64,000 nucleotides of DNA from Desmodesmus armatus (Eukaryota > Chlorophyta > Chlorophyceae > Sphaeropleales > Scenedesmaceae), in NCBI GenBank assembly GCA_007449985.2, contig VIIQ02000070.1:252501-316500 (forward strand), written 5' to 3'. Both the position numbers and the translations under genes were made by a program. The notes under the pieces were generated by a model that ran no database searches, had not been told where the DNA came from, and saw nothing but the letters and a program-made list of their open reading frames with translations. Below are positions 1 to 64,000 of this stretch, piece after piece; within the stretch, counting starts at the first letter, position 1; the number at the start of each line of letters is the position of its first letter.

Positions 1-271
1 GTAGTGAAATTGCAGAGGCTGAAGCTGTTGTGTCCTGGCGTGCCCTGGCATGCATGTGTATGGGTTACACCTTGATTGCGTGTTCATGCAGACTTGTCAG
101 CATACCATCCATACAGTAGGAATGTTGGACCCTGGACGCTCTTCCAGTTACACTGGTAAGCGCGATACAGACCGATCTCTTGATGCAGAGAAATGTGTTC
201 ATGCCCCTGTCAACCAAAAACAGCCATGTAGTGGCACTGCAAAGTTGCAGCAGCACCACGATTGAACACTA

Positions 272-393
272 CTCAAGCAGATCTGATGCTGCGGCTGCAG
301 TTGGCAGAGCCAGGCCGCACCACCCGCCGCAGCCGTGAAGCAGCAGCCAAGCTTCGAATGCTGCGGCAGCAGCTGAAATACGTCCAATAACTA
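272..393 (-). repeat. Ghost copy of the terminal exon, beyond the stop codon
   Basis: This stretch repeats parts of the last exon of the coiled-coil gene (about 429-490 and 660-705), including the stop-codon context and the segment encoding QLLPQHSKL. The intervening ~170 bases are missing. It lies downstream of the TGA at 428-430, so it is a 3'-flanking duplicate, not coding. The rest of 1-427 shows no gene; TTACA (TGTAA on the minus strand) at 148-152 is a possible polyadenylation signal. Confidence 0.6.
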
Positions 394-427
394 GGACATC
401 TCTTCCACTGCACCATGGATCAAACTC

Positions 428-3400
428 GGCTCAAGCAGATCTGATGCTGCGGCTGCAGTTGGCAGACCCAGGCCGCACCACCCGCCGCAGCGGCCTAGCA
501 GCTGCCATCAAACTGGCGTACTGCTGCGACTCCCCAAACGCCAGCAACTCACGCACCCTCATCAACAACACCTGCTCCTCCGACAACTGCCCACCATCAC
601 CGCTCACGGCGCCCGTTATCCCCCGGCTGCCGCCGCTGCTGCTGCTGCCAGCTGCCGTTGCTACAAGCTTCGAATGCTGCGGCAGCAGCTGATTCACATC
701 TAGTATATCCAACACATCCCCTTCAACCTGCAATCTCTGCCGCCACTGCTGCAGCAGCCCTGCATATCTATCGCCCCCTCCTGCCCCCCCACCATCCTGC
801 TGCCTCACCACCTGCTGCCCCTCCTCCTGCTGCTGCTCCCCCACACTCCCCTCTCCCCTCTCTCCTGCTGCCGCTCTCCCACTCTCCCCCCGCCACCCCT
901 GCAGACTTTTCCCCTCCCCTCCCCCTGCCCCTTTCACCAACGCACTGAGAGCAGCACCCACATCCTGACACACCAAAAGGCTCGCCCGGTCCCCCGCCAC
1001 CCCCACCAGCCGCTCCACGGCTAGCAGTGCCGCTGCAAGGAAACCGCCCATCGCATGCATCTCAGGCGGGAGGTGACTCAGCAAAAAGGCGGGAGTGAGG
1101 GCCAGGAGGGACGCCAGGGTGGCGAGGTCGGCCAGCACAGCTGACGGCGGCTGGGAAGCTGCAGCACTGCTGCCACTGCTGCTGCTGCTGGTGATGCCGC
1201 TGGTGCTGCTGCTGGGGGTCGCTCCCTCGTCATCGTCTTGCAACCCTGCGGCCAGGCAGCAAAGACAGCGGCGAGGACAATGGCTGAGTCAGCCAAACAC
1301 AGACAACACTTGCCCGCACAGCCACCACAACCCAACCAACACAGATGCCATTTGCAGCACCCCTTCGCCGCACAAGCCCTTTGCACCCCCCCCCTCGCCC
1401 CCTTGCCTTGTTACTGTTACTGTTACATGGTTCAGGCTGAGCCTGAACACCCCGTAGGGAGTCAACGAGGCTCATGGGGTATCGGCATCTGTTACTGTTA
1501 CTGTTACATGGTTCAGGCAGAGCCTGAACACCCCGTTCTGTTGCATGTCCCTCACATGGTTGTCGCCTTGCCGTGACTTCCGACCAGCCCAGCACGTACA
1601 CACTGCCACATCCCCATGCTGTACAGATGCCCCTTGCACCCCCTCACACACACCCGCGGCCTTGCCGATCTGCGCGGGCAAGGAACCACCACATGGTTTC
1701 CATCTTGCAGTCAACTTCCAGCCAGCCGGGACGTACACACACCCAGATGCCCATGCACAAAGCTCCCCACCCCACACACTCACCCCCAATCGCCAGTGGT
1801 GCCAGCGCCCTGCCATGGCCGCCTGCAGCTCAGCCGGCTGCAGCAGCTGCATCGCAGCACTGCTCAGCACCAGCAGCGGCGCATGCTGACATCGGGGCAC
1901 CACACCCCCACCGCTGCCGCCACTGCTGCCCCCCTTGCTGCCACCATTGCTGCCACCAGCACCCCCTGACCTGCCCCCCTTGCTGCTGCTGCTGCTGCTG
2001 CCGGTGTTGTTGGTGGTGGTGGTGCTGATGGTGTGGTTGCTCTTTGTGGTGGGCTGTGCTGGTGCGAGTGGGATGCGCAAGAGGCGCACAAAGGGGGTGG
2101 CCGCCTGCACGACCTGCACCCTTGGCAGGGGATGCAGCCGCAGGATGTCTGACGCCTCAAGCAGCAGGAAGTGGATGTGGGGGGCCTGGTGAGGGGGGGG
2201 ATGGGTGGGGGTGAGCAAGCAATTGCGAGGGGCAGGCATAGGAAAGGTGAGCAGGAGAGAATGCATGTGGGGTGCCTAGGGGGGGGGGATGGGATGCGCA
2301 GGAGGCGCACCTGCACCCGTGGCAAGGGGTGCAGCCGCAGGATGTCTGACGCTTCAAGCAGCAGGAAGTGGATGTGGGGGGCCTGGAGAGGGGGGGGGGG
2401 GGGGGGGAGGGGGGTGACGAAGCAGATGTGAGGGGAAGGCATGTGAAAGATGGGCAGCAGGAAGTGCATTTTTGGGGGGGGGGGGGCTGAAGAGAGGGTG
2501 GGGGGGGGCAAATATTGTGGAAGGAGAGCAGGAGAGAATGGATGTGGGGGGGCTGCAGGGGGGGGGGGGGGACGAGTGGGATGCGCAAGAGGCGCACAAA
2601 GGGGGCGGCCGCCTGCACGACCTGCACCCGTGGCAGAGGGTGCAGCCGCAGGATGTCTGACGCCTCAAACAGCAGGAAGTGGATGTGGGGGGCCTGGGCG
2701 TGGGGGGGGGCAAGATGGGCAGGTGGGCAGCAAAAAATAAAGTGTGAGGTCCCAGACAGGCGGGAGCAGGGGTTGCAGCTGCAGGATGTCTGATGCCTCA
2801 AGCGGCAAGAAGTGGATGTGTGTTGGGGGGGGGGGGGGGGGGGGCAGCCGAGAGGTGGGGGGCAAAGTTTGCAGGTGGGCAGCAGAGAGTATGTGTAAAA
2901 ATCCAGGCAGGCGAGCAGCACGCGAACAGTGGATGACGACCAAAGGTGCAAAAGCCATAGGTGTTTTGTACTTCGGATCTCAATCCTAGCAGGTGTTGTT
3001 GCTATCATACTGTAGGCCTTGTGACGTGTTGTTACATGCATGCGGGAGCTCTTGCAGGGGCCCAAATGCACACACACTTATGCTGTTCACACACGCACCT
3101 GCACATCCAGCAGTGCTTTGCCCAGGTCCTCGGGCCCCCCAAAACCCCCAACCACCGCCGGTGTTGCTGTTGTTTCAACCCAGGAGCATAATACAAGTCC
3201 ACCTGAGGAGAGAACCTTTGCCTTGCAAGGGCCCCAACTGCACACTCACTCACGCACCTGCACATCCAGCAGTGCTTTGCCCAGGTCCTCAGGCCCCAAC
3301 CCTCCTAGGAAGTGACCCCCAGCAACCCAACCCAGCAGCGCTGACATGCCAGGCCACGCCAGCACCTGCGACAGCAAAGGAGGGAGTCACCATTACCGGT

Positions 3401-6400
3401 ACATGGTTCAGGGTCTCACCTTCAGGCCATGCCTGAACACCCCATAGGGAGCCAATGAGTGAGCTCATTGGATTTGTTGGCCCGCCGGCTGTCACATGCA
3501 CGCATGATCAGGCAGCAATGCTACAACCACACATCCTGAAAAAGCTGGGGCAGACAACACAGTTCTTTGGGGCTTCTTCTCTGCAAAGACACACAGACTC
3601 GGTGATATTGAAAGCTGCCCCACCTGTGTCACTAGGCAGTTCAGCCCCTCTGGCAGCAGCAGGTCCCGGCTGAACACCGGCAGTAACTTGCTGTCGTCAA
3701 ACCGCAGCTGCAGCAGGGAGGGACAAAGGGCGGTGGGTGGGCGTGGGTGGGGGGGGGGGGGGGGAGTGTCAGGAGGGAAGACTGGTGTGAGGGGGCAGTG
3801 AGGACATCTAAAGAGCAGTGCCAATGTTGTGTGTTGGGGCGTCGTCAAACCGCAGCTGAGGTAAACAGGGACCAGGGGAGGGATGTAACAGCAGTGAAGC
3901 CAGAGAGTGTGAGGGGACGAAAGCAGCCAGCATATACAACACACAGCAGACTGTGGTTGGTGCGATGGCAGGTGAGGAGGCAGGGTGCACGAACTCGAGC
4001 AGAACACTTCACTAGGTGCATGGGTGCAGCATCAGCCGGTCAAAACCCATAAATGCTGCCGCATCAGCTGGCAAGGGTCGCTGCTCAGACCTACAGTAAG
4101 GCATACACAAGACACCTCAGCACACATCAACCATGCGGCTGGATATCGACTGATCCGTGGAACTGCTCACTTACGTTAACAGCAGCCAATGCAGCTTACC
4201 TCGCCCCAAGCGCCCCGTAAAGTGACAGCCCCCCTGCCAGTGCCCCTCGGAGTCAAGCTGCCGCTGTGCTGCTCGCCTCCCGCCTGCCCCCGATCACCTC
4301 CCGCTGAGCCCACCCTCGCACTCCCTGCCCGATCCCCACCGCCGCTGCCGCAGGCCAACCCAGCCGCTGCTGCAACGCTGTACGGGATGCTATCCATGAG
4401 CGCCGCATGGAACGCAGCGACATCCTTACTGCTGTTAGACAGCGCCTGGGTGCTGCCGATCAGCTGCGCAAGTGCTGCCACGCCATCGGAATTGCTGCCG
4501 CTGCAGCCGCCATTGCTGCCGCTGCAGCCGCCGTCGCTGCCAGTGCTGCCACCAAACAGCTGCCGTAACGCAAAAGCCCACAACGACAGTGGAGAGCTGT
4601 GGCTCCTGAGTGCCTGTGCGTCAGCAGCAGCCTTCGAAGCGTACAGAGAGGCAATCACACGCAGCAGGTCTCCCTGCGGCAGCAGCTGCACGTCACCACC
4701 TGACAGCAGCGCCAATGCATCTGACAGCAGCCGTGCTTCAGGGTCATCCTGTGTGAGACCACCGGCAGAACCACTCTTGGGCCTCGGGTGCGCTGCAGAG
4801 ATGGTTGCAGAGGAAGAGGCCACAAGAGAGCCTGGAGCAGGCGATGTGACAGTCCCCACACGCCGAGGACTGCTGCTGCTGCTGTTGCTGTTGTTGTGCT
4901 GGGTGAATGCAGGCACCTTGCGTTGCACAGACGACCGAGGGGCCGACGTCAATCCTCCCCCTACCCAGCCTCCACCCCCTGGCTCCGCCTCCGCCGATAG
5001 GTCCCCTCCAACAGCCAGCAGCAGCGCACTACTGCTGCTGCTGCTGCTGCTGGCCACTGCTGTGCTGACAGACGCGTACTGGTAGGCTACTGCAGCCCCT
5101 GCTGCTGTCGCTGCTGCCTGGGCTGAATGCACAGCTCTAGAGACCGTCACAGCAGCTGCAGAGGTAGCGCCTGTTGAGGCCCAGACCTCTCCAGGCTGTG
5201 TCTGAATGCCCCTGTTGACACGGCCTAGGGGCACCAACATGTCGAAGCCCCAGGTCGCTGCACGCTGCCTTGCCATGTCCAGCTTCCAGAGTGCCTCCTG
5301 CATTTGCAACAGCAGCAGCAGTAGTGTGTAGGCGCATGAGGTTGACACACTAGGTCGTACATGACTCGACGGCAACTAATCAGGTGTGTGCAAGCTTCCC
5401 AAAACTTCAGCAGCCTCTGAAAGACCACCCATAGATGTTGCAAGAAGAATGTGACTCATGGGGCTCATCCAATTTTGGACCGGCACAACTCGTGTCTCAC
5501 CTGGAGGCGCTCAAAGAGGTCTGCCACATATCTGTCGCGCAGCAGCCCAGAGTTCATCAGGTCCTTAGTCATCAGGGCGCGGTGGGATTCCTGCAGTGAC
5601 CAGGAGCCGCAATAAACCGGCTTGACCATTTGAGTGGGCAGCAGTGACACTCTTCTGTAGCTGTTGTAAAACCACCTGGGCATCACTGGCCTGCTGATAC
5701 ATGCCGTCCTTTCAGAGCCTCGAAACATGCCAAACTCTGAAGTCCATCAAAGCGTGGTAGAAGTATTTCAAACGGCCGCACCTGCAGCTGTTTGTGGTCC
5801 TCTCGAAGCTCTTCCAGCTGGCCATGGAGCTGACCCAGCGCCTCGCGGAGCGCAGTAGTGCGAGACACCGCTTCCTGCAGCAACAGAACCATGGCAGGGT
5901 TTCGCAAGGTACAAACGACCTCATCCTACAACAACTATTTCAAATTCTGAAAACGCCATACGCCCTGCCGACAGTCGAGTTCGCAGCCCAGCTCACCTGG
6001 CGTTCTTGCTGCAGCAGCTGTTGAGCGCCTTCGGCATCCGCATGTGCTTCCCGCAGCTGCACCGCCATCTGGCCGACCTGTCCATGCAGCTTCGCCACTG
6101 ACTGCATCTGCTCCTGGTACGTCGCCAGAGAAACAAACCCGGACAGCGACCCACCGCCGGGCTGCATCCCGCCATTGCCACCGGGGCTGAAGGTACTGCT
6201 GCTGCCGAAGCTCCCAAAGCTAACAAGGCTCCTCGGGTCCACAGAGAGTCCATGAGGGCTGCTGGCATAGGGACCAGCGGGGCTACCAAACCCAGCGTCA
6301 ACGACGCCCGCAGCAAACCCAGGCGCCATACTGGACACTCCCAGCTGTGAATGAGGGCTACTGGCATAGGGAGCAGCAGGGCTGCCGAAGCCAGCGTCAA

Positions 6401-7851
6401 CGAGGCCCGCACCAAAGCTAGGCGCCGTATTGGACACTTGAAGCCCTGCATGCTGGCTGCTGTTGAAAGGCACTGTGGGGCTGTCGAAGCCAGTATCTGC
6501 CAAGCCCATCCCAACGCTAGGTGCCATGCTAGGCAGCCCCAGCTGGGACGAGCCTGCCAGCCCGCCAGCTGTGGCTGCTGTGAGTCCAAGCCCAAACTGG
6601 TCAGCAGCCGACAAGGGGTTCGACCAGTCTGCGAGAGGCTGGGGGCCTGCTGGGCTGCCTTGCATGAGCTGCGAGGAGGCTGCAAGCCCGCCAGCTGTGC
6701 CCAAGGCAGCCCCAAGTCCAAGCCCAAGGGGATCAGCAGCTGGTGAGCTGCTGATCCATTCAGCACCAGCCTGGGGGTTTGTGTGGCTGGTGGCTTGTTG
6801 CAGAAGACTGGGCCCTGGGGCTGTACCTGCTGCATCCCCTGCGCCTGCTGCTTGGCTGCTCAACTCCACCGGAGGCACAGCTGCTGCCGCTGTCAGGGTC
6901 TCTGCAAGTGCCGCTGCCGGTTGGTCGCCTGCTGTTGCTGCCTGCCCTACAGCAAGGCCGTCCAACGGAGTGGATCCTTGCTCGACGCTGGCTGCTGATG
7001 CCGAGGCCCCGTGTGCTGTCACTGTGCTGCCTGCAACAAGGCCACTGCCTGCCGAGAGCCCTGGCGGGGAGGGAGCAGTGACAGTACCGCCTGCAGCAGT
7101 GGCAGTTGACTGCTCAGCCGGCTCAGCGGCAGCTGCTGCGTTAGCGTCAGCTGCAGCATCGATGACAGCTGCAGCGTCAGTGGCAGCACTTGCTGGACTG
7201 CTCGTGCCTGCCGCTGTCACAGAAGAAGCCTCCCTTACAGGTGCTGCTGCTGCGCTGTCTGACTGACCGCCAGCGCCTGCTGCCGTTTGCACAGCCACAG
7301 CTGCAGCAGCTGCACTGTGCTGCTGCTGGAAGCTGCTGAAAGTCACCAATGACTGCTGCTGCGTAGTGCTGGCTACACTGCTGCTGCTGGTGTGGTCACC
7401 ACTCCCGCTGTTGCTGCTGCTTGACACTTCTGCTGCCAGCTCTGTCATGCTGGTACTGGTTGTTATGACAGTCACTGTGGTCGTTTGTGTGACCCTGTGC
7501 GTGCTGCTGCTCACTCTTTGCACACTGGCACCCGCAGATGCAGCAGGTGCAGTGTCAGCACTTGTGGGGCTTGGTGGACCACTGCTGCTGCTGCTGCAGC
7601 CACCGCTGCCTTGGGGCTGCTCCGCAGCAGCAGCAGCGCTCCAGGGCCTAGACACCCCTGCTGCAGCACTATCAACATCATGTGCAACTGCTGCTGCTTC
7701 TGCTGCTGCTGCGCCTGGCTCACCAACAGCACAGCGCAAGTCAGCAGCAGCAGCAGCAGCGTTGTCATTACCGCATGCAAGCACAGCTTGCGGCTGCAAG
7801 GTAGCAGATGCAGTTGTGCCTGCAACAGCCAGCGCAGGCGCCACCTGGGTT

Positions 7852-7914
<63 letters not shown>

Positions 7915-10900
7915 ACCTGCATTTGCTGTTGTTGCTGCTGCTGTTGCTGCAGGTGTTGCAGCAGGTTTTGATGCTGCTGCTGCAGCTGCTGGTGTTGCAG
8001 CAGCAGCTGCTGGTACTGACCAGCTTGTTGCTGCAGGTGCTGCTGGTACTGTGGCACCTGCTGCTGGGGCACCCCTCCCAGAAACTGCTGCTGCTGCTGC
8101 TGCTGCTGCTGGACCACCGCCACAGCTGTCGCTGCCGCCGCCGTCCCAGCTGCTGTTTGATCAGAACCCTTGACCTGCTGCTGCTGCTGCTGCTGATGGT
8201 GAAGCATCTGCTCACCCTGCTGCTGACTGTACTGCTGCTGCTGCTGTTGGTACAGGCCATGGTGCTGCTGTATTGCGGTGTGTGGGACTGGCTGGCCTGA
8301 AAGGTCGTGCACAACCTGGCCCAACAGCAACTGGTCTTGCTGCTGCTGCTGCTGCTGCTGCTGTACCAGCCCAGCAGCTGCATCTACTGCCCCGTCGGCA
8401 GGCTGCAGAGTGGCATGAGGTGACGTCACAGCTGCTTGGTGAGGGTCTGTGACGGCCAACTGGGAGCCTCCTCTCGCACTGCTGGCACCTGCTGGCATCA
8501 CACCAGCCACGTGTGCTGCCGCTGGCTGCCCAGCAGCTGAACCTGCTGCCGCTGTAACCACGCCCAGTGGGGTCAGCCCAGCTGCTGCTTCTGCTCCTCC
8601 AAAGACAGTGCCTGTATCACAGCAGTTGCGCACAACCATCAGTGAGCAGAGAAGAGTGTGACTTACACACTTGATGTGTGTCTGTATTCAACACTTTGCC
8701 ATCCAGGATGGAGTGCCACGGAATCGTCTTCATGCTGCCGCCCCCCAACTGCATGTTCACACGATAGCTACAGACTTCACACAGCACCGCAGCGCACAAG
8801 ACACCAGCGGTCTATGACAGAACTGATACAAAGCCACATAATCATCACAACACAGTGCAACAGTACCTGCATCTACAGCTCCTGTAGGCAGGGCAGCGCC
8901 GTAAGCCATAGCAGCAGCAGCCACTTTAGCAGCATGGCTGTTTGCCGCTGCCATGAGGCTCAGGCTCTGCTTCTTCCTGCTGCGTTCGGCCGCCTTGGCT
9001 GCTGCACGTGTGGCCCTGCGCTGGTTGGCGGCTGCCATTGTGTCCTGCCAGGAGGCTTGGGCTGCATGGTGCCGCTCCTGCACACGGTCCTTCAGCGCCT
9101 GCACAAACATGCACATACATCACGTCAAGTCTGTAAACAGCAGGTTTGTGGTGGATACACGCTTAGTCAGGTGCGTGCCCAGACGCACCCAACCCTTCGT
9201 CCGTCATGTTGGGATGTAGCTACAGAATGCAAGCCAGGTGTAAGAATGTTGGTGAGCACTCGAAGGTGACCCCAACACTGGTTGTGCTCCATAACAGGAT
9301 TATTACGTTGGCTGCACCACCCAAGGTAAGGGCCATACAGGCGGCACGTGGAGGAATTCGATTGCATGTTGCACTTCACTGAAACCCCATCACGCTTTTG
9401 CCTGGCAGGCATGAGTGTCACAGCCCAGCAATCCACCTCATGCCGCTGTTTGGCTAACAAGCTCCAAGTCCGCTGAACAGTTATAGATAGTTGCCTGGGT
9501 CAGCCTACCTTGAGGGTTGAGTCAAAAACCTCCTGCTGCTTGTGCGCCTCCGCCCGCACCGGTCACAGCCTAACCCCTAAACCCTAAACCGCAACACCAA
9601 CAACCCATGGGCCCCAATGCTTGACTGGGCGCACCTTGAGCGTCGAGTCAAACACCTCCTGCTGCTTGTGCGCCTCCGCCCTCACAAGCTGCTGCAGCCC
9701 CGCCAACTGGTCCAGCACCTGGTCTGTGGCTGCCGCAGCTGCCGCCTCTGCTGCTGCTGCTGCTGCAGTGGCCCCAGCCGCACCACCAGAGCCCGAGCCA
9801 GGGCGGCTGGTGCTGCCCGCAGCTGCGCGGTCATCGCCTGCTGTGGCAGAAGCCTGTGCCTGGGAGGCAATGCTCTGCAGGGTCCGGCAGGCAGGCAGAC
9901 AGGCAGAAATGAAGGACAGCAGTAATGTGCGTCAAGACTGTGGGTGCAGTCGCCTACTGCTTCATGCGCTGGCCCCTTGCTTGTAACTGTCATGGTTATG
10001 CCTTGCAGCTTGAACGAGCAGGACACATGCCTCCCCTGAATGTCGACTCCCGTTGAGAGCGAACCCCTTTCCTTGGTGCTTGTCAGAGTAAGGTGAACGC
10101 ATCTGTGCGGAAGCCCCTGGCTGTGGAAACATATCATACATACAGCCAGCACCACACCCCACACCTCCTGTACGCCCTGATCACCTGCATCGCCTCCTGA
10201 AGTGCCCCCGCCCTCTTTGCCAGCTGGTGTGACGCAGCCTCGCTGGACACCGTCCACTCCTGCAGCTTTCCATAAGCTTCCTGCAGGGTGACACAGCACC
10301 GATTCGGTTGTTGGACCTATGTATCACGCTGGAGCACGCTGCGCGCATGCACAGGCCGATATCGCGCTGAAGCACGCTGCGCATACAACCTGCTGCATCT
10401 TAGGGATGCATGGCAGGTCAATCCAGTGCTGTCTGCAGCTGCCGCACCACCACAGCAATATGCTCGTTTGTTGTCTGAAAGATCTGCAACGGAAACAGCA
10501 GCCGTCCCAGTCGCAACTGCCAACCTGGAATGACGACATCCAGCCGTCCCGCTGTGCAGCCAGTGCCTGCCTGTCCATCTCTGCCGCCTCAAGGGCTGCC
10601 TGCAGGTCGTCCATCTGCTGAGTCAGCACGCTCAGCTCCTGCTGCGCTGAATCACCTGCAACACTGGTGGCCAGCAGCTGCAGGACAGTGCAGGACAAGG
10701 ACACGTGGCGACAACATCAGCAGGGAACACTCCGCAACCAGTGTCCTGAGGCAGCATTCAGTTGGCATGCTTGACTGCAAAAACACGATGCTGTGTAAAG
10801 CACGCCAAGCTGGTACTCCATGCTTGACATCGCAGCAAAATACACACTGTGTAGAAATGGCGCAGCTGCGGCGTAACCAGCCAGCAGCAGATGAGCCATG

Positions 10901-13900
10901 CGTGCTCACCTCTCTTGCCAGCTGGGCTTTGGCAATGTTGGCTGCTTCCAGCTGCTCCTGCAGCTGATGCACATGGGCCTCACTGGCACGCCCTGCCTCC
11001 CTGTGTGGCAGCAGGCAAGGTAAGCAGTGATAGTGAGAAGGGCTCCCAGCACATGTGGTTGTGTCATCAGGTATGCTGCACTAAGCAGCACTTGAACCAT
11101 ATGCGTGACTAGGCATCAATTGCCGGGCTGTGTTCCGAGCTGCAAGCTGCAAGCACTGAGCCTGCACTGCCCATAGTACCAACGTCACGTCCGCATGTAA
11201 TCGTGACCGCAGCCCATGTGCTTGTATGGCCCATCAGCACCTCCCAAACGGACTGCATGCAACCATTGAATCGCAGCTGCCCAATCTCCTTTGCCTGTGT
11301 GCTGTCTGCGTGACTCACTGTGCTTTGAGCAGGTCCTGATCCACGGTTGACAGTCTGTGCTGGACCTCCTGCAGGTTGTCCTGCAGGTCCTTGTGAGCGT
11401 GCTGGAGCTCTTGCAGCTCAAACGTCGTCACAACCAGCTGCTCAGCCTTGGCAGAGAGGACCTGCAGTCAGCAGAGTAGGTAGGGTGGGGCTCGCGCTGA
11501 GCTCGACCGTGGCCAGGCGTCTGCCAATCGACCTGACGGTTGACGACCCGTCTGCATGTTGCGCAGCATTTGAAAACACTCTCGCACAAACCCAGATACA
11601 TGCAGAGGTGTGCGTGCAGTGGTCTGTGCGTGCACGCCACGTGCGACCACCTCACCATGGGAGTGAGCGTGCTACTACCGCCCAAACTCCTTTCTGCACC
11701 CCCCACCCACGAATTGTTATGTCAGAGTGACGCAAAACGTCTCCAGTAATGGTCATGAGCATAAATGCCACGCGTGCGCTCCCTGTTGCCGCACCTGGTG
11801 CTCCTGCTCCAGCTCTGCCAACCGTGCTGCTGCTGCCTCGTGCTGCACTTGCAGCTCCGCCAGCTCCTGCTGCACACCCACCAGCTCCGTGAGCCGCTCC
11901 CGCAAGGACTCTGACTGTGCCTGCAACTCGTCCCGCTGGATGCTGGTCCTGTCGAGCTTCAGCTGCAGGGCGTCCTTTGCCACCGTTTGCGCCTGCAATG
12001 CCATGCCGACGTTTTGCAAATGCAGGGACATGCAAGTTGGCAAGCGCAGCGATGCAGCAAAAACTACTAGCGTCGTACGATATCTACCAATGCATGTGCA
12101 TACATATGCTGGGACACGTCTTACTGAAAGACCTGGGTCAGCATCCCAAGCAGTGTGTATCACCCTGTTTGAAGGGCCTTCAAAACACCAGTCACCCTCA
12201 TGTGCTGCCTTGTGTTGCGTCCGCAACGCTCAGCAGTGCAGTGGGCAGAGCGTTGCAAACTCAACCACTGACCCCGGCGGAGCGGTCTGTGAAGCAAAGC
12301 AGAGCAGAGCAGACGCACCTCAAGGTCAAACTCCAGCTGGAGCACCTTGTCCTGCGCAGCCGCTGCCGCGCCATTGGCCTTGCCCAGTTGCTCCTGCGTC
12401 GACTTCAGGCGAGCCTCAGCCACCTCCGCTGTTGAGGTGGCATCGGACACTTGCTCCTTGGCAACTGCAATGTAAACAATAGGGTCCAAGGTCTGGGCAT
12501 GTAAAAGCAAAGGAATTGTTGGTGCAGGTCATGCTCGTTGCAACAAACAAATAAGGATGCTGGTATGGGAGGTGTGCTGCGTGCAACTTAGTGAAAAATG
12601 CAGGGGAGATGCGTAACAACGACAGTGCCGAGCCTCGACATGCCAAGACATCCATTTCGGAAATTGCTAGCACCCACCGTCCAGCGCAGCCGCAAGCCCG
12701 GCACACTTTTCCTGCTCAAGCTCCAGGTCTGCCAACAGCTGCTTCATGTGACTCCTGCCAGCCTGAAGGAACAGCACAAAAGCATGGCAGCAACCGGCAG
12801 CATGATGTCTAGTTGTGCACGCATTTGGTTTTGTCACACAGCCAGTCATGCCTGCTGTGAGGCCCCCTCCAGGGGATTTGAGTGCTGGTGCAGGGCGTAG
12901 TCCAAACCCAAGCCCTAGATGCTCACCCATAACGCAATACTTTCACCACACCTGCAGCTGCGCATTTGCACCCTCGAGCTCCATCTTGCACATCTTCAGC
13001 TGGTCGCTGGTTGTGGCCAGTGCAGCAGTCTTCTCCTTCAGCTGCTGGCACCCCTCAGCCACCTGCAGGGGACAACCACCGGTCAACACCAAGCCACGTC
13101 AGCATGCCAACATTTGCATTGTCTTCACCGTGAAGTGGCGAACAAGCAAGGCTCACCCCCAATATGTACTTGATCATCTGGTACAGCATCAGCACTGGAC
13201 ATGGGTTTCAACATCTTCAAGCAGAGAAGCACGGCTAAAATGCCTGCTCCTGCAAAAGTCCCAGACTGCGACAGCACATGTGCACCTGACCCCAGACACA
13301 TGTCCGGCGGAATAGGTGACGTGTCAACACACCTGCTTGTTCAGGGAGGCACTGTTGGCCCTTGCTGCTGCTGCCTCAGCCACTGCTGTCAGCCGGGAGC
13401 GCTCCAGCATCAATCGCAGCTGCTCAGCATCAGCTGCACATGCACACACCCCAAATGCATGCAGCAGCAGCGGATAAGCTCAGCGGCCACGCTCACCACA
13501 ACCACCGGTGCTGTCATTGGCAGGCGCTGTGTGTTCTCGTACGATCACAGCACCTTCGATGCTGTCGCCTGCATCAGTTTGCATGCAAGCTTAGACAAAG
13601 GCGGGCACATGTCAACTTCTGACATCCATCACTGGCTCATGCCTGCCAAGAGGTTGCCCAGCAGCCCCACACCGCACCATCTTTCGTTGCCAATGCTTGC
13701 TGTTGCTGCTGCAGCTGCGCCTCCAGCTGCTTGACAGTCACGCTCATGGCGGCAGCCATGCCCTCAGCGTTGTCGGCCTTGGAGTCGAAGGCAGCAATCT
13801 GCTTAGCCCACTGCGCCTCCTGTGCAGCAGCCTGCACACCAAAACACATACACACCCGCGTCACAACCACGTACTATGATGCCCTGCAGCCTACCAAGGC

Positions 13901-16900
13901 TCTTTGGGGCACACCAGCCACAGCCATGAGTGTGCGCAAAGAGGGGCATCATGAAAGCGCAGCTATTGCGACGTGTTGATCACCACTCTAAACAAACTCA
14001 GCACCACCAGCAATCTGCTGGGCCCACTGTGCTTCTTGGGCAGCAGCCTGCAGACCGGTACAGTACAGACAGTACATGTATGGCAACCTTGTCTCTCAGG
14101 TAAGGAATGAGATCGATTGAAACCACCCACCATGCACAACACGTACGGGCCACACACATATTATGGCGCTGCAGCCCACCAACAGTTCATTGGGGCACAC
14201 CAGTCACACCCATAAGTGCACGAAAGTAGTGCCGTCACAGTAGGGATGCTATTGAGGTGATTTGATTCACTACTCCTATGAAACAGCACCAACAGCAGCG
14301 GTGTCATACTGCGCAGCACATCCATCTTGAGGCCAAGGGCCAAAGCCCTGGCTGCCATTGTGGTTGCTGCAGCACGATTCGGCTGCAACACCACTCAAAA
14401 ACGCACTGCGCACCTTGTCTGCAGCAGCAGTGGCCTTGCTGAGCTCCACCGCCAGCCTGCTGGCCCGCCCCAACTCCTCATTGTAAAGCAGCCGCAGTGC
14501 CTCAACCTGCCTGTGTCACCAGCAGCAGACGGCCAGCAGCAGTGGTGCACCCTCCCTTATGGCATTCCAAAAGTTGACCAATCATATGCGCGCTGAATTG
14601 CCCGCTGGCACGAACCAAGAAAGGGGGATGCACCCTAAAGCCCACCCATCAGAAGTCAACAGTGGGCACTCCTGCTGTCTCAAATCTGCAGCCAAGCACC
14701 TTACAACGCGTTGCAACGTTGCCGTTAACGGCCCACCTTGTGGATTCCACCAGTGCGGCCGCAGCGGCCGACGACGACGACAGCTCCTGCTGCATTGCTT
14801 CAAGCTGCTGCTTGTGCTGCTGCTCTGTCTCGTGCCGCTCCTTCTGCCAGGCCTCCATTTGCGCCTGGTGGTGCTGCTGCAGCGCCAGGTGGGCTGCATG
14901 GCTGACTGCCAATGCCTGTTGCAGCTCGGCATGCTGACCGGACAGCGCGTCATGGTCGGCACGCTGCTCGACGATCCTCCTGCAAGGGTGTCGTGGCAAC
15001 CACATAGAAACTTGGACTCGTGAATGACAGTATGCCATGACCGGTCACGCCGACAGTGTCGCTATTGAAGCCCTGTTCACGGCGCATCGTGGTGCACTGA
15101 ATGCAGCCTGTACTGAAGAAGATGAGCTTCTTGTTGAAGCTGCATGACAGTACAGAGAGTGCGATGGATGCCGGCGGCCTTCGACGGCCCAGCCAGCGTC
15201 TTCGATTCCATCATGCTCAGTAGCGGGCCGCATGTGAGCATGATGGGTGCTGTGCAGATCGTTTGGGGTGCAGGCACTCACTTGTGTGCGGCATCCAACT
15301 GTGACACTATCTCTTTGAGGCTGGCATCAGTCTGCTGCAGCTTCCCCTACAGGCCAGCACATCAGGCAACGCAACAACAGCACAGTCACTCCACCAACAA
15401 CCAGCAAGCTTATGGCCTTGGGACTCTGCCCCCACTTGCTTGCCGTGAACATGTTGAGTTTTGCGTCATGTGAGGCATGTGAATGGTGAACAAGCAGGGA
15501 GCACAATGCCCTGGACAAACACCTAGCTTCATGCTCAGTACAGGTAGGACCAACTGCACTTCGCTTTCCTTGTGCCATCCCGTATCACCTGCAGGAAGTC
15601 TCCTCTGCGCTGCTCGTGCCTCAGCCGTATCTCCATATCCTCCTTCATGCTGGCATACGCCTCTGCATAGTCCTTCACAAGCTCGTCTGCTGTGGGGCCC
15701 AGGCAGCTCAGGGCATCTGCCATGCTGCTGAAGGTGCCTGCAGGACAGCAGGGCATCATTACAGCGGCAGGGAAACCACATGTCACTCAGCTGGCAAGGC
15801 ACAACCAGGAGCAGCTGCAGGGCAGCTCAGGGCATCTGCCATGCTGCTGAAGGTACCTGCAGGGTATCAGCAGGGAAACCACATGACTCAGCTGGCAAGG
15901 CACAACCAGGAGCAGCTGCAGGGCAGCTCAGGGCATCTGTCATGCTGCTGAAGGTGCCTGCAGGGCAGCAGCAAGGAAACCACATGACTCAGCTGGCAAG
16001 GCACAAAGAGGAGCTTTGTTGGGAGCAGCTGCAGGGCAGCTCAGGCATCTGCCATGCTGCTGAAAGTGCCTGCAGGACAGCAGGGCAGCAGCAGGTCATT
16101 GTGTTGCTCTGTGGGGTTGGTGGAGAGATGTCTGCAGCCTGCTTATCGCTGTTTCCAAGTTTGCTGGAGCCCCCACAGGCGGTGTGGCTTAGCTGGCAAG
16201 GCACAACCAGGAGCAGCTGCAGGGCAGCAGCCCAGAGGGTGGACGAGAGCCATGGCAGCAGTGGTCGCAGCTGCTGGGAGCGTCAAACCCACACACGGCA
16301 GGGTACCGCACAGCTGTCTGGCATTGCCACACACTTGATGTGAGTGACGAGTTTAGCACCGGGAGGATCATGGGTCGCGCAGACACACATGCAAGGTGTC
16401 GGCTGCTGCTGCTGCTGTGAACCCGCCCACATAGGATCAAGGAGGATGTGAGGCACGATGAGCAGGGACAAGCAGACTCTCATGGACACCCAAAAAGCGG
16501 CAGACACCCCTCCTGTTGTGACCCCCCCCCCCCCCGCGATTTAAAGGACACTGCAACGGTTACCATTACCTGCAGGCAGTCCAGTATCGCTGCACCCCTC
16601 AACATCCTCCCCCTCAGAGCCCCTGCCCCCAGCATCTCCTGCTGCAGCAGCCAATCCCCCTGCTGCTGCCAGCGCAGGAAACGCGCTGGCTGCATCAGCA
16701 CCGGGGGATCCGGCGGCCTTTCCTGCTTTGCTTGCTGCATGTGCTGAAGGCCCTGAGGTGCCGCCGCCTGCTGCTGCTATAGGGCCGTCCAGGAGGTGGA
16801 TGGTGCTGGACAGCTGGGGGGCTGCTTGCTGTGCTAGTAGGGAGCGCAGCTGCTTGACCTCCCCAGCGACCATCTTCCTGAATGCACCTGGACATTCAGA

Positions 16901-18013
16901 GCGCATCAAGGACACACGTCATCTGCTCAAGCACAGCCTCTCAGCTGGCTATGATATAGTGTAGCTGGCTACAGGCTGGTTGGTTGAGCAGGAGCACTCT
17001 GTGGCGCTGCAGTAGCAGGTGGTGCCCTGGCTTAGATCTGCCAGACCACTGCGGAAGGGCCTGGCTGCTGAAGTCGAATGCTGCATACTGCACAGCTTGC
17101 ACAGCGCCCTGTCCAGTTACAGCTCACTTGTGACACCCCTCCCATACATCAGCAAGTGGCTTAGCTTGTGTGCATGAGCTCTGTTGCACTGTTTGGCCAA
17201 GTGTCTGTGCAGCTAGCGCCGAGGTTGGGACCCTGTCCCCAAATACTGTACTGTACTGTAGCATCCCTAAAAGCAATTGCTGCCAGGCCGTACTTGCCTG
17301 CATGTGCCGCCATGGCTCTGTACAGTGCATTGATGGTGTGCTGGGGCACCCCAGCTGCCTGCAACGCATCCCTGCTGAGGCCCAACTGACCAAGGCTGTC
17401 CGCTGCAGTGGCAGCACCATCAACCAGCAAACAGACAGTGTCAATTTGAGCGTGATATGGAATCAGACGTCTACATGGTTGCTGCAGTACAGTCAACAAG
17501 ACTCGGCTGCACCACGGACGCTGCAGCTGCCTGGAGTGGCTGAGGGTACGTCTATGCTGCATGCCCATGCAAGCCTGTGGCAGTAGGGCCGTGGCAGGTC
17601 TAGCAACATGTCGTGCTGCTGGCTGCATCATGTTTGCATCATCTATACCATCTGCTTCCCCACCTTTTGAGGCCGCCCCATGAGTGGCTTTTGCAAGTGC
17701 TGGCAGCAGCTGCTGCAGGTATGCATCGATCAGGTTGAGATCAGCCCCGCTGCTGGGCTCCAGCCCTGAAGTGCCGCCAGGCCTGCACAGAAAGCAGAGT
17801 GTTGCTTTGATCTCGCCCAGCATTTGTTCGTGATGATGTTGATGATGCATGCATGCTGTATGTGTGCTGCAGTGGGGTTGCTGCAAACACGAGGCAAGTG
17901 GTGTTCTTGGGGAGCGCTGGGAAGGCAGCAGCACGGCCTGCAACACACCTGCTGCCAGCAGCTGAGCTCCAGCGTCTGCCAGGCCCTGAGGCAGCTTCCT
18001 CTGATATTGGCAT
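428..18013 (-). CDS. Large coiled-coil / poly-glutamine protein, about 28 exons, ~2,740 aa
   Basis: I do not recognise the family. Exons (high to low): 17,949-18,013; 17,664-17,782; 17,294-17,402; 16,570-16,877; 15,589-15,737; 15,282-15,346; 14,737-14,979; 14,414-14,510; 13,678-13,831; 13,333-13,433; 12,952-13,062; 12,678-12,762; 12,319-12,464; 11,795-11,992; 11,319-11,461; 10,910-11,000; 10,525-10,677; 10,185-10,280; 9,635-9,874; 8,867-9,098; 5,997-8,611; 5,782-5,874; 5,501-5,590; 4,200-5,297; 3,624-3,707; 3,258-3,365; 1,784-2,185; 428-1,245. All junctions keep phase except the last, which needs a short exon; a 16-nt microexon near 1,670 (acceptor in CCGCGCAG) would fit. The start is the first ATG in frame with exon 2. 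Residues ~200-950 are heptad-rich coiled coil (for example QLRLMLERSRLTAVAEAAAA), ~970-1,840 are Gln/Ala/Ser-rich, and ~1,840-1,900 are coiled coil again, followed by the motif VNRGIQT. A structural, cytoskeletal or ciliary role is only a guess. Confidence 0.72.
1409..1534. repeat. Two copies of a dispersed hairpin repeat
   Basis: Each copy has a (GTTACT)n head followed by ACATGGTTCAGGC and then GCCTGAACACCCC, which forms an 8-bp perfect stem (GTTCAGGC/GCCTGAAC). Copies are at about 1,409-1,453 and 1,490-1,534. Related copies occur at about 3,391-3,463 and, inverted, at 50,845-50,888. Confidence 0.65.
2140..2820 (-). repeat. Ghost-exon array: acceptor edge of the 1,784-2,185 exon
   Basis: The first ~100 bases of the exon (encoding EASDILRLHPLPRVQ) recur at about 2,300-2,375, 2,590-2,695 and 2,775-2,820, upstream of the real exon in transcription order. 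Spacing is about 150-300 bp with G-rich linkers. The copy near 2,650 is nearly identical; the one near 2,790 is degenerate. Confidence 0.7.
3391..3463. repeat. Dispersed hairpin repeat copy
   Basis: Contains ACATGGTTCAGG, a short insert, then GCCTGAACACCCCATAGGGA, matching the pair at 1,409-1,534 with divergence. It lies in an intron of the coiled-coil gene. Confidence 0.5.
5997..8611 (-). other. Giant 2,615-nt Gln/Ala/Ser-rich exon of the coiled-coil gene
   Basis: This one uninterrupted exon encodes about 871 residues within a gene whose other exons are mostly 65-310 nt. It holds several poly-Gln runs, the longest about 20 residues, from CTG/CAG repeats at about 7,855-7,915. It also has Ala/Ser-rich stretches and near-repeats of about 35 residues around a FGAGLVDAGFGSP-like motif (6,240-6,560). 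It is spliced in phase at both ends (G|GC entry, CAG exit). The sequence looks intrinsically disordered; no catalytic domain is visible. Confidence 0.75.
9504..9590 (-). repeat. Donor-edge ghost of the 9,635-9,874 exon, followed by a telomere-like motif
   Basis: Positions 9,504-9,560 repeat the exon's 3' end (encoding HKQQEVFDSTLK plus its donor). They are followed at 9,571-9,590 by a short TTTAGGG-type tract (minus-strand reading), an interstitial telomere-like sequence. Confidence 0.6.
13880..14260 (-). repeat. Segmental duplicate (~285 bp) carrying an exon acceptor edge
   Basis: The motif GGGGCACACCAG with its flanks occurs at about 13,910 and 14,190. An acceptor-edge copy of the 13,678-13,831 exon (encoding AAAQEAQWA) lies at about 14,001-14,048. 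The copy is upstream of the real exon in transcription order. Confidence 0.6.
15714..16075 (-). repeat. Ghost-exon array: acceptor edge of the 15,589-15,737 exon, four copies
   Basis: A segment of about 40 bases spanning the acceptor CTGCAG and the codons for TFSSMADALSCL recurs at about 15,714, 15,824, 15,924 and 16,035, a period of about 100-110 bp. Only the first is joined to a full exon. Linkers share GACTCAGCTGGCAAGGCACA. Confidence 0.75.
17211..17262 (-). repeat. Dispersed repeat with (GTACA)n head, inverted copy
   Basis: This is the reverse complement of the element at 40,669-40,870: a (CAGTA)n tract, then TTGGGGACAG, then GCGCTAGC. It lies in an intron of the coiled-coil gene. Confidence 0.6.
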
Positions 18014-18709
18014 GCTTTCAATCACAACTGCTTTGCACAGCTAAGTCTGTGGTGGGCGGGCCCAGCTAGGCTGTGGATGGCGCCTGCTGGTCGCCCCGGT
18101 CTCTGTTGCATTCTCTGGTACAGCTGTGATGGTGCTGATGTATGTGTGAACAACGTCAGCATCCAAATTATTGGAACCTTTGCTGACCGATCTGAACCCA
18201 CATATCAAGCTGCAACAGGTGCCAGCTGGTCCATCAGCAGCAGCAGACAGGGGAAAGTAGACAAGGGCAGCACATCATGACACAACCGGCCCCAAAATGC
18301 CATTCAGATGTTAAAAACTCATTAGCTGAACATAAAACAAGCAGGGAGCCGTTAGATGCAACATCAGCTCATTCAAAAGACGTTCATGGCATGGACGCTT
18401 ACGTCAACGTCAGTGTTCCTGGTGCGAGCTTCTGAGAGTCCGACGTTCCTTAATGGTGTCGGTTGTGCGTCTCACCATAGCTAGAATAGGGCAAGGGCCA
18501 TATGGTATCCAGCTTCAAATTGCAACAGCTGCTGCAGTGCACTTCAACATTTCAAGCTCTGTGAGCAGTCTTTCCTCCTGAATCGCAGCCTCACCACGTA
18601 TCTTACTGGTTCTCAAAAGCTGCCTGTGAGCAGCACCGTACCAGGACGCTGACAGAGGTTTCAGCAACTAGCACCAGCACCACAGCCAGCACCCTCCGCA
18701 CAGAGCAGT
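18014..18709. promoter_or_regulatory. Divergent intergenic region of ~700 bp
   Basis: This separates the minus-strand coiled-coil gene (ATG at 18,013) from the plus-strand tetraspanin-like gene (ATG at 18,710) and presumably holds both promoters and 5' UTRs. I see no convincing ORF, tRNA or repeat array, and cannot point to a specific TATA box. Confidence 0.4.
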
Positions 18710-20135
18710 ATGGCCAGGAGAGCATGTGCAGACTGTGCAAGGAGTGCTGGAGTGGCCATGCGTGTGCTGGTCTCCAGCAACGTCCTGTGTGCCATTTGCC
18801 TGCTAGTCTTTGGCTGCACGGTGCGCACATGCTGCTCATAGAGTGACACATCTGCAGCTGTTGCTTGGTGTGCTTGTTCACGCATGCAACCTCTTTCGCA
18901 AACTCGATGCAAGTGTGATTGTTGTCATAGGAAGGGGTGATGACATCAGGATGCAGACCCGCAGCAGCACCAGCACAGCAAGAAGATGCACCATGCAGCA
19001 GATGTCCCCAGCACAGCATCAGAACACATGACAGACCCCACCCACGTGCTGACACCCTGCATGCTGGCAAAATGAAATTCCTGCAGGTTGAGCGGCCCAT
19101 CAACAGCTTCCCGCCAGTCGCAATGATCCTGCTGTCCTTCCTGTCCCTTGCCTCGGCCATCACCGGCCTGGTGGGGGGCCACAAGTGGGCCTGCTGCTTG
19201 GATGCCTTCCTGGCCCTACACTCCATTGACACACTCTGCAAGATGATCTTGGTCATTGTGCTGTGGTACGTACACCTCTTGGACTTAGCACATGGCATAG
19301 CGCAGTCACATACAGCTTGCTGTTGGGGAAAGGGAGGCAAGTGGATCGATGACACACCCCTGACGATGAGGGCATGCCCATCAACAGGCGCATGGCAGTC
19401 TGCTGCTAGGCTGTGCAAGTAAGTCGCCAGCATACAGTGCTTAGATGCAGTACACTAGCATGCTCACTGAGCAGCCGCTCCCTGTGTTCCTGCTGGTTGC
19501 CCGCTTTTTGGCAGCAGGGTCGACTTTGATTCTGTCCTTGCGGCCATAGACCCAAAGCAGACCGGTGTGTTTGACAGGGAGCATGTGACAGAGGTCCTGA
19601 AGGCAGCAAAGTGGCTCCTGCTGCTGTTCCTGTTGTGCGAGGCAGCCGCCCTGGTGCTTTCGTTGCTGCTGCGCTTTGTGCTGGCCCCACCAAACGCAGC
19701 CACAGCCTACAACAACTTTGATGAGGTGGGCGGAGGGTGGCGTTTTATAGAGCCCCAACCCAGCAGTTGCTGTTGTTATGGCTGTATATCAAATGTGGAT
19801 GGTCACTGGCTGCCTCCTGCAGCAGTGCAATATGCTGTACATGCACACCCCTCTCAGCGCCCACTTTCGCGCACACTTCCGCGCAGAGGCCCACAACAGA
19901 CTTATAGATGACTTAGTCTGCTGGTGCCCTGCCTGCCCGCCTCTGCCCGTGAATCCTGCAGAGCACCATGCAGGAGCGGACGCTCAACATGCAGTCCCTG
20001 CGGTCTGATGTCGAGTCCCAGAAGTACAGCACCTCCAATAACAGCATCTACAAGAAGATCACCTCCAAGATGCACAGCAAGTATGGTGCCTTCAGCCAAG
20101 GAGTCAAGTGGAAGAAGGGCTGGTTTGGTAACTGA
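18710..20135 (+). CDS. Four-transmembrane tetraspanin-like membrane protein, 4 exons, 224 aa
   Basis: Exons 18,710-18,820, 19,087-19,265, 19,515-19,725 and 19,962-20,135 join in phase (0, 2, 0) and end at TGA. Membrane segments: residues ~15-36 (VLVSSNVLCAICLLVFGC), ~45-67 (AMILLSFLSLASAITGLVGG), ~75-96 (around IDTLCKMILVIVLWY) and ~125-150 (KWLLLLFLLCEAAALVLSLL). An acidic loop of about 25 residues lies between TM3 and TM4. The tail of about 60 residues is basic and ends SQGVKWKKGWFGN. The four-helix order with a loop before TM4 resembles tetraspanins, but that loop is short and the CCG motif is not evident, so the assignment is by topology only. The acceptor at 19,515 could equally be 19,518. 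A TGTAA motif occurs at about 20,401. Confidence 0.65.
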
Positions 20136-21488
20136 GGGGGCTGTGGCACTGGGGTCCCATTGGGGTACACAAGGCAGTGGCGCTCTTGACGTGGGTTTGA
20201 CTGGCATGGGCTGTGGACTGCAAATGATGGCGTCTCAGAATGAACAATTCATTTTTCTTTCAGCAGTAGGCAGCGGTGGGTGCATGCTCTTGCAGGTGCG
20301 TAACAGCAGAGCAAGTTTGCGGGGGGGGGGGGGGGGGGGCTGGTTCTGTTTTGGGGCGGGGGATGCACATGTGCATCATGTTGATGGCGACTTGGTGAAC
20401 TGTAACATGGATTGGCACACTGGGTCGCATGATGAGTTGACAGACAACAGAATCATAACTTGCACCAGAAACTCAAAGGCACACATGGGGGCTGACACCA
20501 AGCGGGTCCCACACTGTCATTCATGCCCCCTGGTTCATGGCAGTATCCACCTGCACAAGCAGCAGGTGTACTGCCGCTGCAGCATGGGATACGTATGCCT
20601 TGAAGTGCTGCACAGCACACCAATCATTGATGGCATCAAAGCAAACTGCCACCACCTACTTCTTTTCGTTGACAGACACGGCAGCTTCAGCCTCTGCGAT
20701 CTTATTACAAAGCAAACTGCCACCACCCACTGTGCACAAGGTGTGACGACAAGACACATAGACCCAAACAGTCACTGATTGAGGAGTGGCCAGTCTTTGC
20801 TCGGGCAGATAAATACCCCCCATATCACACCTGTCCCTGATGGTGGCCCTTGAGAGCGGTGCACATCAGAAGCTTGAAGGACAGATTCAGCCAACGGCAC
20901 AGCAACCAAAGCAATGACACAGACCTACTGTACATCTAGACATGTCACGTCAACACAGACCATTGGAAGCACCACACGTTGCCGTAGACACAGCGACTGA
21001 CGCAGCCGCCTGCTGCAGCCAACAGCTCCGGGTACTTGCAGTCCCTGAGCTCCCGCAGGCAGCAAACAAGCTGTAAAGCCCTGGTGTGGAAGGCATGCAC
21101 ACCTCCCTTCAAAAACAGCACAACCTCCTGCACCCTACAAGTCAGGTACTTGACGCGTACAGGACTCCCAAAGATAGCCAACACGACCCTGTTCTCACAC
21201 CCACCCAAGACAGCAGGTCCTCAGGGCTAGAGCTAGGCTAGCAACTACAAAGTCAGGGTGCTTGAAGCCCCTGAACTCCCGCAAGAAATTCACCCCCGCC
21301 TCCTCGTATGCTGCCGCGTCATCGTCCCCGACCCATTGGTGCTGGCCAGCACCAAACGGATCACCCACCCACACCACCGGCAGAGCCATTGCTGCCAGGG
21401 TGTAGGGAGCCGCCGGCGGCACTGCTGCCAGCAACAATGGCGGCACTGCTGCCAGCCGCCAGGGCTGCTGCTCCCCTCTTGCTGGCGG
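20136..21488. other. Convergent intergenic region with ARP5 terminal-exon ghosts
   Basis: This lies between two gene 3' ends. It contains a poly-G tract at about 20,321-20,338. Two degenerate copies of the ARP5 C-terminal exon lie at about 21,245-21,440 (encoding [19 protein letters not shown]) and 21,003-21,060 (encoding LRELRDCKYPEL). Both are beyond the ARP5 stop. No independent gene is supported. Confidence 0.55.
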
Positions 21489-24400
21489 CTACAAATCTGG
21501 GTATTTGAAGCCCCTGAACTCCCGAAGGTAGTCCACCCCGGCCTCCTCATACTGCTGTCGGGTCATTGCCCCAGACCCAGCACCAAACGGATCACCAAAC
21601 CCACCCATACCACCGGCAGAGCCATTGCTGCCGGGGTGTAGGGAGGCGCCGGCAGCAGTGGCGGCACTGCTGCCAGCCGCCAGTGCTGCTGCGCCCCTCC
21701 AGGTGTCCAGTAGGGGCTCTTGGGACATGAAGACGGACATGGGCTGGCCTGGGGGCCGGATGGAGGCAAGCTCTGCTGCCAGCCTGTCGGCAAAGCCTGC
21801 ACAAGTGTGACACAGCAGCGGGGCAGGAGTGGTTGTTGCAAGACACAAGGTGGGGTGTGAGGATGGTCATGGGCTGGCCTGGGGGGCGGATGGACGCGAG
21901 CTCTGCTGCCAGCCTGTCGGCAAAGCCTGAAATGAGCATAGCGTGACAAAGAAGCGGGACAGGAGCAGTTGTTGCAAACGTTGCTTGAGGAACACACAAC
22001 AAACACTACATCAAGCGGCGTCTGAGGTTAGTCATGGGCTGCCCTGGGGCCGGATGGAGGCGAGTTCTGCTGCCAGCCTGTCGGCAAAGCCTGCACAAGT
22101 GTGACAAAGCAGCGGGACAGGAGTGGTTGTTGGAAAATAACAAGGCGGGGTCTGAGGATGGTAATGAGCTGGCTTGGGGGCCGGATGGAGGCGAGTTCTG
22201 CTGCCAGCCTGTCAGCAAAACCTGCACAAGCAAAGTGAAACAGAGGAGCGGCACAGGAGCACCCGTTGAACATAGACAACAAGTAGGGTCTGAGGATGAT
22301 CGTGCGCTGGCCAGGGGGGGTGAGCTCTGCTGCCAGCCTGTCGGCAAAGCCAGCACAAGCACGGTGTGACGCAAAGTGGCGGGACAGCAGCATGCTTGGC
22401 TCAAGGGCCAACAGACATGTATGGGTCAAAATGTGCATAATAATCAATGAAAGCTGCCATCTTTGCTTCCCTGCGTTTGAAAAAAGCTGGCAACAACCGA
22501 AAACCCGTATCAGGGTTTGTAGTAGCGGCATCATCCAAGGCCCCTAGTAGACATGTACATCAACCCCCCTCCCTCTCCCACCATCCCCCAAACCACGAGA
22601 AAGGCTGCTGCTTACCTGCAAAGCACGCATTGCCGCCAGTCAGCACCACGCCGCCAGCAGCGACTGCATCTCCCACGTGCTTCGGCAGCCGGTGGAACAC
22701 CAGCCCTAGAACCTCACCAAGCCCCGCCTGGTCTACACCTGCGGTGCATGGATACACATGCACATCCCAAGCTGTGAGTAAGTGGATGACTCACACTCAT
22801 TTACATCATGGCAACTTGGAGGATCAATGAACTACTGCGGTGCATGCACATCCCAAGCTGTGTGAGCATCTTCAGCCAGCCCCGCTTGGTCTACACCTGC
22901 AGCGCATGGATGGAAAAGTCAAACTTAACATGGTCGATCCAAGCTATGAGCACACGCATTATTACATAAAACGGCTAACGCCCAGGTGGCGTCAGTGCTG
23001 GATTGAATCCCATCCAACTTATGTGGGAGGAAGGGGAGGATTCCTTACTGTAGAACTGCTGCCGCCCAAATGCTGCACATTTGGCTGGGTTGCTGCCGCT
23101 GGCTGGCTGGCTGCTGCTGTGCTGCTGCTGATCATAATGGCGCATGTGTGACCATTCGACTGCCTATTGAGGTTACTTCGACATGCAAACGACTGCTCCC
23201 GCTATCACACTAACAATGGCACACTTTTGAGTAGGACGCTGACCCAATCACGCACCCAAAGTGTAATTCCCGCCACCAAAATGAGTGACCCAAACCTTCC
23301 AAGCAGCAGCAGCATCCGATACGCACCTGCTAGTGCAGCAGGTTGGTACAGCAGCTCCGGCACCCTGACCCTCTCAACCCCCAGCACCAACTGATAGTCC
23401 TCCGCACTCGACGGCTGCTGCTGCTGCGGCCCCTGCGGCTTGCGCCCCGCCAGGTGACTAATCCTCATGAGGTTCAAATCTATGCCCTCAAAAACCCCGC
23501 CGAGGGTCGTGGGCATAAACCCTAGGTCCTGACGAGGGGCCACAGTGGGGTATAGCGCCGACACGGGACCTGCGGCAGCTGAGGGGCCGGCAGGTGCTGC
23601 TGTTGTTGTTGCGGAAGCTTGGTAGACTAGCCGAGTGAGCTGGCCTGCTACCGCAGCAGCGGCGGCCTCTAGGGGATTTAGTGCTGCTGCTGCCGCGGCA
23701 TCGACGGCGGCTGCGGCGGCGGCTGCGGCGGCTGTGTCGGCTGGGTCTGGAGCGACGGCTGCTGCCGCCTCAACGGCTGCACCGATCTGCTGAAGGCGCT
23801 CGGTGGTCCAAGCCAACTCTGCTGCCTCCTCAGCCTCCGCATCTGCAACCACGGAAAACACAAGGGGGGGGGGGGAGGTTGTTACAAGTGGATGCTGTCA
23901 CCACTGGGCGGTGCTGTCCACACTTGATGAATTCGGTGGACCAAGAGGTGGACAGCACACGTTGCAGACGACCGGCAGACAAGACCAGCCCCCCCCCCCC
24001 CCCGATACACCGACATGGCAGCAGCCTTACCTGAATCAGATGCCCGCAGGTCCATCTCCCTGTACACCTGCCAATCAGCCGCCTCATCTCCAAACCCATC
24101 CTCATCACTCTCATCACTCTAATAACTCTCACCACTATCCAATTACAGAACTACGACGCACATCAATAAGACATCAACAAGACATCAACAGCACCAAGAC
24201 ACCAACAGCAGCAGCAGCAGCAGCCTCACCTGAGTCAGATGCTCGCAGGTCCATCTCCCTGTACACCTGCCAATCAGCAGCCTCATCCCCTAACCCATCC
24301 TCATTACTCTCACCACTATCCATTTACAGTACAGAAATTTCATCAATATCCATTTACAGTGCAGTAATTGTGGGAGGGGATCCATGACCTCAGCACTAGC

Positions 24401-27400
24401 CAGCAAGCCAAGGCTCATGAGGGACAACAATGCACATCAACAAGACATTAACAGCACCAAGATACCAGCAGCAGCAGCAGCAGGGCCCACACCCAGGCCC
24501 AAACCCTCAACCCCAAACCCCTAAACCTCACCTGAATCAGATGCTCGCAGGTCCATCTCCCTGTACACCTGCCAATCAGCCGCCTCATCCCCAAAGCCAT
24601 CCTCGTCACTCTCATCGCTGATCGCGGCCTTATGGCTCTTGCGCTCCGCTGCTGCTGCTGCTGCCCGGCCACGCCCACGGCCCCTGCGGCCCCCTCGGCC
24701 CCTTGGCCGGCCAGCGCGCCCGCCCCTGCTGCCGCGACCGCCACGGCTGCCCTTGGAGGAAGCTGCTTGCGCGATCAACCGCATGCGCTCCCTGCATGTG
24801 TGCGAGTTAAGCGGTTCAATTGGTATGAGCAACGGTGATCGAGTGTGAGGGGGGGGGGGGCTCCGCAAGGGGAGAGCAAGAGAGAGTGGCTCCCTGACAG
24901 AGAGAGACAGAGAGAAAAGAATCCCCCTCGGTCCATTGGCGGGCCAGCGCGCCCACCTCTGCTGCCACGGGCGCCACGGCTGCCCTTAAGGAAACTGCTT
25001 GCGCAATCAACCGCATGCGCTCCCTGCATGTGTGCGATTTAAGCGGTTCAATTGGTATGAGCAACGGTGATCGAGTGTGAGGGGGGGGGGGGCTACGCAA
25101 GGGGAGAGCGAGAGAGAGTGGCTCCCTGACAGAGAGAGACAGAGAGAAAAGAATCCCCCTCGGCCCATTGGCGGGCCAGCGCGCCCACCTCTGGCGCCAC
25201 GGCTGCCCTTAGGGAAACTGCTTGCGCGATCAGCCGCATGCGCTCCCTGTATGTGTGCGTGAGTGTGTGAGTAAGTGTGAGAAGAAGGGGAGGGAACAGA
25301 CATAGAGGTGATAAGCAAGAGAGTGTGGCAATCTGTGAGACAGAGAAGAAACGAACCCCCTCGGCCCCTTGGCTTGCGGCGCGCCCCTGCTGCCGCAGCC
25401 CCTGCTGCTGCGGCCACCACGGCTGCCTTTGGAGAAAGCTGCTTGCGCGATCAGCCGCATGCGCTCCCTGCATGTGTGGAGAATGTTGGTGTAGTTGGCA
25501 CGTGTGTGATATAGTTTGTGGGGAAAATGTGGGAAGATGAGAGACAGAGGGCGGGAGAGCGAGAGAGAGTGGCTCTCTCTGACTGAGAGAGAAAAGGGGA
25601 GAGAGAAAGAACCCCATCTGCCCCTGGGCCAGCCTGCGCGTCCGCCCCTGCTGCCGCGGCCACCACGGCTGCCTTTGGAGGAAGCTGCTTGCGCAATCAG
25701 CCGCATGCGCTCCCTGCATGTGTGTGAGATGTTGGCTTAGTTGTGAGTGAGTGAGTGAGTGAGTGAGTGAGTGAGTGTGAGAGAGGGAGAGGGAGCAAAC
25801 AGACACGGGGGAGGAGAGCGGGAGGGGGGGGGGCTCCCTGCATAATTTTGTATAATTTACATGCGAATGCCGCAGCGACGCTAGCTTGCATCACTTGCAA
25901 GCTACATCTTGGTCCATATGCTTGCAGACCTGTGTGTGTGTCATCCCGTCATCGGCCTTTGGAGCCAGCCAACAGCCCAGCAGCCTCCTTTCCGGCCGCC
26001 AACCCCTCAAACTCCTGCGCCCCCGCCTGTCCCAGCCTGCGCCTCTTACGGGCCTCAACACTGCTTCTGACTTTTTCAGGTTGCTACAGGACCAAAATGT
26101 CATAAGCAGACCTCGCAACGACGCCCCCCCCCCCCCAAACCGCACACATACACATACCTGTGTGTGTCATCTCTCCTCCTCCCCTTGGAGCCAGCCAACA
26201 GCCCGGCAGCCTCCTTGCCAGCAGCCAACCCCTCAAACTCCTGAGCCCCCGCCTGTCCCAGCCTGCGCCTCTTACGGGCCTCAACACGAGCCATAGATGT
26301 CAAGTGGCGTTGCTGCAGGGCTGACAGGTAATCAAAGGGGCTGGCGGCAAACTGGCTGTCTTCGTGCTGCAGCTGTTGCTCCTGCGGAAATAAGATGTGC
26401 AGCAAGTAGGTAGAAAATGTGAGGATTGCAAAGCAAAGAAGAAACATCTCAGAGCCAGAAAGCGGAAGCGTTGCGGTGGATCCATGACGTTGTGCTCGTC
26501 AAACGAGGCGGGTCACAGCACATGCGGAACTATTGGAGAACCGCGAGCAACAACCCAACTTCAATTCTGCCCCAATTGGCAACACCGTGATATAAGGTTG
26601 ATGTCGACGTAATGAAATTGCACATCGACGCTCGTGTTGTGAAAGGTGACCAAAGTTCGTCAAAATTCGACTTTGAGAGTGAGTTACCTTGAGTTCGGCC
26701 AGCTGTGCTCGCCGCATTGCCGCCCTCTCGCGCGCCATGCGCCCCGCCTCCAGCAGCTGCTGCCTGCGCTTCACCTTGATCTCATCAGCTGTGCAGGCGA
26801 CAACACGGTGGGGGGGGGGGTGTTGCAGGACACACGTTTTGTGGAGGGGAGGAGGAGCAGGCAACATGTGTGTGTGGGGGGGGGACTTGGTGTGGATTGA
26901 TTGTGGAGCTCAATGAGCACCAGGAAGCCACCAGGAAAGCAGGGTTTGGGGCTCTGTCAGCAGGAATGTTTCATAGTGAAGCCCAGGGGGGGCCCGCCTC
27001 CAGCAGCTGCTGCCTGCGCTTCACCTTGATATCGTCAGCTGCAGGTGACATATCGAAGGGCAGACAGGGCGAGGGGACGGAGAGGAGGCGGGGAGCGGAG
27101 CAGGGCGGGGTTCGTGGTGGCTTGCTGGAGCGGCAGAAAGTCGACGGAAACTCAACTTGGACTTGTGCATTCCCAACAGCTTGTGACTTGGGCAGGGGCA
27201 ATCTCAACAGCAAGGGAGTTGGCCGTGTCGCAGCTTGCTGTCACACACACTCAGCTCACCCACTCAGCTCACTCAGCTCACTCACTCACTCACTCTCACA
27301 CACTCAGCTCACTCAAGCACTCACTCACTCACTCACTCACTCACTCAGCTCGCTCAAACTCACTAAGTCATTCAGCTCACTCACCTGTCAGCTCAGCATC

Positions 27401-27951
27401 TGGAATGCCCAGGTAGCTGACCTCTGGAGGTGCTGGCTGCTGCTGCTGCTGCTGCTGCTGTCCTAAACCCTGCACCTGCGCCAAAGCACCTGAACCCTGC
27501 TGCTCCAGGCCTTGCTGACCCTTGCTGCCCTGAAAGTGAGATCAGCATGTATGCACGGCAACAACCGCGGCAGCAGCAGCAGCAGCAGCAGCGGCAGCAA
27601 TGCGTGGGTTTATCTTTTGTGCTGGCCGCCACCTCTGTCCGCATACATGTGTGCATACACATAAGCCTGCACATGCAGTGCAACAGCGCCATATGCACTA
27701 TGAAGCACTTGGACATTCAGGCCAACTGAAATGCCACGGCAATCCTCAGCACATTTGACCAAAAGCACACCAAACACCCATTGACCAGGTTTGACCAGGT
27801 TTGGCCAAGTTTGACCGCACCTGTCTGTTGACCTTCCTCATCTGCTGCTTCTGCACCTGCTGCAGCACCTCCTGAATCGATTCCTCCTGCTGACACAGCC
27901 CCTCATCCGTCACAGTGCTGCTGCTGTGTTCACCCTCATCCCCTGCCACCC

Positions 27952-27997
<46 letters not shown>

Positions 27998-30900
27998 AAG
28001 CCCTGCTGCTGCTGGTGGTGGTTGTGTGGCAGCAATGGTGGCGGCTGTAGCAGCAGTAGCAGCAGCAATGGCGGCACCTTCAGATGCGGTGTCTGTGTCT
28101 GTGGCTTGGTCGTCGGCATCTGCTCCGGCGGCTGCTACTGCTGCTGCTGCTGCTGTTTGGCCTGGGTCATGCTGCTGCTGCTGCTGCTGCTGCTGCTGTG
28201 CAGGGCTGTCAACATCCATTGCATCTGCAGCAGCAGCAGCCTCCAGCCCTGCTGCTGCTGCTGCTGAGCCGTCGCCGCCAGCAGCAGCAGCAGCAGCATC
28301 TGGTGCTGGTGAGGGCTGGTCCTGCTGACCCAAGCTGGCCTTCAGCCTATGTAACAAGGGATGACGCAATTGTGAGAAGCAATCACAAAGTGTGATAAGT
28401 GAGGAAAACAGATCCTTCTGGCACTGCAAGAAAAAGATGATTGAATGAGGCACTCCGTTCCACCCGTCCCTGCATGGGGCACATTTGGCTACAACAAATC
28501 ACTGGAGCAGCAGTATCCCCTGCAAAACATAATCTTGCTGTCATATGAAGCCTGCAGTTGATGGTCACCATGGCGGTCATAATAATACAATACAAATAAA
28601 ACAAATAAATAAAACAAATAGAATAATATAATACAGATAAAACAAATAAATAAAACAAATGATACCTCGGCAATCCTTGCCACCCCTGGATGCAACAGAA
28701 CTGTCCACACACCCCTTGCTACCCCTAGATAGGATGCAACTGGTTACACACTCACTTGTTGCAGTCAGCTGTCAGCTTGTCAATCTGACTGCTGAGGTCT
28801 GATATGTTGGACACGCTGACTGATGACAGCAGCCGCCGGGCGGTGGAAGCATCAGCAAACACCTGGGGTTGGGGGGGGGGGGGGCAGGGGGGAGAGTGCA
28901 TGGGCGTGAGGGTCGAGGCGGGAGGTTGCAAGGGGAGAAGGAGGCATCCCAATGGAGATGGGGAGTCAGACACGTTGACTGATGGCAGCAACCCCCGGGC
29001 GGTGAAAGCATCAGCAGACACCTGTGTGTGAAGGGGGGCGGGGTAAAAGAAGAGGGTAAACAAAAACGGTTGAACCAAGAGCAGTGGTAACAGGAACATA
29101 CACTGTAGGCTGTGACGGAGGAGTGCCAGCTGCCCGTCCTCCAGCTGCTTCTGCCGCCGCCAAGCTGCCAGCTGAGGTGTTGGATACGACTGAGGGTGTT
29201 GTGTCACAACAGGGTGAACATGAGGGTTAAGAGATCCTGATTTACCTGTGCCTGGACCTGCAGCAGTGCTGCCAGCTGTCCCTCCTTTTCCTCCAGCTGC
29301 TTCTGCCGCCTCCGAGCTACCAGCGCCTTGCCGCGAGCACGCAGGTCAGCAGCACGTGCAGCTGCGGGGTCTGCTGCCAGAGCAGCAGCTGAGACTGGCC
29401 CGTCACTTGGGGGGGTGTACGGCAGCTGCACACGCACCGCCAGACCTCCTGTGGTGTGCAGAGAAAGCACAGACAGGCATGAGAAGAATCAGACCAACAC
29501 CTACAAAGAGTGAGAGAGCGAAAGAGAAGGTGCACCGCCAAACCACCTGAAATGTGACATGAGCGAAGGGGTTGGGGCACAGCACAAAAGAGTCGAGTGC
29601 GGTACAGCAGAGACTGGCCCGTCACTTGGTGGGTGTAGGGCAGCTGGACACGCACCGCCAGACCTCCTGAAGTGTTGTTGACAACCAGAGAAAGAGAGGA
29701 GAGCGTATTGAGAGGGGCACACAGAGTGAGGGAGGGAGGAGGGAGGGAAGACAGAGCGACTGACCAACACTGCATTCTGCTGTGTGGCTTCTGTACAGTT
29801 GCACATGCCTGTCTGCCAAAAGAAAGCAAACACGTACGCAGCCACACACCCAGAATTGTTCGTACTCCCAAACACGATGGCATTGAAATTAACCCCTTCC
29901 AGACCGACACTCACACCAATTACAACCTCCGCCCCCTCTTACCTGCTGTTGCTGGTTCAGCCATGGCCCGCTGCAGCAGACCTCCGTAGTCCTGAGCCTG
30001 GTAGCAGCATGACTCCTTCATGCCACACACTCAACACCCCGAAGTCCCCAATTTTGACCGTCACAGACCTCATCTTTAGAACACCCCCCCTCCATATGGC
30101 TGACATATACACCACAACACACGCACACAGCAACACTATAATCCATACCAACTGGTGGTACCACCCCATTTTTCCATGACCCACCTGCCGTTGCTGGTTC
30201 AGCCATGGCCCGCTGCAGCAGACCCCCATAGTCCTGCGCCTGGTAGCAGCATGACTCCTTCATGCCCTCAACCAGCTGCCAGTTGGACAGCAGACCACCA
30301 GCAAATGCAGGGTACCTGGTGAAGGGCAGAGGAGGAAGAAGGGAGGGAGGAAAGAAGGGAGGTGTGACGTGTACGGAGATGCCATGAGGAGGAAGACAGA
30401 GCAGCAGTACAAGGCCCACCAGAGGGTCCCAGCTGATACACATGCACTACGGCGCAGAACAGCACTCTGCTTTAATGGCATCGAAACCAGTAGCAACAAC
30501 AGCAGCACTGCTCTGCTCTGCTCTTCCCTGCGCCCCCCTGCCCCCCACCACACACACGCAATTGCAACCACACCAAACAAACTGCCTCCGCCCCTCACCT
30601 GATGCCTAGCAGCTGCTGTAGGTGTATTGTGCCTACAGCCCCACTCTGCACCCAGACCCCTGGCAGCAACAATCCTCACAACAGCACGACAGCACGACAG
30701 CACTAGCACTACCACTGGCGCCCAAAAACAGCAGCTGCGGCAGCAGCAGCAGCGGCAGCACTGCTTTGCACCCCCGTCCCTCACACCCACAAAAACACAC
30801 CAAAGTTGACGCCTGTGATTGGGTACAGACGCTTGTGGGATCAACTTAGCCCTCACCTGATGCCCAGCAGCTGCTGTAGGTGTGTAGTGCCTGCAGCACC

Positions 30901-33900
30901 ACCTGCCCAACACCTGAAGGACGCACCCCACTGGGGCTGACCCTGTCAACACACAGCACAGCACGACACAGCACAGCACGACACAGCACGGCATCGCAAC
31001 ATGGCAGCATGTGACCACAGTCAGCAGCAACATCGCAGCAATATACAAGCAACATCACGCACAGTAGAGCACAACACACCTTGGTTGTGACAAGAACATG
31101 GAGGCAAAATGCAAGGCAGTCTGAGTTGACAAAAAGTAGCAACCTTCCTAACCTAGGCAAGGTGTTGTACATTGTGTCAATGGTCAAAGCTACATGCCTC
31201 CCCCCCCCCCCCACCACCCCTAGCCCACCTTGAACACCGGCACCACATAGGTAGCACTGTGCCCCGAGCACACCACCAGCCCACTGCTGCTGCCACACAA
31301 CCCCCAGCAAACCCCCAGTTCACGGCCACCCCCTCCCCAGGTTCCAACTGCTGCCACATCTGCTGTGCTGCTGTTGCCACCCCAACTCCACATCCCACAA
31401 GACTGTTAGTCAAGGTGTCATTAGTCAATGTCCCCCCCCCCCACACACACACACACACACCCACCCCCCAAGCCCCACCTTGAACACCGGCACCACATAG
31501 GTAGCACTGTGCCCGGAGCACACCACCAGTCCACTGCTGCTGCCACACAACCCCAAGTTCACTGCCACCCCCCCCCCCCCCCCGCCTCCAACTGCTGCCA
31601 CATCTGCTGCTGCTGTTGCCAACCCCACTCCACACCCCATGCACATACAGACTGTTAGTCAAGGTGTCGATGGTCAATGTCCCAGCCCCCCCCCCCCCCC
31701 CCAGCCCCCCCATGCCCCACCTTGAACACCGGCACCACATATGTAGCACTGTGCCCCGAGCACACCATCAGTCCACTGCTGCTGCTACACAGACCCAGGT
31801 TCACCGCCATCCCCTCCCCAGGCTCCAATTGCTGCCACAGCTGCTGCTGCTGCCATCCCCCGCCCCCATGCCCCACACCCCACACACATACAGACGGTTA
31901 GTCAAGGTGTCGATGGTCGATGTCACACCATCCCGCCCCCCACCCCCACCCCACCCACCCCCCACCAGACAAACCTTGAACACCGGCACCACATAGGTAG
32001 CACTGTGCCCCGAGCACACCACCAGTCCACTGCTGCTGCCACACAACCCCAGGTTCACCGCCACCCCCCCCCCCCCCGCCTCCAACTGCTGCCACATCTG
32101 CTGCTGCTGTTGCCAACCCCACTCCACACCCCACACACATACAGACTGTAAGTCAAGGTGTCGATGGTCAATGTCCCAGCCCCCCCCCCACCCCCAAGCC
32201 CCACCTTGAACACCGGCACCACATAGGTAGCACTGTGCCCCGAGCACACCACCAGCGCACTGCTGCTGCCACACAACCCCAAGTTCACTGCCACCCCCTC
32301 CCCAGGTTCCAACTGCTGCCACAGCTGCTGCTGCTGCTGCCACCCCCACTCCACACCCCACACACACAGACGGTTAGTCAAGGTGTCAATGGTCAATGTC
32401 ACCCCCCCCCCCCACACCACACACACACACCTTAAACACCGGCACCACATACGTAGCACTGTGCCCGGAGCACACCACCAGTCCACTGCTGCTGCCACAC
32501 AGACCCAGGTTCACCGCCACCCCCTCCCCAGGCTGCAACTGCTGCCACAGCTGCTGCTGCTGCTGCCAGAGCTGCTGCTGCTGGTGGTGGGCTGAGAAGT
32601 GGTGGTAGAATGCTGCAGGTGCTGCTGCAACGGTGGTGAAGGCTGGGAGTCCGTAGGCCTCAAATACTAGCTGGGCCAGCTGTGCTCGGACACCTGTGGG
32701 TGCGAGGGCGGGCTCGGTCAACAGCAGCGGGTGGCTGCTGCAGTCTGCATGAAACAAATGCAACGGCAATGGCGGCAGGAGCATGGTGAGAAGAGAAAGT
32801 GGAGGGAAGGAGCGGGGGTGGGGAGCAGGGCAGGACACAGACACCCCTGACCCCACAATCAACAAACATCAGCTGCAACGGTGGTGAAGGCTGGGAGTCC
32901 GTAGGCCTCGAATACTAGCTGGGCAAGTTGTGCTCGGACACCTGTGGGTGCGAGGGCGGGCTCGGTCAACAGCAGCGGGTGGCTGCTGCAGTCTGCATGA
33001 AACAAATGCAACGGCAATGGCGGCAGGAGCATGGTGAGAAGAGAAAGTGGAGGGAAGGAGCGGGGGTGGGGAGCAGGGCAGGACACAGACACCCCTGACC
33101 CCACAATCAACAAACATCAGCTGCAACGGTGGTGAAGGCTGGGAGTCCGTAGGCCTCGAATACTAGCTGGGCAAGTTGTGCGCGGACGCCGGTGGGGGCG
33201 AGGGCGGGCTCTGTCAGCAACAGAGGGTGACTGCTGCAGTCTGCATGGAACAAACGCAACGGCAATGGCAGCAGGAGTATGGTGACAAGAGAATGTGGAA
33301 GGAAGGAGCAAGGTGAGGAGCAGGGCAGGACACAGACACCACTGTCCCCGAAAAGAAACCGCCAGCTGCAATGGTGCAGAAGGCGGAGAGTCTGTAGGCC
33401 TCGATTACTAGCTGGGCAAGTTGTGCTCGGACGCCAGTAGGGGCAAGGGCGGGCTCTGTCAACAGCAACGGGTGACTGCTGCAGTCTGCAAGGGTGCGGA
33501 AGATATGACACACAGCAGGGGCACACTTTTTGAAGCTGTACAAGGATAAGCAGCGCGGAAGCACAACACATCATGTGCACAACCGCGCCCAGATCACAAC
33601 AACACTAGCTTGGCCAGCTGTGTGCGGGCACTGGTGGGGGCGAGGGCGGGATCTGTCAACAGCAAGGGGTGGCTGCTGCAGTCTGCAAGGGACGTGGAGA
33701 CAGAGTGTGCAACACAGCAAGAGCACGAGAAAGATGCTCTGAGCAGGAGGAGCAGGGACGAGGTATACTCAACCACACCACACCACACCACGCCACGCCA
33801 CGCCACGCCACGCCACGCCACGCCACGCCACGCCACGCCACGCCACGCCACGCCACGCCACACACACCACACCACACCACACCACACCACATGTACGTGT

Positions 33901-36900
33901 GCCACATGACAACAACACTACATGTAGCTGGGACCGCTGTGTGCGCAGACGCCTGTGGGGGCGGGGGGGGGGGGGTCTGTCAGCAGCAGCGGCTGACTGC
34001 TGCAGTCTGCATGGGGACACCATGCAAATGTGTTCAACAGCGGAGGCTCGGTGATGGCGGCGAGGGTGAGATCACAGTGTTGCTCACCCCCCCCCCCCCC
34101 GGGAATCAAAGGCCACCGCGTTCTTTGACTAGTGATGGTAGTTGATTTGACTGTGACCGAGAGCCTCTAGCCAACGGGGCGTGCAACCTGTTACGCTGCT
34201 GGGAGATGGCGATGGCCAAGTGGCATTCGCTTCACCCAGCAACACAACAGACCGCACGCTCTGTCAGCTCTCAGGCCAACCAACATGCCCCGTGCGCAGC
34301 AGAACCCAGGCCAACATACAAATCTCCAAATCTGTCGGCGAGTGGAGCAAATTCGCTGTGTCAGTTCATGCGGCAAGACGCCAAGTTAGTTGCATCCTTT
34401 GTACATGCTTGTGAGCTTCGTGCACAGGAGCAACCCCCTGATGAAGTGCTCTTTGGCGACCCTCTCAGTGACGCAACAGACGAGTTTGTTGATTGCGAGG
34501 ACGACTTGTCAGATGTTCTTCTTCATGCTTTGGACGCTGTTCTGGAGGTGCCTGGTTTCTTCCTGGTCCCCCATGAGCCTCTGGCTCCCTTGTGGGTTGC
34601 TCAGCTTTTGCTGAGCCAATTACTGTAACTGTAACTGTAACTGTAACAAACCTATGTATGTAACATAGCGTACCCAATCCTTTATTTGTGCTTGCCTAGG
34701 ACCCAGTCCTGCAGGGCCACCTACCCCTCCTAGTGCAGAGCCAGGACTCAAAGCCTACAGCTGACAGGAGTTGCTGCTTGTTGCGCTGCTGAGTAATGGC
34801 AATGGCCAAACGGCCATCAGCTTTACTCAGCAACACAACAGACCGCACGCTCTGTCAGTCTAAGGCTCTCAGGCACAACCAACAAGCCAGGTGCGCAGCA
34901 GGCCCCTGTCCCGCAGGGCCTCCTGGCCATCCTAGTGCAAGGCAAGGTGCCTGAGTTGTTACCGTCCCCCACAAGCACGGCAGGGCTCACATTTTTGAAG
35001 AAAAATGATTTTTAACGAAAATTTTTAAAGGAAAATAATTTATATATGAAAAATCTTGTGTCAGGCAATTTTGAAATAAGAAAAAGCCTCTAGCTGACAG
35101 GGTGTACGGCTTGTGTGCGCTATCAGTCAGCCGTCATCCACCCCCCCCTCCCCTCCCATTGAATGGATCACCAGGCACGTCCAGAACGTGCCTGGTGATC
35201 CATTCAATGGGAGGGGAGGGGGGGGTGGATGACGGCTGACTGATAGCGCACACAAACACATGCATGTGTTTGCTCGTAGTGGCTGACTCACTCCCTGATG
35301 GGCATGTTGACGTCAAACACTGTGTTTCGACGTCAACATGACCATCAAAAAGTGGATCAGCCAGCACGAGGAAACACATCCCTACACACAAACAGTGGGA
35401 GCATCTGACAGTGGGGCTGAGTGAGACAGCAGAGTGGTATTTTCTTTTTATTTTCTTGTTATTTTGTTTTTATCCGCAATGGTTGTGCTGCTTTCTCGAG
35501 GATTTGGGTTTTTAATGTATTGTTCTTTTAACATAATCCCCAAATATTTAATCCCCAACACGCTGAGGCCATGTCAGCACCTGGGCTATATTAGCTTCGC
35601 TCTCACAAGCAGCCGCTGCTGCTGCTGCTGCCGCCGCAGTGATGCTGCTGCATAGCACAGGCACTTCGACGTCCTGGCTGCACAGTGTATTCAAAACACT
35701 TTCAAAGATATTCAAAATTATTCGAAATTATTCAAAAATATTCAAAAATATTCAAAGATATTCAATACACCATGATGGTGCAGCGGTGTCAGCACAGCAA
35801 GCGGCAGCAGCACCTTCAGCAGTGCTGCTGCTGCATAGGCACAGGACGTGCTGGCGCTGCTGAGTGATGGCAATGGAGAAATGACCATTAGCTTCACACA
35901 GCAGCACAACAGGCCGCACGTCTGTCAGCCCAGGGTCCTCACACCCAGTCTAGCGGGGCCTGTAGAGACCAGTCTGCGCTGAGACAAAAACTTTCACAAC
36001 TCCCCCCCCCCCCCCACACACACACACACACAAATACCCCCCCCCCCCCCACCTTCAACATACAACTCATTGGTCAACACACCTGTGAGCCCCATGCGCA
36101 GCAGTGCCCAGTCCAGCAGTGCTTCCTGTCCTCCATGTTGATGGGCACATCAGACTCAAAGCAGTACCTGACACACAGCATAGCACAGCATGACACAGCA
36201 TAGCGTGGCAAGGCAGAGCACAACAAACACATCGCAAACACGTGCAGCAGGCATGGGCAATGCATGGGCATCGGCAAACAGAACACCATTATTTTTGTAT
36301 AATTCTTTCTTTTATTTTTTATTTTGTTTTTATTTTATTTTGTTATGAGCCTGCTGCAGCAGCCCAAGCAGGCCACTGCTAACTGCAAATGTCCAGCTGG
36401 TGAGCTGGCAACCCTTCCCCCAACCACAGGTTCAGCACCTCTAGATCTGTGTGCGGTTGCCAACGTGTGTGCGGATGCATTGACTAGAATTTGACCAAGG
36501 GCTCAGCGATTGGGACTTTGACTTGAAGTTCCAGCCGCTGAGCGCTGGGCCAAAATTTAGTCAATGCACCCGCACTGCCAGCTGCAGCCGCATAATGCTT
36601 AAGCTCACTTGAGTACTCTGCATCCCCGTTCAGGGCGTAACTCCCGTCCCTCCTTTCCCCCACCCCCCACCCCACCCCCCGACCCCCCACCTGCTGCAAC
36701 AGCCCTATCCAACCACTGCAACTGCACATGTCAAGCTGCTCAGCTGGCAACACTGCCCCTTAACTCTGTGTGGGGTTTGCCAAGATCCCAGCCGCTCAGC
36801 CCTGGCCGCATGTTCAACCAATGCCTTCTTGCTGCCAGCTGCAATCCCTCTTATCCTTGAACTCAGTTGAGTTTCTCTGCATCCCAGTCAGGCTGAACTC

Positions 36901-37268
36901 CCTCATTCATTCACAAGACCCACCCACAAACAGCCTGCTGCAACAGCCCCCATCCCACCACTGTCAACTGCACGTGTCTAACTGCTCAGCTGCAATTACT
37001 GCCAACTGCAATTGTTTAGCTGCTGACCTGTCAACATCATCCTGCACCAATCCTACATCTGTGTTGGTTTAGGGTTTAGGTTTAAACCCTAAACCCTAAA
37101 CCTTGGTTTGCCAAAGTCCCAACCACTAAGCCCTGGTCCAAAGTCTCCCACCACTGGTCCCAAGTCTCCCACACCCTGCTGGCCAGCTGCTGTACCCCAA
37201 TTTCGAAACTCAATGGGGTAATTTGCATCTCCGTTCATGGCTCAACTCCCCAAACCGTTCATGCGGAC

Positions 37269-37305
<37 letters not shown>

Positions 37306-38020
37306 CACCCCCCAGCCTGCTGCAACAGCCTGATCCAACTACTGCAACATGTCCAACTGCCAGCTGGCTACCCATCCTACCTCTGTGTTGGTTTGCCAAA
37401 GTCCCACCCGCTAAGCCCTGGGCCAAAGTCTCCCACCACTGCCCTGCTTGCCACACCCGACTTGGGCTTGGGGCGGTAGATCTGAGACCTAAAAAGGACT
37501 GAGGGGCCGGGGTCACCAGCCCATCTGCAGGGTGGGAGTGAAGGGGCAGGGGGGCATACGGGGAGTGGGCATTGGTTGTATAGCCTCAGAAGTGTGAGCA
37601 ACCAGCACTTTGGTTTCTACACGGCCATTCAACCTCCCTCCACTGCCATACCAACTGGTGCGCAGCTGCTGAGATGGACAGCAGCTGCTGCCTGTGTCTC
37701 TGTTGGTGTGTCTCTGTTGGTGCACCCTGTCTGAGTGGTAGAACATACACTTCGCGATATCAAGCAGCGCTCACCCTGCCCGAATGGTGTAGGATCCATT
37801 ATCCACCACAATGACTTTGCCGGCATCGTTCACTGGGTCATAATAGCACTTTGGTGGTCTGTACAGGCCTGCACGCAGGGGTTAAGGGAACGATAGGATG
37901 CTAAGATGAATAGATCAAAAGGGACGTGCAATTTGGAGAAGGCAGCAGCAGCTTACTTGGTATCGGGCAGGGGTACACCTGCACCACCGACCCTTGATCA
38001 GGGAATGGCGCCTGATCCAT
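21489..38020 (-). CDS. ARP5: Actin-related protein 5 (INO80 chromatin-remodelling complex subunit), 17 exons
   Basis: Exons: 37,957-38,020; 37,775-37,868; 37,381-37,524; 36,083-36,167; 32,431-32,744; 30,857-30,942; 30,185-30,315; 29,246-29,448; 28,756-28,862; 27,821-28,346; 27,385-27,529; 26,688-26,788; 26,158-26,381; 24,532-24,791; 23,327-23,842; 22,616-22,738; 21,489-21,796. Phases agree throughout, apart from one missing base in exon 4. Actin-fold landmarks are [18 protein letters not shown] (phosphate-1 loop), [63 protein letters not shown] and [13 protein letters not shown]. The ARP5-specific middle insert is present: [39 protein letters not shown] and DWQVYREMD. It is about 1,143 aa against about 720 in plants as I recall them, enlarged by a poly-Gln/Ala exon (27,821-28,346) and Gly/Arg-rich stretches. 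ARP5 acts in the nucleus with INO80 and IES6. Introns carry many ghost exons. Confidence 0.9.
21735..22350 (-). repeat. Ghost-exon array: acceptor edge of ARP5 exon 17, five copies
   Basis: The segment encoding [18 protein letters not shown] recurs with acceptor ends at about 21,796 (real), 21,926, 22,090, 22,221 and 22,350, a period of about 130-165 bp. The outermost copy has CTG in place of the acceptor CAG and has lost several codons. Only the 21,796 copy continues to the C-terminus. Confidence 0.85.
22868..22898 (-). repeat. Acceptor-edge ghost of ARP5 exon 16
   Basis: This short copy encodes VDQAGL followed by divergent residues and keeps the acceptor context CTGCAG. It lies about 160 bp upstream (transcription sense) of the real exon start at 22,738. 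Confidence 0.55.
24030..24330 (-). repeat. Donor-edge ghosts of ARP5 exon 14, two copies
   Basis: Segments encoding [20 protein letters not shown] plus a GT donor recur at about 24,030-24,120 and 24,230-24,320, downstream of the real exon end at 24,532. Both copies keep an open frame; either could be used as a cassette only if the upstream TTGGCAG is a usable acceptor. Confidence 0.8.
24352..24425 (+). repeat. Dispersed repeat related to the (GTACA)n element
   Basis: Starts with TACAGTGCAGTAATTG and ends with GGCTCATGAGGG, a diverged match to 40,735-40,800. It lies in an ARP5 intron. Confidence 0.5.
24700..25713 (-). repeat. Ghost-exon array: acceptor edge of ARP5 exon 14, five copies
   Basis: The segment encoding [18 protein letters not shown] recurs with 5' ends at 24,791 (real), 25,023, 25,246, 25,467 and 25,713, a period of 221-246 bp. 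Linkers include AGAGAGAGTGGCTCCCTGAC and a (GTGA)n tract at 25,742-25,780 flanks the outer copy. All keep CATGCAG- or ATACAG-like acceptors. Confidence 0.85.
25930..26070 (-). repeat. Donor-edge ghost of ARP5 exon 13
   Basis: Repeats the exon's 3' half (encoding [21 protein letters not shown] residues, diverged) through to a GT donor. It lies about 225 bp downstream of the real exon end at 26,158. Confidence 0.7.
26985..27045 (-). repeat. Acceptor-edge ghost of ARP5 exon 12
   Basis: Encodes [15 protein letters not shown] before diverging, with an acceptor-like CCTGCAG. It lies about 260 bp upstream of the real exon start at 26,788. Confidence 0.7.
28590..28665. repeat. AT-rich (AAATAAAAC)n tract
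   Basis: Low-complexity repeat of ACAAATAAA-type units in ARP5 intron 9, unusual in this GC-rich window. Confidence 0.7.
28970..29025 (-). repeat. Acceptor-edge ghost of ARP5 exon 9
   Basis: Encodes [18 protein letters not shown] against [18 protein letters not shown] in the real exon at 28,756-28,862. A donor-edge-like ghost of exon 8 lies at about 29,105-29,170. Confidence 0.65.
29610..29671 (-). repeat. Acceptor-edge ghost of ARP5 exon 8
   Basis: Encodes [22 protein letters not shown] residues (with divergence) against the real exon start at 29,448. A shorter fragment lies at about 29,530-29,550. Confidence 0.65.
29942..30015 (-). repeat. Donor-edge ghost of ARP5 exon 7
   Basis: Repeats the end of exon 7 (encoding [20 protein letters not shown]) with its donor, about 170-240 bp downstream of the real one at 30,185. 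Confidence 0.75.
30597..30660 (-). repeat. Donor-edge ghost of ARP5 exon 6
   Basis: Encodes HLQQLLGIR plus a GTGAGG donor, as in the real exon 30,857-30,942, preceded by a diverged half. It lies between exons 6 and 7. Confidence 0.75.
31229..32345 (-). repeat. Ghost-exon array: donor edge of ARP5 exon 5, five extra copies
   Basis: The segment encoding [20 protein letters not shown] and then [18 protein letters not shown] recurs with donor ends at 32,431 (real), 32,205, 31,975, 31,721, 31,479 and 31,229, a period of 226-254 bp. Each copy keeps an open frame of about 45 codons, an intact GT donor and a GGCAG/CAGCAG run that could serve as acceptor. Linkers are poly-C and (CA)n. Confidence 0.9.
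32870..34006 (-). repeat. Ghost-exon array: acceptor edge of ARP5 exon 5, five extra copies
   Basis: The segment encoding [20 protein letters not shown] and then LVFEAYGLP recurs with 5' ends at 32,744 (real), 32,992, 33,240, 33,484, 33,682 and 34,006. The inner spacing is 244-248 bp and the inner copies are nearly identical. The copies stop mid-exon and lack a donor. Confidence 0.9.
33770..33898. repeat. (CCACR)n pentanucleotide array
   Basis: About 25 tandem CCACA/CCACG units in ARP5 intron 4. It creates long open frames on both strands that are artefacts of the repeat. Confidence 0.9.
34200..34630 (+). repeat. Dispersed repeat with a 140-codon open frame of unclear status
   Basis: The segment from about 34,205 (ATGGCGATGGCCAAGTGGCA) recurs, diverged, at about 34,794-34,890 and 35,867-35,940. 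The open frame here (34,206-34,628) continues into an acidic stretch ([20 protein letters not shown]) and ends at a (TAACTG)n tract. I recognise no domain; it may be a fragment of a mobile element within ARP5 intron 4. Confidence 0.4.
35111..35255. repeat. Perfect 70-bp inverted repeat with a 5-nt loop
   Basis: Arms 35,111-35,180 and 35,186-35,255 are exact reverse complements by eye, including an 8-C/8-G run. The loop is CCAGA. It lies in ARP5 intron 4. Confidence 0.9.
35265..35378. repeat. Imperfect ~55-bp inverted repeat, adjacent foldback
   Basis: Arms begin TGTGTTTGCTCGT and end with the complement of TGTGTTTCCTCGT. The centre is CATGTTGACGTC/GACGTCAACATG. It sits 10 bp from the perfect palindrome. 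Confidence 0.8.
35687..35767. repeat. AT-rich ~10-bp tandem repeat
   Basis: Repeats of TATTCAAAAA/TATTCAAAGA type in ARP5 intron 4. Confidence 0.8.
36500..37170 (-). repeat. Donor-edge ghosts of ARP5 exon 3, about three extra copies
   Basis: A unit of about 250-370 bp recurs at about 36,360-36,560, 36,680-36,830 and 36,930-37,160. It contains CTGCTGCAACAGCC, then AACTGCACATGTC, then the reverse complement of exon 3's end ([15 protein letters not shown]). The copies are well diverged and lie downstream of the real donor at 37,381. Confidence 0.75.
37066..37109. repeat. Head-to-head telomeric TTTAGGG insertion
   Basis: GGTTTAGGGTTTAGG is followed by its inverted form, TTTAAACCCTAAACCCTAAA. 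The block interrupts the sequence GTTGGTTTGCCAAAG found in sibling copies. TTGGTTT is present on both sides (37,064-37,070 and 37,103-37,109), like a 7-bp target duplication. Confidence 0.8.
37271..37304. repeat. Poly-C tract of ~34
   Basis: Uninterrupted C run in ARP5 intron 3. Length is likely unreliable in any assembly. Confidence 0.9.
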
Positions 38021-38545
38021 TTCACTGCTGTATCTACGGCTCTGCTGGTGCCACAAGTATGTTACAAAGAAAACATTTCGTCAACATGCTGCAACAGAGG
38101 ACACTGGGAGGTCCTCGTGCCCTTCTTGCCCTTCTCCTGCTGCTGAACTTGAGTGATCAGATGCTGTGTTGGGCCAACTTTGACGATCAACCCGAGCTGA
38201 CAGCACGAACGCAGCCATCACTTTGAGTCTTGGTAACTGCATCTCTTCAGCCACATCAGACACCTTGTGTGCGGTGGTTGAAGTCAAAAAGCATCACAAC
38301 CGTCATTACATAAGCAAGAATCCCGCTTCCGGCCCACCACAATTGGTTTGCTTTCGCGTAACTTTGGATCTCATTTTGTGTTGTGCCATACTGTGCTGTC
38401 ACGAGCTTGTACAGCCCGATCGATCCCTGCCTCACCCGCAATTGAGCCCTACTGAGAGTGCAATTCGTATCTGAAGCGTCGATTAATCAGTATCACATTT
38501 CGGAACTTGGTTTGTGCCAGGAACCGATCAGCAAGCGTTGACACC
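38021..38545. promoter_or_regulatory. Bidirectional promoter region between ARP5 and Z-ISO
   Basis: 525 bp lie between the divergent start codons (38,020 minus, 38,546 plus). No other supported gene lies here, so promoters and 5' UTRs of both genes must share it unless there are upstream non-coding exons. No core element is convincing. Confidence 0.45.
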
Positions 38546-39049
38546 ATGCAAGCTCTGTATGGTAGACCTTCAACAGCATCATGCCTGCAGCAGCAGCGCT
38601 CAGTGAGTCGCACAGTAGCTACCGCAGTGCCTCAGTTATTGCTAAGGCAGTGTAATGCGCTGCCCAGCAGTAGCACCAGCAGCAGCAGCAGTGGCAGCAA
38701 GACCCTTCGGTCAAACATCGGCAGCAGCAGCAGTACCAGCAGCAGCAGCAGGCGGTCTCGATTTGTCACCAGGACGCAAGCACAGGATCAAGTGGATTTG
38801 GCGACGAAAGACGACAAGCTAGTGGGCGAGGATGCAGCTTCGTTCGAATTCTCTAAGCAGAGCCTTCAGTCCTGGGGTTTGTTTGTGGCCCTGCTGTCCA
38901 CCGTGCTGGGAGCCATGTACCTGGTGAGCAGGAGCACATCAGAAGGGCTCATTTCAATTGTTATTTGTTTGATGTTTGAAAATCTATTTATCAACACGCC
39001 TCACATACTATCACCACGCCATCTGGCATGGTGGCAGCACAGTGTGCGT

Positions 39050-39082
<33 letters not shown>

Positions 39083-42000
39083 TGTGGCGTGTCTGCAGGG
39101 GGGGGGGGAGTGATGTAGACACAGGGAGTGCAACCAGCCAATGCGTCAGTCATCTCACCATCCAAGGATCTCCGAACTCCGAACTTTGGTATACGTGCGT
39201 GGGAGCGCACAGTAAAATAACATTCAATCAAGAACAATAAAAAGGAATCCTTTCACCTGGGCAGCTTGCCTCCAGTCTCGCCAGCACCCTCCAGCATTCG
39301 GATTACTGCTTGGCTGCCTGATCGCTGCTGCTGCTGCTGCTGCTGCAACTTTAAGAACGAATTGCTGCGTATTGGATGTGTATGGTTCTTGTGGGGGGGA
39401 GGGGAGGGGAGGGGAGGGGAGGGACTGGCAGAAGGGGAAGATTAGACATGTGGCAAAGGGTAGGGGGGGGGGAGGGGAGGGGTATGGCAGGAGAGCATAT
39501 TGTGCTCGGAGCCATGTACTTGGTGAGAGGCAGCAGCAGCGATGTGGTATTATGGGGTTTGTGGCCATGGGTTTGGGGGGGGGGGGAGAAACAGGGGCAG
39601 TTGGCAGGGGGGGAGGGAGCTGGAGCCATGTGCCGGGTGAGCCGAAGCAGCAAGGAAGGGGTGGCACATGGCACTGACGCACAAAGCTACACACACCCTC
39701 CACGTTCACCATTTTCTGTGCAGGTGTGGATCCGTCCTGGGGGCGGCCTTGCTGAAGAATATCTGCAGCTGATCGAGTCTTTCACTGCCAACAACACTGA
39801 GGCAACAATGATTGCACTGCTGGGGATCTTTGCTGTCTTTCACAGTGGGCTGGCAGGGCTAAGGCCACAAGGTGGGTGAGCCTCACACACCACCCGGGGT
39901 GTGGGAGGGGGGGGGGGAGGGGGGGGGGGGATGTGGCTGGGGGGCGCGGGGAAGTGTGGGGGTTGTCTTCCACAGTGGGCTAGCAGGGCTCAGGCCACAA
40001 TGTGAGTGGGTGAGGAGGGGGGGGGGAAGAGGTGAAAGTGTGTGGAGACACAGGGAGTGCATCCAGCCTGTTGGTGAGTGGGTGGGGGGTGGGGTGATGG
40101 GGGGGGCACTGCTAGCCATCTTTGCTGTCTTCCACAGTGGGCTGGCAGGGCTCAGGCCACAAGGTGGGTGGGTGTGAGGAGGGGGGGTGACGGGGGGGGG
40201 GGGGGTGCTCTTTTCGCACCAGGGCTGAGGCTGCAAAGTGGTGTGTGGGGTGAGTGGGGCAGCGGGGAGTTGGGGAAGGGGCGATGCCGGGGGCAAGGGG
40301 GGGGGGGGGGGGCGGATAGTCCTCATGCCATGATTGAATGACTTGTGTGTGCACATACCATGAGCCGCCTTTGCAGCTGTCGCGCACAGCATGTCGCACA
40401 GTAAGCCATCACGTTCGGTGGCTGCGCCTACCTAGTGCCCATGGGGTGCCTTGTTGCTGGTAATGTCTGGCAGCAGCGGCAACAACTTGTCCTGAGAATC
40501 TGGAATCAGAATCTGAATCTGAATCTGATCTCTCTCTTTTCTGTGTTGGTCTCCTGTGCAGGCGAGAAGCTGATAGGTGCCCGGGCCTACCGTGTCATCT
40601 TTGCCCTCATCAGCCTGCCCCTGGCCGTCACGACGGTGGTAAGTGGCATGCATGAACACTGTTCTAGAGTACAGTACAGTACAGTACAGTACAGTACAGC
40701 ACAGTACAGTACAGTACAGTACAGTACAGTACAGTACAGTACAGTAATTGGGGACAGAGTCCCAAACTCGGCGCTAGCCAGCGAGCCACGGCTCATGAGG
40801 GTGCCCAGAGGGCCTACTAACGTACCCCAGTCTCTCAGGTCAGGTGTGAAGGCGATCGAAATCACCACCAAGCCAGCCGTCAATTCCAGTAGCATTTTAT
40901 GTCCCTGTGGTGTGCTTAGCTTGCTTAGAGGTTCCCTGTGTGGTGTGGGGTGTAGGGTGTGTGCCTGCAGCGGCTCAGGTGCTGAGTGACTGCACAGCAA
41001 GTAGAGCTTGGCGGCTGAGCTCGAGACAAAGTGAAAATTTGTCAAAAAAAAACCAAAAAAACAAAAAAAACCAAAAAAAAACCAAAAAAAAAACCACAAA
41101 ACACCAACAAAACAAAAAAATATTGTCAAATGACTCACCCTGTGATGCTTTGTGTATGTACCTGTACCGCAGGTGTACTTCATCAACCACCGGTACAGCG
41201 GTACGCCCCTATAACCCTCTGTGCATGCATCTGTAACGGAGGTGTACTAATGAGCCCACCAGTAAAGCGGTACACCCCTATAACCCTCTTTGTATATGTC
41301 TGTACCGCAGGTGTACTTCATCAACCACCGGTACAGCGGTACACCCCTGTGGAACCCTCTGTTTATCTATCTCTATGTGTAAAGTATCAACCACCAGTAC
41401 AGCGGTACACAACCAAAACCTCTGTATGTGTACTGCAGGTGTACTTCATCAACCACCGGTACAGCGGTACACCCCTGTGGAACCTACAGGCCGTCCCCGG
41501 CATGCACAGCGCTGTGTGGGCGCTGTCTTTCATCAGCTTTTTCTTCTTGTACCCCTCAACCTTCAACATCTTGGAGGTTGCTGCTGTGGACAAACCTAAG
41601 CTGCACTTGTGGGAAACAGGAATCATGCGCATCACACGACACCCACAGGTTAGTAAAAAGGGTGTGTGTGTGGTTTGTGGGGCGGGGGGGGGGGGGGGGC
41701 GTCAAAGGGTGCGTGTGGCGTGTGTGTGTGTGGGGGGGGGGGGGGTGCACAGTGCTGTGTGGGTGCTGTCTTTCATCAGCTTTTTCTTCCTGTACCCCTC
41801 AACTTTCAACATTCTGGAAGTTGCTGCTGTGGACAAACCTAAGCTGCACCTGTGGGAAACAGGAATCATGCGCATCACACGACACCCGCAGGTTAGCAAA
41901 AGGGTGTTGGTGTGTGTGGTGGTGGTGATGGTGGGGGGGGGGGGCATGATCAAAAGGGTGTGAGAGGGAGGGGATTGCACAGTGCCGTGTGGGCGCTGTC

Positions 42001-42255
42001 TTTTGTCAGCTTTTCCTTCTTGTACCCCTCAACCTTCAAACATTTTGGAGGTTGCTGCTGTGGACAAACCCAAGCTGCACTTGTGGGAAACGGGGATAAT
42101 GCACATCACATTTGCTGCCCCCCCCCCCTGCAGGCGTTTGGCCAGGCGCTGTGGTGTCTGGCTCACACCATGTGGGTTGGCAACAGCTTCATGGTTGCCA
42201 CCAGTGCTGCTGTAGCACAGGACAGAAATGAATGGTGCAGCAACTTTGTAGCGTT

Positions 42256-42288
<33 letters not shown>

Positions 42289-44491
42289 AGGCGTTTGGCC
42301 AAGCGCTGTCGTGCCTTTCTCACACAATGTGGGTTGGCAACAGCTTCATGGTTGCCACTAGTGCTGCTGTAGCACAGAACAGGATCGAAAACAGGTGCAG
42401 CAACATCGTATCATTTGCTGCTGCTGCTGCTGTTGCTGATGATGATGCTGCTGCAGGCGTTTGGCCAGGCGCTGTGGTGCCTTGCTCACACGATGTGGGT
42501 GGGGCAACAGCTTCATGGTTGCCACCAGCCTGGGCTTGATGGCCCACCACGCCTTTGGCTGCTGGCACGGGGACAGGAGGCTCAAGGACAAGTATGGGGA
42601 CGCATTCGAGAAGGTGAGGGGGGAGGACTTTAGCCGCAGGTTCAACAGTCAGCTGCATGCCAGCCCGCTGCTGCTGCTGAGGGGGGGGCATGTTGGACGG
42701 GGGACAGGAGGCTCAAGGACAAGTACAGGGACGTCTTTGAGAAGTTGACGTCTTTGAGAAGTTGGTTTTGTGTGTGGGGCGGGGGGAGGGGGGGTAACAA
42801 AACAGAGGGGTGACATGAAAGGCGGGGGCGGGGGGTAACTAGAAGGGGGGTGGTGGAGGACGGGAAGGGAAAAGTGCCGGGACAGGAGGCTCAAGGACAG
42901 TTACGGGGACGCATTCGAGAAGGTGAGAGGAGGGGTGGCGGAAAGAGGGGGAGACAAGAAAACATATGGGTGACAGTAATTGGGGAGAAGGGTGAGGGAG
43001 GCCGGGGAGGGGGGGGACACGGGAAGGGGGGGGGGGCGAGGAATCAGTGAAGGGGGGGGGGCGCGAAAAAGCCCCCCCCCCCAAAAAGGGCATGGCAACG
43101 TGGGTAGTAGGGGGACAGACGGCTCAAGGACAAGTACGGGGACGCATTCGAGAAGGTGAGGGGGAAGGAGGAGCGGGGTGTGTGTGTGGGGGGGGGGGGG
43201 TTGTGTGGGTTTGGATGGGGGTGTGGGGGGGGGGGGTGGAGGATGAGTGTGGGGCGGGGGAGGGGGGGGGGCACAGGTGTGGGGTGCGTGGGGGGGGGGG
43301 GGGGGAGCAGAGGGGTGTGCAGACAGCGGGCAGCAGTGTGAGGGGTTTGCAGAAAACGAGAAAGGGAAAGGTGTTGCGGTAGGTGCAGGGACAGACGGTC
43401 CAGGGACAAGTATGGGGACGCGTTTGAGAAGGTGGGGCGATGGTGGTAGTATGTGGTGTTTGTGTGGCAACTGAAGGAGTGCACCGGGGGATGCCCTAGC
43501 ATGTACCACACAGATATTCAAATACGACGTTGGCGCCAGCGCGTTTCCATGCAGTATAGGTTTGTGGATGCCGCAAGTTGCTGTGTATCATATGTAGTTT
43601 AGTAGCCCCAAGCTGTTGGGTGTGAGGAGCGCGCGCGCGCGCGGGGGGGGGGGGGGGGCAGTTTTGAAAGCTGGCGCATGACAGTAGTAAAAATACTGCA
43701 ACAAGGCATGCTGCAGTACTTTTACTAATGCCGCTCGTCAGCTTTCAAAAGCCTCTCCCCCCTCGCCCTCTGAGGGACTGCAGAAGTTGATTGCATAACA
43801 AGTGTGCTCACATTTGTACTGGGAGTTGAGCACATTTGCTGGATGAGTGCCAATCACGTCGCCTGACCACTTGCCGTGCCTGCATCAACCCTTCAAGAGC
43901 GGATCAGCATTACCTTTCACACTTTGCAGTTACAGCATGTGGCACGGCAGAGCCGTGCGCACGGGTTGCATGCAACCCGCAAGGGAGCCAGGGGCTCACG
44001 GAGGAACTTTTGCCGCCATTTGGACTGTCAAGCTAAGCGGCACATGACACAACCATGACAACGTTGAGGCACCTCCACATACGTGTGACAGTCACACCAA
44101 CAATTTATATCTGCAATTGCCCCTGATGTGGTTGCAGGTCAAGGAGCGGACCAGCACTGTGCCCTCTTGTCACACTCTGCACTGCCGTCATCGTGGACCG
44201 TGACTGTAAATGGCACAGGGCATCATCAAAATTGTGTGAGGTACCTCCCCGTACTTGCAACAATCACAATCACACTAACAATGAAAGCATCTGCCCGTGA
44301 CATTTTTGCAGGTCAAGGAGCGCACCAGCACCGTGCCCTTTGCCGCTATTATGGACGGCCGTCAGAAGCTTCCTGAGGACTACTGGAAGGAGTTTGCACG
44401 CTGGCCTTATGTGGCGGTTACCTGCTTCACCCTGGGGGCGTATATCTGTCATCCATTGATGCAGCGGGCCAGCTACAGCCTGCACTGGTGA
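38546..44491 (+). CDS. Z-ISO: 15-cis-zeta-carotene isomerase (NnrU family), plastid, 6 exons, 382 aa
   Basis: Exons: 38,546-38,923; 39,724-39,871; 40,562-40,638; 41,439-41,648; 42,457-42,613; 44,312-44,491. Phases agree once one extra base in exon 5 is allowed for. The first ~90 residues are Ser/Arg/Gln-rich, as in a chloroplast transit peptide. The body is a multi-span membrane protein matching plant Z-ISO nearly throughout: FHSGLAGLR, GARAYRVIFALISLPLAV, VYFINHRYSG, LYPSTFNILEVAAVDKPKLH, LWETGIMRITRHPQ, AHTMWVGNSF, GDRRLKDKYGDAFE, PFAAIMDGRQKLPEDYWKEF and HPLMQ, ending SLHW. The enzyme converts 9,15,9'-tri-cis- to 9,9'-di-cis-zeta-carotene between phytoene desaturase and zeta-carotene desaturase. 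The plant enzyme is known to use heme b with two His ligands; the candidates here are the His of FHSGL and of TRHPQ. Plant Z-ISO is about 367 aa. Confidence 0.93.
39505..40165 (+). repeat. Ghosts of Z-ISO exon 1 donor edge and exon 2 donor edge
   Basis: GGAGCCATGTACTTG plus a GTGAG donor recurs at about 39,508 and, degenerate, at 39,615 (exon 1 end). FHSGLAGLRPQ-encoding copies lie at about 39,965-40,000 and 40,125-40,165, downstream of exon 2. Linkers are poly-G. Confidence 0.75.
40669..40870 (+). repeat. Dispersed repeat with (GTACA)n head
   Basis: About 15 GTACA units precede TTGGGGACAG, GCGCTAGCCAGCGAGCC and GGCTCATGAGGG. Copies are at 17,211-17,262 (inverted) and 24,352-24,425. It lies in Z-ISO intron 3. 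Confidence 0.7.
41044..41120. repeat. Poly-A/ACC low-complexity tract
   Basis: Runs of A with CC interruptions in Z-ISO intron 3. It produces Lys-rich or Phe-rich spurious frames. Confidence 0.85.
41170..41410 (+). repeat. Acceptor-edge ghosts of Z-ISO exon 4, four copies
   Basis: The segment GTGTACTTCATCAACCACCG recurs at about 41,174, 41,240 (degenerate), 41,311 and 41,378 (degenerate) before the real acceptor at 41,439. The period is about 65-70 bp. Two copies keep CCGCAG acceptors. Confidence 0.85.
41745..42120 (+). repeat. Donor-edge ghosts of Z-ISO exon 4, two copies
   Basis: About 145-base copies encoding AVWALSFISFFFLYPSTF onward to HPQ plus donor lie at 41,745-41,891 and 41,978-42,115. 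The first is almost identical to the exon; the second has an indel (TTCAAACATTTTGG) and lost its donor. Confidence 0.9.
42134..42400 (+). repeat. Acceptor-edge ghosts of Z-ISO exon 5, two copies
   Basis: CTGCAG followed by codons for AFGQALWCLAHTMWVGNSFM recurs at 42,134 and about 42,291 before the real exon at 42,457. Both ghosts keep the intact frame that the real exon lacks at about 42,500. Confidence 0.9.
42700..43440 (+). repeat. Donor-edge ghosts of Z-ISO exon 5, four copies
   Basis: GACAGGAGGCTCAAGGACAA-type copies, encoding RLKDKYGDAFEK plus a GTGAG donor or a decayed form, lie at about 42,704, 42,880, 43,120 and 43,385. They are separated by poly-G linkers. Confidence 0.85.
43662..43750. 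repeat. Imperfect ~40-bp hairpin in Z-ISO intron 5
   Basis: Arms 43,662-43,700 and 43,711-43,750 pair with a few mismatches (TTTTGAAAGCTGGCGCATGA against the complement of TTTGAAAGCTGACGAGCGGC). The loop is about 10 nt. The shape resembles a miRNA precursor or a small foldback element. Confidence 0.7.
43895..44190 (+). repeat. Acceptor-edge ghosts of Z-ISO exon 6, two copies
   Basis: GTCAAGGAGCGGACCAGCAC at about 44,139 keeps a TTGCAG acceptor. A more decayed copy lies at about 43,890-43,930. The real exon starts at 44,312. Confidence 0.75.
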
Positions 44492-44545
44492 TGGATGCCA
44501 TGCAGTGGTGCCTGGATATGCAGCTTAAATTTGTAGCAGGATGCG

Positions 44546-44550
44546 TGTAA
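44546..44550 (+). terminator. TGTAA polyadenylation signal of Z-ISO
   Basis: TGTAA lies 55 bases past the stop codon; it is the usual signal in chlorophycean algae. No other candidate is as close. Confidence 0.5.
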
Positions 44551-44958
44551 TATCACTGGTTGTTGAGAGTTGAGAGGACGGCGGGCAAAACAATGTTGTG
44601 AGCAGTGGGGCTCTGCACCAGAACTGGACTTGGCACTGCCAAGCGAGCAGTGTGAGGTGGTGTGAGGGGTTGAGCTACACTGCTACACCGTTATGCTATC
44701 CAACTGCCGGCTCAAAATTGCTGTTCAAATGGTCTTTTTGAGAACAACAAGGTGCCAGAAACAATTACGTGATGAAGGGCGTTGTTTGACAGCAGCAGAA
44801 CGAACACCACGGTCCGCACAGCAGCATGTACTTTAGTCGGTACCCCTGTTGCGACTCGGGTTCCACCCAGGGGGGGGGAGGAACCTGGCAGCCCTCAAGA
44901 AATAATTGTACTAAAACTATTCTAAAAAGAAAATCTTTTGAAGACCCTTGACTTCACC

Positions 44959-45339
44959 ATGCTTGCTACAGTCCGTTCGTCTTCTGCCAGTACATATAAG
45001 GTCTGGGCTCTTGGCTGTAATGCCGAACAGACGCAAACATCACAGTTGATGCTGAAGTGTACATGCATCACCTTTCATTACCTTCTAGGATGTCCATCGC
45101 TCCGCTTTCATGTCGGTTGCTCTGGCCTTACCGCTGATGTAAGCACCAGCCACTTTGAAGGTCGCAATGACATGCTTTACAACGCCTTCGTGATGCGGAG
45201 TGGGCGCCTGGAGCTAGAATGGGCGAAGTGTTGCAGGCTGGTGGACATCGACCTCACAGCAACCAACAAACGCAAACACAGGCCGCGGCGGGTGCTACAA
45301 GGCTTCAGCCGCTGCTTAAGACTCTCAAAATCAAGGTGA
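44959..45339 (+). other. Unassigned open frame of 126 codons
   Basis: ATG at 44,959, stop after 45,339, with a basic C-terminus (NKRKHRPRRVLQGF). I see no domain or intron support. The other bases of 44,492-47,450 hold repeats and no convincing gene. Confidence 0.2.
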
Positions 45340-45419
45340 AACTAGCAGCAGCTGCATAGCCGTGCACGATAACCGGCAGTTTGGCACCCTGTACATGTAC
45401 AGCAGCAGCAGCTGCTGCT

Positions 45420-45926
45420 CACCAAGCCAGCAGTCCCCACCACCAGACAAGGGGTGCTGCGGCGCCGTTTGCGCAGGCCTAGACACGCCCAAGTGGACAC
45501 TGCTGTGGCCTTGAACCTCCATAGGGGGGTGGCAATCTGCGCCACTCTTCTATGGACCGGCCACTACACACATAGCGCCTCGCCATGCGGGGCGTTATGC
45601 TGTTGGGCAGTGAAGTGTCAGGGTTGCTGCCATCCATAGAATCACCAAGCCAGCAGTCCCCGTCAACAGAAAGGGGTGCTGCGGCGCCGTTAGCGCAGGC
45701 CTAGACACGCCCAAGTGGACACTGCTGTGTTCTTGAACCTCCATAGCGGTTTGGCAATCTGCGCCACTTTCTATGGACCGGCCACTACACACAACGTCTC
45801 GCTATGCGGGGTGCTATGCTGTTGGGCAGTGAAGTGTCAGGGTTGCTGCCATCCATAGAATCAGCTCAGTGAGTCGACCAGCAATGTGCATACTGCATCC
45901 AACATGACCCTGTTGAGGTGTGTCCA

Positions 45927-45958
<32 letters not shown>

Positions 45959-46640
45959 CTACCAACCCTATGTTGCTGCCACTTTGCTCTGGAGGAGAAG
46001 CTTGCAGAGGCACCTCAAATGTACAGCGCACGCTCCATTGATCGATAAAGTAAGGTGAGAGCAGCAGGGACTGCTTGTACATGCACGACAGCCTACAGAC
46101 TGACATGATGATAGCACAGCAGCTGTGCCTGTGCGTCATGCTCACCAAGCCAGCACTCCCCATCACCAGACAAGGGGTGCTGCGGCGCCGTTTGCGCAGG
46201 CATAGACACGCCCAAGTGGACACTGCTGTGGTTTAAAACCCTCTATAGTGGGGTTGGCAATCTGCGCCAATCCGCTATGGACTTGTCACTACACACATAA
46301 CGCCTTGCTATGCGGGGCGTCATGCTGTTGGGCAGTGAAGTGTCAGGGTTGCTGCCATCAATAGAACAGCTGAGCACATGCCAGCTCTGCTGTTTGCATG
46401 CTGCATGACCTTGCAGGGTGGTGGGGTGGGTGCACGGGGAGGGGGGCGGGGCTACCAACCTATCTGTTGCTGTACTTTATCCTTCCCAGTCAAATGATGC
46501 AGGGGTGCCAAGAAGTGTGGTGCACGCTCCACTTGTGGCTACTGCTGATGGTTGGCAGCAAGGTGATAACAGCAGGAGATGCTTAGGCATGCACAACATT
46601 CAAGGCTGCCTCAGTTGATGCTGCTGTGGCATTGTGCAGG
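45420..46640. repeat. Long-unit tandem repeat, three copies of a ~220-bp core
   Basis: The core GGGGTGCTGCGGCGCCGTTT, then ACACGCCCAAGTGGACACTG, then TGTTGGGCAGTGAAGTGTCA occurs at about 45,420-45,645, 45,650-45,862 and 46,143-46,365. Copies 2 and 3 extend into a longer unit of about 495 bp with a poly-G tract (45,928-45,958 in one) and GGGCTACCAACC. Confidence 0.8.
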
Positions 46641-46779
46641 AGTGGCGGTACAGAGTAAGTAATTCTTGCGCTGGCAATGACCACCACCATGTAGCACATC
46701 GGCGTGTCAGGTGCCAATAGTACAAGCGCTGGCAGCTAGTCACTCGCCATGCGTGCATGAATCCTGCAGGTCAATTCAG

Positions 46780-47000
46780 TTCCTGCAAGTCAAGGGACGA
46801 ATTCGCAGCAGCACCGTGCCCTTCGGGCGGCTGCCAGAAGCCTCCTGAGGGCTTTGGAAGGAGTTTGTGCGCTGGTCCTACGTAGCTGTCACCTGCTTCA
46901 CCCCCACGGTGATTGGGGGCATGCCATGCCATGCTCAGTGAGCATGGCATTCATGCACCATGCTCATGCAGCTGACCAACTACAGCCTGCACTGGTGATG
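46780..47000 (+). pseudogene. Degenerate copy of the Z-ISO last exon
   Basis: About 220 bases match exon 6: GTGCCCTTCGG, then GAAGGAGTTTGTGCGCTGGT, then ACTACAGCCTGCACTGGTGA. It has frameshifts and an internal palindrome (ATGCCATGCTCAGTGAGCAT at about 46,925). It lies 2.3 kb downstream of the real exon, in the Z-ISO/kinesin intergenic region, and cannot encode the domain. Confidence 0.8.
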
Positions 47001-47450
47001 GGTGTTGAATTGTGCGGGTTCTTTGTAATGTCAGTTTATTGCTGAGGGGTTTGGTTTTCAGAGTCAATATTGTGGTTGGTGGTGGGGTTTGCACCCGAAC
47101 TGACTCACTGAGCTCGAGCCAGGCAAAACTCGGAGGGGGAGGCTGCTGCTCAATAGCTGCAGAGCAAAGCACACTACAGCATGGTTCTTGTGTCATTACT
47201 AAAGGGGTTAGCAGCAGCTCTGCAACACAGCATGGCTCTGAGCTGTGACACAGAGCCTGTTGCAGTTGTGCATGACAGTTGAGAGCTGTCCCATTTGAAT
47301 ACAGGGCAGCCCTGCACAACCACTCCACTGGTATGCATCTCATGCAGATATCCAGTGCATTCAAGATTCCAAGTCTTACATTCAGTCAGACAGGCAGCCG
47401 TCCGCATTTCGACAAATTCATTCACCCATCAGAGCGTTCAGGCAGCTGCG

Positions 47451-49309
47451 ATGTCAGACTCCACCAGCGAACGTGATCCAGACGAAGACATGACTGTTGA
47501 AATAGATGGACGGCTCTCGGCGATCATGCCACGGTGTGTGCTCTGCTCACCACTGCTGTTGTTGCAGTGCTGTTGTTGCTGTTGGTCCCAAGCTTATCAT
47601 TCGGTGCCTGTCTTGGAGCTTGATAGCAGGAACGTATATGTACCAAGCCATTTAGCAACTCTAGGGGCTCACGTGCCCTGATTGTCTGTCTCTCTCTGGG
47701 GGTGTGCTTGCTCTGCTCGCAGCAAACTGTTTCAGGACGATGCTGCAGTCAAGAGCGGCCTTCTGCAGGTGTTTGTGCGCATGAAGCCAGTTCCAGATTC
47801 AACAGAGACCTGCATGCAGCTGGATCAGAACCAGCTGCTGAAGGCAACATGGTGCGCAGATGCAGCAGTACAGCGTGAGAATGAGGGAGGGAGGATGATC
47901 AGAACCAGCACAGAATTGGCAATGACAACCAACACAGCAGCAGCAGCTCAGTCTGCAGCTGCCTGGGATCATAAGGCAGGCACTTGCAGCGCAGCAGCAG
48001 CAGCCGCAGGACCTGGGGGCAGGCGCTATGCTGCTGGCAAAATCCCCTCAGCCTGATGCATCCGCATTTGGGGAGCCACATCCCTGACCAGCCCTTTGAT
48101 GCATTTTAGCTAGCTGGTGGCTGGCTGGCTGCCATCAAGTCATTCTTGCTCGCGCGCAGCTGGCGCACAACCATGCTGCGCCGCGCGCCCTGCATGGTGC
48201 ACTGCACGACTTGCTGTGCTGTGCCGCCTGCACTGGCATCACCACAACGCACCGCACTGCCAAAAAATTCTTTCCGAGCAATCAGCACATCATGGCCATC
48301 ATGTGTTCCATTGTGTTCCATTTTCCTGCCTGCAGGCGCAACAAGGAGGCAGTATATAAGTTCTCCAGGTGTTTCTGCAGGAGGCGGCCCAGGCAGACAT
48401 ATACGAGGGCACCACAGCAGCACTGGTGCGCAGCTGACAGGGCTACAGTAGTTTATGAAATGGAGAACATGGCATGCAGCGCCGAGCATCCCCATGCGCA
48501 GCAGCAGCAGCAGCAAGTGCAGACAGGTAGGGTTTTGGGAGCAGTAGTAGCAGCAGCAGTACAGTCGTACACGCCAACTGGTTCCCTCTCTTGAGGGGGT
48601 CGTGCTGCAGCGGCAGCCGCCTTGAGCAGCCACAGCTAACGTTGGAAAAGACGCTGTGAGAACAATTCCTCCGGGCCTAAACCCTAAACCCTAGCGTGAA
48701 CATGTACCCCAAAATGCAGGCAACCCATCAATCATGCAGTGCCTTTCTTGTGATGGCAGGTGGAGGATCTGTTGCAGCAGCGCCAGCCGTCGGCAGTGGT
48801 GATGGCGTATGGGGTGACAAACGCGGGCAAGACACACACCATGCAGGGGACACCAGACCAGCGGGGTTGGTGCCTCAGGCCCTGGCACACATATTCCAGG
48901 TGGGGTGCTGATGCGGGGGGGGGGGGGGGGGGGGAGCTGGTGTGCGGGGGGTTGGGGGGGGGGGAGCTGGTGCGCGGGGTGTGGAGGGGGGGGGGAGCTG
49001 GTGCGCGGGGGGTTGGGGAGGGGGGGCAGCTGGTGCGCGGGGTTTGGGAGGGGGGGGGAGCTGGTGCGCGGGGTTTAGGAGGGGGGAGAGCTGGTGCGCA
49101 GGGGGTTGGGGAGGGATGGGTGGCGGGGTGCTGGTGCACGCGCGGGGGTCCCCCCCCCCCCCCCCCGGGGGGGGGGGGGGGGGGGTGGTGCGCGGAGCGG
49201 GTTGCGGGTGCGCCCAATTGGGTGGGAGCTGAAAATGAAGAGGCGGCGGCTGTGAGAGTCACACCAATCATGATACACGGCTAATGCTTGGGTGTTTCTG
49301 TTGCCCGTG

Positions 49310-49353
<44 letters not shown>

Positions 49354-52300
49354 CTACAGAGCTGCACAGCTGGCATGAAGGTCAGCCTGTCAGTCATGGA
49401 GATCTACAATGAGGCCATTCACGACCTGCTGGCTGCTCCCATGGTGCGGCTGGGCAAGCCTGCTGCCCTGAAGCTGAAGGAGGACAAGGCGGGACACATC
49501 ACAGTGCCTGGGCTGTCAGAGGTGGGTTTTTTTGGGGGGGGGGGGGGGGGGCTGGCGAGTTAGGGGGGGGGGGGATGTGCAGGTAAGCTGCCCATCCACC
49601 TGCAGCTGGGGCACACTGAATGGCAGCTGAGCTGGCACCTGGAAAAATAGGCACTTCAGTAGCTGATAGGTTTGTAGGCCAGGGCTCAAGGGCCTGAAGC
49701 AGCAGTGCGTATTGTTGCATGACAGCAGCAGGCAGGGTTGCTGCCCTGAAGCTGAAGGAGGACAAGGCAGGACACATCACAGTGCGGGGCTGTCAGAGGT
49801 GGGTGGGTGGGTGGGTGGGTTGGTGGGTGGGTGGTGGGCTGGATTTGGGGGGGGGGGGGGCGGTGATGTGCAGGCAAGTTGTCCATTCTCCTGGTTTGCT
49901 TGAGCACACTGGCAGCATTTGATTTGGCACATGGCAAAACCAGGCAGGGCTGCTGCCCTGAAGTTGAAGGAGGACAAGGCAGGACACGTCACAGTGCCCG
50001 GACTGTCAGAGGTGGGTGGACTGGAGGGTTGGGTGGGGGAAAGGCGGGGGGGGGGGGTGCCTTGCAGATATTGTCATCCTTCGTAATGGGCAAAGGCATG
50101 ATACCACATCACAGTGCGGGGCTGTCAGAGGTGAGTGGGCGGGCAAGATTGGGGCGCTGGGGTTTGTGCTCACTGTGCACAGCCACCACAAGCACAACGC
50201 GCCGCTGCGCTTGTTGTGACCGTGTTCTGCAGCCGCCCAGGAGAATTGCTAGTGGCACATGTGTGGGTGAGAACTTTCGAAAGCATTGCACCCAAACTTG
50301 CTGCTACTGTGGCCCCTGCTCCTATAATACGTGACCTGCACCTCCCCCCTCTGCACCCCCCTTCCCCCTCACTTGCACCCCACCACACTCTGCTTTACCC
50401 CACCCCACCCATCCCTGCACCCTCCCAGGGGTGTGTGTGTGAGCAGCATGCGTGAGGCCCAGGAGCTGCTGCGCAGGGCAGCCAAGGCACAGCCTGCGTC
50501 CCAACTTTTCAACAGCAGTCCCCCTGGTGGGCCGGCTGTTGCCGCCTCCCTGCCCATATCTGACCTGCACCCTTGCTCCCCCCTTTGATGTACACGCTCA
50601 GCCACCCGTTTGCACCGTCAGCCTCCCCCCCCCTCACCCCCTGCACCATCACTGTCACCCCCCCCCCTCCCCGCAACCCCGATCCCCCCCCCCCAGGTTG
50701 TGTGAGCAGCATGCGTGAGGCCCAGGAGTTGCTGCGCAGGGCAGCCAAGGCCCGCCAGTCCTCAGGGACCAACGCAAACGAACGATCCAGCAGAGCCACG
50801 CAGTCATCACGGTGAGCAGCTTGTGTGTGTAAGCTGGCTCTTTGAGGGGTGTTCAAGCGTAGCCTGAACCATGTCACAGTAACAGTAAGTAGCTAGAGTG
50901 CATGCATGTGCTGTAATGCGCCCAGAACCGTCCTGCCAGGACCCAAAACGATGACGTCTGGAGGGAAGGCCAGGCTGTGTGTGTGTGGGGGGGGGGGGGG
51001 GGCTATTGCCCCAACGTGGAAGGGGCTATACCAGTGAAAGATACGTTGGCGTAGGAAGCGCGGCGGGGGCTGTGCCTCGTAGCGATGCGGACAACAGGGC
51101 ACGGATGTCGCGTTGCTGCAACCCACTGTGTACTACATCAACATGGTCGAAGCCGAGTGCTTCTCATGTACGATTAACCACTTTGGTTGCTACCTCCCAT
51201 CACACCGCATGCCTGCTTGTCTTCGCTGTAGGTCAAAGTGGGCCCGGCCAGCACAGCTGGCACTAAGCAGGACACCCCAGCAGCAGCAGCAGCAGCAGCA
51301 CCCGTGACCGGCGGCCTGTTGACACACCTACAGCAGCGGCAGGCCAAGCAGCAGCGGCAGCTGCAGGGGTGGCGGCACTGCCAGCTGTGCTTTGTCGACC
51401 TGGCTGGATGTGAGAGGGTCAAACGCACCGGCAACTTTGGGGCGCGTCTCAAGTGAGTGGCGGAGGGTGGTGTCTTGCGCTGTTGTGCAGTGGGTTTTTG
51501 TATGTTGGCAAAACTCATCCTGCAGTGCATGCCTTGGTTCCACTTAGTCAATTGAGGGGTGGCGGCACTGCCAGCTGTGCTTTGTTGACCTGCTGGGTGT
51601 GAGAGGGTCAAAGGCACGGCAACTTTGGGGCGCGTCTCAAGTGAGTGGCAGAGGGTGACTGCTTGCGGTGTTTTGCAGCCTGCAGATGGTATTTGTAGGG
51701 AAGACTATCTGTTGTGTCTCTTGTATTTTTTGGTTTTGTGTCTCTTGTAGGTAACCTAACCGCCTGGTGGTGCGCTGTATGGCACCCAGGTAGAATTGTT
51801 GCTATATGAACAAGGAACCTGCTGAGAAAATGTGTAATGATGATGATGACGACTCATCCTGCAGCTCATGTCCTGGTGTCACTTGGTCATAAGAAGCATT
51901 GCTGTCACATCCAGGCATGCTGTCTGCCTGTGCTGGCGGGGTGGCGGAGGGTGATAGCTTGCCTTCACCTGCTTGTGCTGCAGGGACAGTGCCGCAAGCC
52001 TGCCACCGAGAGGTGTTGTGGTACGCCAGTACGTAGCCCGCACCACGCTGCCAAATTGAGAGTACTGCTGCACTGTGCTGTCGCTCTGGCCTACTGCTGC
52101 TGCTGCTGCTGGTGCAGGGAGAGTGTGTCCATCAACAGCTCCCTGTACGTAGACCGCATTATGCTGCCAAACATCACCGCAGTATCGTACTGCTGCTGCT
52201 GCTGCTGCTGCTGCAGGAGAGTGTGTCCATCAACAGCTCCCTGATGACACTGGCCCGTTGCCTAGAGGTGCTGCGCTACAACCAGCAGCACCCCGCAACA

Positions 52301-54973
52301 GCAGACCAGAAGGTCATTCCATACAGGGAGAGCAAGGTGAGCGCTCCCATGCGAGTTTGGTCCGGGCGCTGGGCACGTCCTGGAATAAGGCATGCTAGGC
52401 GTCCCTCATCGGTGAGGCATAGCCTCCGGCCCCTGGCAGTCAGGTAGCCTGACTGAGTTGTGTGTGGCCAGCCGGTGGGGTTTGCACCCCCTTTCACTAC
52501 AAAACACTTCAAAGAAACTGCACAGCAGACCAGAAGGTCATTCCATACACGGAGAGCAAGGTGAGCACAGCACAGCCGCAGTACAGTACCATACAGTACA
52601 GTGCAGATGTAGGGTTAGGGCCGTGAATAGGAGCGCCAGAGGCTCACTGTTGCTGCATCCGATACAGGGAGAAACAAGGTAAGCGCAGTACAGCCCAGTG
52701 CAGTACAGTACCATACAGTATTGTACAGCTGTTGTGTGAAGGTTCTGGATAGGGACGGATGAGGAACACGCGTTTGCCGTAAAGATACACAGACATAGGC
52801 AGCAGGGCGCAGGGGCCGGGCGCCTGCTTGCAGCCACATGCTTTGTTGTGGCTGGGCTTGGGAGCTTGTATGGTTTGAGAGCAGTTGACAGCCCTGCTGG
52901 TCAGCTGAACGGAATGAGCTGATCAAGACTATCATGCATGATGGGCATTGTGGGTAAATGCACGCACATACGCAGCTGTGCACCTCTTAGGCCGAACTCT
53001 GCTGCCTGCTGACAGCCTTTTGGAAAACCAGCGTGGCGTGTGGACTGTAACGTGCCGTTTTTGGTTTGTCTGGGCCGCGAGGGTGTCTGCATGTGTGATG
53101 TGTGCTTGCAGGCATGTGTGCTGACACATTTCTTGGAAACTTGTGGCACGGCTGCTGCTGCAGGTGACGCATCTGTTCAAGGACGTGCTGCACGGCCATG
53201 GGCGCTTTGTGATGGTGGTGAACGTCAATCCAGCAGCGGACGAGTTCAATGAGACCAAACGCGTGCTGCAGGTAGGGCTGGTGTGAGGAGGGGGTTGAGG
53301 GGGGGGGGGGGGGCAATGACGGCAGCATGGAAGGGCTGCAAGCAGCAGCAACAGCAGCAGCAGGCGGCTCAGGTGGTGGGGGCCGTGTCATGGTGTCAAC
53401 GAGGGTAGTTTGATGGTGCAAGGGGCATCCACTTGAAAGCAGCACCCCTCAACAACCAGCAGCGGACGAGTTCAATGTGACCAAACTCATGCTGCAGGTA
53501 GGGCTGGTGTGGGGGAGGTGGGTCAGGGGGACCGTGTGCGGATGCTGGGAGGGTACTGCAGTTATCATTGAGGAAGCCTGATGGGATCCAAGGGGGTGAG
53601 GTGGGTGCACCGTGTGACCACTCTCGTGGAGGTTGTGTGTTGGTGGTTGGATGGGGCAGGGCAGCCACTTGAAAGCAGCATCCCTCAGCAACCCAGCAGC
53701 GGACGAGTTCAGCGAGACCAAACGCGTGCTGCAGGTAGGGCTGGTGTGGGGGGGAGGTGGGTCAGGGGGACCGTGTGCGGATGTTGGGAGGATACTGCAG
53801 TTCTCACTGACCAAGCTTTACGAGAGTTGACATCTACAGTCTCTAGTCTTTACCCCCCCCCCCCCAATTTCGACACACAACACCACACTGTGTTTCCTGC
53901 AGTACGCTGCGCTGGCCAGCAAGGTCACCCTATGCCGAATTCTTTACCCCCGCCCGGGTTTAATTCACTAGTATGGGGCGAACGGCGGGAAAAGGGGGGT
54001 ATGGGGCGGCGAAGCCGCCCCGAAAATCGGGTGAATTGAAGTGAATTGAAGTCAATTCACGCGCGTCAGCGCGTGAATTGACAAGCGTGCGTGTGTCACG
54101 TGGCTTAGGCGCGCTAATTTGGTAGAGAGCCCTGGCTGCCATGAAGTGGCTTGTGCAATCCATTTGTTGACTGCATGTGATGTATGATATGTCCGGGACT
54201 AATCCAAAGTCCTCTGTCAAGTTGCTTGGTTGCTGTACGTTGATTCATGCTTGTTGAGCTATGACAAACTGCTGCCTGCACAGTCCAAAATCCATCCTGC
54301 AACCACTCCTTTGCTTGCACCACACAAGTGCTGGCATCAGAGGCATGTCAACATGGCTGTTTATCGCAAACAAGTATGCCGGGCCACATGTGGCACATAT
54401 ACAGCCCATTAACCAGGTTATACCACAGAGAAAAAGGTACATGTCATGCTAATGATTACTGTGGACAAAACATGCTAGTAGCACGTGTCACATAGGACCA
54501 CTTCGACATCACACAACCAAACACAACCAAATCACAAGCACACAACTGCCTTTCTGGCAACCTGAGCACTTGCAGAAGGTGCACTCATGCTTGTGTGCAG
54601 GCAACGCATGCTTGTGTGCATGCGTTGCCTGCACACCTCCGGCGAATGCACTTGCTGCATCTACTGTCAGAGGCTGATCTCGCGGCAGCTGGCCAGCTGC
54701 TACCTGCTGCTGCATCCTCACCAGTGTGCGTAGCACACTCTTCTTGTTGGCCCGAGCACCACCCTTCCCTGGACCCCTTGGTTGGCTGCTTACTGCTGCA
54801 CTGGTGCTGCACTGGGCTTCCCAAAGATACTCTGCCAAGCCATTTCTGCTGGACATTGCCCCTGCCTGCTGCTGCTGCTGCTTCAACAGCAGCAGCATCT
54901 TCCTTACTGCAGCCAGCGGCTGCTCCATCTGTACTTGCAGCAGCAACAGCAACAGCAGCAGCCTCCATTGCTG

Positions 54974-55008
<35 letters not shown>

Positions 55009-58000
55009 TGCTGCCCTCCATTGCTGCCAGCAGCAGCAGCGGCAGCAGCAGCTGCTGCCCGCCATTGCTGCCAGCAGCAGCAGCAGCTGCAGCCCCTCCA
55101 TTGCTGCCAGCAGCAGCAGCTGCTGCCATTGCTGCTCTGTCCTGAACTTGCTGGGTAGCTAGTGACTGCCCGTGCTGGATGCTGACCTTGGTGAAGTGCT
55201 TCCTAAGCTGCAAGACCTGCTTGTAGGTGAATGCCTTTCCAGCCCCATGCAACAGTGGCACCTGTGCATTCCAAGCATCTGGCATGGCGGCCCTGAAGTC
55301 AACACTGCTTGCTAGCAGCCTCAGAGAGGTTGCTGCCGTCGGCTGGAAGAAACTGGGGCAGCAGCTGCATGAACAGTTGCTGCTCCTCCTCTCCTCGCAC
55401 CTCACCCACAACTGCATCAGCTGCCAACCCAGTTGCAACCCTCAGGGCAGAAGTTCTGTTGCCCAGCTGGGGGTCTGCTGCTGGCGCCACTGCTTGAGGG
55501 CTGGCTGCGTATCCTCATCTGCCCCCTTTTCACCAGCAGTGCAGCTGTTACTGTCAGCAGCCTGCGACGGCGCTGGGGGGGGGGGGTCTGCAAAGCCTGC
55601 AGCATAAAGCAGTTGCAGATACACAAAGCAGGCAGCTTGTGCGCTTGAGCAGCCATGCGCAAATCACATCCACTTGTTACATGAAGTACATTGCTGGTAT
55701 ACATACACAACACAGTCAGGCAGCCAGGTGTCGATATCTACACTGTGAAGAAAACACCAAGTGCAAAACCCTCTGCAGGGTCTCGTCTCCCCTCAGCCAC
55801 CTACACAAGTGTGTCCCAATCAATCGCTGCCCATGGGTCCTCTGCTGCCCCTCACCTGTTGCAGTGAGCTGTGCCATTTTGGCTGTGGTGAGCAGGTTGC
55901 GCTCCCCTCAAGGTTGGCTGCCTCATTCTTGGACCTGCCACACTGGCAGTGCCACAGAGTCAGCTCACTTGCTCTGGCCCACCTGCACGTACAAGTTGAC
56001 ACACGGGGTTCTGCAAACACAACAAGAAGACATCCCTGCCGAGTCAGCACCTGGCAGTATGGTTGGTACTAGCATGTACGAAGCCTCAGCTGCCGACAGC
56101 AACAGCACCAACATGCCCCAGCCCAGCCCAGCCAAGTTTGATGACCCTGCCCAGCACAGCTAGCCAGCTCAGCACTCACCACTCAGCGTGCCCTTGTGCA
56201 CCAGCTGCATCGGGTCAGAAACACCTCCACGCAAGGCAGGGCAGGCTTGAAAGTTGAGTTCCAGCCATGTCCCAAGGGCTGAAGGTGTACTCTGCAGTCA
56301 CAGAAGCAAGGGCACAGTAGATTCAACACGGCATGCAGCACCGTCCAATCTCATGGACCCCATACTGAAAACAAGAAGCAGCGCAATGAGCGGTTGAATC
56401 ACCCCAGTGCGAGCAACCCAGCCTCAGTGGAAACAACAGCTGTCGAAGCAGTGTACTATCAACACACCACACTGCTTGAAGCTCACCGTTGTGGCTGGGG
56501 TGTCCCTAGTGTGTCATGCCCTGGCTGAACACCTTCTGCTGGCCATCCAGCAGCAGGATACAGCGGGTGCCCTGCCTCCACCCATTGCCCGGCAGTACCC
56601 CACACCGCCGGCACTTGGGGAACCTCAGCTGACCAATCTTGCAGTACCGAGTGAGTCACCTGCAGGGGAACAAAACAGACGGGTCAGGGGGGATTGCAAC
56701 ACCTGCTGTCTGCCAGTACTGCTTCGGCCCTTGTAATCTGTGCTGTTGCTGGCCAGACTCTGCTGCTGGACTCTGATGCTCCGCTGCATGCCCTGGAGAC
56801 CTCAGCACTTACGCAGGGTATTGAAGACGGCAAAGTCCTGACCATGTGTGTGGCGCTCCTGCAGCATGGCCTGCTGGGTGGTGCTGGGTGGTGTCGACAG
56901 CACCCACCAAGGCTGCAGTCATTCTGACGTGCCCTGAGCCACAGGCTGGGCAGCTCTGTGCCAGGCTTGAGATATCCACTCGTGTAGTCTATAGGGGTGT
57001 TGTCAGCTGCCAGACGTCGTCGCATGAGCTGCTCTGCTTGCTCAGCAGCAGTAGAGTGTCTGGCTGGATCACTGCCCGCTGACTTGGCTTTGCAGCGTGG
57101 CATGGGTACGAAACGTGGACTCTAATTCGTTCGAGCCGATATCGCTAGCGCACGTGGGCCAGCATGGCGCTGCGGGCCTGCTCGAGTGAATTGGATCGTG
57201 ATCAGGTTGGTGCTCAGACAGCAGCAGCACTCTCAGGCTGGCTCCGCAAGGGCTCGGACTCGTCTCTACACATGCTCAAAGGTTCCGTATCGGCCGCGGA
57301 CTGGCTGCTGGTGGACTTGGAGTGAATTGGACACCTTCAATTCACTGAGTGAATTGAACCCCATACCCCTCCCCCAACCCCTGCCCCCCTCCCCCATGCA
57401 CTGCAGTACGCTGCGCTGGCCAGCAAGGTCACCCTATGCCCAATTCTTTACCCCCCCTCCCTCCGCCTCCCCTCCCCCCCTCCCCCATGCACTGCAGTAC
57501 GCTGCGCTGGCCAGCAAGGTCACTCTATGCCTAACTCTTTACCCCCCTCCCCCCCCCCCCCCAATCCCCCATGCACTGCAGTACGCAGCGCTGGCCAGCA
57601 AGGTCACTCCATGCCCAACTTTTTACCCCCTTCCCGCCCCCTCCCCCCCCCCCCACCCCCCCACCCCCATGCACTGCAGTATGCTGCGCTGGCCAGCAAG
57701 GTCACCATGACCTCCAAGGTGGAGCACGACATACTGGTGGGGCCAGATGGGGCCTGGGTCCACACAGCTGCTGGTCTCGTGCACTCTATCCCCCCCTCGC
57801 TGCACCAGCAGCTTCATGCGCGCGACCTCTGTACCCAACTCTTCACCCCCCGTCCCTGCCAACTCTTCATCCCCCGTCCCTGCCACACACCCCACCACCA
57901 CCACCCCCAACACACTGTGTTTCCTACAGTGCGCTGCGCTGGCCAGCAAGGTCATTATGACCTCAGAAGCGAGGCACGACATACTGGTGTTACGCCCTGC

Positions 58001-61000
58001 AGTAACAAAGGCATCTTCATGATGATGGATTTCACACCTTCCTCCGCCCCCTCTGTCTTGTCTGCAGTACGCTGCGCCGGCGGCTTCATGATGGTTGACT
58101 CTATGCCTATCTCTTTACCCCCCTCCCTCCCCCTCCCTCCCCCATGCACTGCAGTACGCTGCGCTGGCCAGCAAGGTCACCACGACCTCAGAGGTGGAGC
58201 ACGACATACTGGTGCTGTGCCCTGCAGTAAGAAAGGCAACTTTGTGGTGATTCAAGCCCCCCCCCCCCAAATAAGTAGATTTCGACAGAACAAAACAACC
58301 CAAAACCTACAATCTACTAAACACCTCTCCTCCCCTGTAAATTTCTGCAGTACACTACGCTGGCCAGCAAGGTCACCATGACCTCAGAGGTGGAGCACGA
58401 CATACTCATATGCCCTGCTGCAATACAGGGAGCTTTGCGGTAATTCTCTTCATACTCTCCTCCCCCATGTTCTTGTTTGCAGTACGCCGCCCTGGCCAGC
58501 AAGGTCACTATGACCTCAGAGGTGGAGCACGACATAGTGCTGTTGTGCCTTGCTGCACTATAGGCAACTTTGTGGTGATTCAACCCCCCCCCCCCCCCAA
58601 AAAAACTAGAGTTCGACAGAACAAAACAACCCAAAACCTACAATCCACCTAACACCCTCCTCCCCTGTAATTGTTGCAGTACGCTGCCCTGGCCAGCAAG
58701 GTCACCATGACCTCAGAGGTGGAGCACGACATACTGGTGGGGCCAGATGGGGCCTGGAGCAACGCAGCTGCTGGTGGCGCTGCCAGCCAGCCTGCTGCTG
58801 CTGCAGAGGCAATACAGGCAGCGGAGGCTGCGGCGGCGGCTGCACGCTCTGCACTGTCGTCTGCTCAGGTGGGTCTGAGACACACACATGGGGGTTGCAA
58901 CTGCTGCGGTCTTAGCGGGAGACAGTGATTGCTGAAGGAGGGGCGGGCCACACATCATTTGCATGCTTGGATCGTCCAGGTCAGACCTGGGGGCCTTGCA
59001 AAACCGGCAGGCTGCTGCAGCTGAGGCCCGGCAGGCAGCGGAGGCTGCTGCAGCAGCAGCACGCTCCGCACTGTCATCTGCTCAGGTAGGGTCAGCACAT
59101 ATGTGTGAGACTGCAGCTGTTGAGGTCGCACTGGGATACATGGGGGTCTGCAGCCCCGGCTGGTGCGGTCTCAGTCGGATACAGTGATTGCTTAAGGGGG
59201 AAAGGGCGGTAGGGGGACACAGTTGCCACACATCATTGGCATGCTTTGGATCGTCCAGATTAGACCTAGGGCCTTTCAAAACCGGCTGCTGCTGTGGAGG
59301 CCCTAAACAGGCAGCGGAGGCTGCTGCCGCACTGTCGTCTGCTCAGGTGGGGTGGACACACGCATGCGGGGATGCAGCTGGGGTGATGGCTGTTACGGCT
59401 TGTGCGGCAACTGTTACCCCGGGTTTTTTGGGGGGGGGGGGTACAGACATATCTGCCACGCATCAGTGGCATGCTGTTGCTTGGATGGTTCACTTATGCT
59501 GATGTCTGAGTATGTTGACTGGAGTCAATGGGGCTGTTGGGGAAGGTCAGAGCTGCTGCCAAAGCAATCTGTACACAGAGATGAGTGTGTCTGCTGTCCT
59601 GGCAGGGATGAGTATGGAAAGATCACAAGGCAGATGCAGAGGGTGCTGCTGCTGCTGCTGCTGCTGTTGCTGCTGCTGTGTTTTGCAGGGTCGCATTGAG
59701 GAGCTGTTGGACGACAAGGCTGACCTGGAGTATGAGATTGACGTGGTGGAGAAGAAGGTGGAACTGCTGAGGGAGGAGGTGAGGGAGGGGGGAGCGGCTG
59801 GGGGGGGGGGGGAGTTGGCAGGGGCCCAGGGAAGGTCCATTGGTAGGGGCAGTGGTGGAGAAGAAGGTGGAGCTGCTGAGGGAGGAGGTGAGGGAGTTTA
59901 AGGGTGGAGGGGGCAGGGCTGGGGTGCGAACGGAGGGGCCCCGGGAGGTTGGCAGGGACCAACAAAGTTTGATGGACAGGTGCTGTGATGGAGGAGAAGG
60001 AACTGCTGAGGGAGGAGGTGAGGGAAAGCTAGCGAGGGAGGGACTGGGGCGAGAAAAACAAAGAGGTGGTGGGAGAGGACGGTGGCAGTCGCTGGGTTTG
60101 AGTTCAGTGGCGGAGAGGCCTTTGATGGGAGGGGTGGTTGGCAATGTGGTTGGCCGGCCGGCATTTTTGTGGAAAATGGTGTTCCTATGAATCCTGCACC
60201 CACCCACCCATCACCACATGACACTTGTGTCCTCTGCTTTTTGTGTGCAGCTGATTCAGGCTGAGCTAGAGAAGGAGGCACTGGAGGAGGGCATACGCAC
60301 GGAGGTGGCTGCAGAGATGCAGGTGGGTTGGAGAGGCCATGGGTGAGGGTGGGGGGGGGGGGCTGTTCCACCCCCCCCCCCCCCCCAACCCTCACCTTTG
60401 GGGTGTAGTGGCAACGGTGCAAAGCAGACAAGCAGCAGAAAGCACCAGCTGCTGTGGGAGAGGTGCACCTGAACTGTTCCACACCCCCCCCCCCCCACCC
60501 TCACCTCTGGGGTGTAGCAGCCGCCAAAGTGCAGGTGGATTGATTAGGCAAGGGGTCTGATGGATTCAGTCAGGCTTGAGCGGGAGGTTGCAGATCAAAG
60601 CATGCATTTGCAACTTTGCAGATGGATGCAGAGATGCAGGGGGGTGGGATGGGCGTAGGGGTTGGGGGCTGGTTGGACCTGCTGGGGTGCAGCAGGAGGA
60701 CTTGGTCAGGTTGAACTTGAGAAAGGAGGCGCTCGAGAGGGGCATACTCCCAAGTATGTCCTCGGGCATATGAGGGGAGTGAGGTGGGGCGCGAGTGCCA
60801 CTAGACCCCCATGCATGCATGTGATGAGCCGTCCTCATTGGACGCGAGGCTTTTGGAAGCAATTCTATAGCGTAACTTCACCAAGGGGGTGTGTAGGTGG
60901 ATATAAGTTGAATTTTACTCATAGGAGGGGGCTGCAGAGATGCAGGTGGGCCAGTCAGGCTGACTTTGAGCTGGGAAGGCAGGCAGACGCCTGCTTGGGA

Positions 61001-62100
61001 GTGATCCTGCTGAGCTGCTGTTGGGCGTGCTGGTGTGGCGTGCTGTGCTGCGTTGGTCATGTGTCCCTGGCTCTTGGATTGCTGTTGAGCAAACACAATG
61101 CCAACCGCCTCACCACCCGCTGCTGAATCATGTGGCAGCCATCACATACACATCTTTGGTGTCTTACCGTATTGCTTCACATCCACAGGAGCTGTTGGAT
61201 GCTGCTGCTGCTCAGCACAAGGCAGCAGCTGACAAGGCGGCACAGGACCTGGCGGCTTCATCGAAGGAAGCAACAGCACTGCAAAGCCAGGTGGGTTGTC
61301 TCTGACCCCATGGTGGGACGACATAGCAGCGCAGCTATGTGGTTTTGGGAGGGAGGTTTTGTTGGGCGGTCCTGCTGCAAATCTCTCATATATGCATGTA
61401 CCTACCACCTTCGTCTTCCCCAAGAGTACCGCACAGTGGTGAACGTGTCCACTTGTAACAACCTCACTACCACTGCAATGCTATCATATTTTTCACCCAG
61501 CGAGGCCACCCTGCTGAGCGGCTGAGCTCAGGATAGGAGGATTTGGAGCAGTTGGCCTTGGCGCAGGGTGCAGAACACACCTGGTGGGAGATTTGCAGTG
61601 CCCTGATGCAGCCCTTCATTCGGGTTGTGTTGACGTGACTTCGCCTTGCTGTACCGCGCTGTGCTGTGCTGTGTAGGTTGGCCAGTTGGAGCAGCAGCTG
61701 CAGGGTGAGCAGGGCAGGCTGGCAGCTGTCACACAGGAGCTGGTCCAGTCACAGCAGCAGGTGGAGGTGCTGCAGCAGCAGCTGAGTGAGGCAGCTACAG
61801 CGGCACAAGCTGAGCTGGCTGCAGAGGTGGGTTCTAAGCGGGCCGGACGGCATGGACAAGGCTTTAACTTTTATGCACATGCACCAGACACATAGATGCG
61901 TCACCAGGTGGCTGCTAGTAACGCTGTCAGTATCATGCAGAATGGACCAGGCGTCAGATGTTGGAAGTCAAGCACAAGTGCATGTTCCTGTGGGTGTAGA
62001 TGGTCGCGGTGGAGGGGTTGGGACAGTGGGGTGGTGTTGTCGATCCCTGCCATGTCTGCCGCCCTGAGTGTCTGTCTGTCTGCCTGCCTGCCTGTCTGCC

Positions 62101-62139
<39 letters not shown>

Positions 62140-64000
62140 GCAGTTGGCGCTATGCAAACGTGATCACGAGCAGCAGCAGGCAGCACTCCAGCAGCAGGTT
62201 TCTGCGCTGCAGCAGGAGCTGGCAGCAGCCAGCAACGCTCAGCAGCAGCAGCACACAGCAGCAGAGGCAGCGGCGGCTGCAGCAGCAGAGCAGATACTGC
62301 AGCTGCAGGCCGTTGCTGCTGATGCAATGCAGCTCTTGCAGGCACAGCTGCTGCAGCAGCGGCATCAGGAGCAGCAGCAGCTGGATGCAGGTGTGTGTCA
62401 GCTGCAGCAGGCGGCCCAGCAGCTGCAGGCATTTGTGCGGCAACGTCAGCAGCATGACCAAGAGCAGCAGCAGCAGCAGGCGCAGCAGCAAGCTGTGGGC
62501 GGGTTACTGGCGTGCGGATCTCCTGCTAATGCCAGCATGCCTGTGCAGCTGTCTGCCGCAGTTGCTGCAGCAGTAGCGGTGCTACCTGCTGAAACGGCTA
62601 CTGCTGCTGCTGCTGCTGAAGCCCAGCAGCAGCATGATGGGGAGCTCAATGAGCAAGCCTTGCAGCAGCAGCAGCAGCAGTCGCGACAAGGCATGCTTTG
62701 CCAGCCAGGCAGGCAGGGCCGCTGCGGCAGCAGACGAGCGACAATGGCACCTGCTGCTACAGCAGCCGGGCGTGCTGCTGGTGGCGCCAGACAGCGCAGG
62801 CGAGCCACACTGGCTACTTCAGCAAGGGCGCCTGACTCAAAGCCCACAGCAGCAGCAGCAGCAGCAGCAGCAGGCGGCAGCCCTGTAGAACGGGCTGTCA
62901 GCTGTATTGCCGCATCAGGAGGTCAGGATGCAGAAGCAGCAGCAGTAACGGCGGCAGCAGCAGGAGAGCACGCAGCAGCTGCTCCTGCTGCCGATGCTGC
63001 TGCAGTTGCTGCAGATGCTGGTGCTGCTGAGATTGAGGCAGCTATCAGAAGCTGCGGCAGCAAGCCCAGCAGAAAGCGCAGGGCTGAACAGCAGGAAGTG
63101 AGCTGTGCAGCGGTAGAGGCACCAAGGGTGATCCCACACCAGCAGCAGCAGCAGCAGCAGACAGAGCATTACCCCAACAGCAGCAGCAGCAGTGTTCGAG
63201 TGGAGGCCGCCGCAAGCGTGTGCGCAGGGAGTCTGTTGCTGTTGTCATTGGTGAAGGCACGCAGCAGCCGCCCCAGCAGCAGCAGCAGCACTGTGGCAAC
63301 GAAGCCCTGTTGCATGTGGAGCAGCCAGCAGTAGCAGCAGCGACTGAGGCGCCAATCCACAGCAGTGGCCGCCTGGGTGCTGCTGCTGCCGCTGCTGCTG
63401 CTGCTGCTGCTGCAGAAGGTGCATCAGGTGTACAGGAAGCAGTTGCAGCACCAAAGCGTCAGCGACGCAGGACACTGGCTTCCCAGTGTGGCAGAAGCGT
63501 CCAAGCACAACAGGTACAGCACCAGCAGGTACAGCAGCAGGGGGAGCAGGTGTCGGCGCAGCAGCGGTCTGTGGCTGCAGCTGCAGCGGCACTCAGGCGG
63601 CAGGGTGGCAGCAGCAGGCACAGGGGAGGGCCAGCCCTGGAAACACTGCAGGAGGAGGATCCTGCCGGGCAGCATGCAGGTGGCAGCAGCGAGCCTGTGG
63701 AGCAGCTCGTGCACAAGGGCAGCAGCTGGAGCAAGGGTGCTGCTGCAGGAACTGCCGGCGCTGCTGCTGCTGCTGCCTCTGCAGGGGCGGAGGGTGGCAG
63801 CAGCCCCCATCAGCAGAAACACAGGCAGGGTCACAAGCGTAGAGGAGCTGCTGCAGCAGCAGCGCCGGCCCTTCCAATGCTGCGAGAAGAGGAAGAGGGA
63901 GTCGAGGAGGAGGTACAGCTGCAGCAGCAGGGCGCTGAGCTGGGAAGCACTGGCAGAGGTGGCACCAGCCAGCAGGAGCAGCAGCAGCAGGGGGAGGAAA
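47451..64000 (+). CDS. Kinesin-6-like motor protein (KIF20/MKLP type), incomplete at the window end
   Basis: Supported exons: 47,451-47,533; 47,723-~47,870; 48,369-48,425; 48,760-48,899; 49,360-49,525; 50,697-50,811; 51,232-51,452; 52,217-52,336; 53,164-53,271; 58,680-58,868; 59,689-59,778; 60,251-60,322; 61,189-61,290; 61,677-61,826; 62,144-63,097; 63,181 onward. An 83-nt intron at 63,098-63,180 is proposed to keep the frame open. Motor motifs in order: VFVRMKP (beta-1), GVTNAGKTHTMQGT (P-loop), SLSVMEIYNEAIHDLL, NERSSR (switch I area, unusual), LCFVDLAGCERVKRTGN (switch II), ESVSINSSLMTLARCLEVLR, VIPYRESK, FVMVVNVNPAADEF and YAALASKV. The GVTNAGKT loop and the long inter-motif inserts point to kinesin-6, which acts in spindle midzone and cytokinesis. 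The tail is coiled coil, then Gln/Ala-rich with basic patches (KPSRKRRAEQ). At least two exons carry one-base frameshifts, and the exon between 47,870 and 48,369 is unresolved. Confidence 0.82.
48676..48694. repeat. Interstitial telomere-like motif
   Basis: CCTAAACCCTAAACCCTAG, about 2.5 units of CCCTAAA, in a kinesin intron. Confidence 0.7.
48910..49190. repeat. G-rich minisatellite ending in a C17/G19 palindrome
   Basis: Repeats of GGGGAGCTGGTGCGCGGGG-type units (about 28-33 bp, seven or so copies) fill a kinesin intron. They end in a run of 17 C followed by 19 G (49,150-49,185). Confidence 0.8.
49735..50135 (+). repeat. Donor-edge ghosts of the 49,360-49,525 kinesin exon
   Basis: Copies encoding AALKLKEDKAGH plus a donor GAG|GTGGGTG lie at about 49,737-49,800 and 49,946-50,013; a stub is at about 50,108-50,131. 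(GGGT)n and poly-G linkers separate them. A similar acceptor-edge copy of the next exon lies at about 50,430-50,510. Confidence 0.85.
50845..50888. repeat. Dispersed hairpin repeat copy (inverted)
   Basis: GGGGTGTTCAAGCGTAGCCT, then GAACCATGTCACAGTAACAG, is the reverse complement of the family at 1,409-1,534. Confidence 0.55.
51550..52200 (+). repeat. Ghosts flanking the kinesin switch-II exon and the next exon
   Basis: A donor-edge copy of the 51,232-51,452 exon (GCTTTGTTGACCTG, with deletions) lies at 51,554-51,640. An acceptor-edge copy of the 52,217 exon (GGAGAGTGTGTCCATCAACA) lies at about 52,118-52,143 and a decayed one at about 51,984. The 52,118 copy keeps the G that the real exon lacks. 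Confidence 0.75.
52535..52690 (+). repeat. Donor-edge ghosts of the 52,217-52,336 kinesin exon
   Basis: GCAGACCAGAAGGTCATTCC onward to AGCAAG|GTGAGC at about 52,527-52,566, and a shorter ATACAGGGAGAAACAAG|GTAAGC at about 52,663-52,684. (GTACA)-type repeats lie between. Confidence 0.75.
53450..53740 (+). repeat. Donor-edge ghosts of the 53,164-53,271 kinesin exon, two copies
   Basis: Segments encoding PAADEFN(E/V)TK plus the donor CTGCAG|GTAGGG lie at 53,455-53,498 and 53,692-53,734. They are embedded in longer repeats of about 235 bp. Confidence 0.85.
54509..57103 (-). CDS. Putative multi-exon gene of the inserted element, Cys-rich, unknown family
   Basis: Open segments on the minus strand look like exons. 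The proposed start at 57,103 encodes MPRCKAKSAGSDPARHST. About 56,520-56,665 encodes CKIGQLRFPKCRRCGVLPGN with a zinc-finger-like Cys pattern. About 55,860-56,030 encodes CTCRWARASELTLWHCQCGR. About 54,509-55,438 includes FRAAMPDAWNAQVPLLHGAG, a CAG-repeat tract and a Cys-rich end (ECTFCKCSGCQKGSC). I could not fix the splice junctions. Cys clusters suggest nucleic-acid or metal binding, which would suit an element-encoded protein, but this is inference. Confidence 0.35.
54593..54636. repeat. 19-bp perfect inverted repeat in the inserted element
   Basis: GTGTGCAGGCAACGCATGC and its complement GCATGCGTTGCCTGCACAC surround a 6-nt spacer. It overlaps the Cys-rich end of the element's minus-strand gene. 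Confidence 0.8.
59010..59347 (+). repeat. Donor-edge ghosts of the 58,680-58,868 kinesin exon, two copies
   Basis: Copies encoding RQAAEAAAAAARSALSSAQ plus donor lie at about 59,020-59,085 and 59,285-59,347 (with a deletion). Confidence 0.85.
59840..60020 (+). repeat. Donor-edge ghosts of the 59,689-59,778 kinesin exon, two copies
   Basis: GTGGAGAAGAAGGTGGAGCT, then GAGGGAGGAG|GTGAGG, at about 59,848-59,887, and a shorter version at about 59,983-60,018. Confidence 0.85.
60615..60945 (+). repeat. Donor-edge ghosts of the 60,251-60,322 kinesin exon
   Basis: GCAGAGATGCAG segments at about 60,622-60,640 and 60,926-60,944, and a longer decayed copy (GAACTTGAGAAAGGAGGCGC) at about 60,690-60,745. 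Confidence 0.65.
62069..62141. repeat. (TGTC/TGCC)n tetranucleotide microsatellite
   Basis: About 18 units directly before the acceptor of the 62,144 kinesin exon, where it forms the polypyrimidine-rich approach to the splice site. Confidence 0.9.

What the first reader, a model, noticed from the sequence alone, without database searches (positions are those of the whole stretch)
428..61000. Exon-edge tandem duplication is a general rule in four multi-exon genes
In more than 20 introns, partial exon copies follow one rule: acceptor-end fragments lie upstream of the real exon and donor-end fragments lie downstream. A tandem duplication whose unit runs from inside an exon into the adjoining intron produces exactly this: the original exon stays whole and the intron gains a splice site plus exon scrap. 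Repetition yields arrays. This would enlarge introns while sparing coding sequence and flood them with decoy splice sites. I know of no named description of this as a genome-wide habit; it differs from introner-type intron gain.
Basis: partly seen in the sequence, partly recalled or inferred. Interest (0 to 1): 0.88.

Follow-up and report, generated by a model that had tools for sequence, protein, structure and literature searches.

The report
Exon ends copied into neighbouring introns
In three checked genes in one stretch of a green-alga genome, the ends of exons have been copied again and again into the introns beside them, on the side that leaves the working gene intact; the copies look like decayed pieces of a somewhat different version of the same gene, which hints at faulty DNA repair between unlike gene versions.

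Summary
In three genes whose exons I could anchor to relatives (zeta-carotene isomerase, ARP5-like, kinesin; 33 exons), 76 local exon copies were found: 35 acceptor ends upstream, 34 donor/3' ends downstream, 7 internal, none wrong-sided, none whole. 24 of 33 exons and 23 of 30 introns are affected. The fourth gene gave no Pfam match above cut-off and was not tested.

The reading is only partly right. (1) Not shown to be genome-wide: 3 of 93 exon cores in 23 other kinesin regions carry an edge copy; but the window was chosen for being striking and these controls look colder than the genome mean. (2) Not random tandem duplication: 6 intron-only pairs against 32 affected edges; random placement predicts 69% against 23%. 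(3) In 29 of 69 edge copies homology stops within 10 nt of the splice site, although such copies are no older than those sharing intron. (4) Exon-copy differences are about 70% synonymous, although copies now decay without constraint.

Best reading (0.4): joins between diverged versions of the gene, alike only in exons, then array growth. New variant of internal gene duplication.

The parts
38546..44491 (+). 15-cis-zeta-carotene isomerase (Z-ISO, NnrU family), 6 exons; only locus found in this assembly
   Evidence: Pfam NnrU; 76-78% identity of the joined exons to two proteins of public sets; all 12 rows on C66
21489..37881 (-). ARP5-like actin-related gene, 14 supported exons
   Evidence: Pfam actin; tblastn with P0121/P0123
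47439..61290 (+). kinesin gene, 13 supported exons
   Evidence: Pfam kinesin, just under the curated cut-off per exon; tblastn with P0126/P0127
32431..32744 (-). ARP5 exon A4, real copy
32872..34013 (-). A4 acceptor-end fragments upstream: 5 copies, two with intron flank shared (shifts 248, 493), three with unrelated flanks (741, 938, 1262)
31174..32342 (-). A4 donor-end fragments downstream: 5 copies with intron
36657..37156 (-). A2 donor-end fragments downstream of exon 37381-37524 (one of the two falls 7 nt short of the edge)
30592..30649 (-). A5 donor-end fragment; flank unrelated to that of exon 30857-30942
29941..30024 (-). A6 donor-end fragment, 95% identical, 4 differences all at third codon positions, flank unrelated
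29605..29675 (-). A7 acceptor-end fragment, own pyrimidine-rich flank
28969..29043 (-). A8 acceptor-end fragment
26993..27050 (-). A10 acceptor-end fragment
25933..26061 (-). A11 donor-end fragment (129 bp), homology ends at the splice site
24923..25728 (-). A12 acceptor-end array (4 copies) upstream of exon 24532-24791
24025..24312 (-). A12 donor-end fragments (2)
22872..22911 (-). A14 acceptor-end fragment
21858..22392 (-). A15 (last exon) acceptor-end array, 4 copies
21237..21478 (-). copy of the stop-codon end of last exon A15: non-splice edge copied too
39502..39535 (+). [not shown]
39964..40170 (+). [not shown]
41148..41410 (+). [not shown]
41746..42110 (+). [not shown]
42128..42361 (+). 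[not shown]
42700..43437 (+). [not shown]
44065..44190 (+). [not shown]
46804..47004 (+). [not shown]
49731..50136 (+). K6 donor-end fragments (3)
50341..50488 (+). K7 acceptor-end fragment
51555..51678 (+). K8 donor-end fragment
52091..52145 (+). K9 acceptor-end fragment
52343..52505 (+). dispersed repeat of about 160 bp lying between K9 and its donor-end copy
   Evidence: 39 further copies listed, 40 of 431 candidates scored
52522..52566 (+). K9 donor-end copy (45 bp, 98%); with the exon end it flanks the dispersed repeat like a long target-site duplication
53456..53760 (+). K10 donor-end fragments (2)
57402..58542 (+). K11 acceptor-end fragments (8; a ninth lies at 53898-53929)
59011..59380 (+). 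K11 donor-end fragments (2)
59852..60025 (+). K12 donor-end fragments (2)
60620..60950 (+). K13 donor-end fragments (2, weak)

Best explanation
Shown: local, same-strand copies of exon ends lie beside their exon on the side that keeps the exon whole; the copies decay without coding constraint; intron-only duplications are rare; in about two fifths of the edge hits the copy stops at the splice site and has a different intron flank; most differences between copy and exon are synonymous. Inferred: the primary events were joins between two diverged versions of the same gene (haplotypes of the population, or a past hybrid or homologous copy) that are alike in exons but not in introns. A break or exchange inside an exon is repaired on the other version (only exons offer homology), synthesis runs out past the splice site into that version's intron, and the end is then joined to the old exon end. 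This leaves exon + new intron stretch + old exon edge + old intron. Products that do not run past the splice site break the gene and are lost, which gives the side rule. Once two like exon ends exist, unequal crossing over grows them into arrays that also share intron. The region stays hot as long as such versions meet there.
For: Side rule 69 of 69 and 0 whole-exon copies; 76 same-strand against 3 opposite-strand hits. Edges above random placement: 32 affected edges against 6 intron-only pairs, null 23% against 69% (binomial about 3e-14 for 32 of 38). Homology stops within 10 nt of the splice junction in 29 of 69, flanks visibly different, several pyrimidine-rich or with a good donor. Neutral age alike in both classes: second-position differences 0.041 where extension is <=16, 0.037 where it is >60, so loss of intron homology by ageing does not fit. 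Synonymous:nonsynonymous:stop 101:43:0 (<=16) and 91:46:1 (>60), where a neutral copy of the same chromosome predicts about 42% synonymous. Changes private to one fragment are even over codon positions (36/31/40), deeper ones third-biased (17/6/48). Of nonsynonymous differences that orthologues can decide, 64 put the change in the fragment and 4 in the exon (42 undecided, 16 without orthologue). The inner flanks of A6 and A7 and of A8, A10 and A11 (40 of 162 candidates scored) gave no match elsewhere in the assembly, as expected for another haplotype's intron.
Against: No second haplotype, strain or sister species could be read, so the diverged version is inferred, not seen. The synonymous divergence it needs (third-position differences about 0.13-0.17) would be very high for alleles of one species (my knowledge). 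In K9 the inner stretch is a dispersed repeat, which fits an insertion with a long target-site duplication better. Copies that share intron also show the synonymous excess, which needs inheritance from an earlier primary event; the middle class (extension 17-60, 9 hits) is less clear, 21:17:1. Anchored flanks of acceptor copies score slightly above mismatched pairs (12.6 against 10.2, sd 3.6), so faint flank homology is not excluded there; donors show none (11.7 against 11.4). 45 fragment-derived pairs were set aside, some of which may be mostly intronic. Hits of one exon are not independent, so the p-values are too small. Some excess could come from faster change at third positions in general (private changes give a factor of about 1.2 +- 0.25, my arithmetic).
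Confidence: 0.4

Rival explanations
1. Ordinary tandem duplication on one chromosome (slippage or break repair with units of 70-300 bp), filtered by selection so that only products with an intact exon survive; the intron parts later became unrecognisable while exon parts stayed visible because the real exon changes little.
Against: Copies without intron homology are no older than copies with it (0.041 against 0.037); intron-only pairs are too few; the synonymous share is 66-70% against about 42% expected.
Confidence: 0.25
2. Insertion of about 80-200 bp of DNA near an exon edge with a long target-site duplication (staggered break filled in and joined with filler, or a SINE-like retroelement).
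For: K9: a repeat of about 160 bp with 39 further listed copies lies between the two copies of the exon end.
Confidence: 0.13
3. Assembly artefact: contigs of two haplotypes or strains joined end to end, so that an exon edge appears twice.
Against: Fragments have decayed (nonsynonymous changes in the fragment 64:4, frame-breaking gaps in 19 of 62), arrays of 4-9 different copies exist, and 23 other regions of the same assembly show little of this.
Confidence: 0.12
4. Capture of nearby DNA at breaks in introns (repair-mediated duplication by SDSA, Pace et al. 2009).
For: Size and distance fit (passages of PMC2671141: proximal copies mean 162 bp, within 5 kb).
Against: By my inference it predicts both orientations and either side; here 76 against 3 and 69 of 69.
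Confidence: 0.05
5. The fragments are kept for a function (alternative exons or splice decoys).
For: Splice dinucleotides kept in 60 of 68 alignable cases.
Against: That rate is about what the general divergence gives; private changes show no coding constraint; frame-breaking gaps.
Confidence: 0.03

Closest known systems
[quoted passage not shown] seen only as cited in PMC4974935 and PMC9612004, the paper itself is not held)
   Same: Duplication inside genes, including exon/intron segments (as PMC4974935 cites it; the rest recalled)
   Different: Here one edge per event, many rounds, no new intron, clustered in the region read, copied stretch often ends at the splice site, differences mainly synonymous
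Repair-mediated duplication by SDSA (Pace et al. 2009, PMC2671141, passages read)
   Same: Short local copies, including splice sites and partial exons, proposed to arise during break repair with an ectopic template, possibly on the homologous chromosome
   Different: There spread through the genome with exons rarely involved (of 824 donors 4 partial exon/intron, 2 full exon, 2 exon with both flanks) and one exon copy inverted; here direct, side-bound and centred on exons
Small tandem duplications from break fill-in (Schimmel et al. 2021, PMC8355091, abstract and passages; Vaughn and Bennetzen 2014 only as cited there)
   Same: Direct duplication at a staggered break
   Different: No reason (my inference) to avoid introns or to stop at splice sites
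Intron gain by tandem duplication (Rogers model; Ma et al. 2016, PMC4974935, passages)
   Same: Tandem copy carries splice signals
   Different: No intron gain was seen; existing introns grow
Introners (PMC9860276, listing and start of abstract only)
   Same: Adds intron sequence
   Different: No dispersed sequence found at five tested edges (A6, A7, A8, A10, A11); one edge (K9) does contain a dispersed repeat

Membership tests
Simple tandem duplication (exon into intron) | Copies in direct orientation, beside the exon, side rule | tested here: met
   69 of 69 edge hits; 76 same-strand against 3 opposite
Simple tandem duplication (exon into intron) | Adjoining intron copied with the exon part | tested here: inconclusive
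   met in 30 of 69 (extension >30 bp), not met in 29 of 69 (<=10 bp), 10 between
Simple tandem duplication (exon into intron) | Breakpoints indifferent to exons | tested here: not met
   6 intron-only pairs against 32 edges; null 69%:23%; 45 fragment-derived pairs set aside
Tandem exon duplication (mutually exclusive exons) | Whole exons duplicated | tested here: not met
   0 of 76
Introner / transposon insertion | Inserted stretch repeated elsewhere in the genome | tested here: inconclusive
   [not shown]
Repair-mediated duplication by capture of nearby DNA | Either side and either orientation of the donor (my inference) | tested here: not met
Join between diverged haplotypes | Synonymous-biased divergence together with unrelated intron flanks | tested here: met
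   faint acceptor-flank similarity not excluded
Join between diverged haplotypes | The other haplotype exists with those introns | not testable with these tools
   no relatives or second haplotype held

The most novel reading that the evidence does not exclude
A block of the genome in which the two homologues (or populations) have become unalignable everywhere except in exons: recombination can start only in exons, and every imprecise repair leaves an old exon edge as a fossil in the intron. Introns of such a block would grow outward from the exons, and their fragments would record past alleles of each exon.
Probability: 0.3. Interest if true: 0.78.

Novelty: new variant of a known kind. Interest (0 to 1): 0.6.

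Why it matters
It gives a way for introns to grow that is tied to exons rather than to mobile elements, and it leaves datable copies of exon edges that separate a coding phase from a neutral phase. If the cross-haplotype reading holds, such arrays would mark genome blocks with deeply diverged haplotypes in a single assembly. Even on the simplest reading, gene annotation and isoform studies in such genes face many intact decoy splice sites.

Tried and rejected
Genome-wide habit: tested on 23 other kinesin regions; 93 of the 121 PF00225 rows lay in fetched stretches; 3 of 93 cores had an edge copy, 2 more an internal hit. Caveats: cores are Pfam matches, not full exons, and long C/G runs (16-mers) are 1.31/kb in the window, 0.10/kb in those controls and 0.476/kb genome-wide, so the controls look colder than average and the window need not be unique.

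Mating-type locus as the cause: the RWP-RK search listed 3 rows, none on C66; this does not exclude another kind of special region.

Degenerate second copy of the genes: the Z-ISO search lists C66 only. The same searches for the kinesin and ARP5 proteins did not complete.

Detection by rows alone in the actin and TCP-1 families: the ARP5 array shows up; one possible weak acceptor copy in a C226 actin-like gene (E 2.17); among 72 TCP-1 rows I saw no clear repeated ranges, only partial overlaps such as two C571 rows (17-73 and 45-101); sensitivity too low for more.

Residual homology between different-looking flanks: weak hint at acceptors (12.6 against 10.2, sd 3.6), none at donors (11.7 against 11.4).

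x+y being a multiple of 3: noticed by eye, dropped, because alignments tend to end at third-position mismatches.

Selection on splice dinucleotides of fragments: 60 of 68 kept, about what divergence gives.

Literature: searches listed no paper that I could recognise as describing exon-edge arrays as such; only the held open-access library was searched, by words, and only the listings were looked at beyond the four papers read in passages (PMC4974935, PMC8355091, PMC9612004, PMC2671141). Two key papers are not held.
Full report
WHAT IS THERE. The window is G000:C66:252501-316500 of a 115.8-Mb assembly in 831 contigs. It comes from a green alga, probably Sphaeropleales (my inference): named relatives of the Z-ISO protein among the best hits are mostly chlorophytes, and among the few relatives of the ARP5-like gene and at the top of the kinesin list are Tetradesmus obliquus or Scenedesmus proteins. 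Three multi-exon genes can be anchored exon by exon: Z-ISO (+, 38546-44491, 6 exons), ARP5-like (-, 21489-37881, 14 supported exons), kinesin (+, 47439-61290, 13 exons). Of the nonsynonymous differences between real exons and fragments, orthologues put 64 in the fragment and 4 in the exon, with 42 undecided and 16 without orthologue, so the exons called real are the real ones.

THE RULE. All 33 exons were compared with their own gene region: 76 same-strand hits, 35 acceptor-end upstream, 34 donor/3'-end downstream, 7 internal, 0 wrong side, 0 whole. The same queries gave 3 hits on the opposite strand and 5 in the other two genes. Affected are 24 of 33 exons, 32 edges and 23 of 30 introns (counted by hand). 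In one Z-ISO intron the order is exon 4, two donor copies of exon 4, two acceptor copies of exon 5, exon 5. The stop-codon ends of two last exons are also copied. The geometry follows from any tandem-topology duplication in which the exon must stay whole, so by itself it does not reveal the mechanism.

NOT SPREAD EVENLY. In 23 other kinesin regions (93 exon cores), 3 cores have an edge copy and 2 more only an internal hit (Fisher p about 2e-15 for 24 of 33 against 3 of 93; cores are Pfam matches, not full exons). All eight 8-kb slices of the window hold 5-28 local direct pairs; the 23 control loci hold 0-3.6 per 8 kb, 16 of them none. The one readable neighbour, 1 kb beyond the window, has one pair in 3 kb; the stretch fetched on the other side reads N. 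The window also has more long G or C runs and microsatellites. The window was chosen because it was striking, and the controls have fewer C/G runs than the genome mean, so the share of hot genome is unknown.

NOT PLAIN TANDEM DUPLICATION. Random placement of units (28 lengths typed from the nearest shifts) over these genes as they now are would give 69% intron-only, 23% partial-edge, 5% whole-exon and 3% exon-internal events. Found were 67 pairs overlapping exons, 45 pairs overlapping exon-derived fragments (set aside) and 6 intron-only pairs, at least two of low complexity, against 32 affected edges. In 29 of 69 edge hits the homology ends within 10 nt of the splice junction, in 30 it runs >30 bp into the intron, in 10 between. 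The flanks of the first class are visibly different and several look like splice regions of their own; a scoring test leaves room for faint similarity at acceptors, none at donors. Ageing does not explain the first class: second codon positions, which count mainly neutral change in the fragment, differ by 0.041 per site there (extension <=16) and 0.037 in the class with shared intron (>60).

THE COPIES CARRY A CODING HISTORY. Differences between exon and copy fall on codon positions 42/27/109 (extension <=16, 34 hits), 13/8/25 (17-60, 9 hits) and 48/26/95 (>60, 25 hits); synonymous:nonsynonymous:stop is 101:43:0, 21:17:1 and 91:46:1, where a neutral copy of the same chromosome should give about 42% synonymous. 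Sorted by who carries the change (exon edges with at least two copies), those private to one fragment are even (36/31/40), while those setting the exon against all or several fragments are 17/6/48 (a looser set gives 46/40/53 and 17/6/51). So fragments decay freely now, but much of their distance from the exon arose while both were coding. One fragment per edge gives the same picture (41/31/104 for 32 edges). Hits within an array are not independent, so the p-values overstate.

AGAINST KNOWN KINDS. Internal gene duplication and repair-mediated duplication cover the raw event. Pace et al. (PMC2671141, passages) describe short proximal copies by SDSA, including a few partial exons, and suggest templates on the homologous chromosome. 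What I did not recognise in the listings of the searched library is the strict exon-edge concentration with splice-limited copies and synonymous-biased divergence. I rate this a new variant of a known kind.

LIMITS.

Noticed in passing
52343-52505: SINE-like repeat of about 160 bp with an A-rich end and a strong predicted fold; 39 further copies listed, 40 of 431 candidates scored; none in the other loci held.
   Followed up: partly
L059:3-331: A copy of that repeat on C13 has 10-bp direct repeats at its ends and, further out, a 40-bp direct repeat (83%) around the whole.
   Followed up: partly
39044-39375 and 40727-40920: Two other dispersed repeat families sit in Z-ISO introns 1 and 3, without flush exon-edge copies.
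   Followed up: no
exons near 42500, 48366, 48860, 50790: 1-nt frame breaks in or near short runs of one base in otherwise conserved exons (my reading); assembly error or real.
   Followed up: partly
53898-57402: A 5.4-kb kinesin intron holds a minus-strand ORF of 310 aa (54509-55441) between one acceptor copy of K11 and the rest of the array.
   Followed up: no
46804-47004: Decayed copy of most of the last Z-ISO exon 2.5 kb beyond the gene.
   Followed up: partly
34146-35941: Plus-strand ORF of 160 aa (34146-34628) inside the ARP5 gene region, with local copies nearby (34189/34779, 34783/35854).
   Followed up: no
6252-6493: Tandem repeat of a 99-bp unit (a multiple of 3) inside a long minus-strand open frame of the untested fourth gene.
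   Followed up: no
45416-46472: Intergenic direct repeats (shifts 223, 500, 723) downstream of Z-ISO, so local duplication is not confined to genes here.
   Followed up: no
window as a whole: Tetradesmus obliquus orthologues of ARP5 (OEZ85_013359) and the kinesin (OEZ85_013146) come from contigs of the same length, 6,027,792 bp, probably one contig.
   Followed up: no
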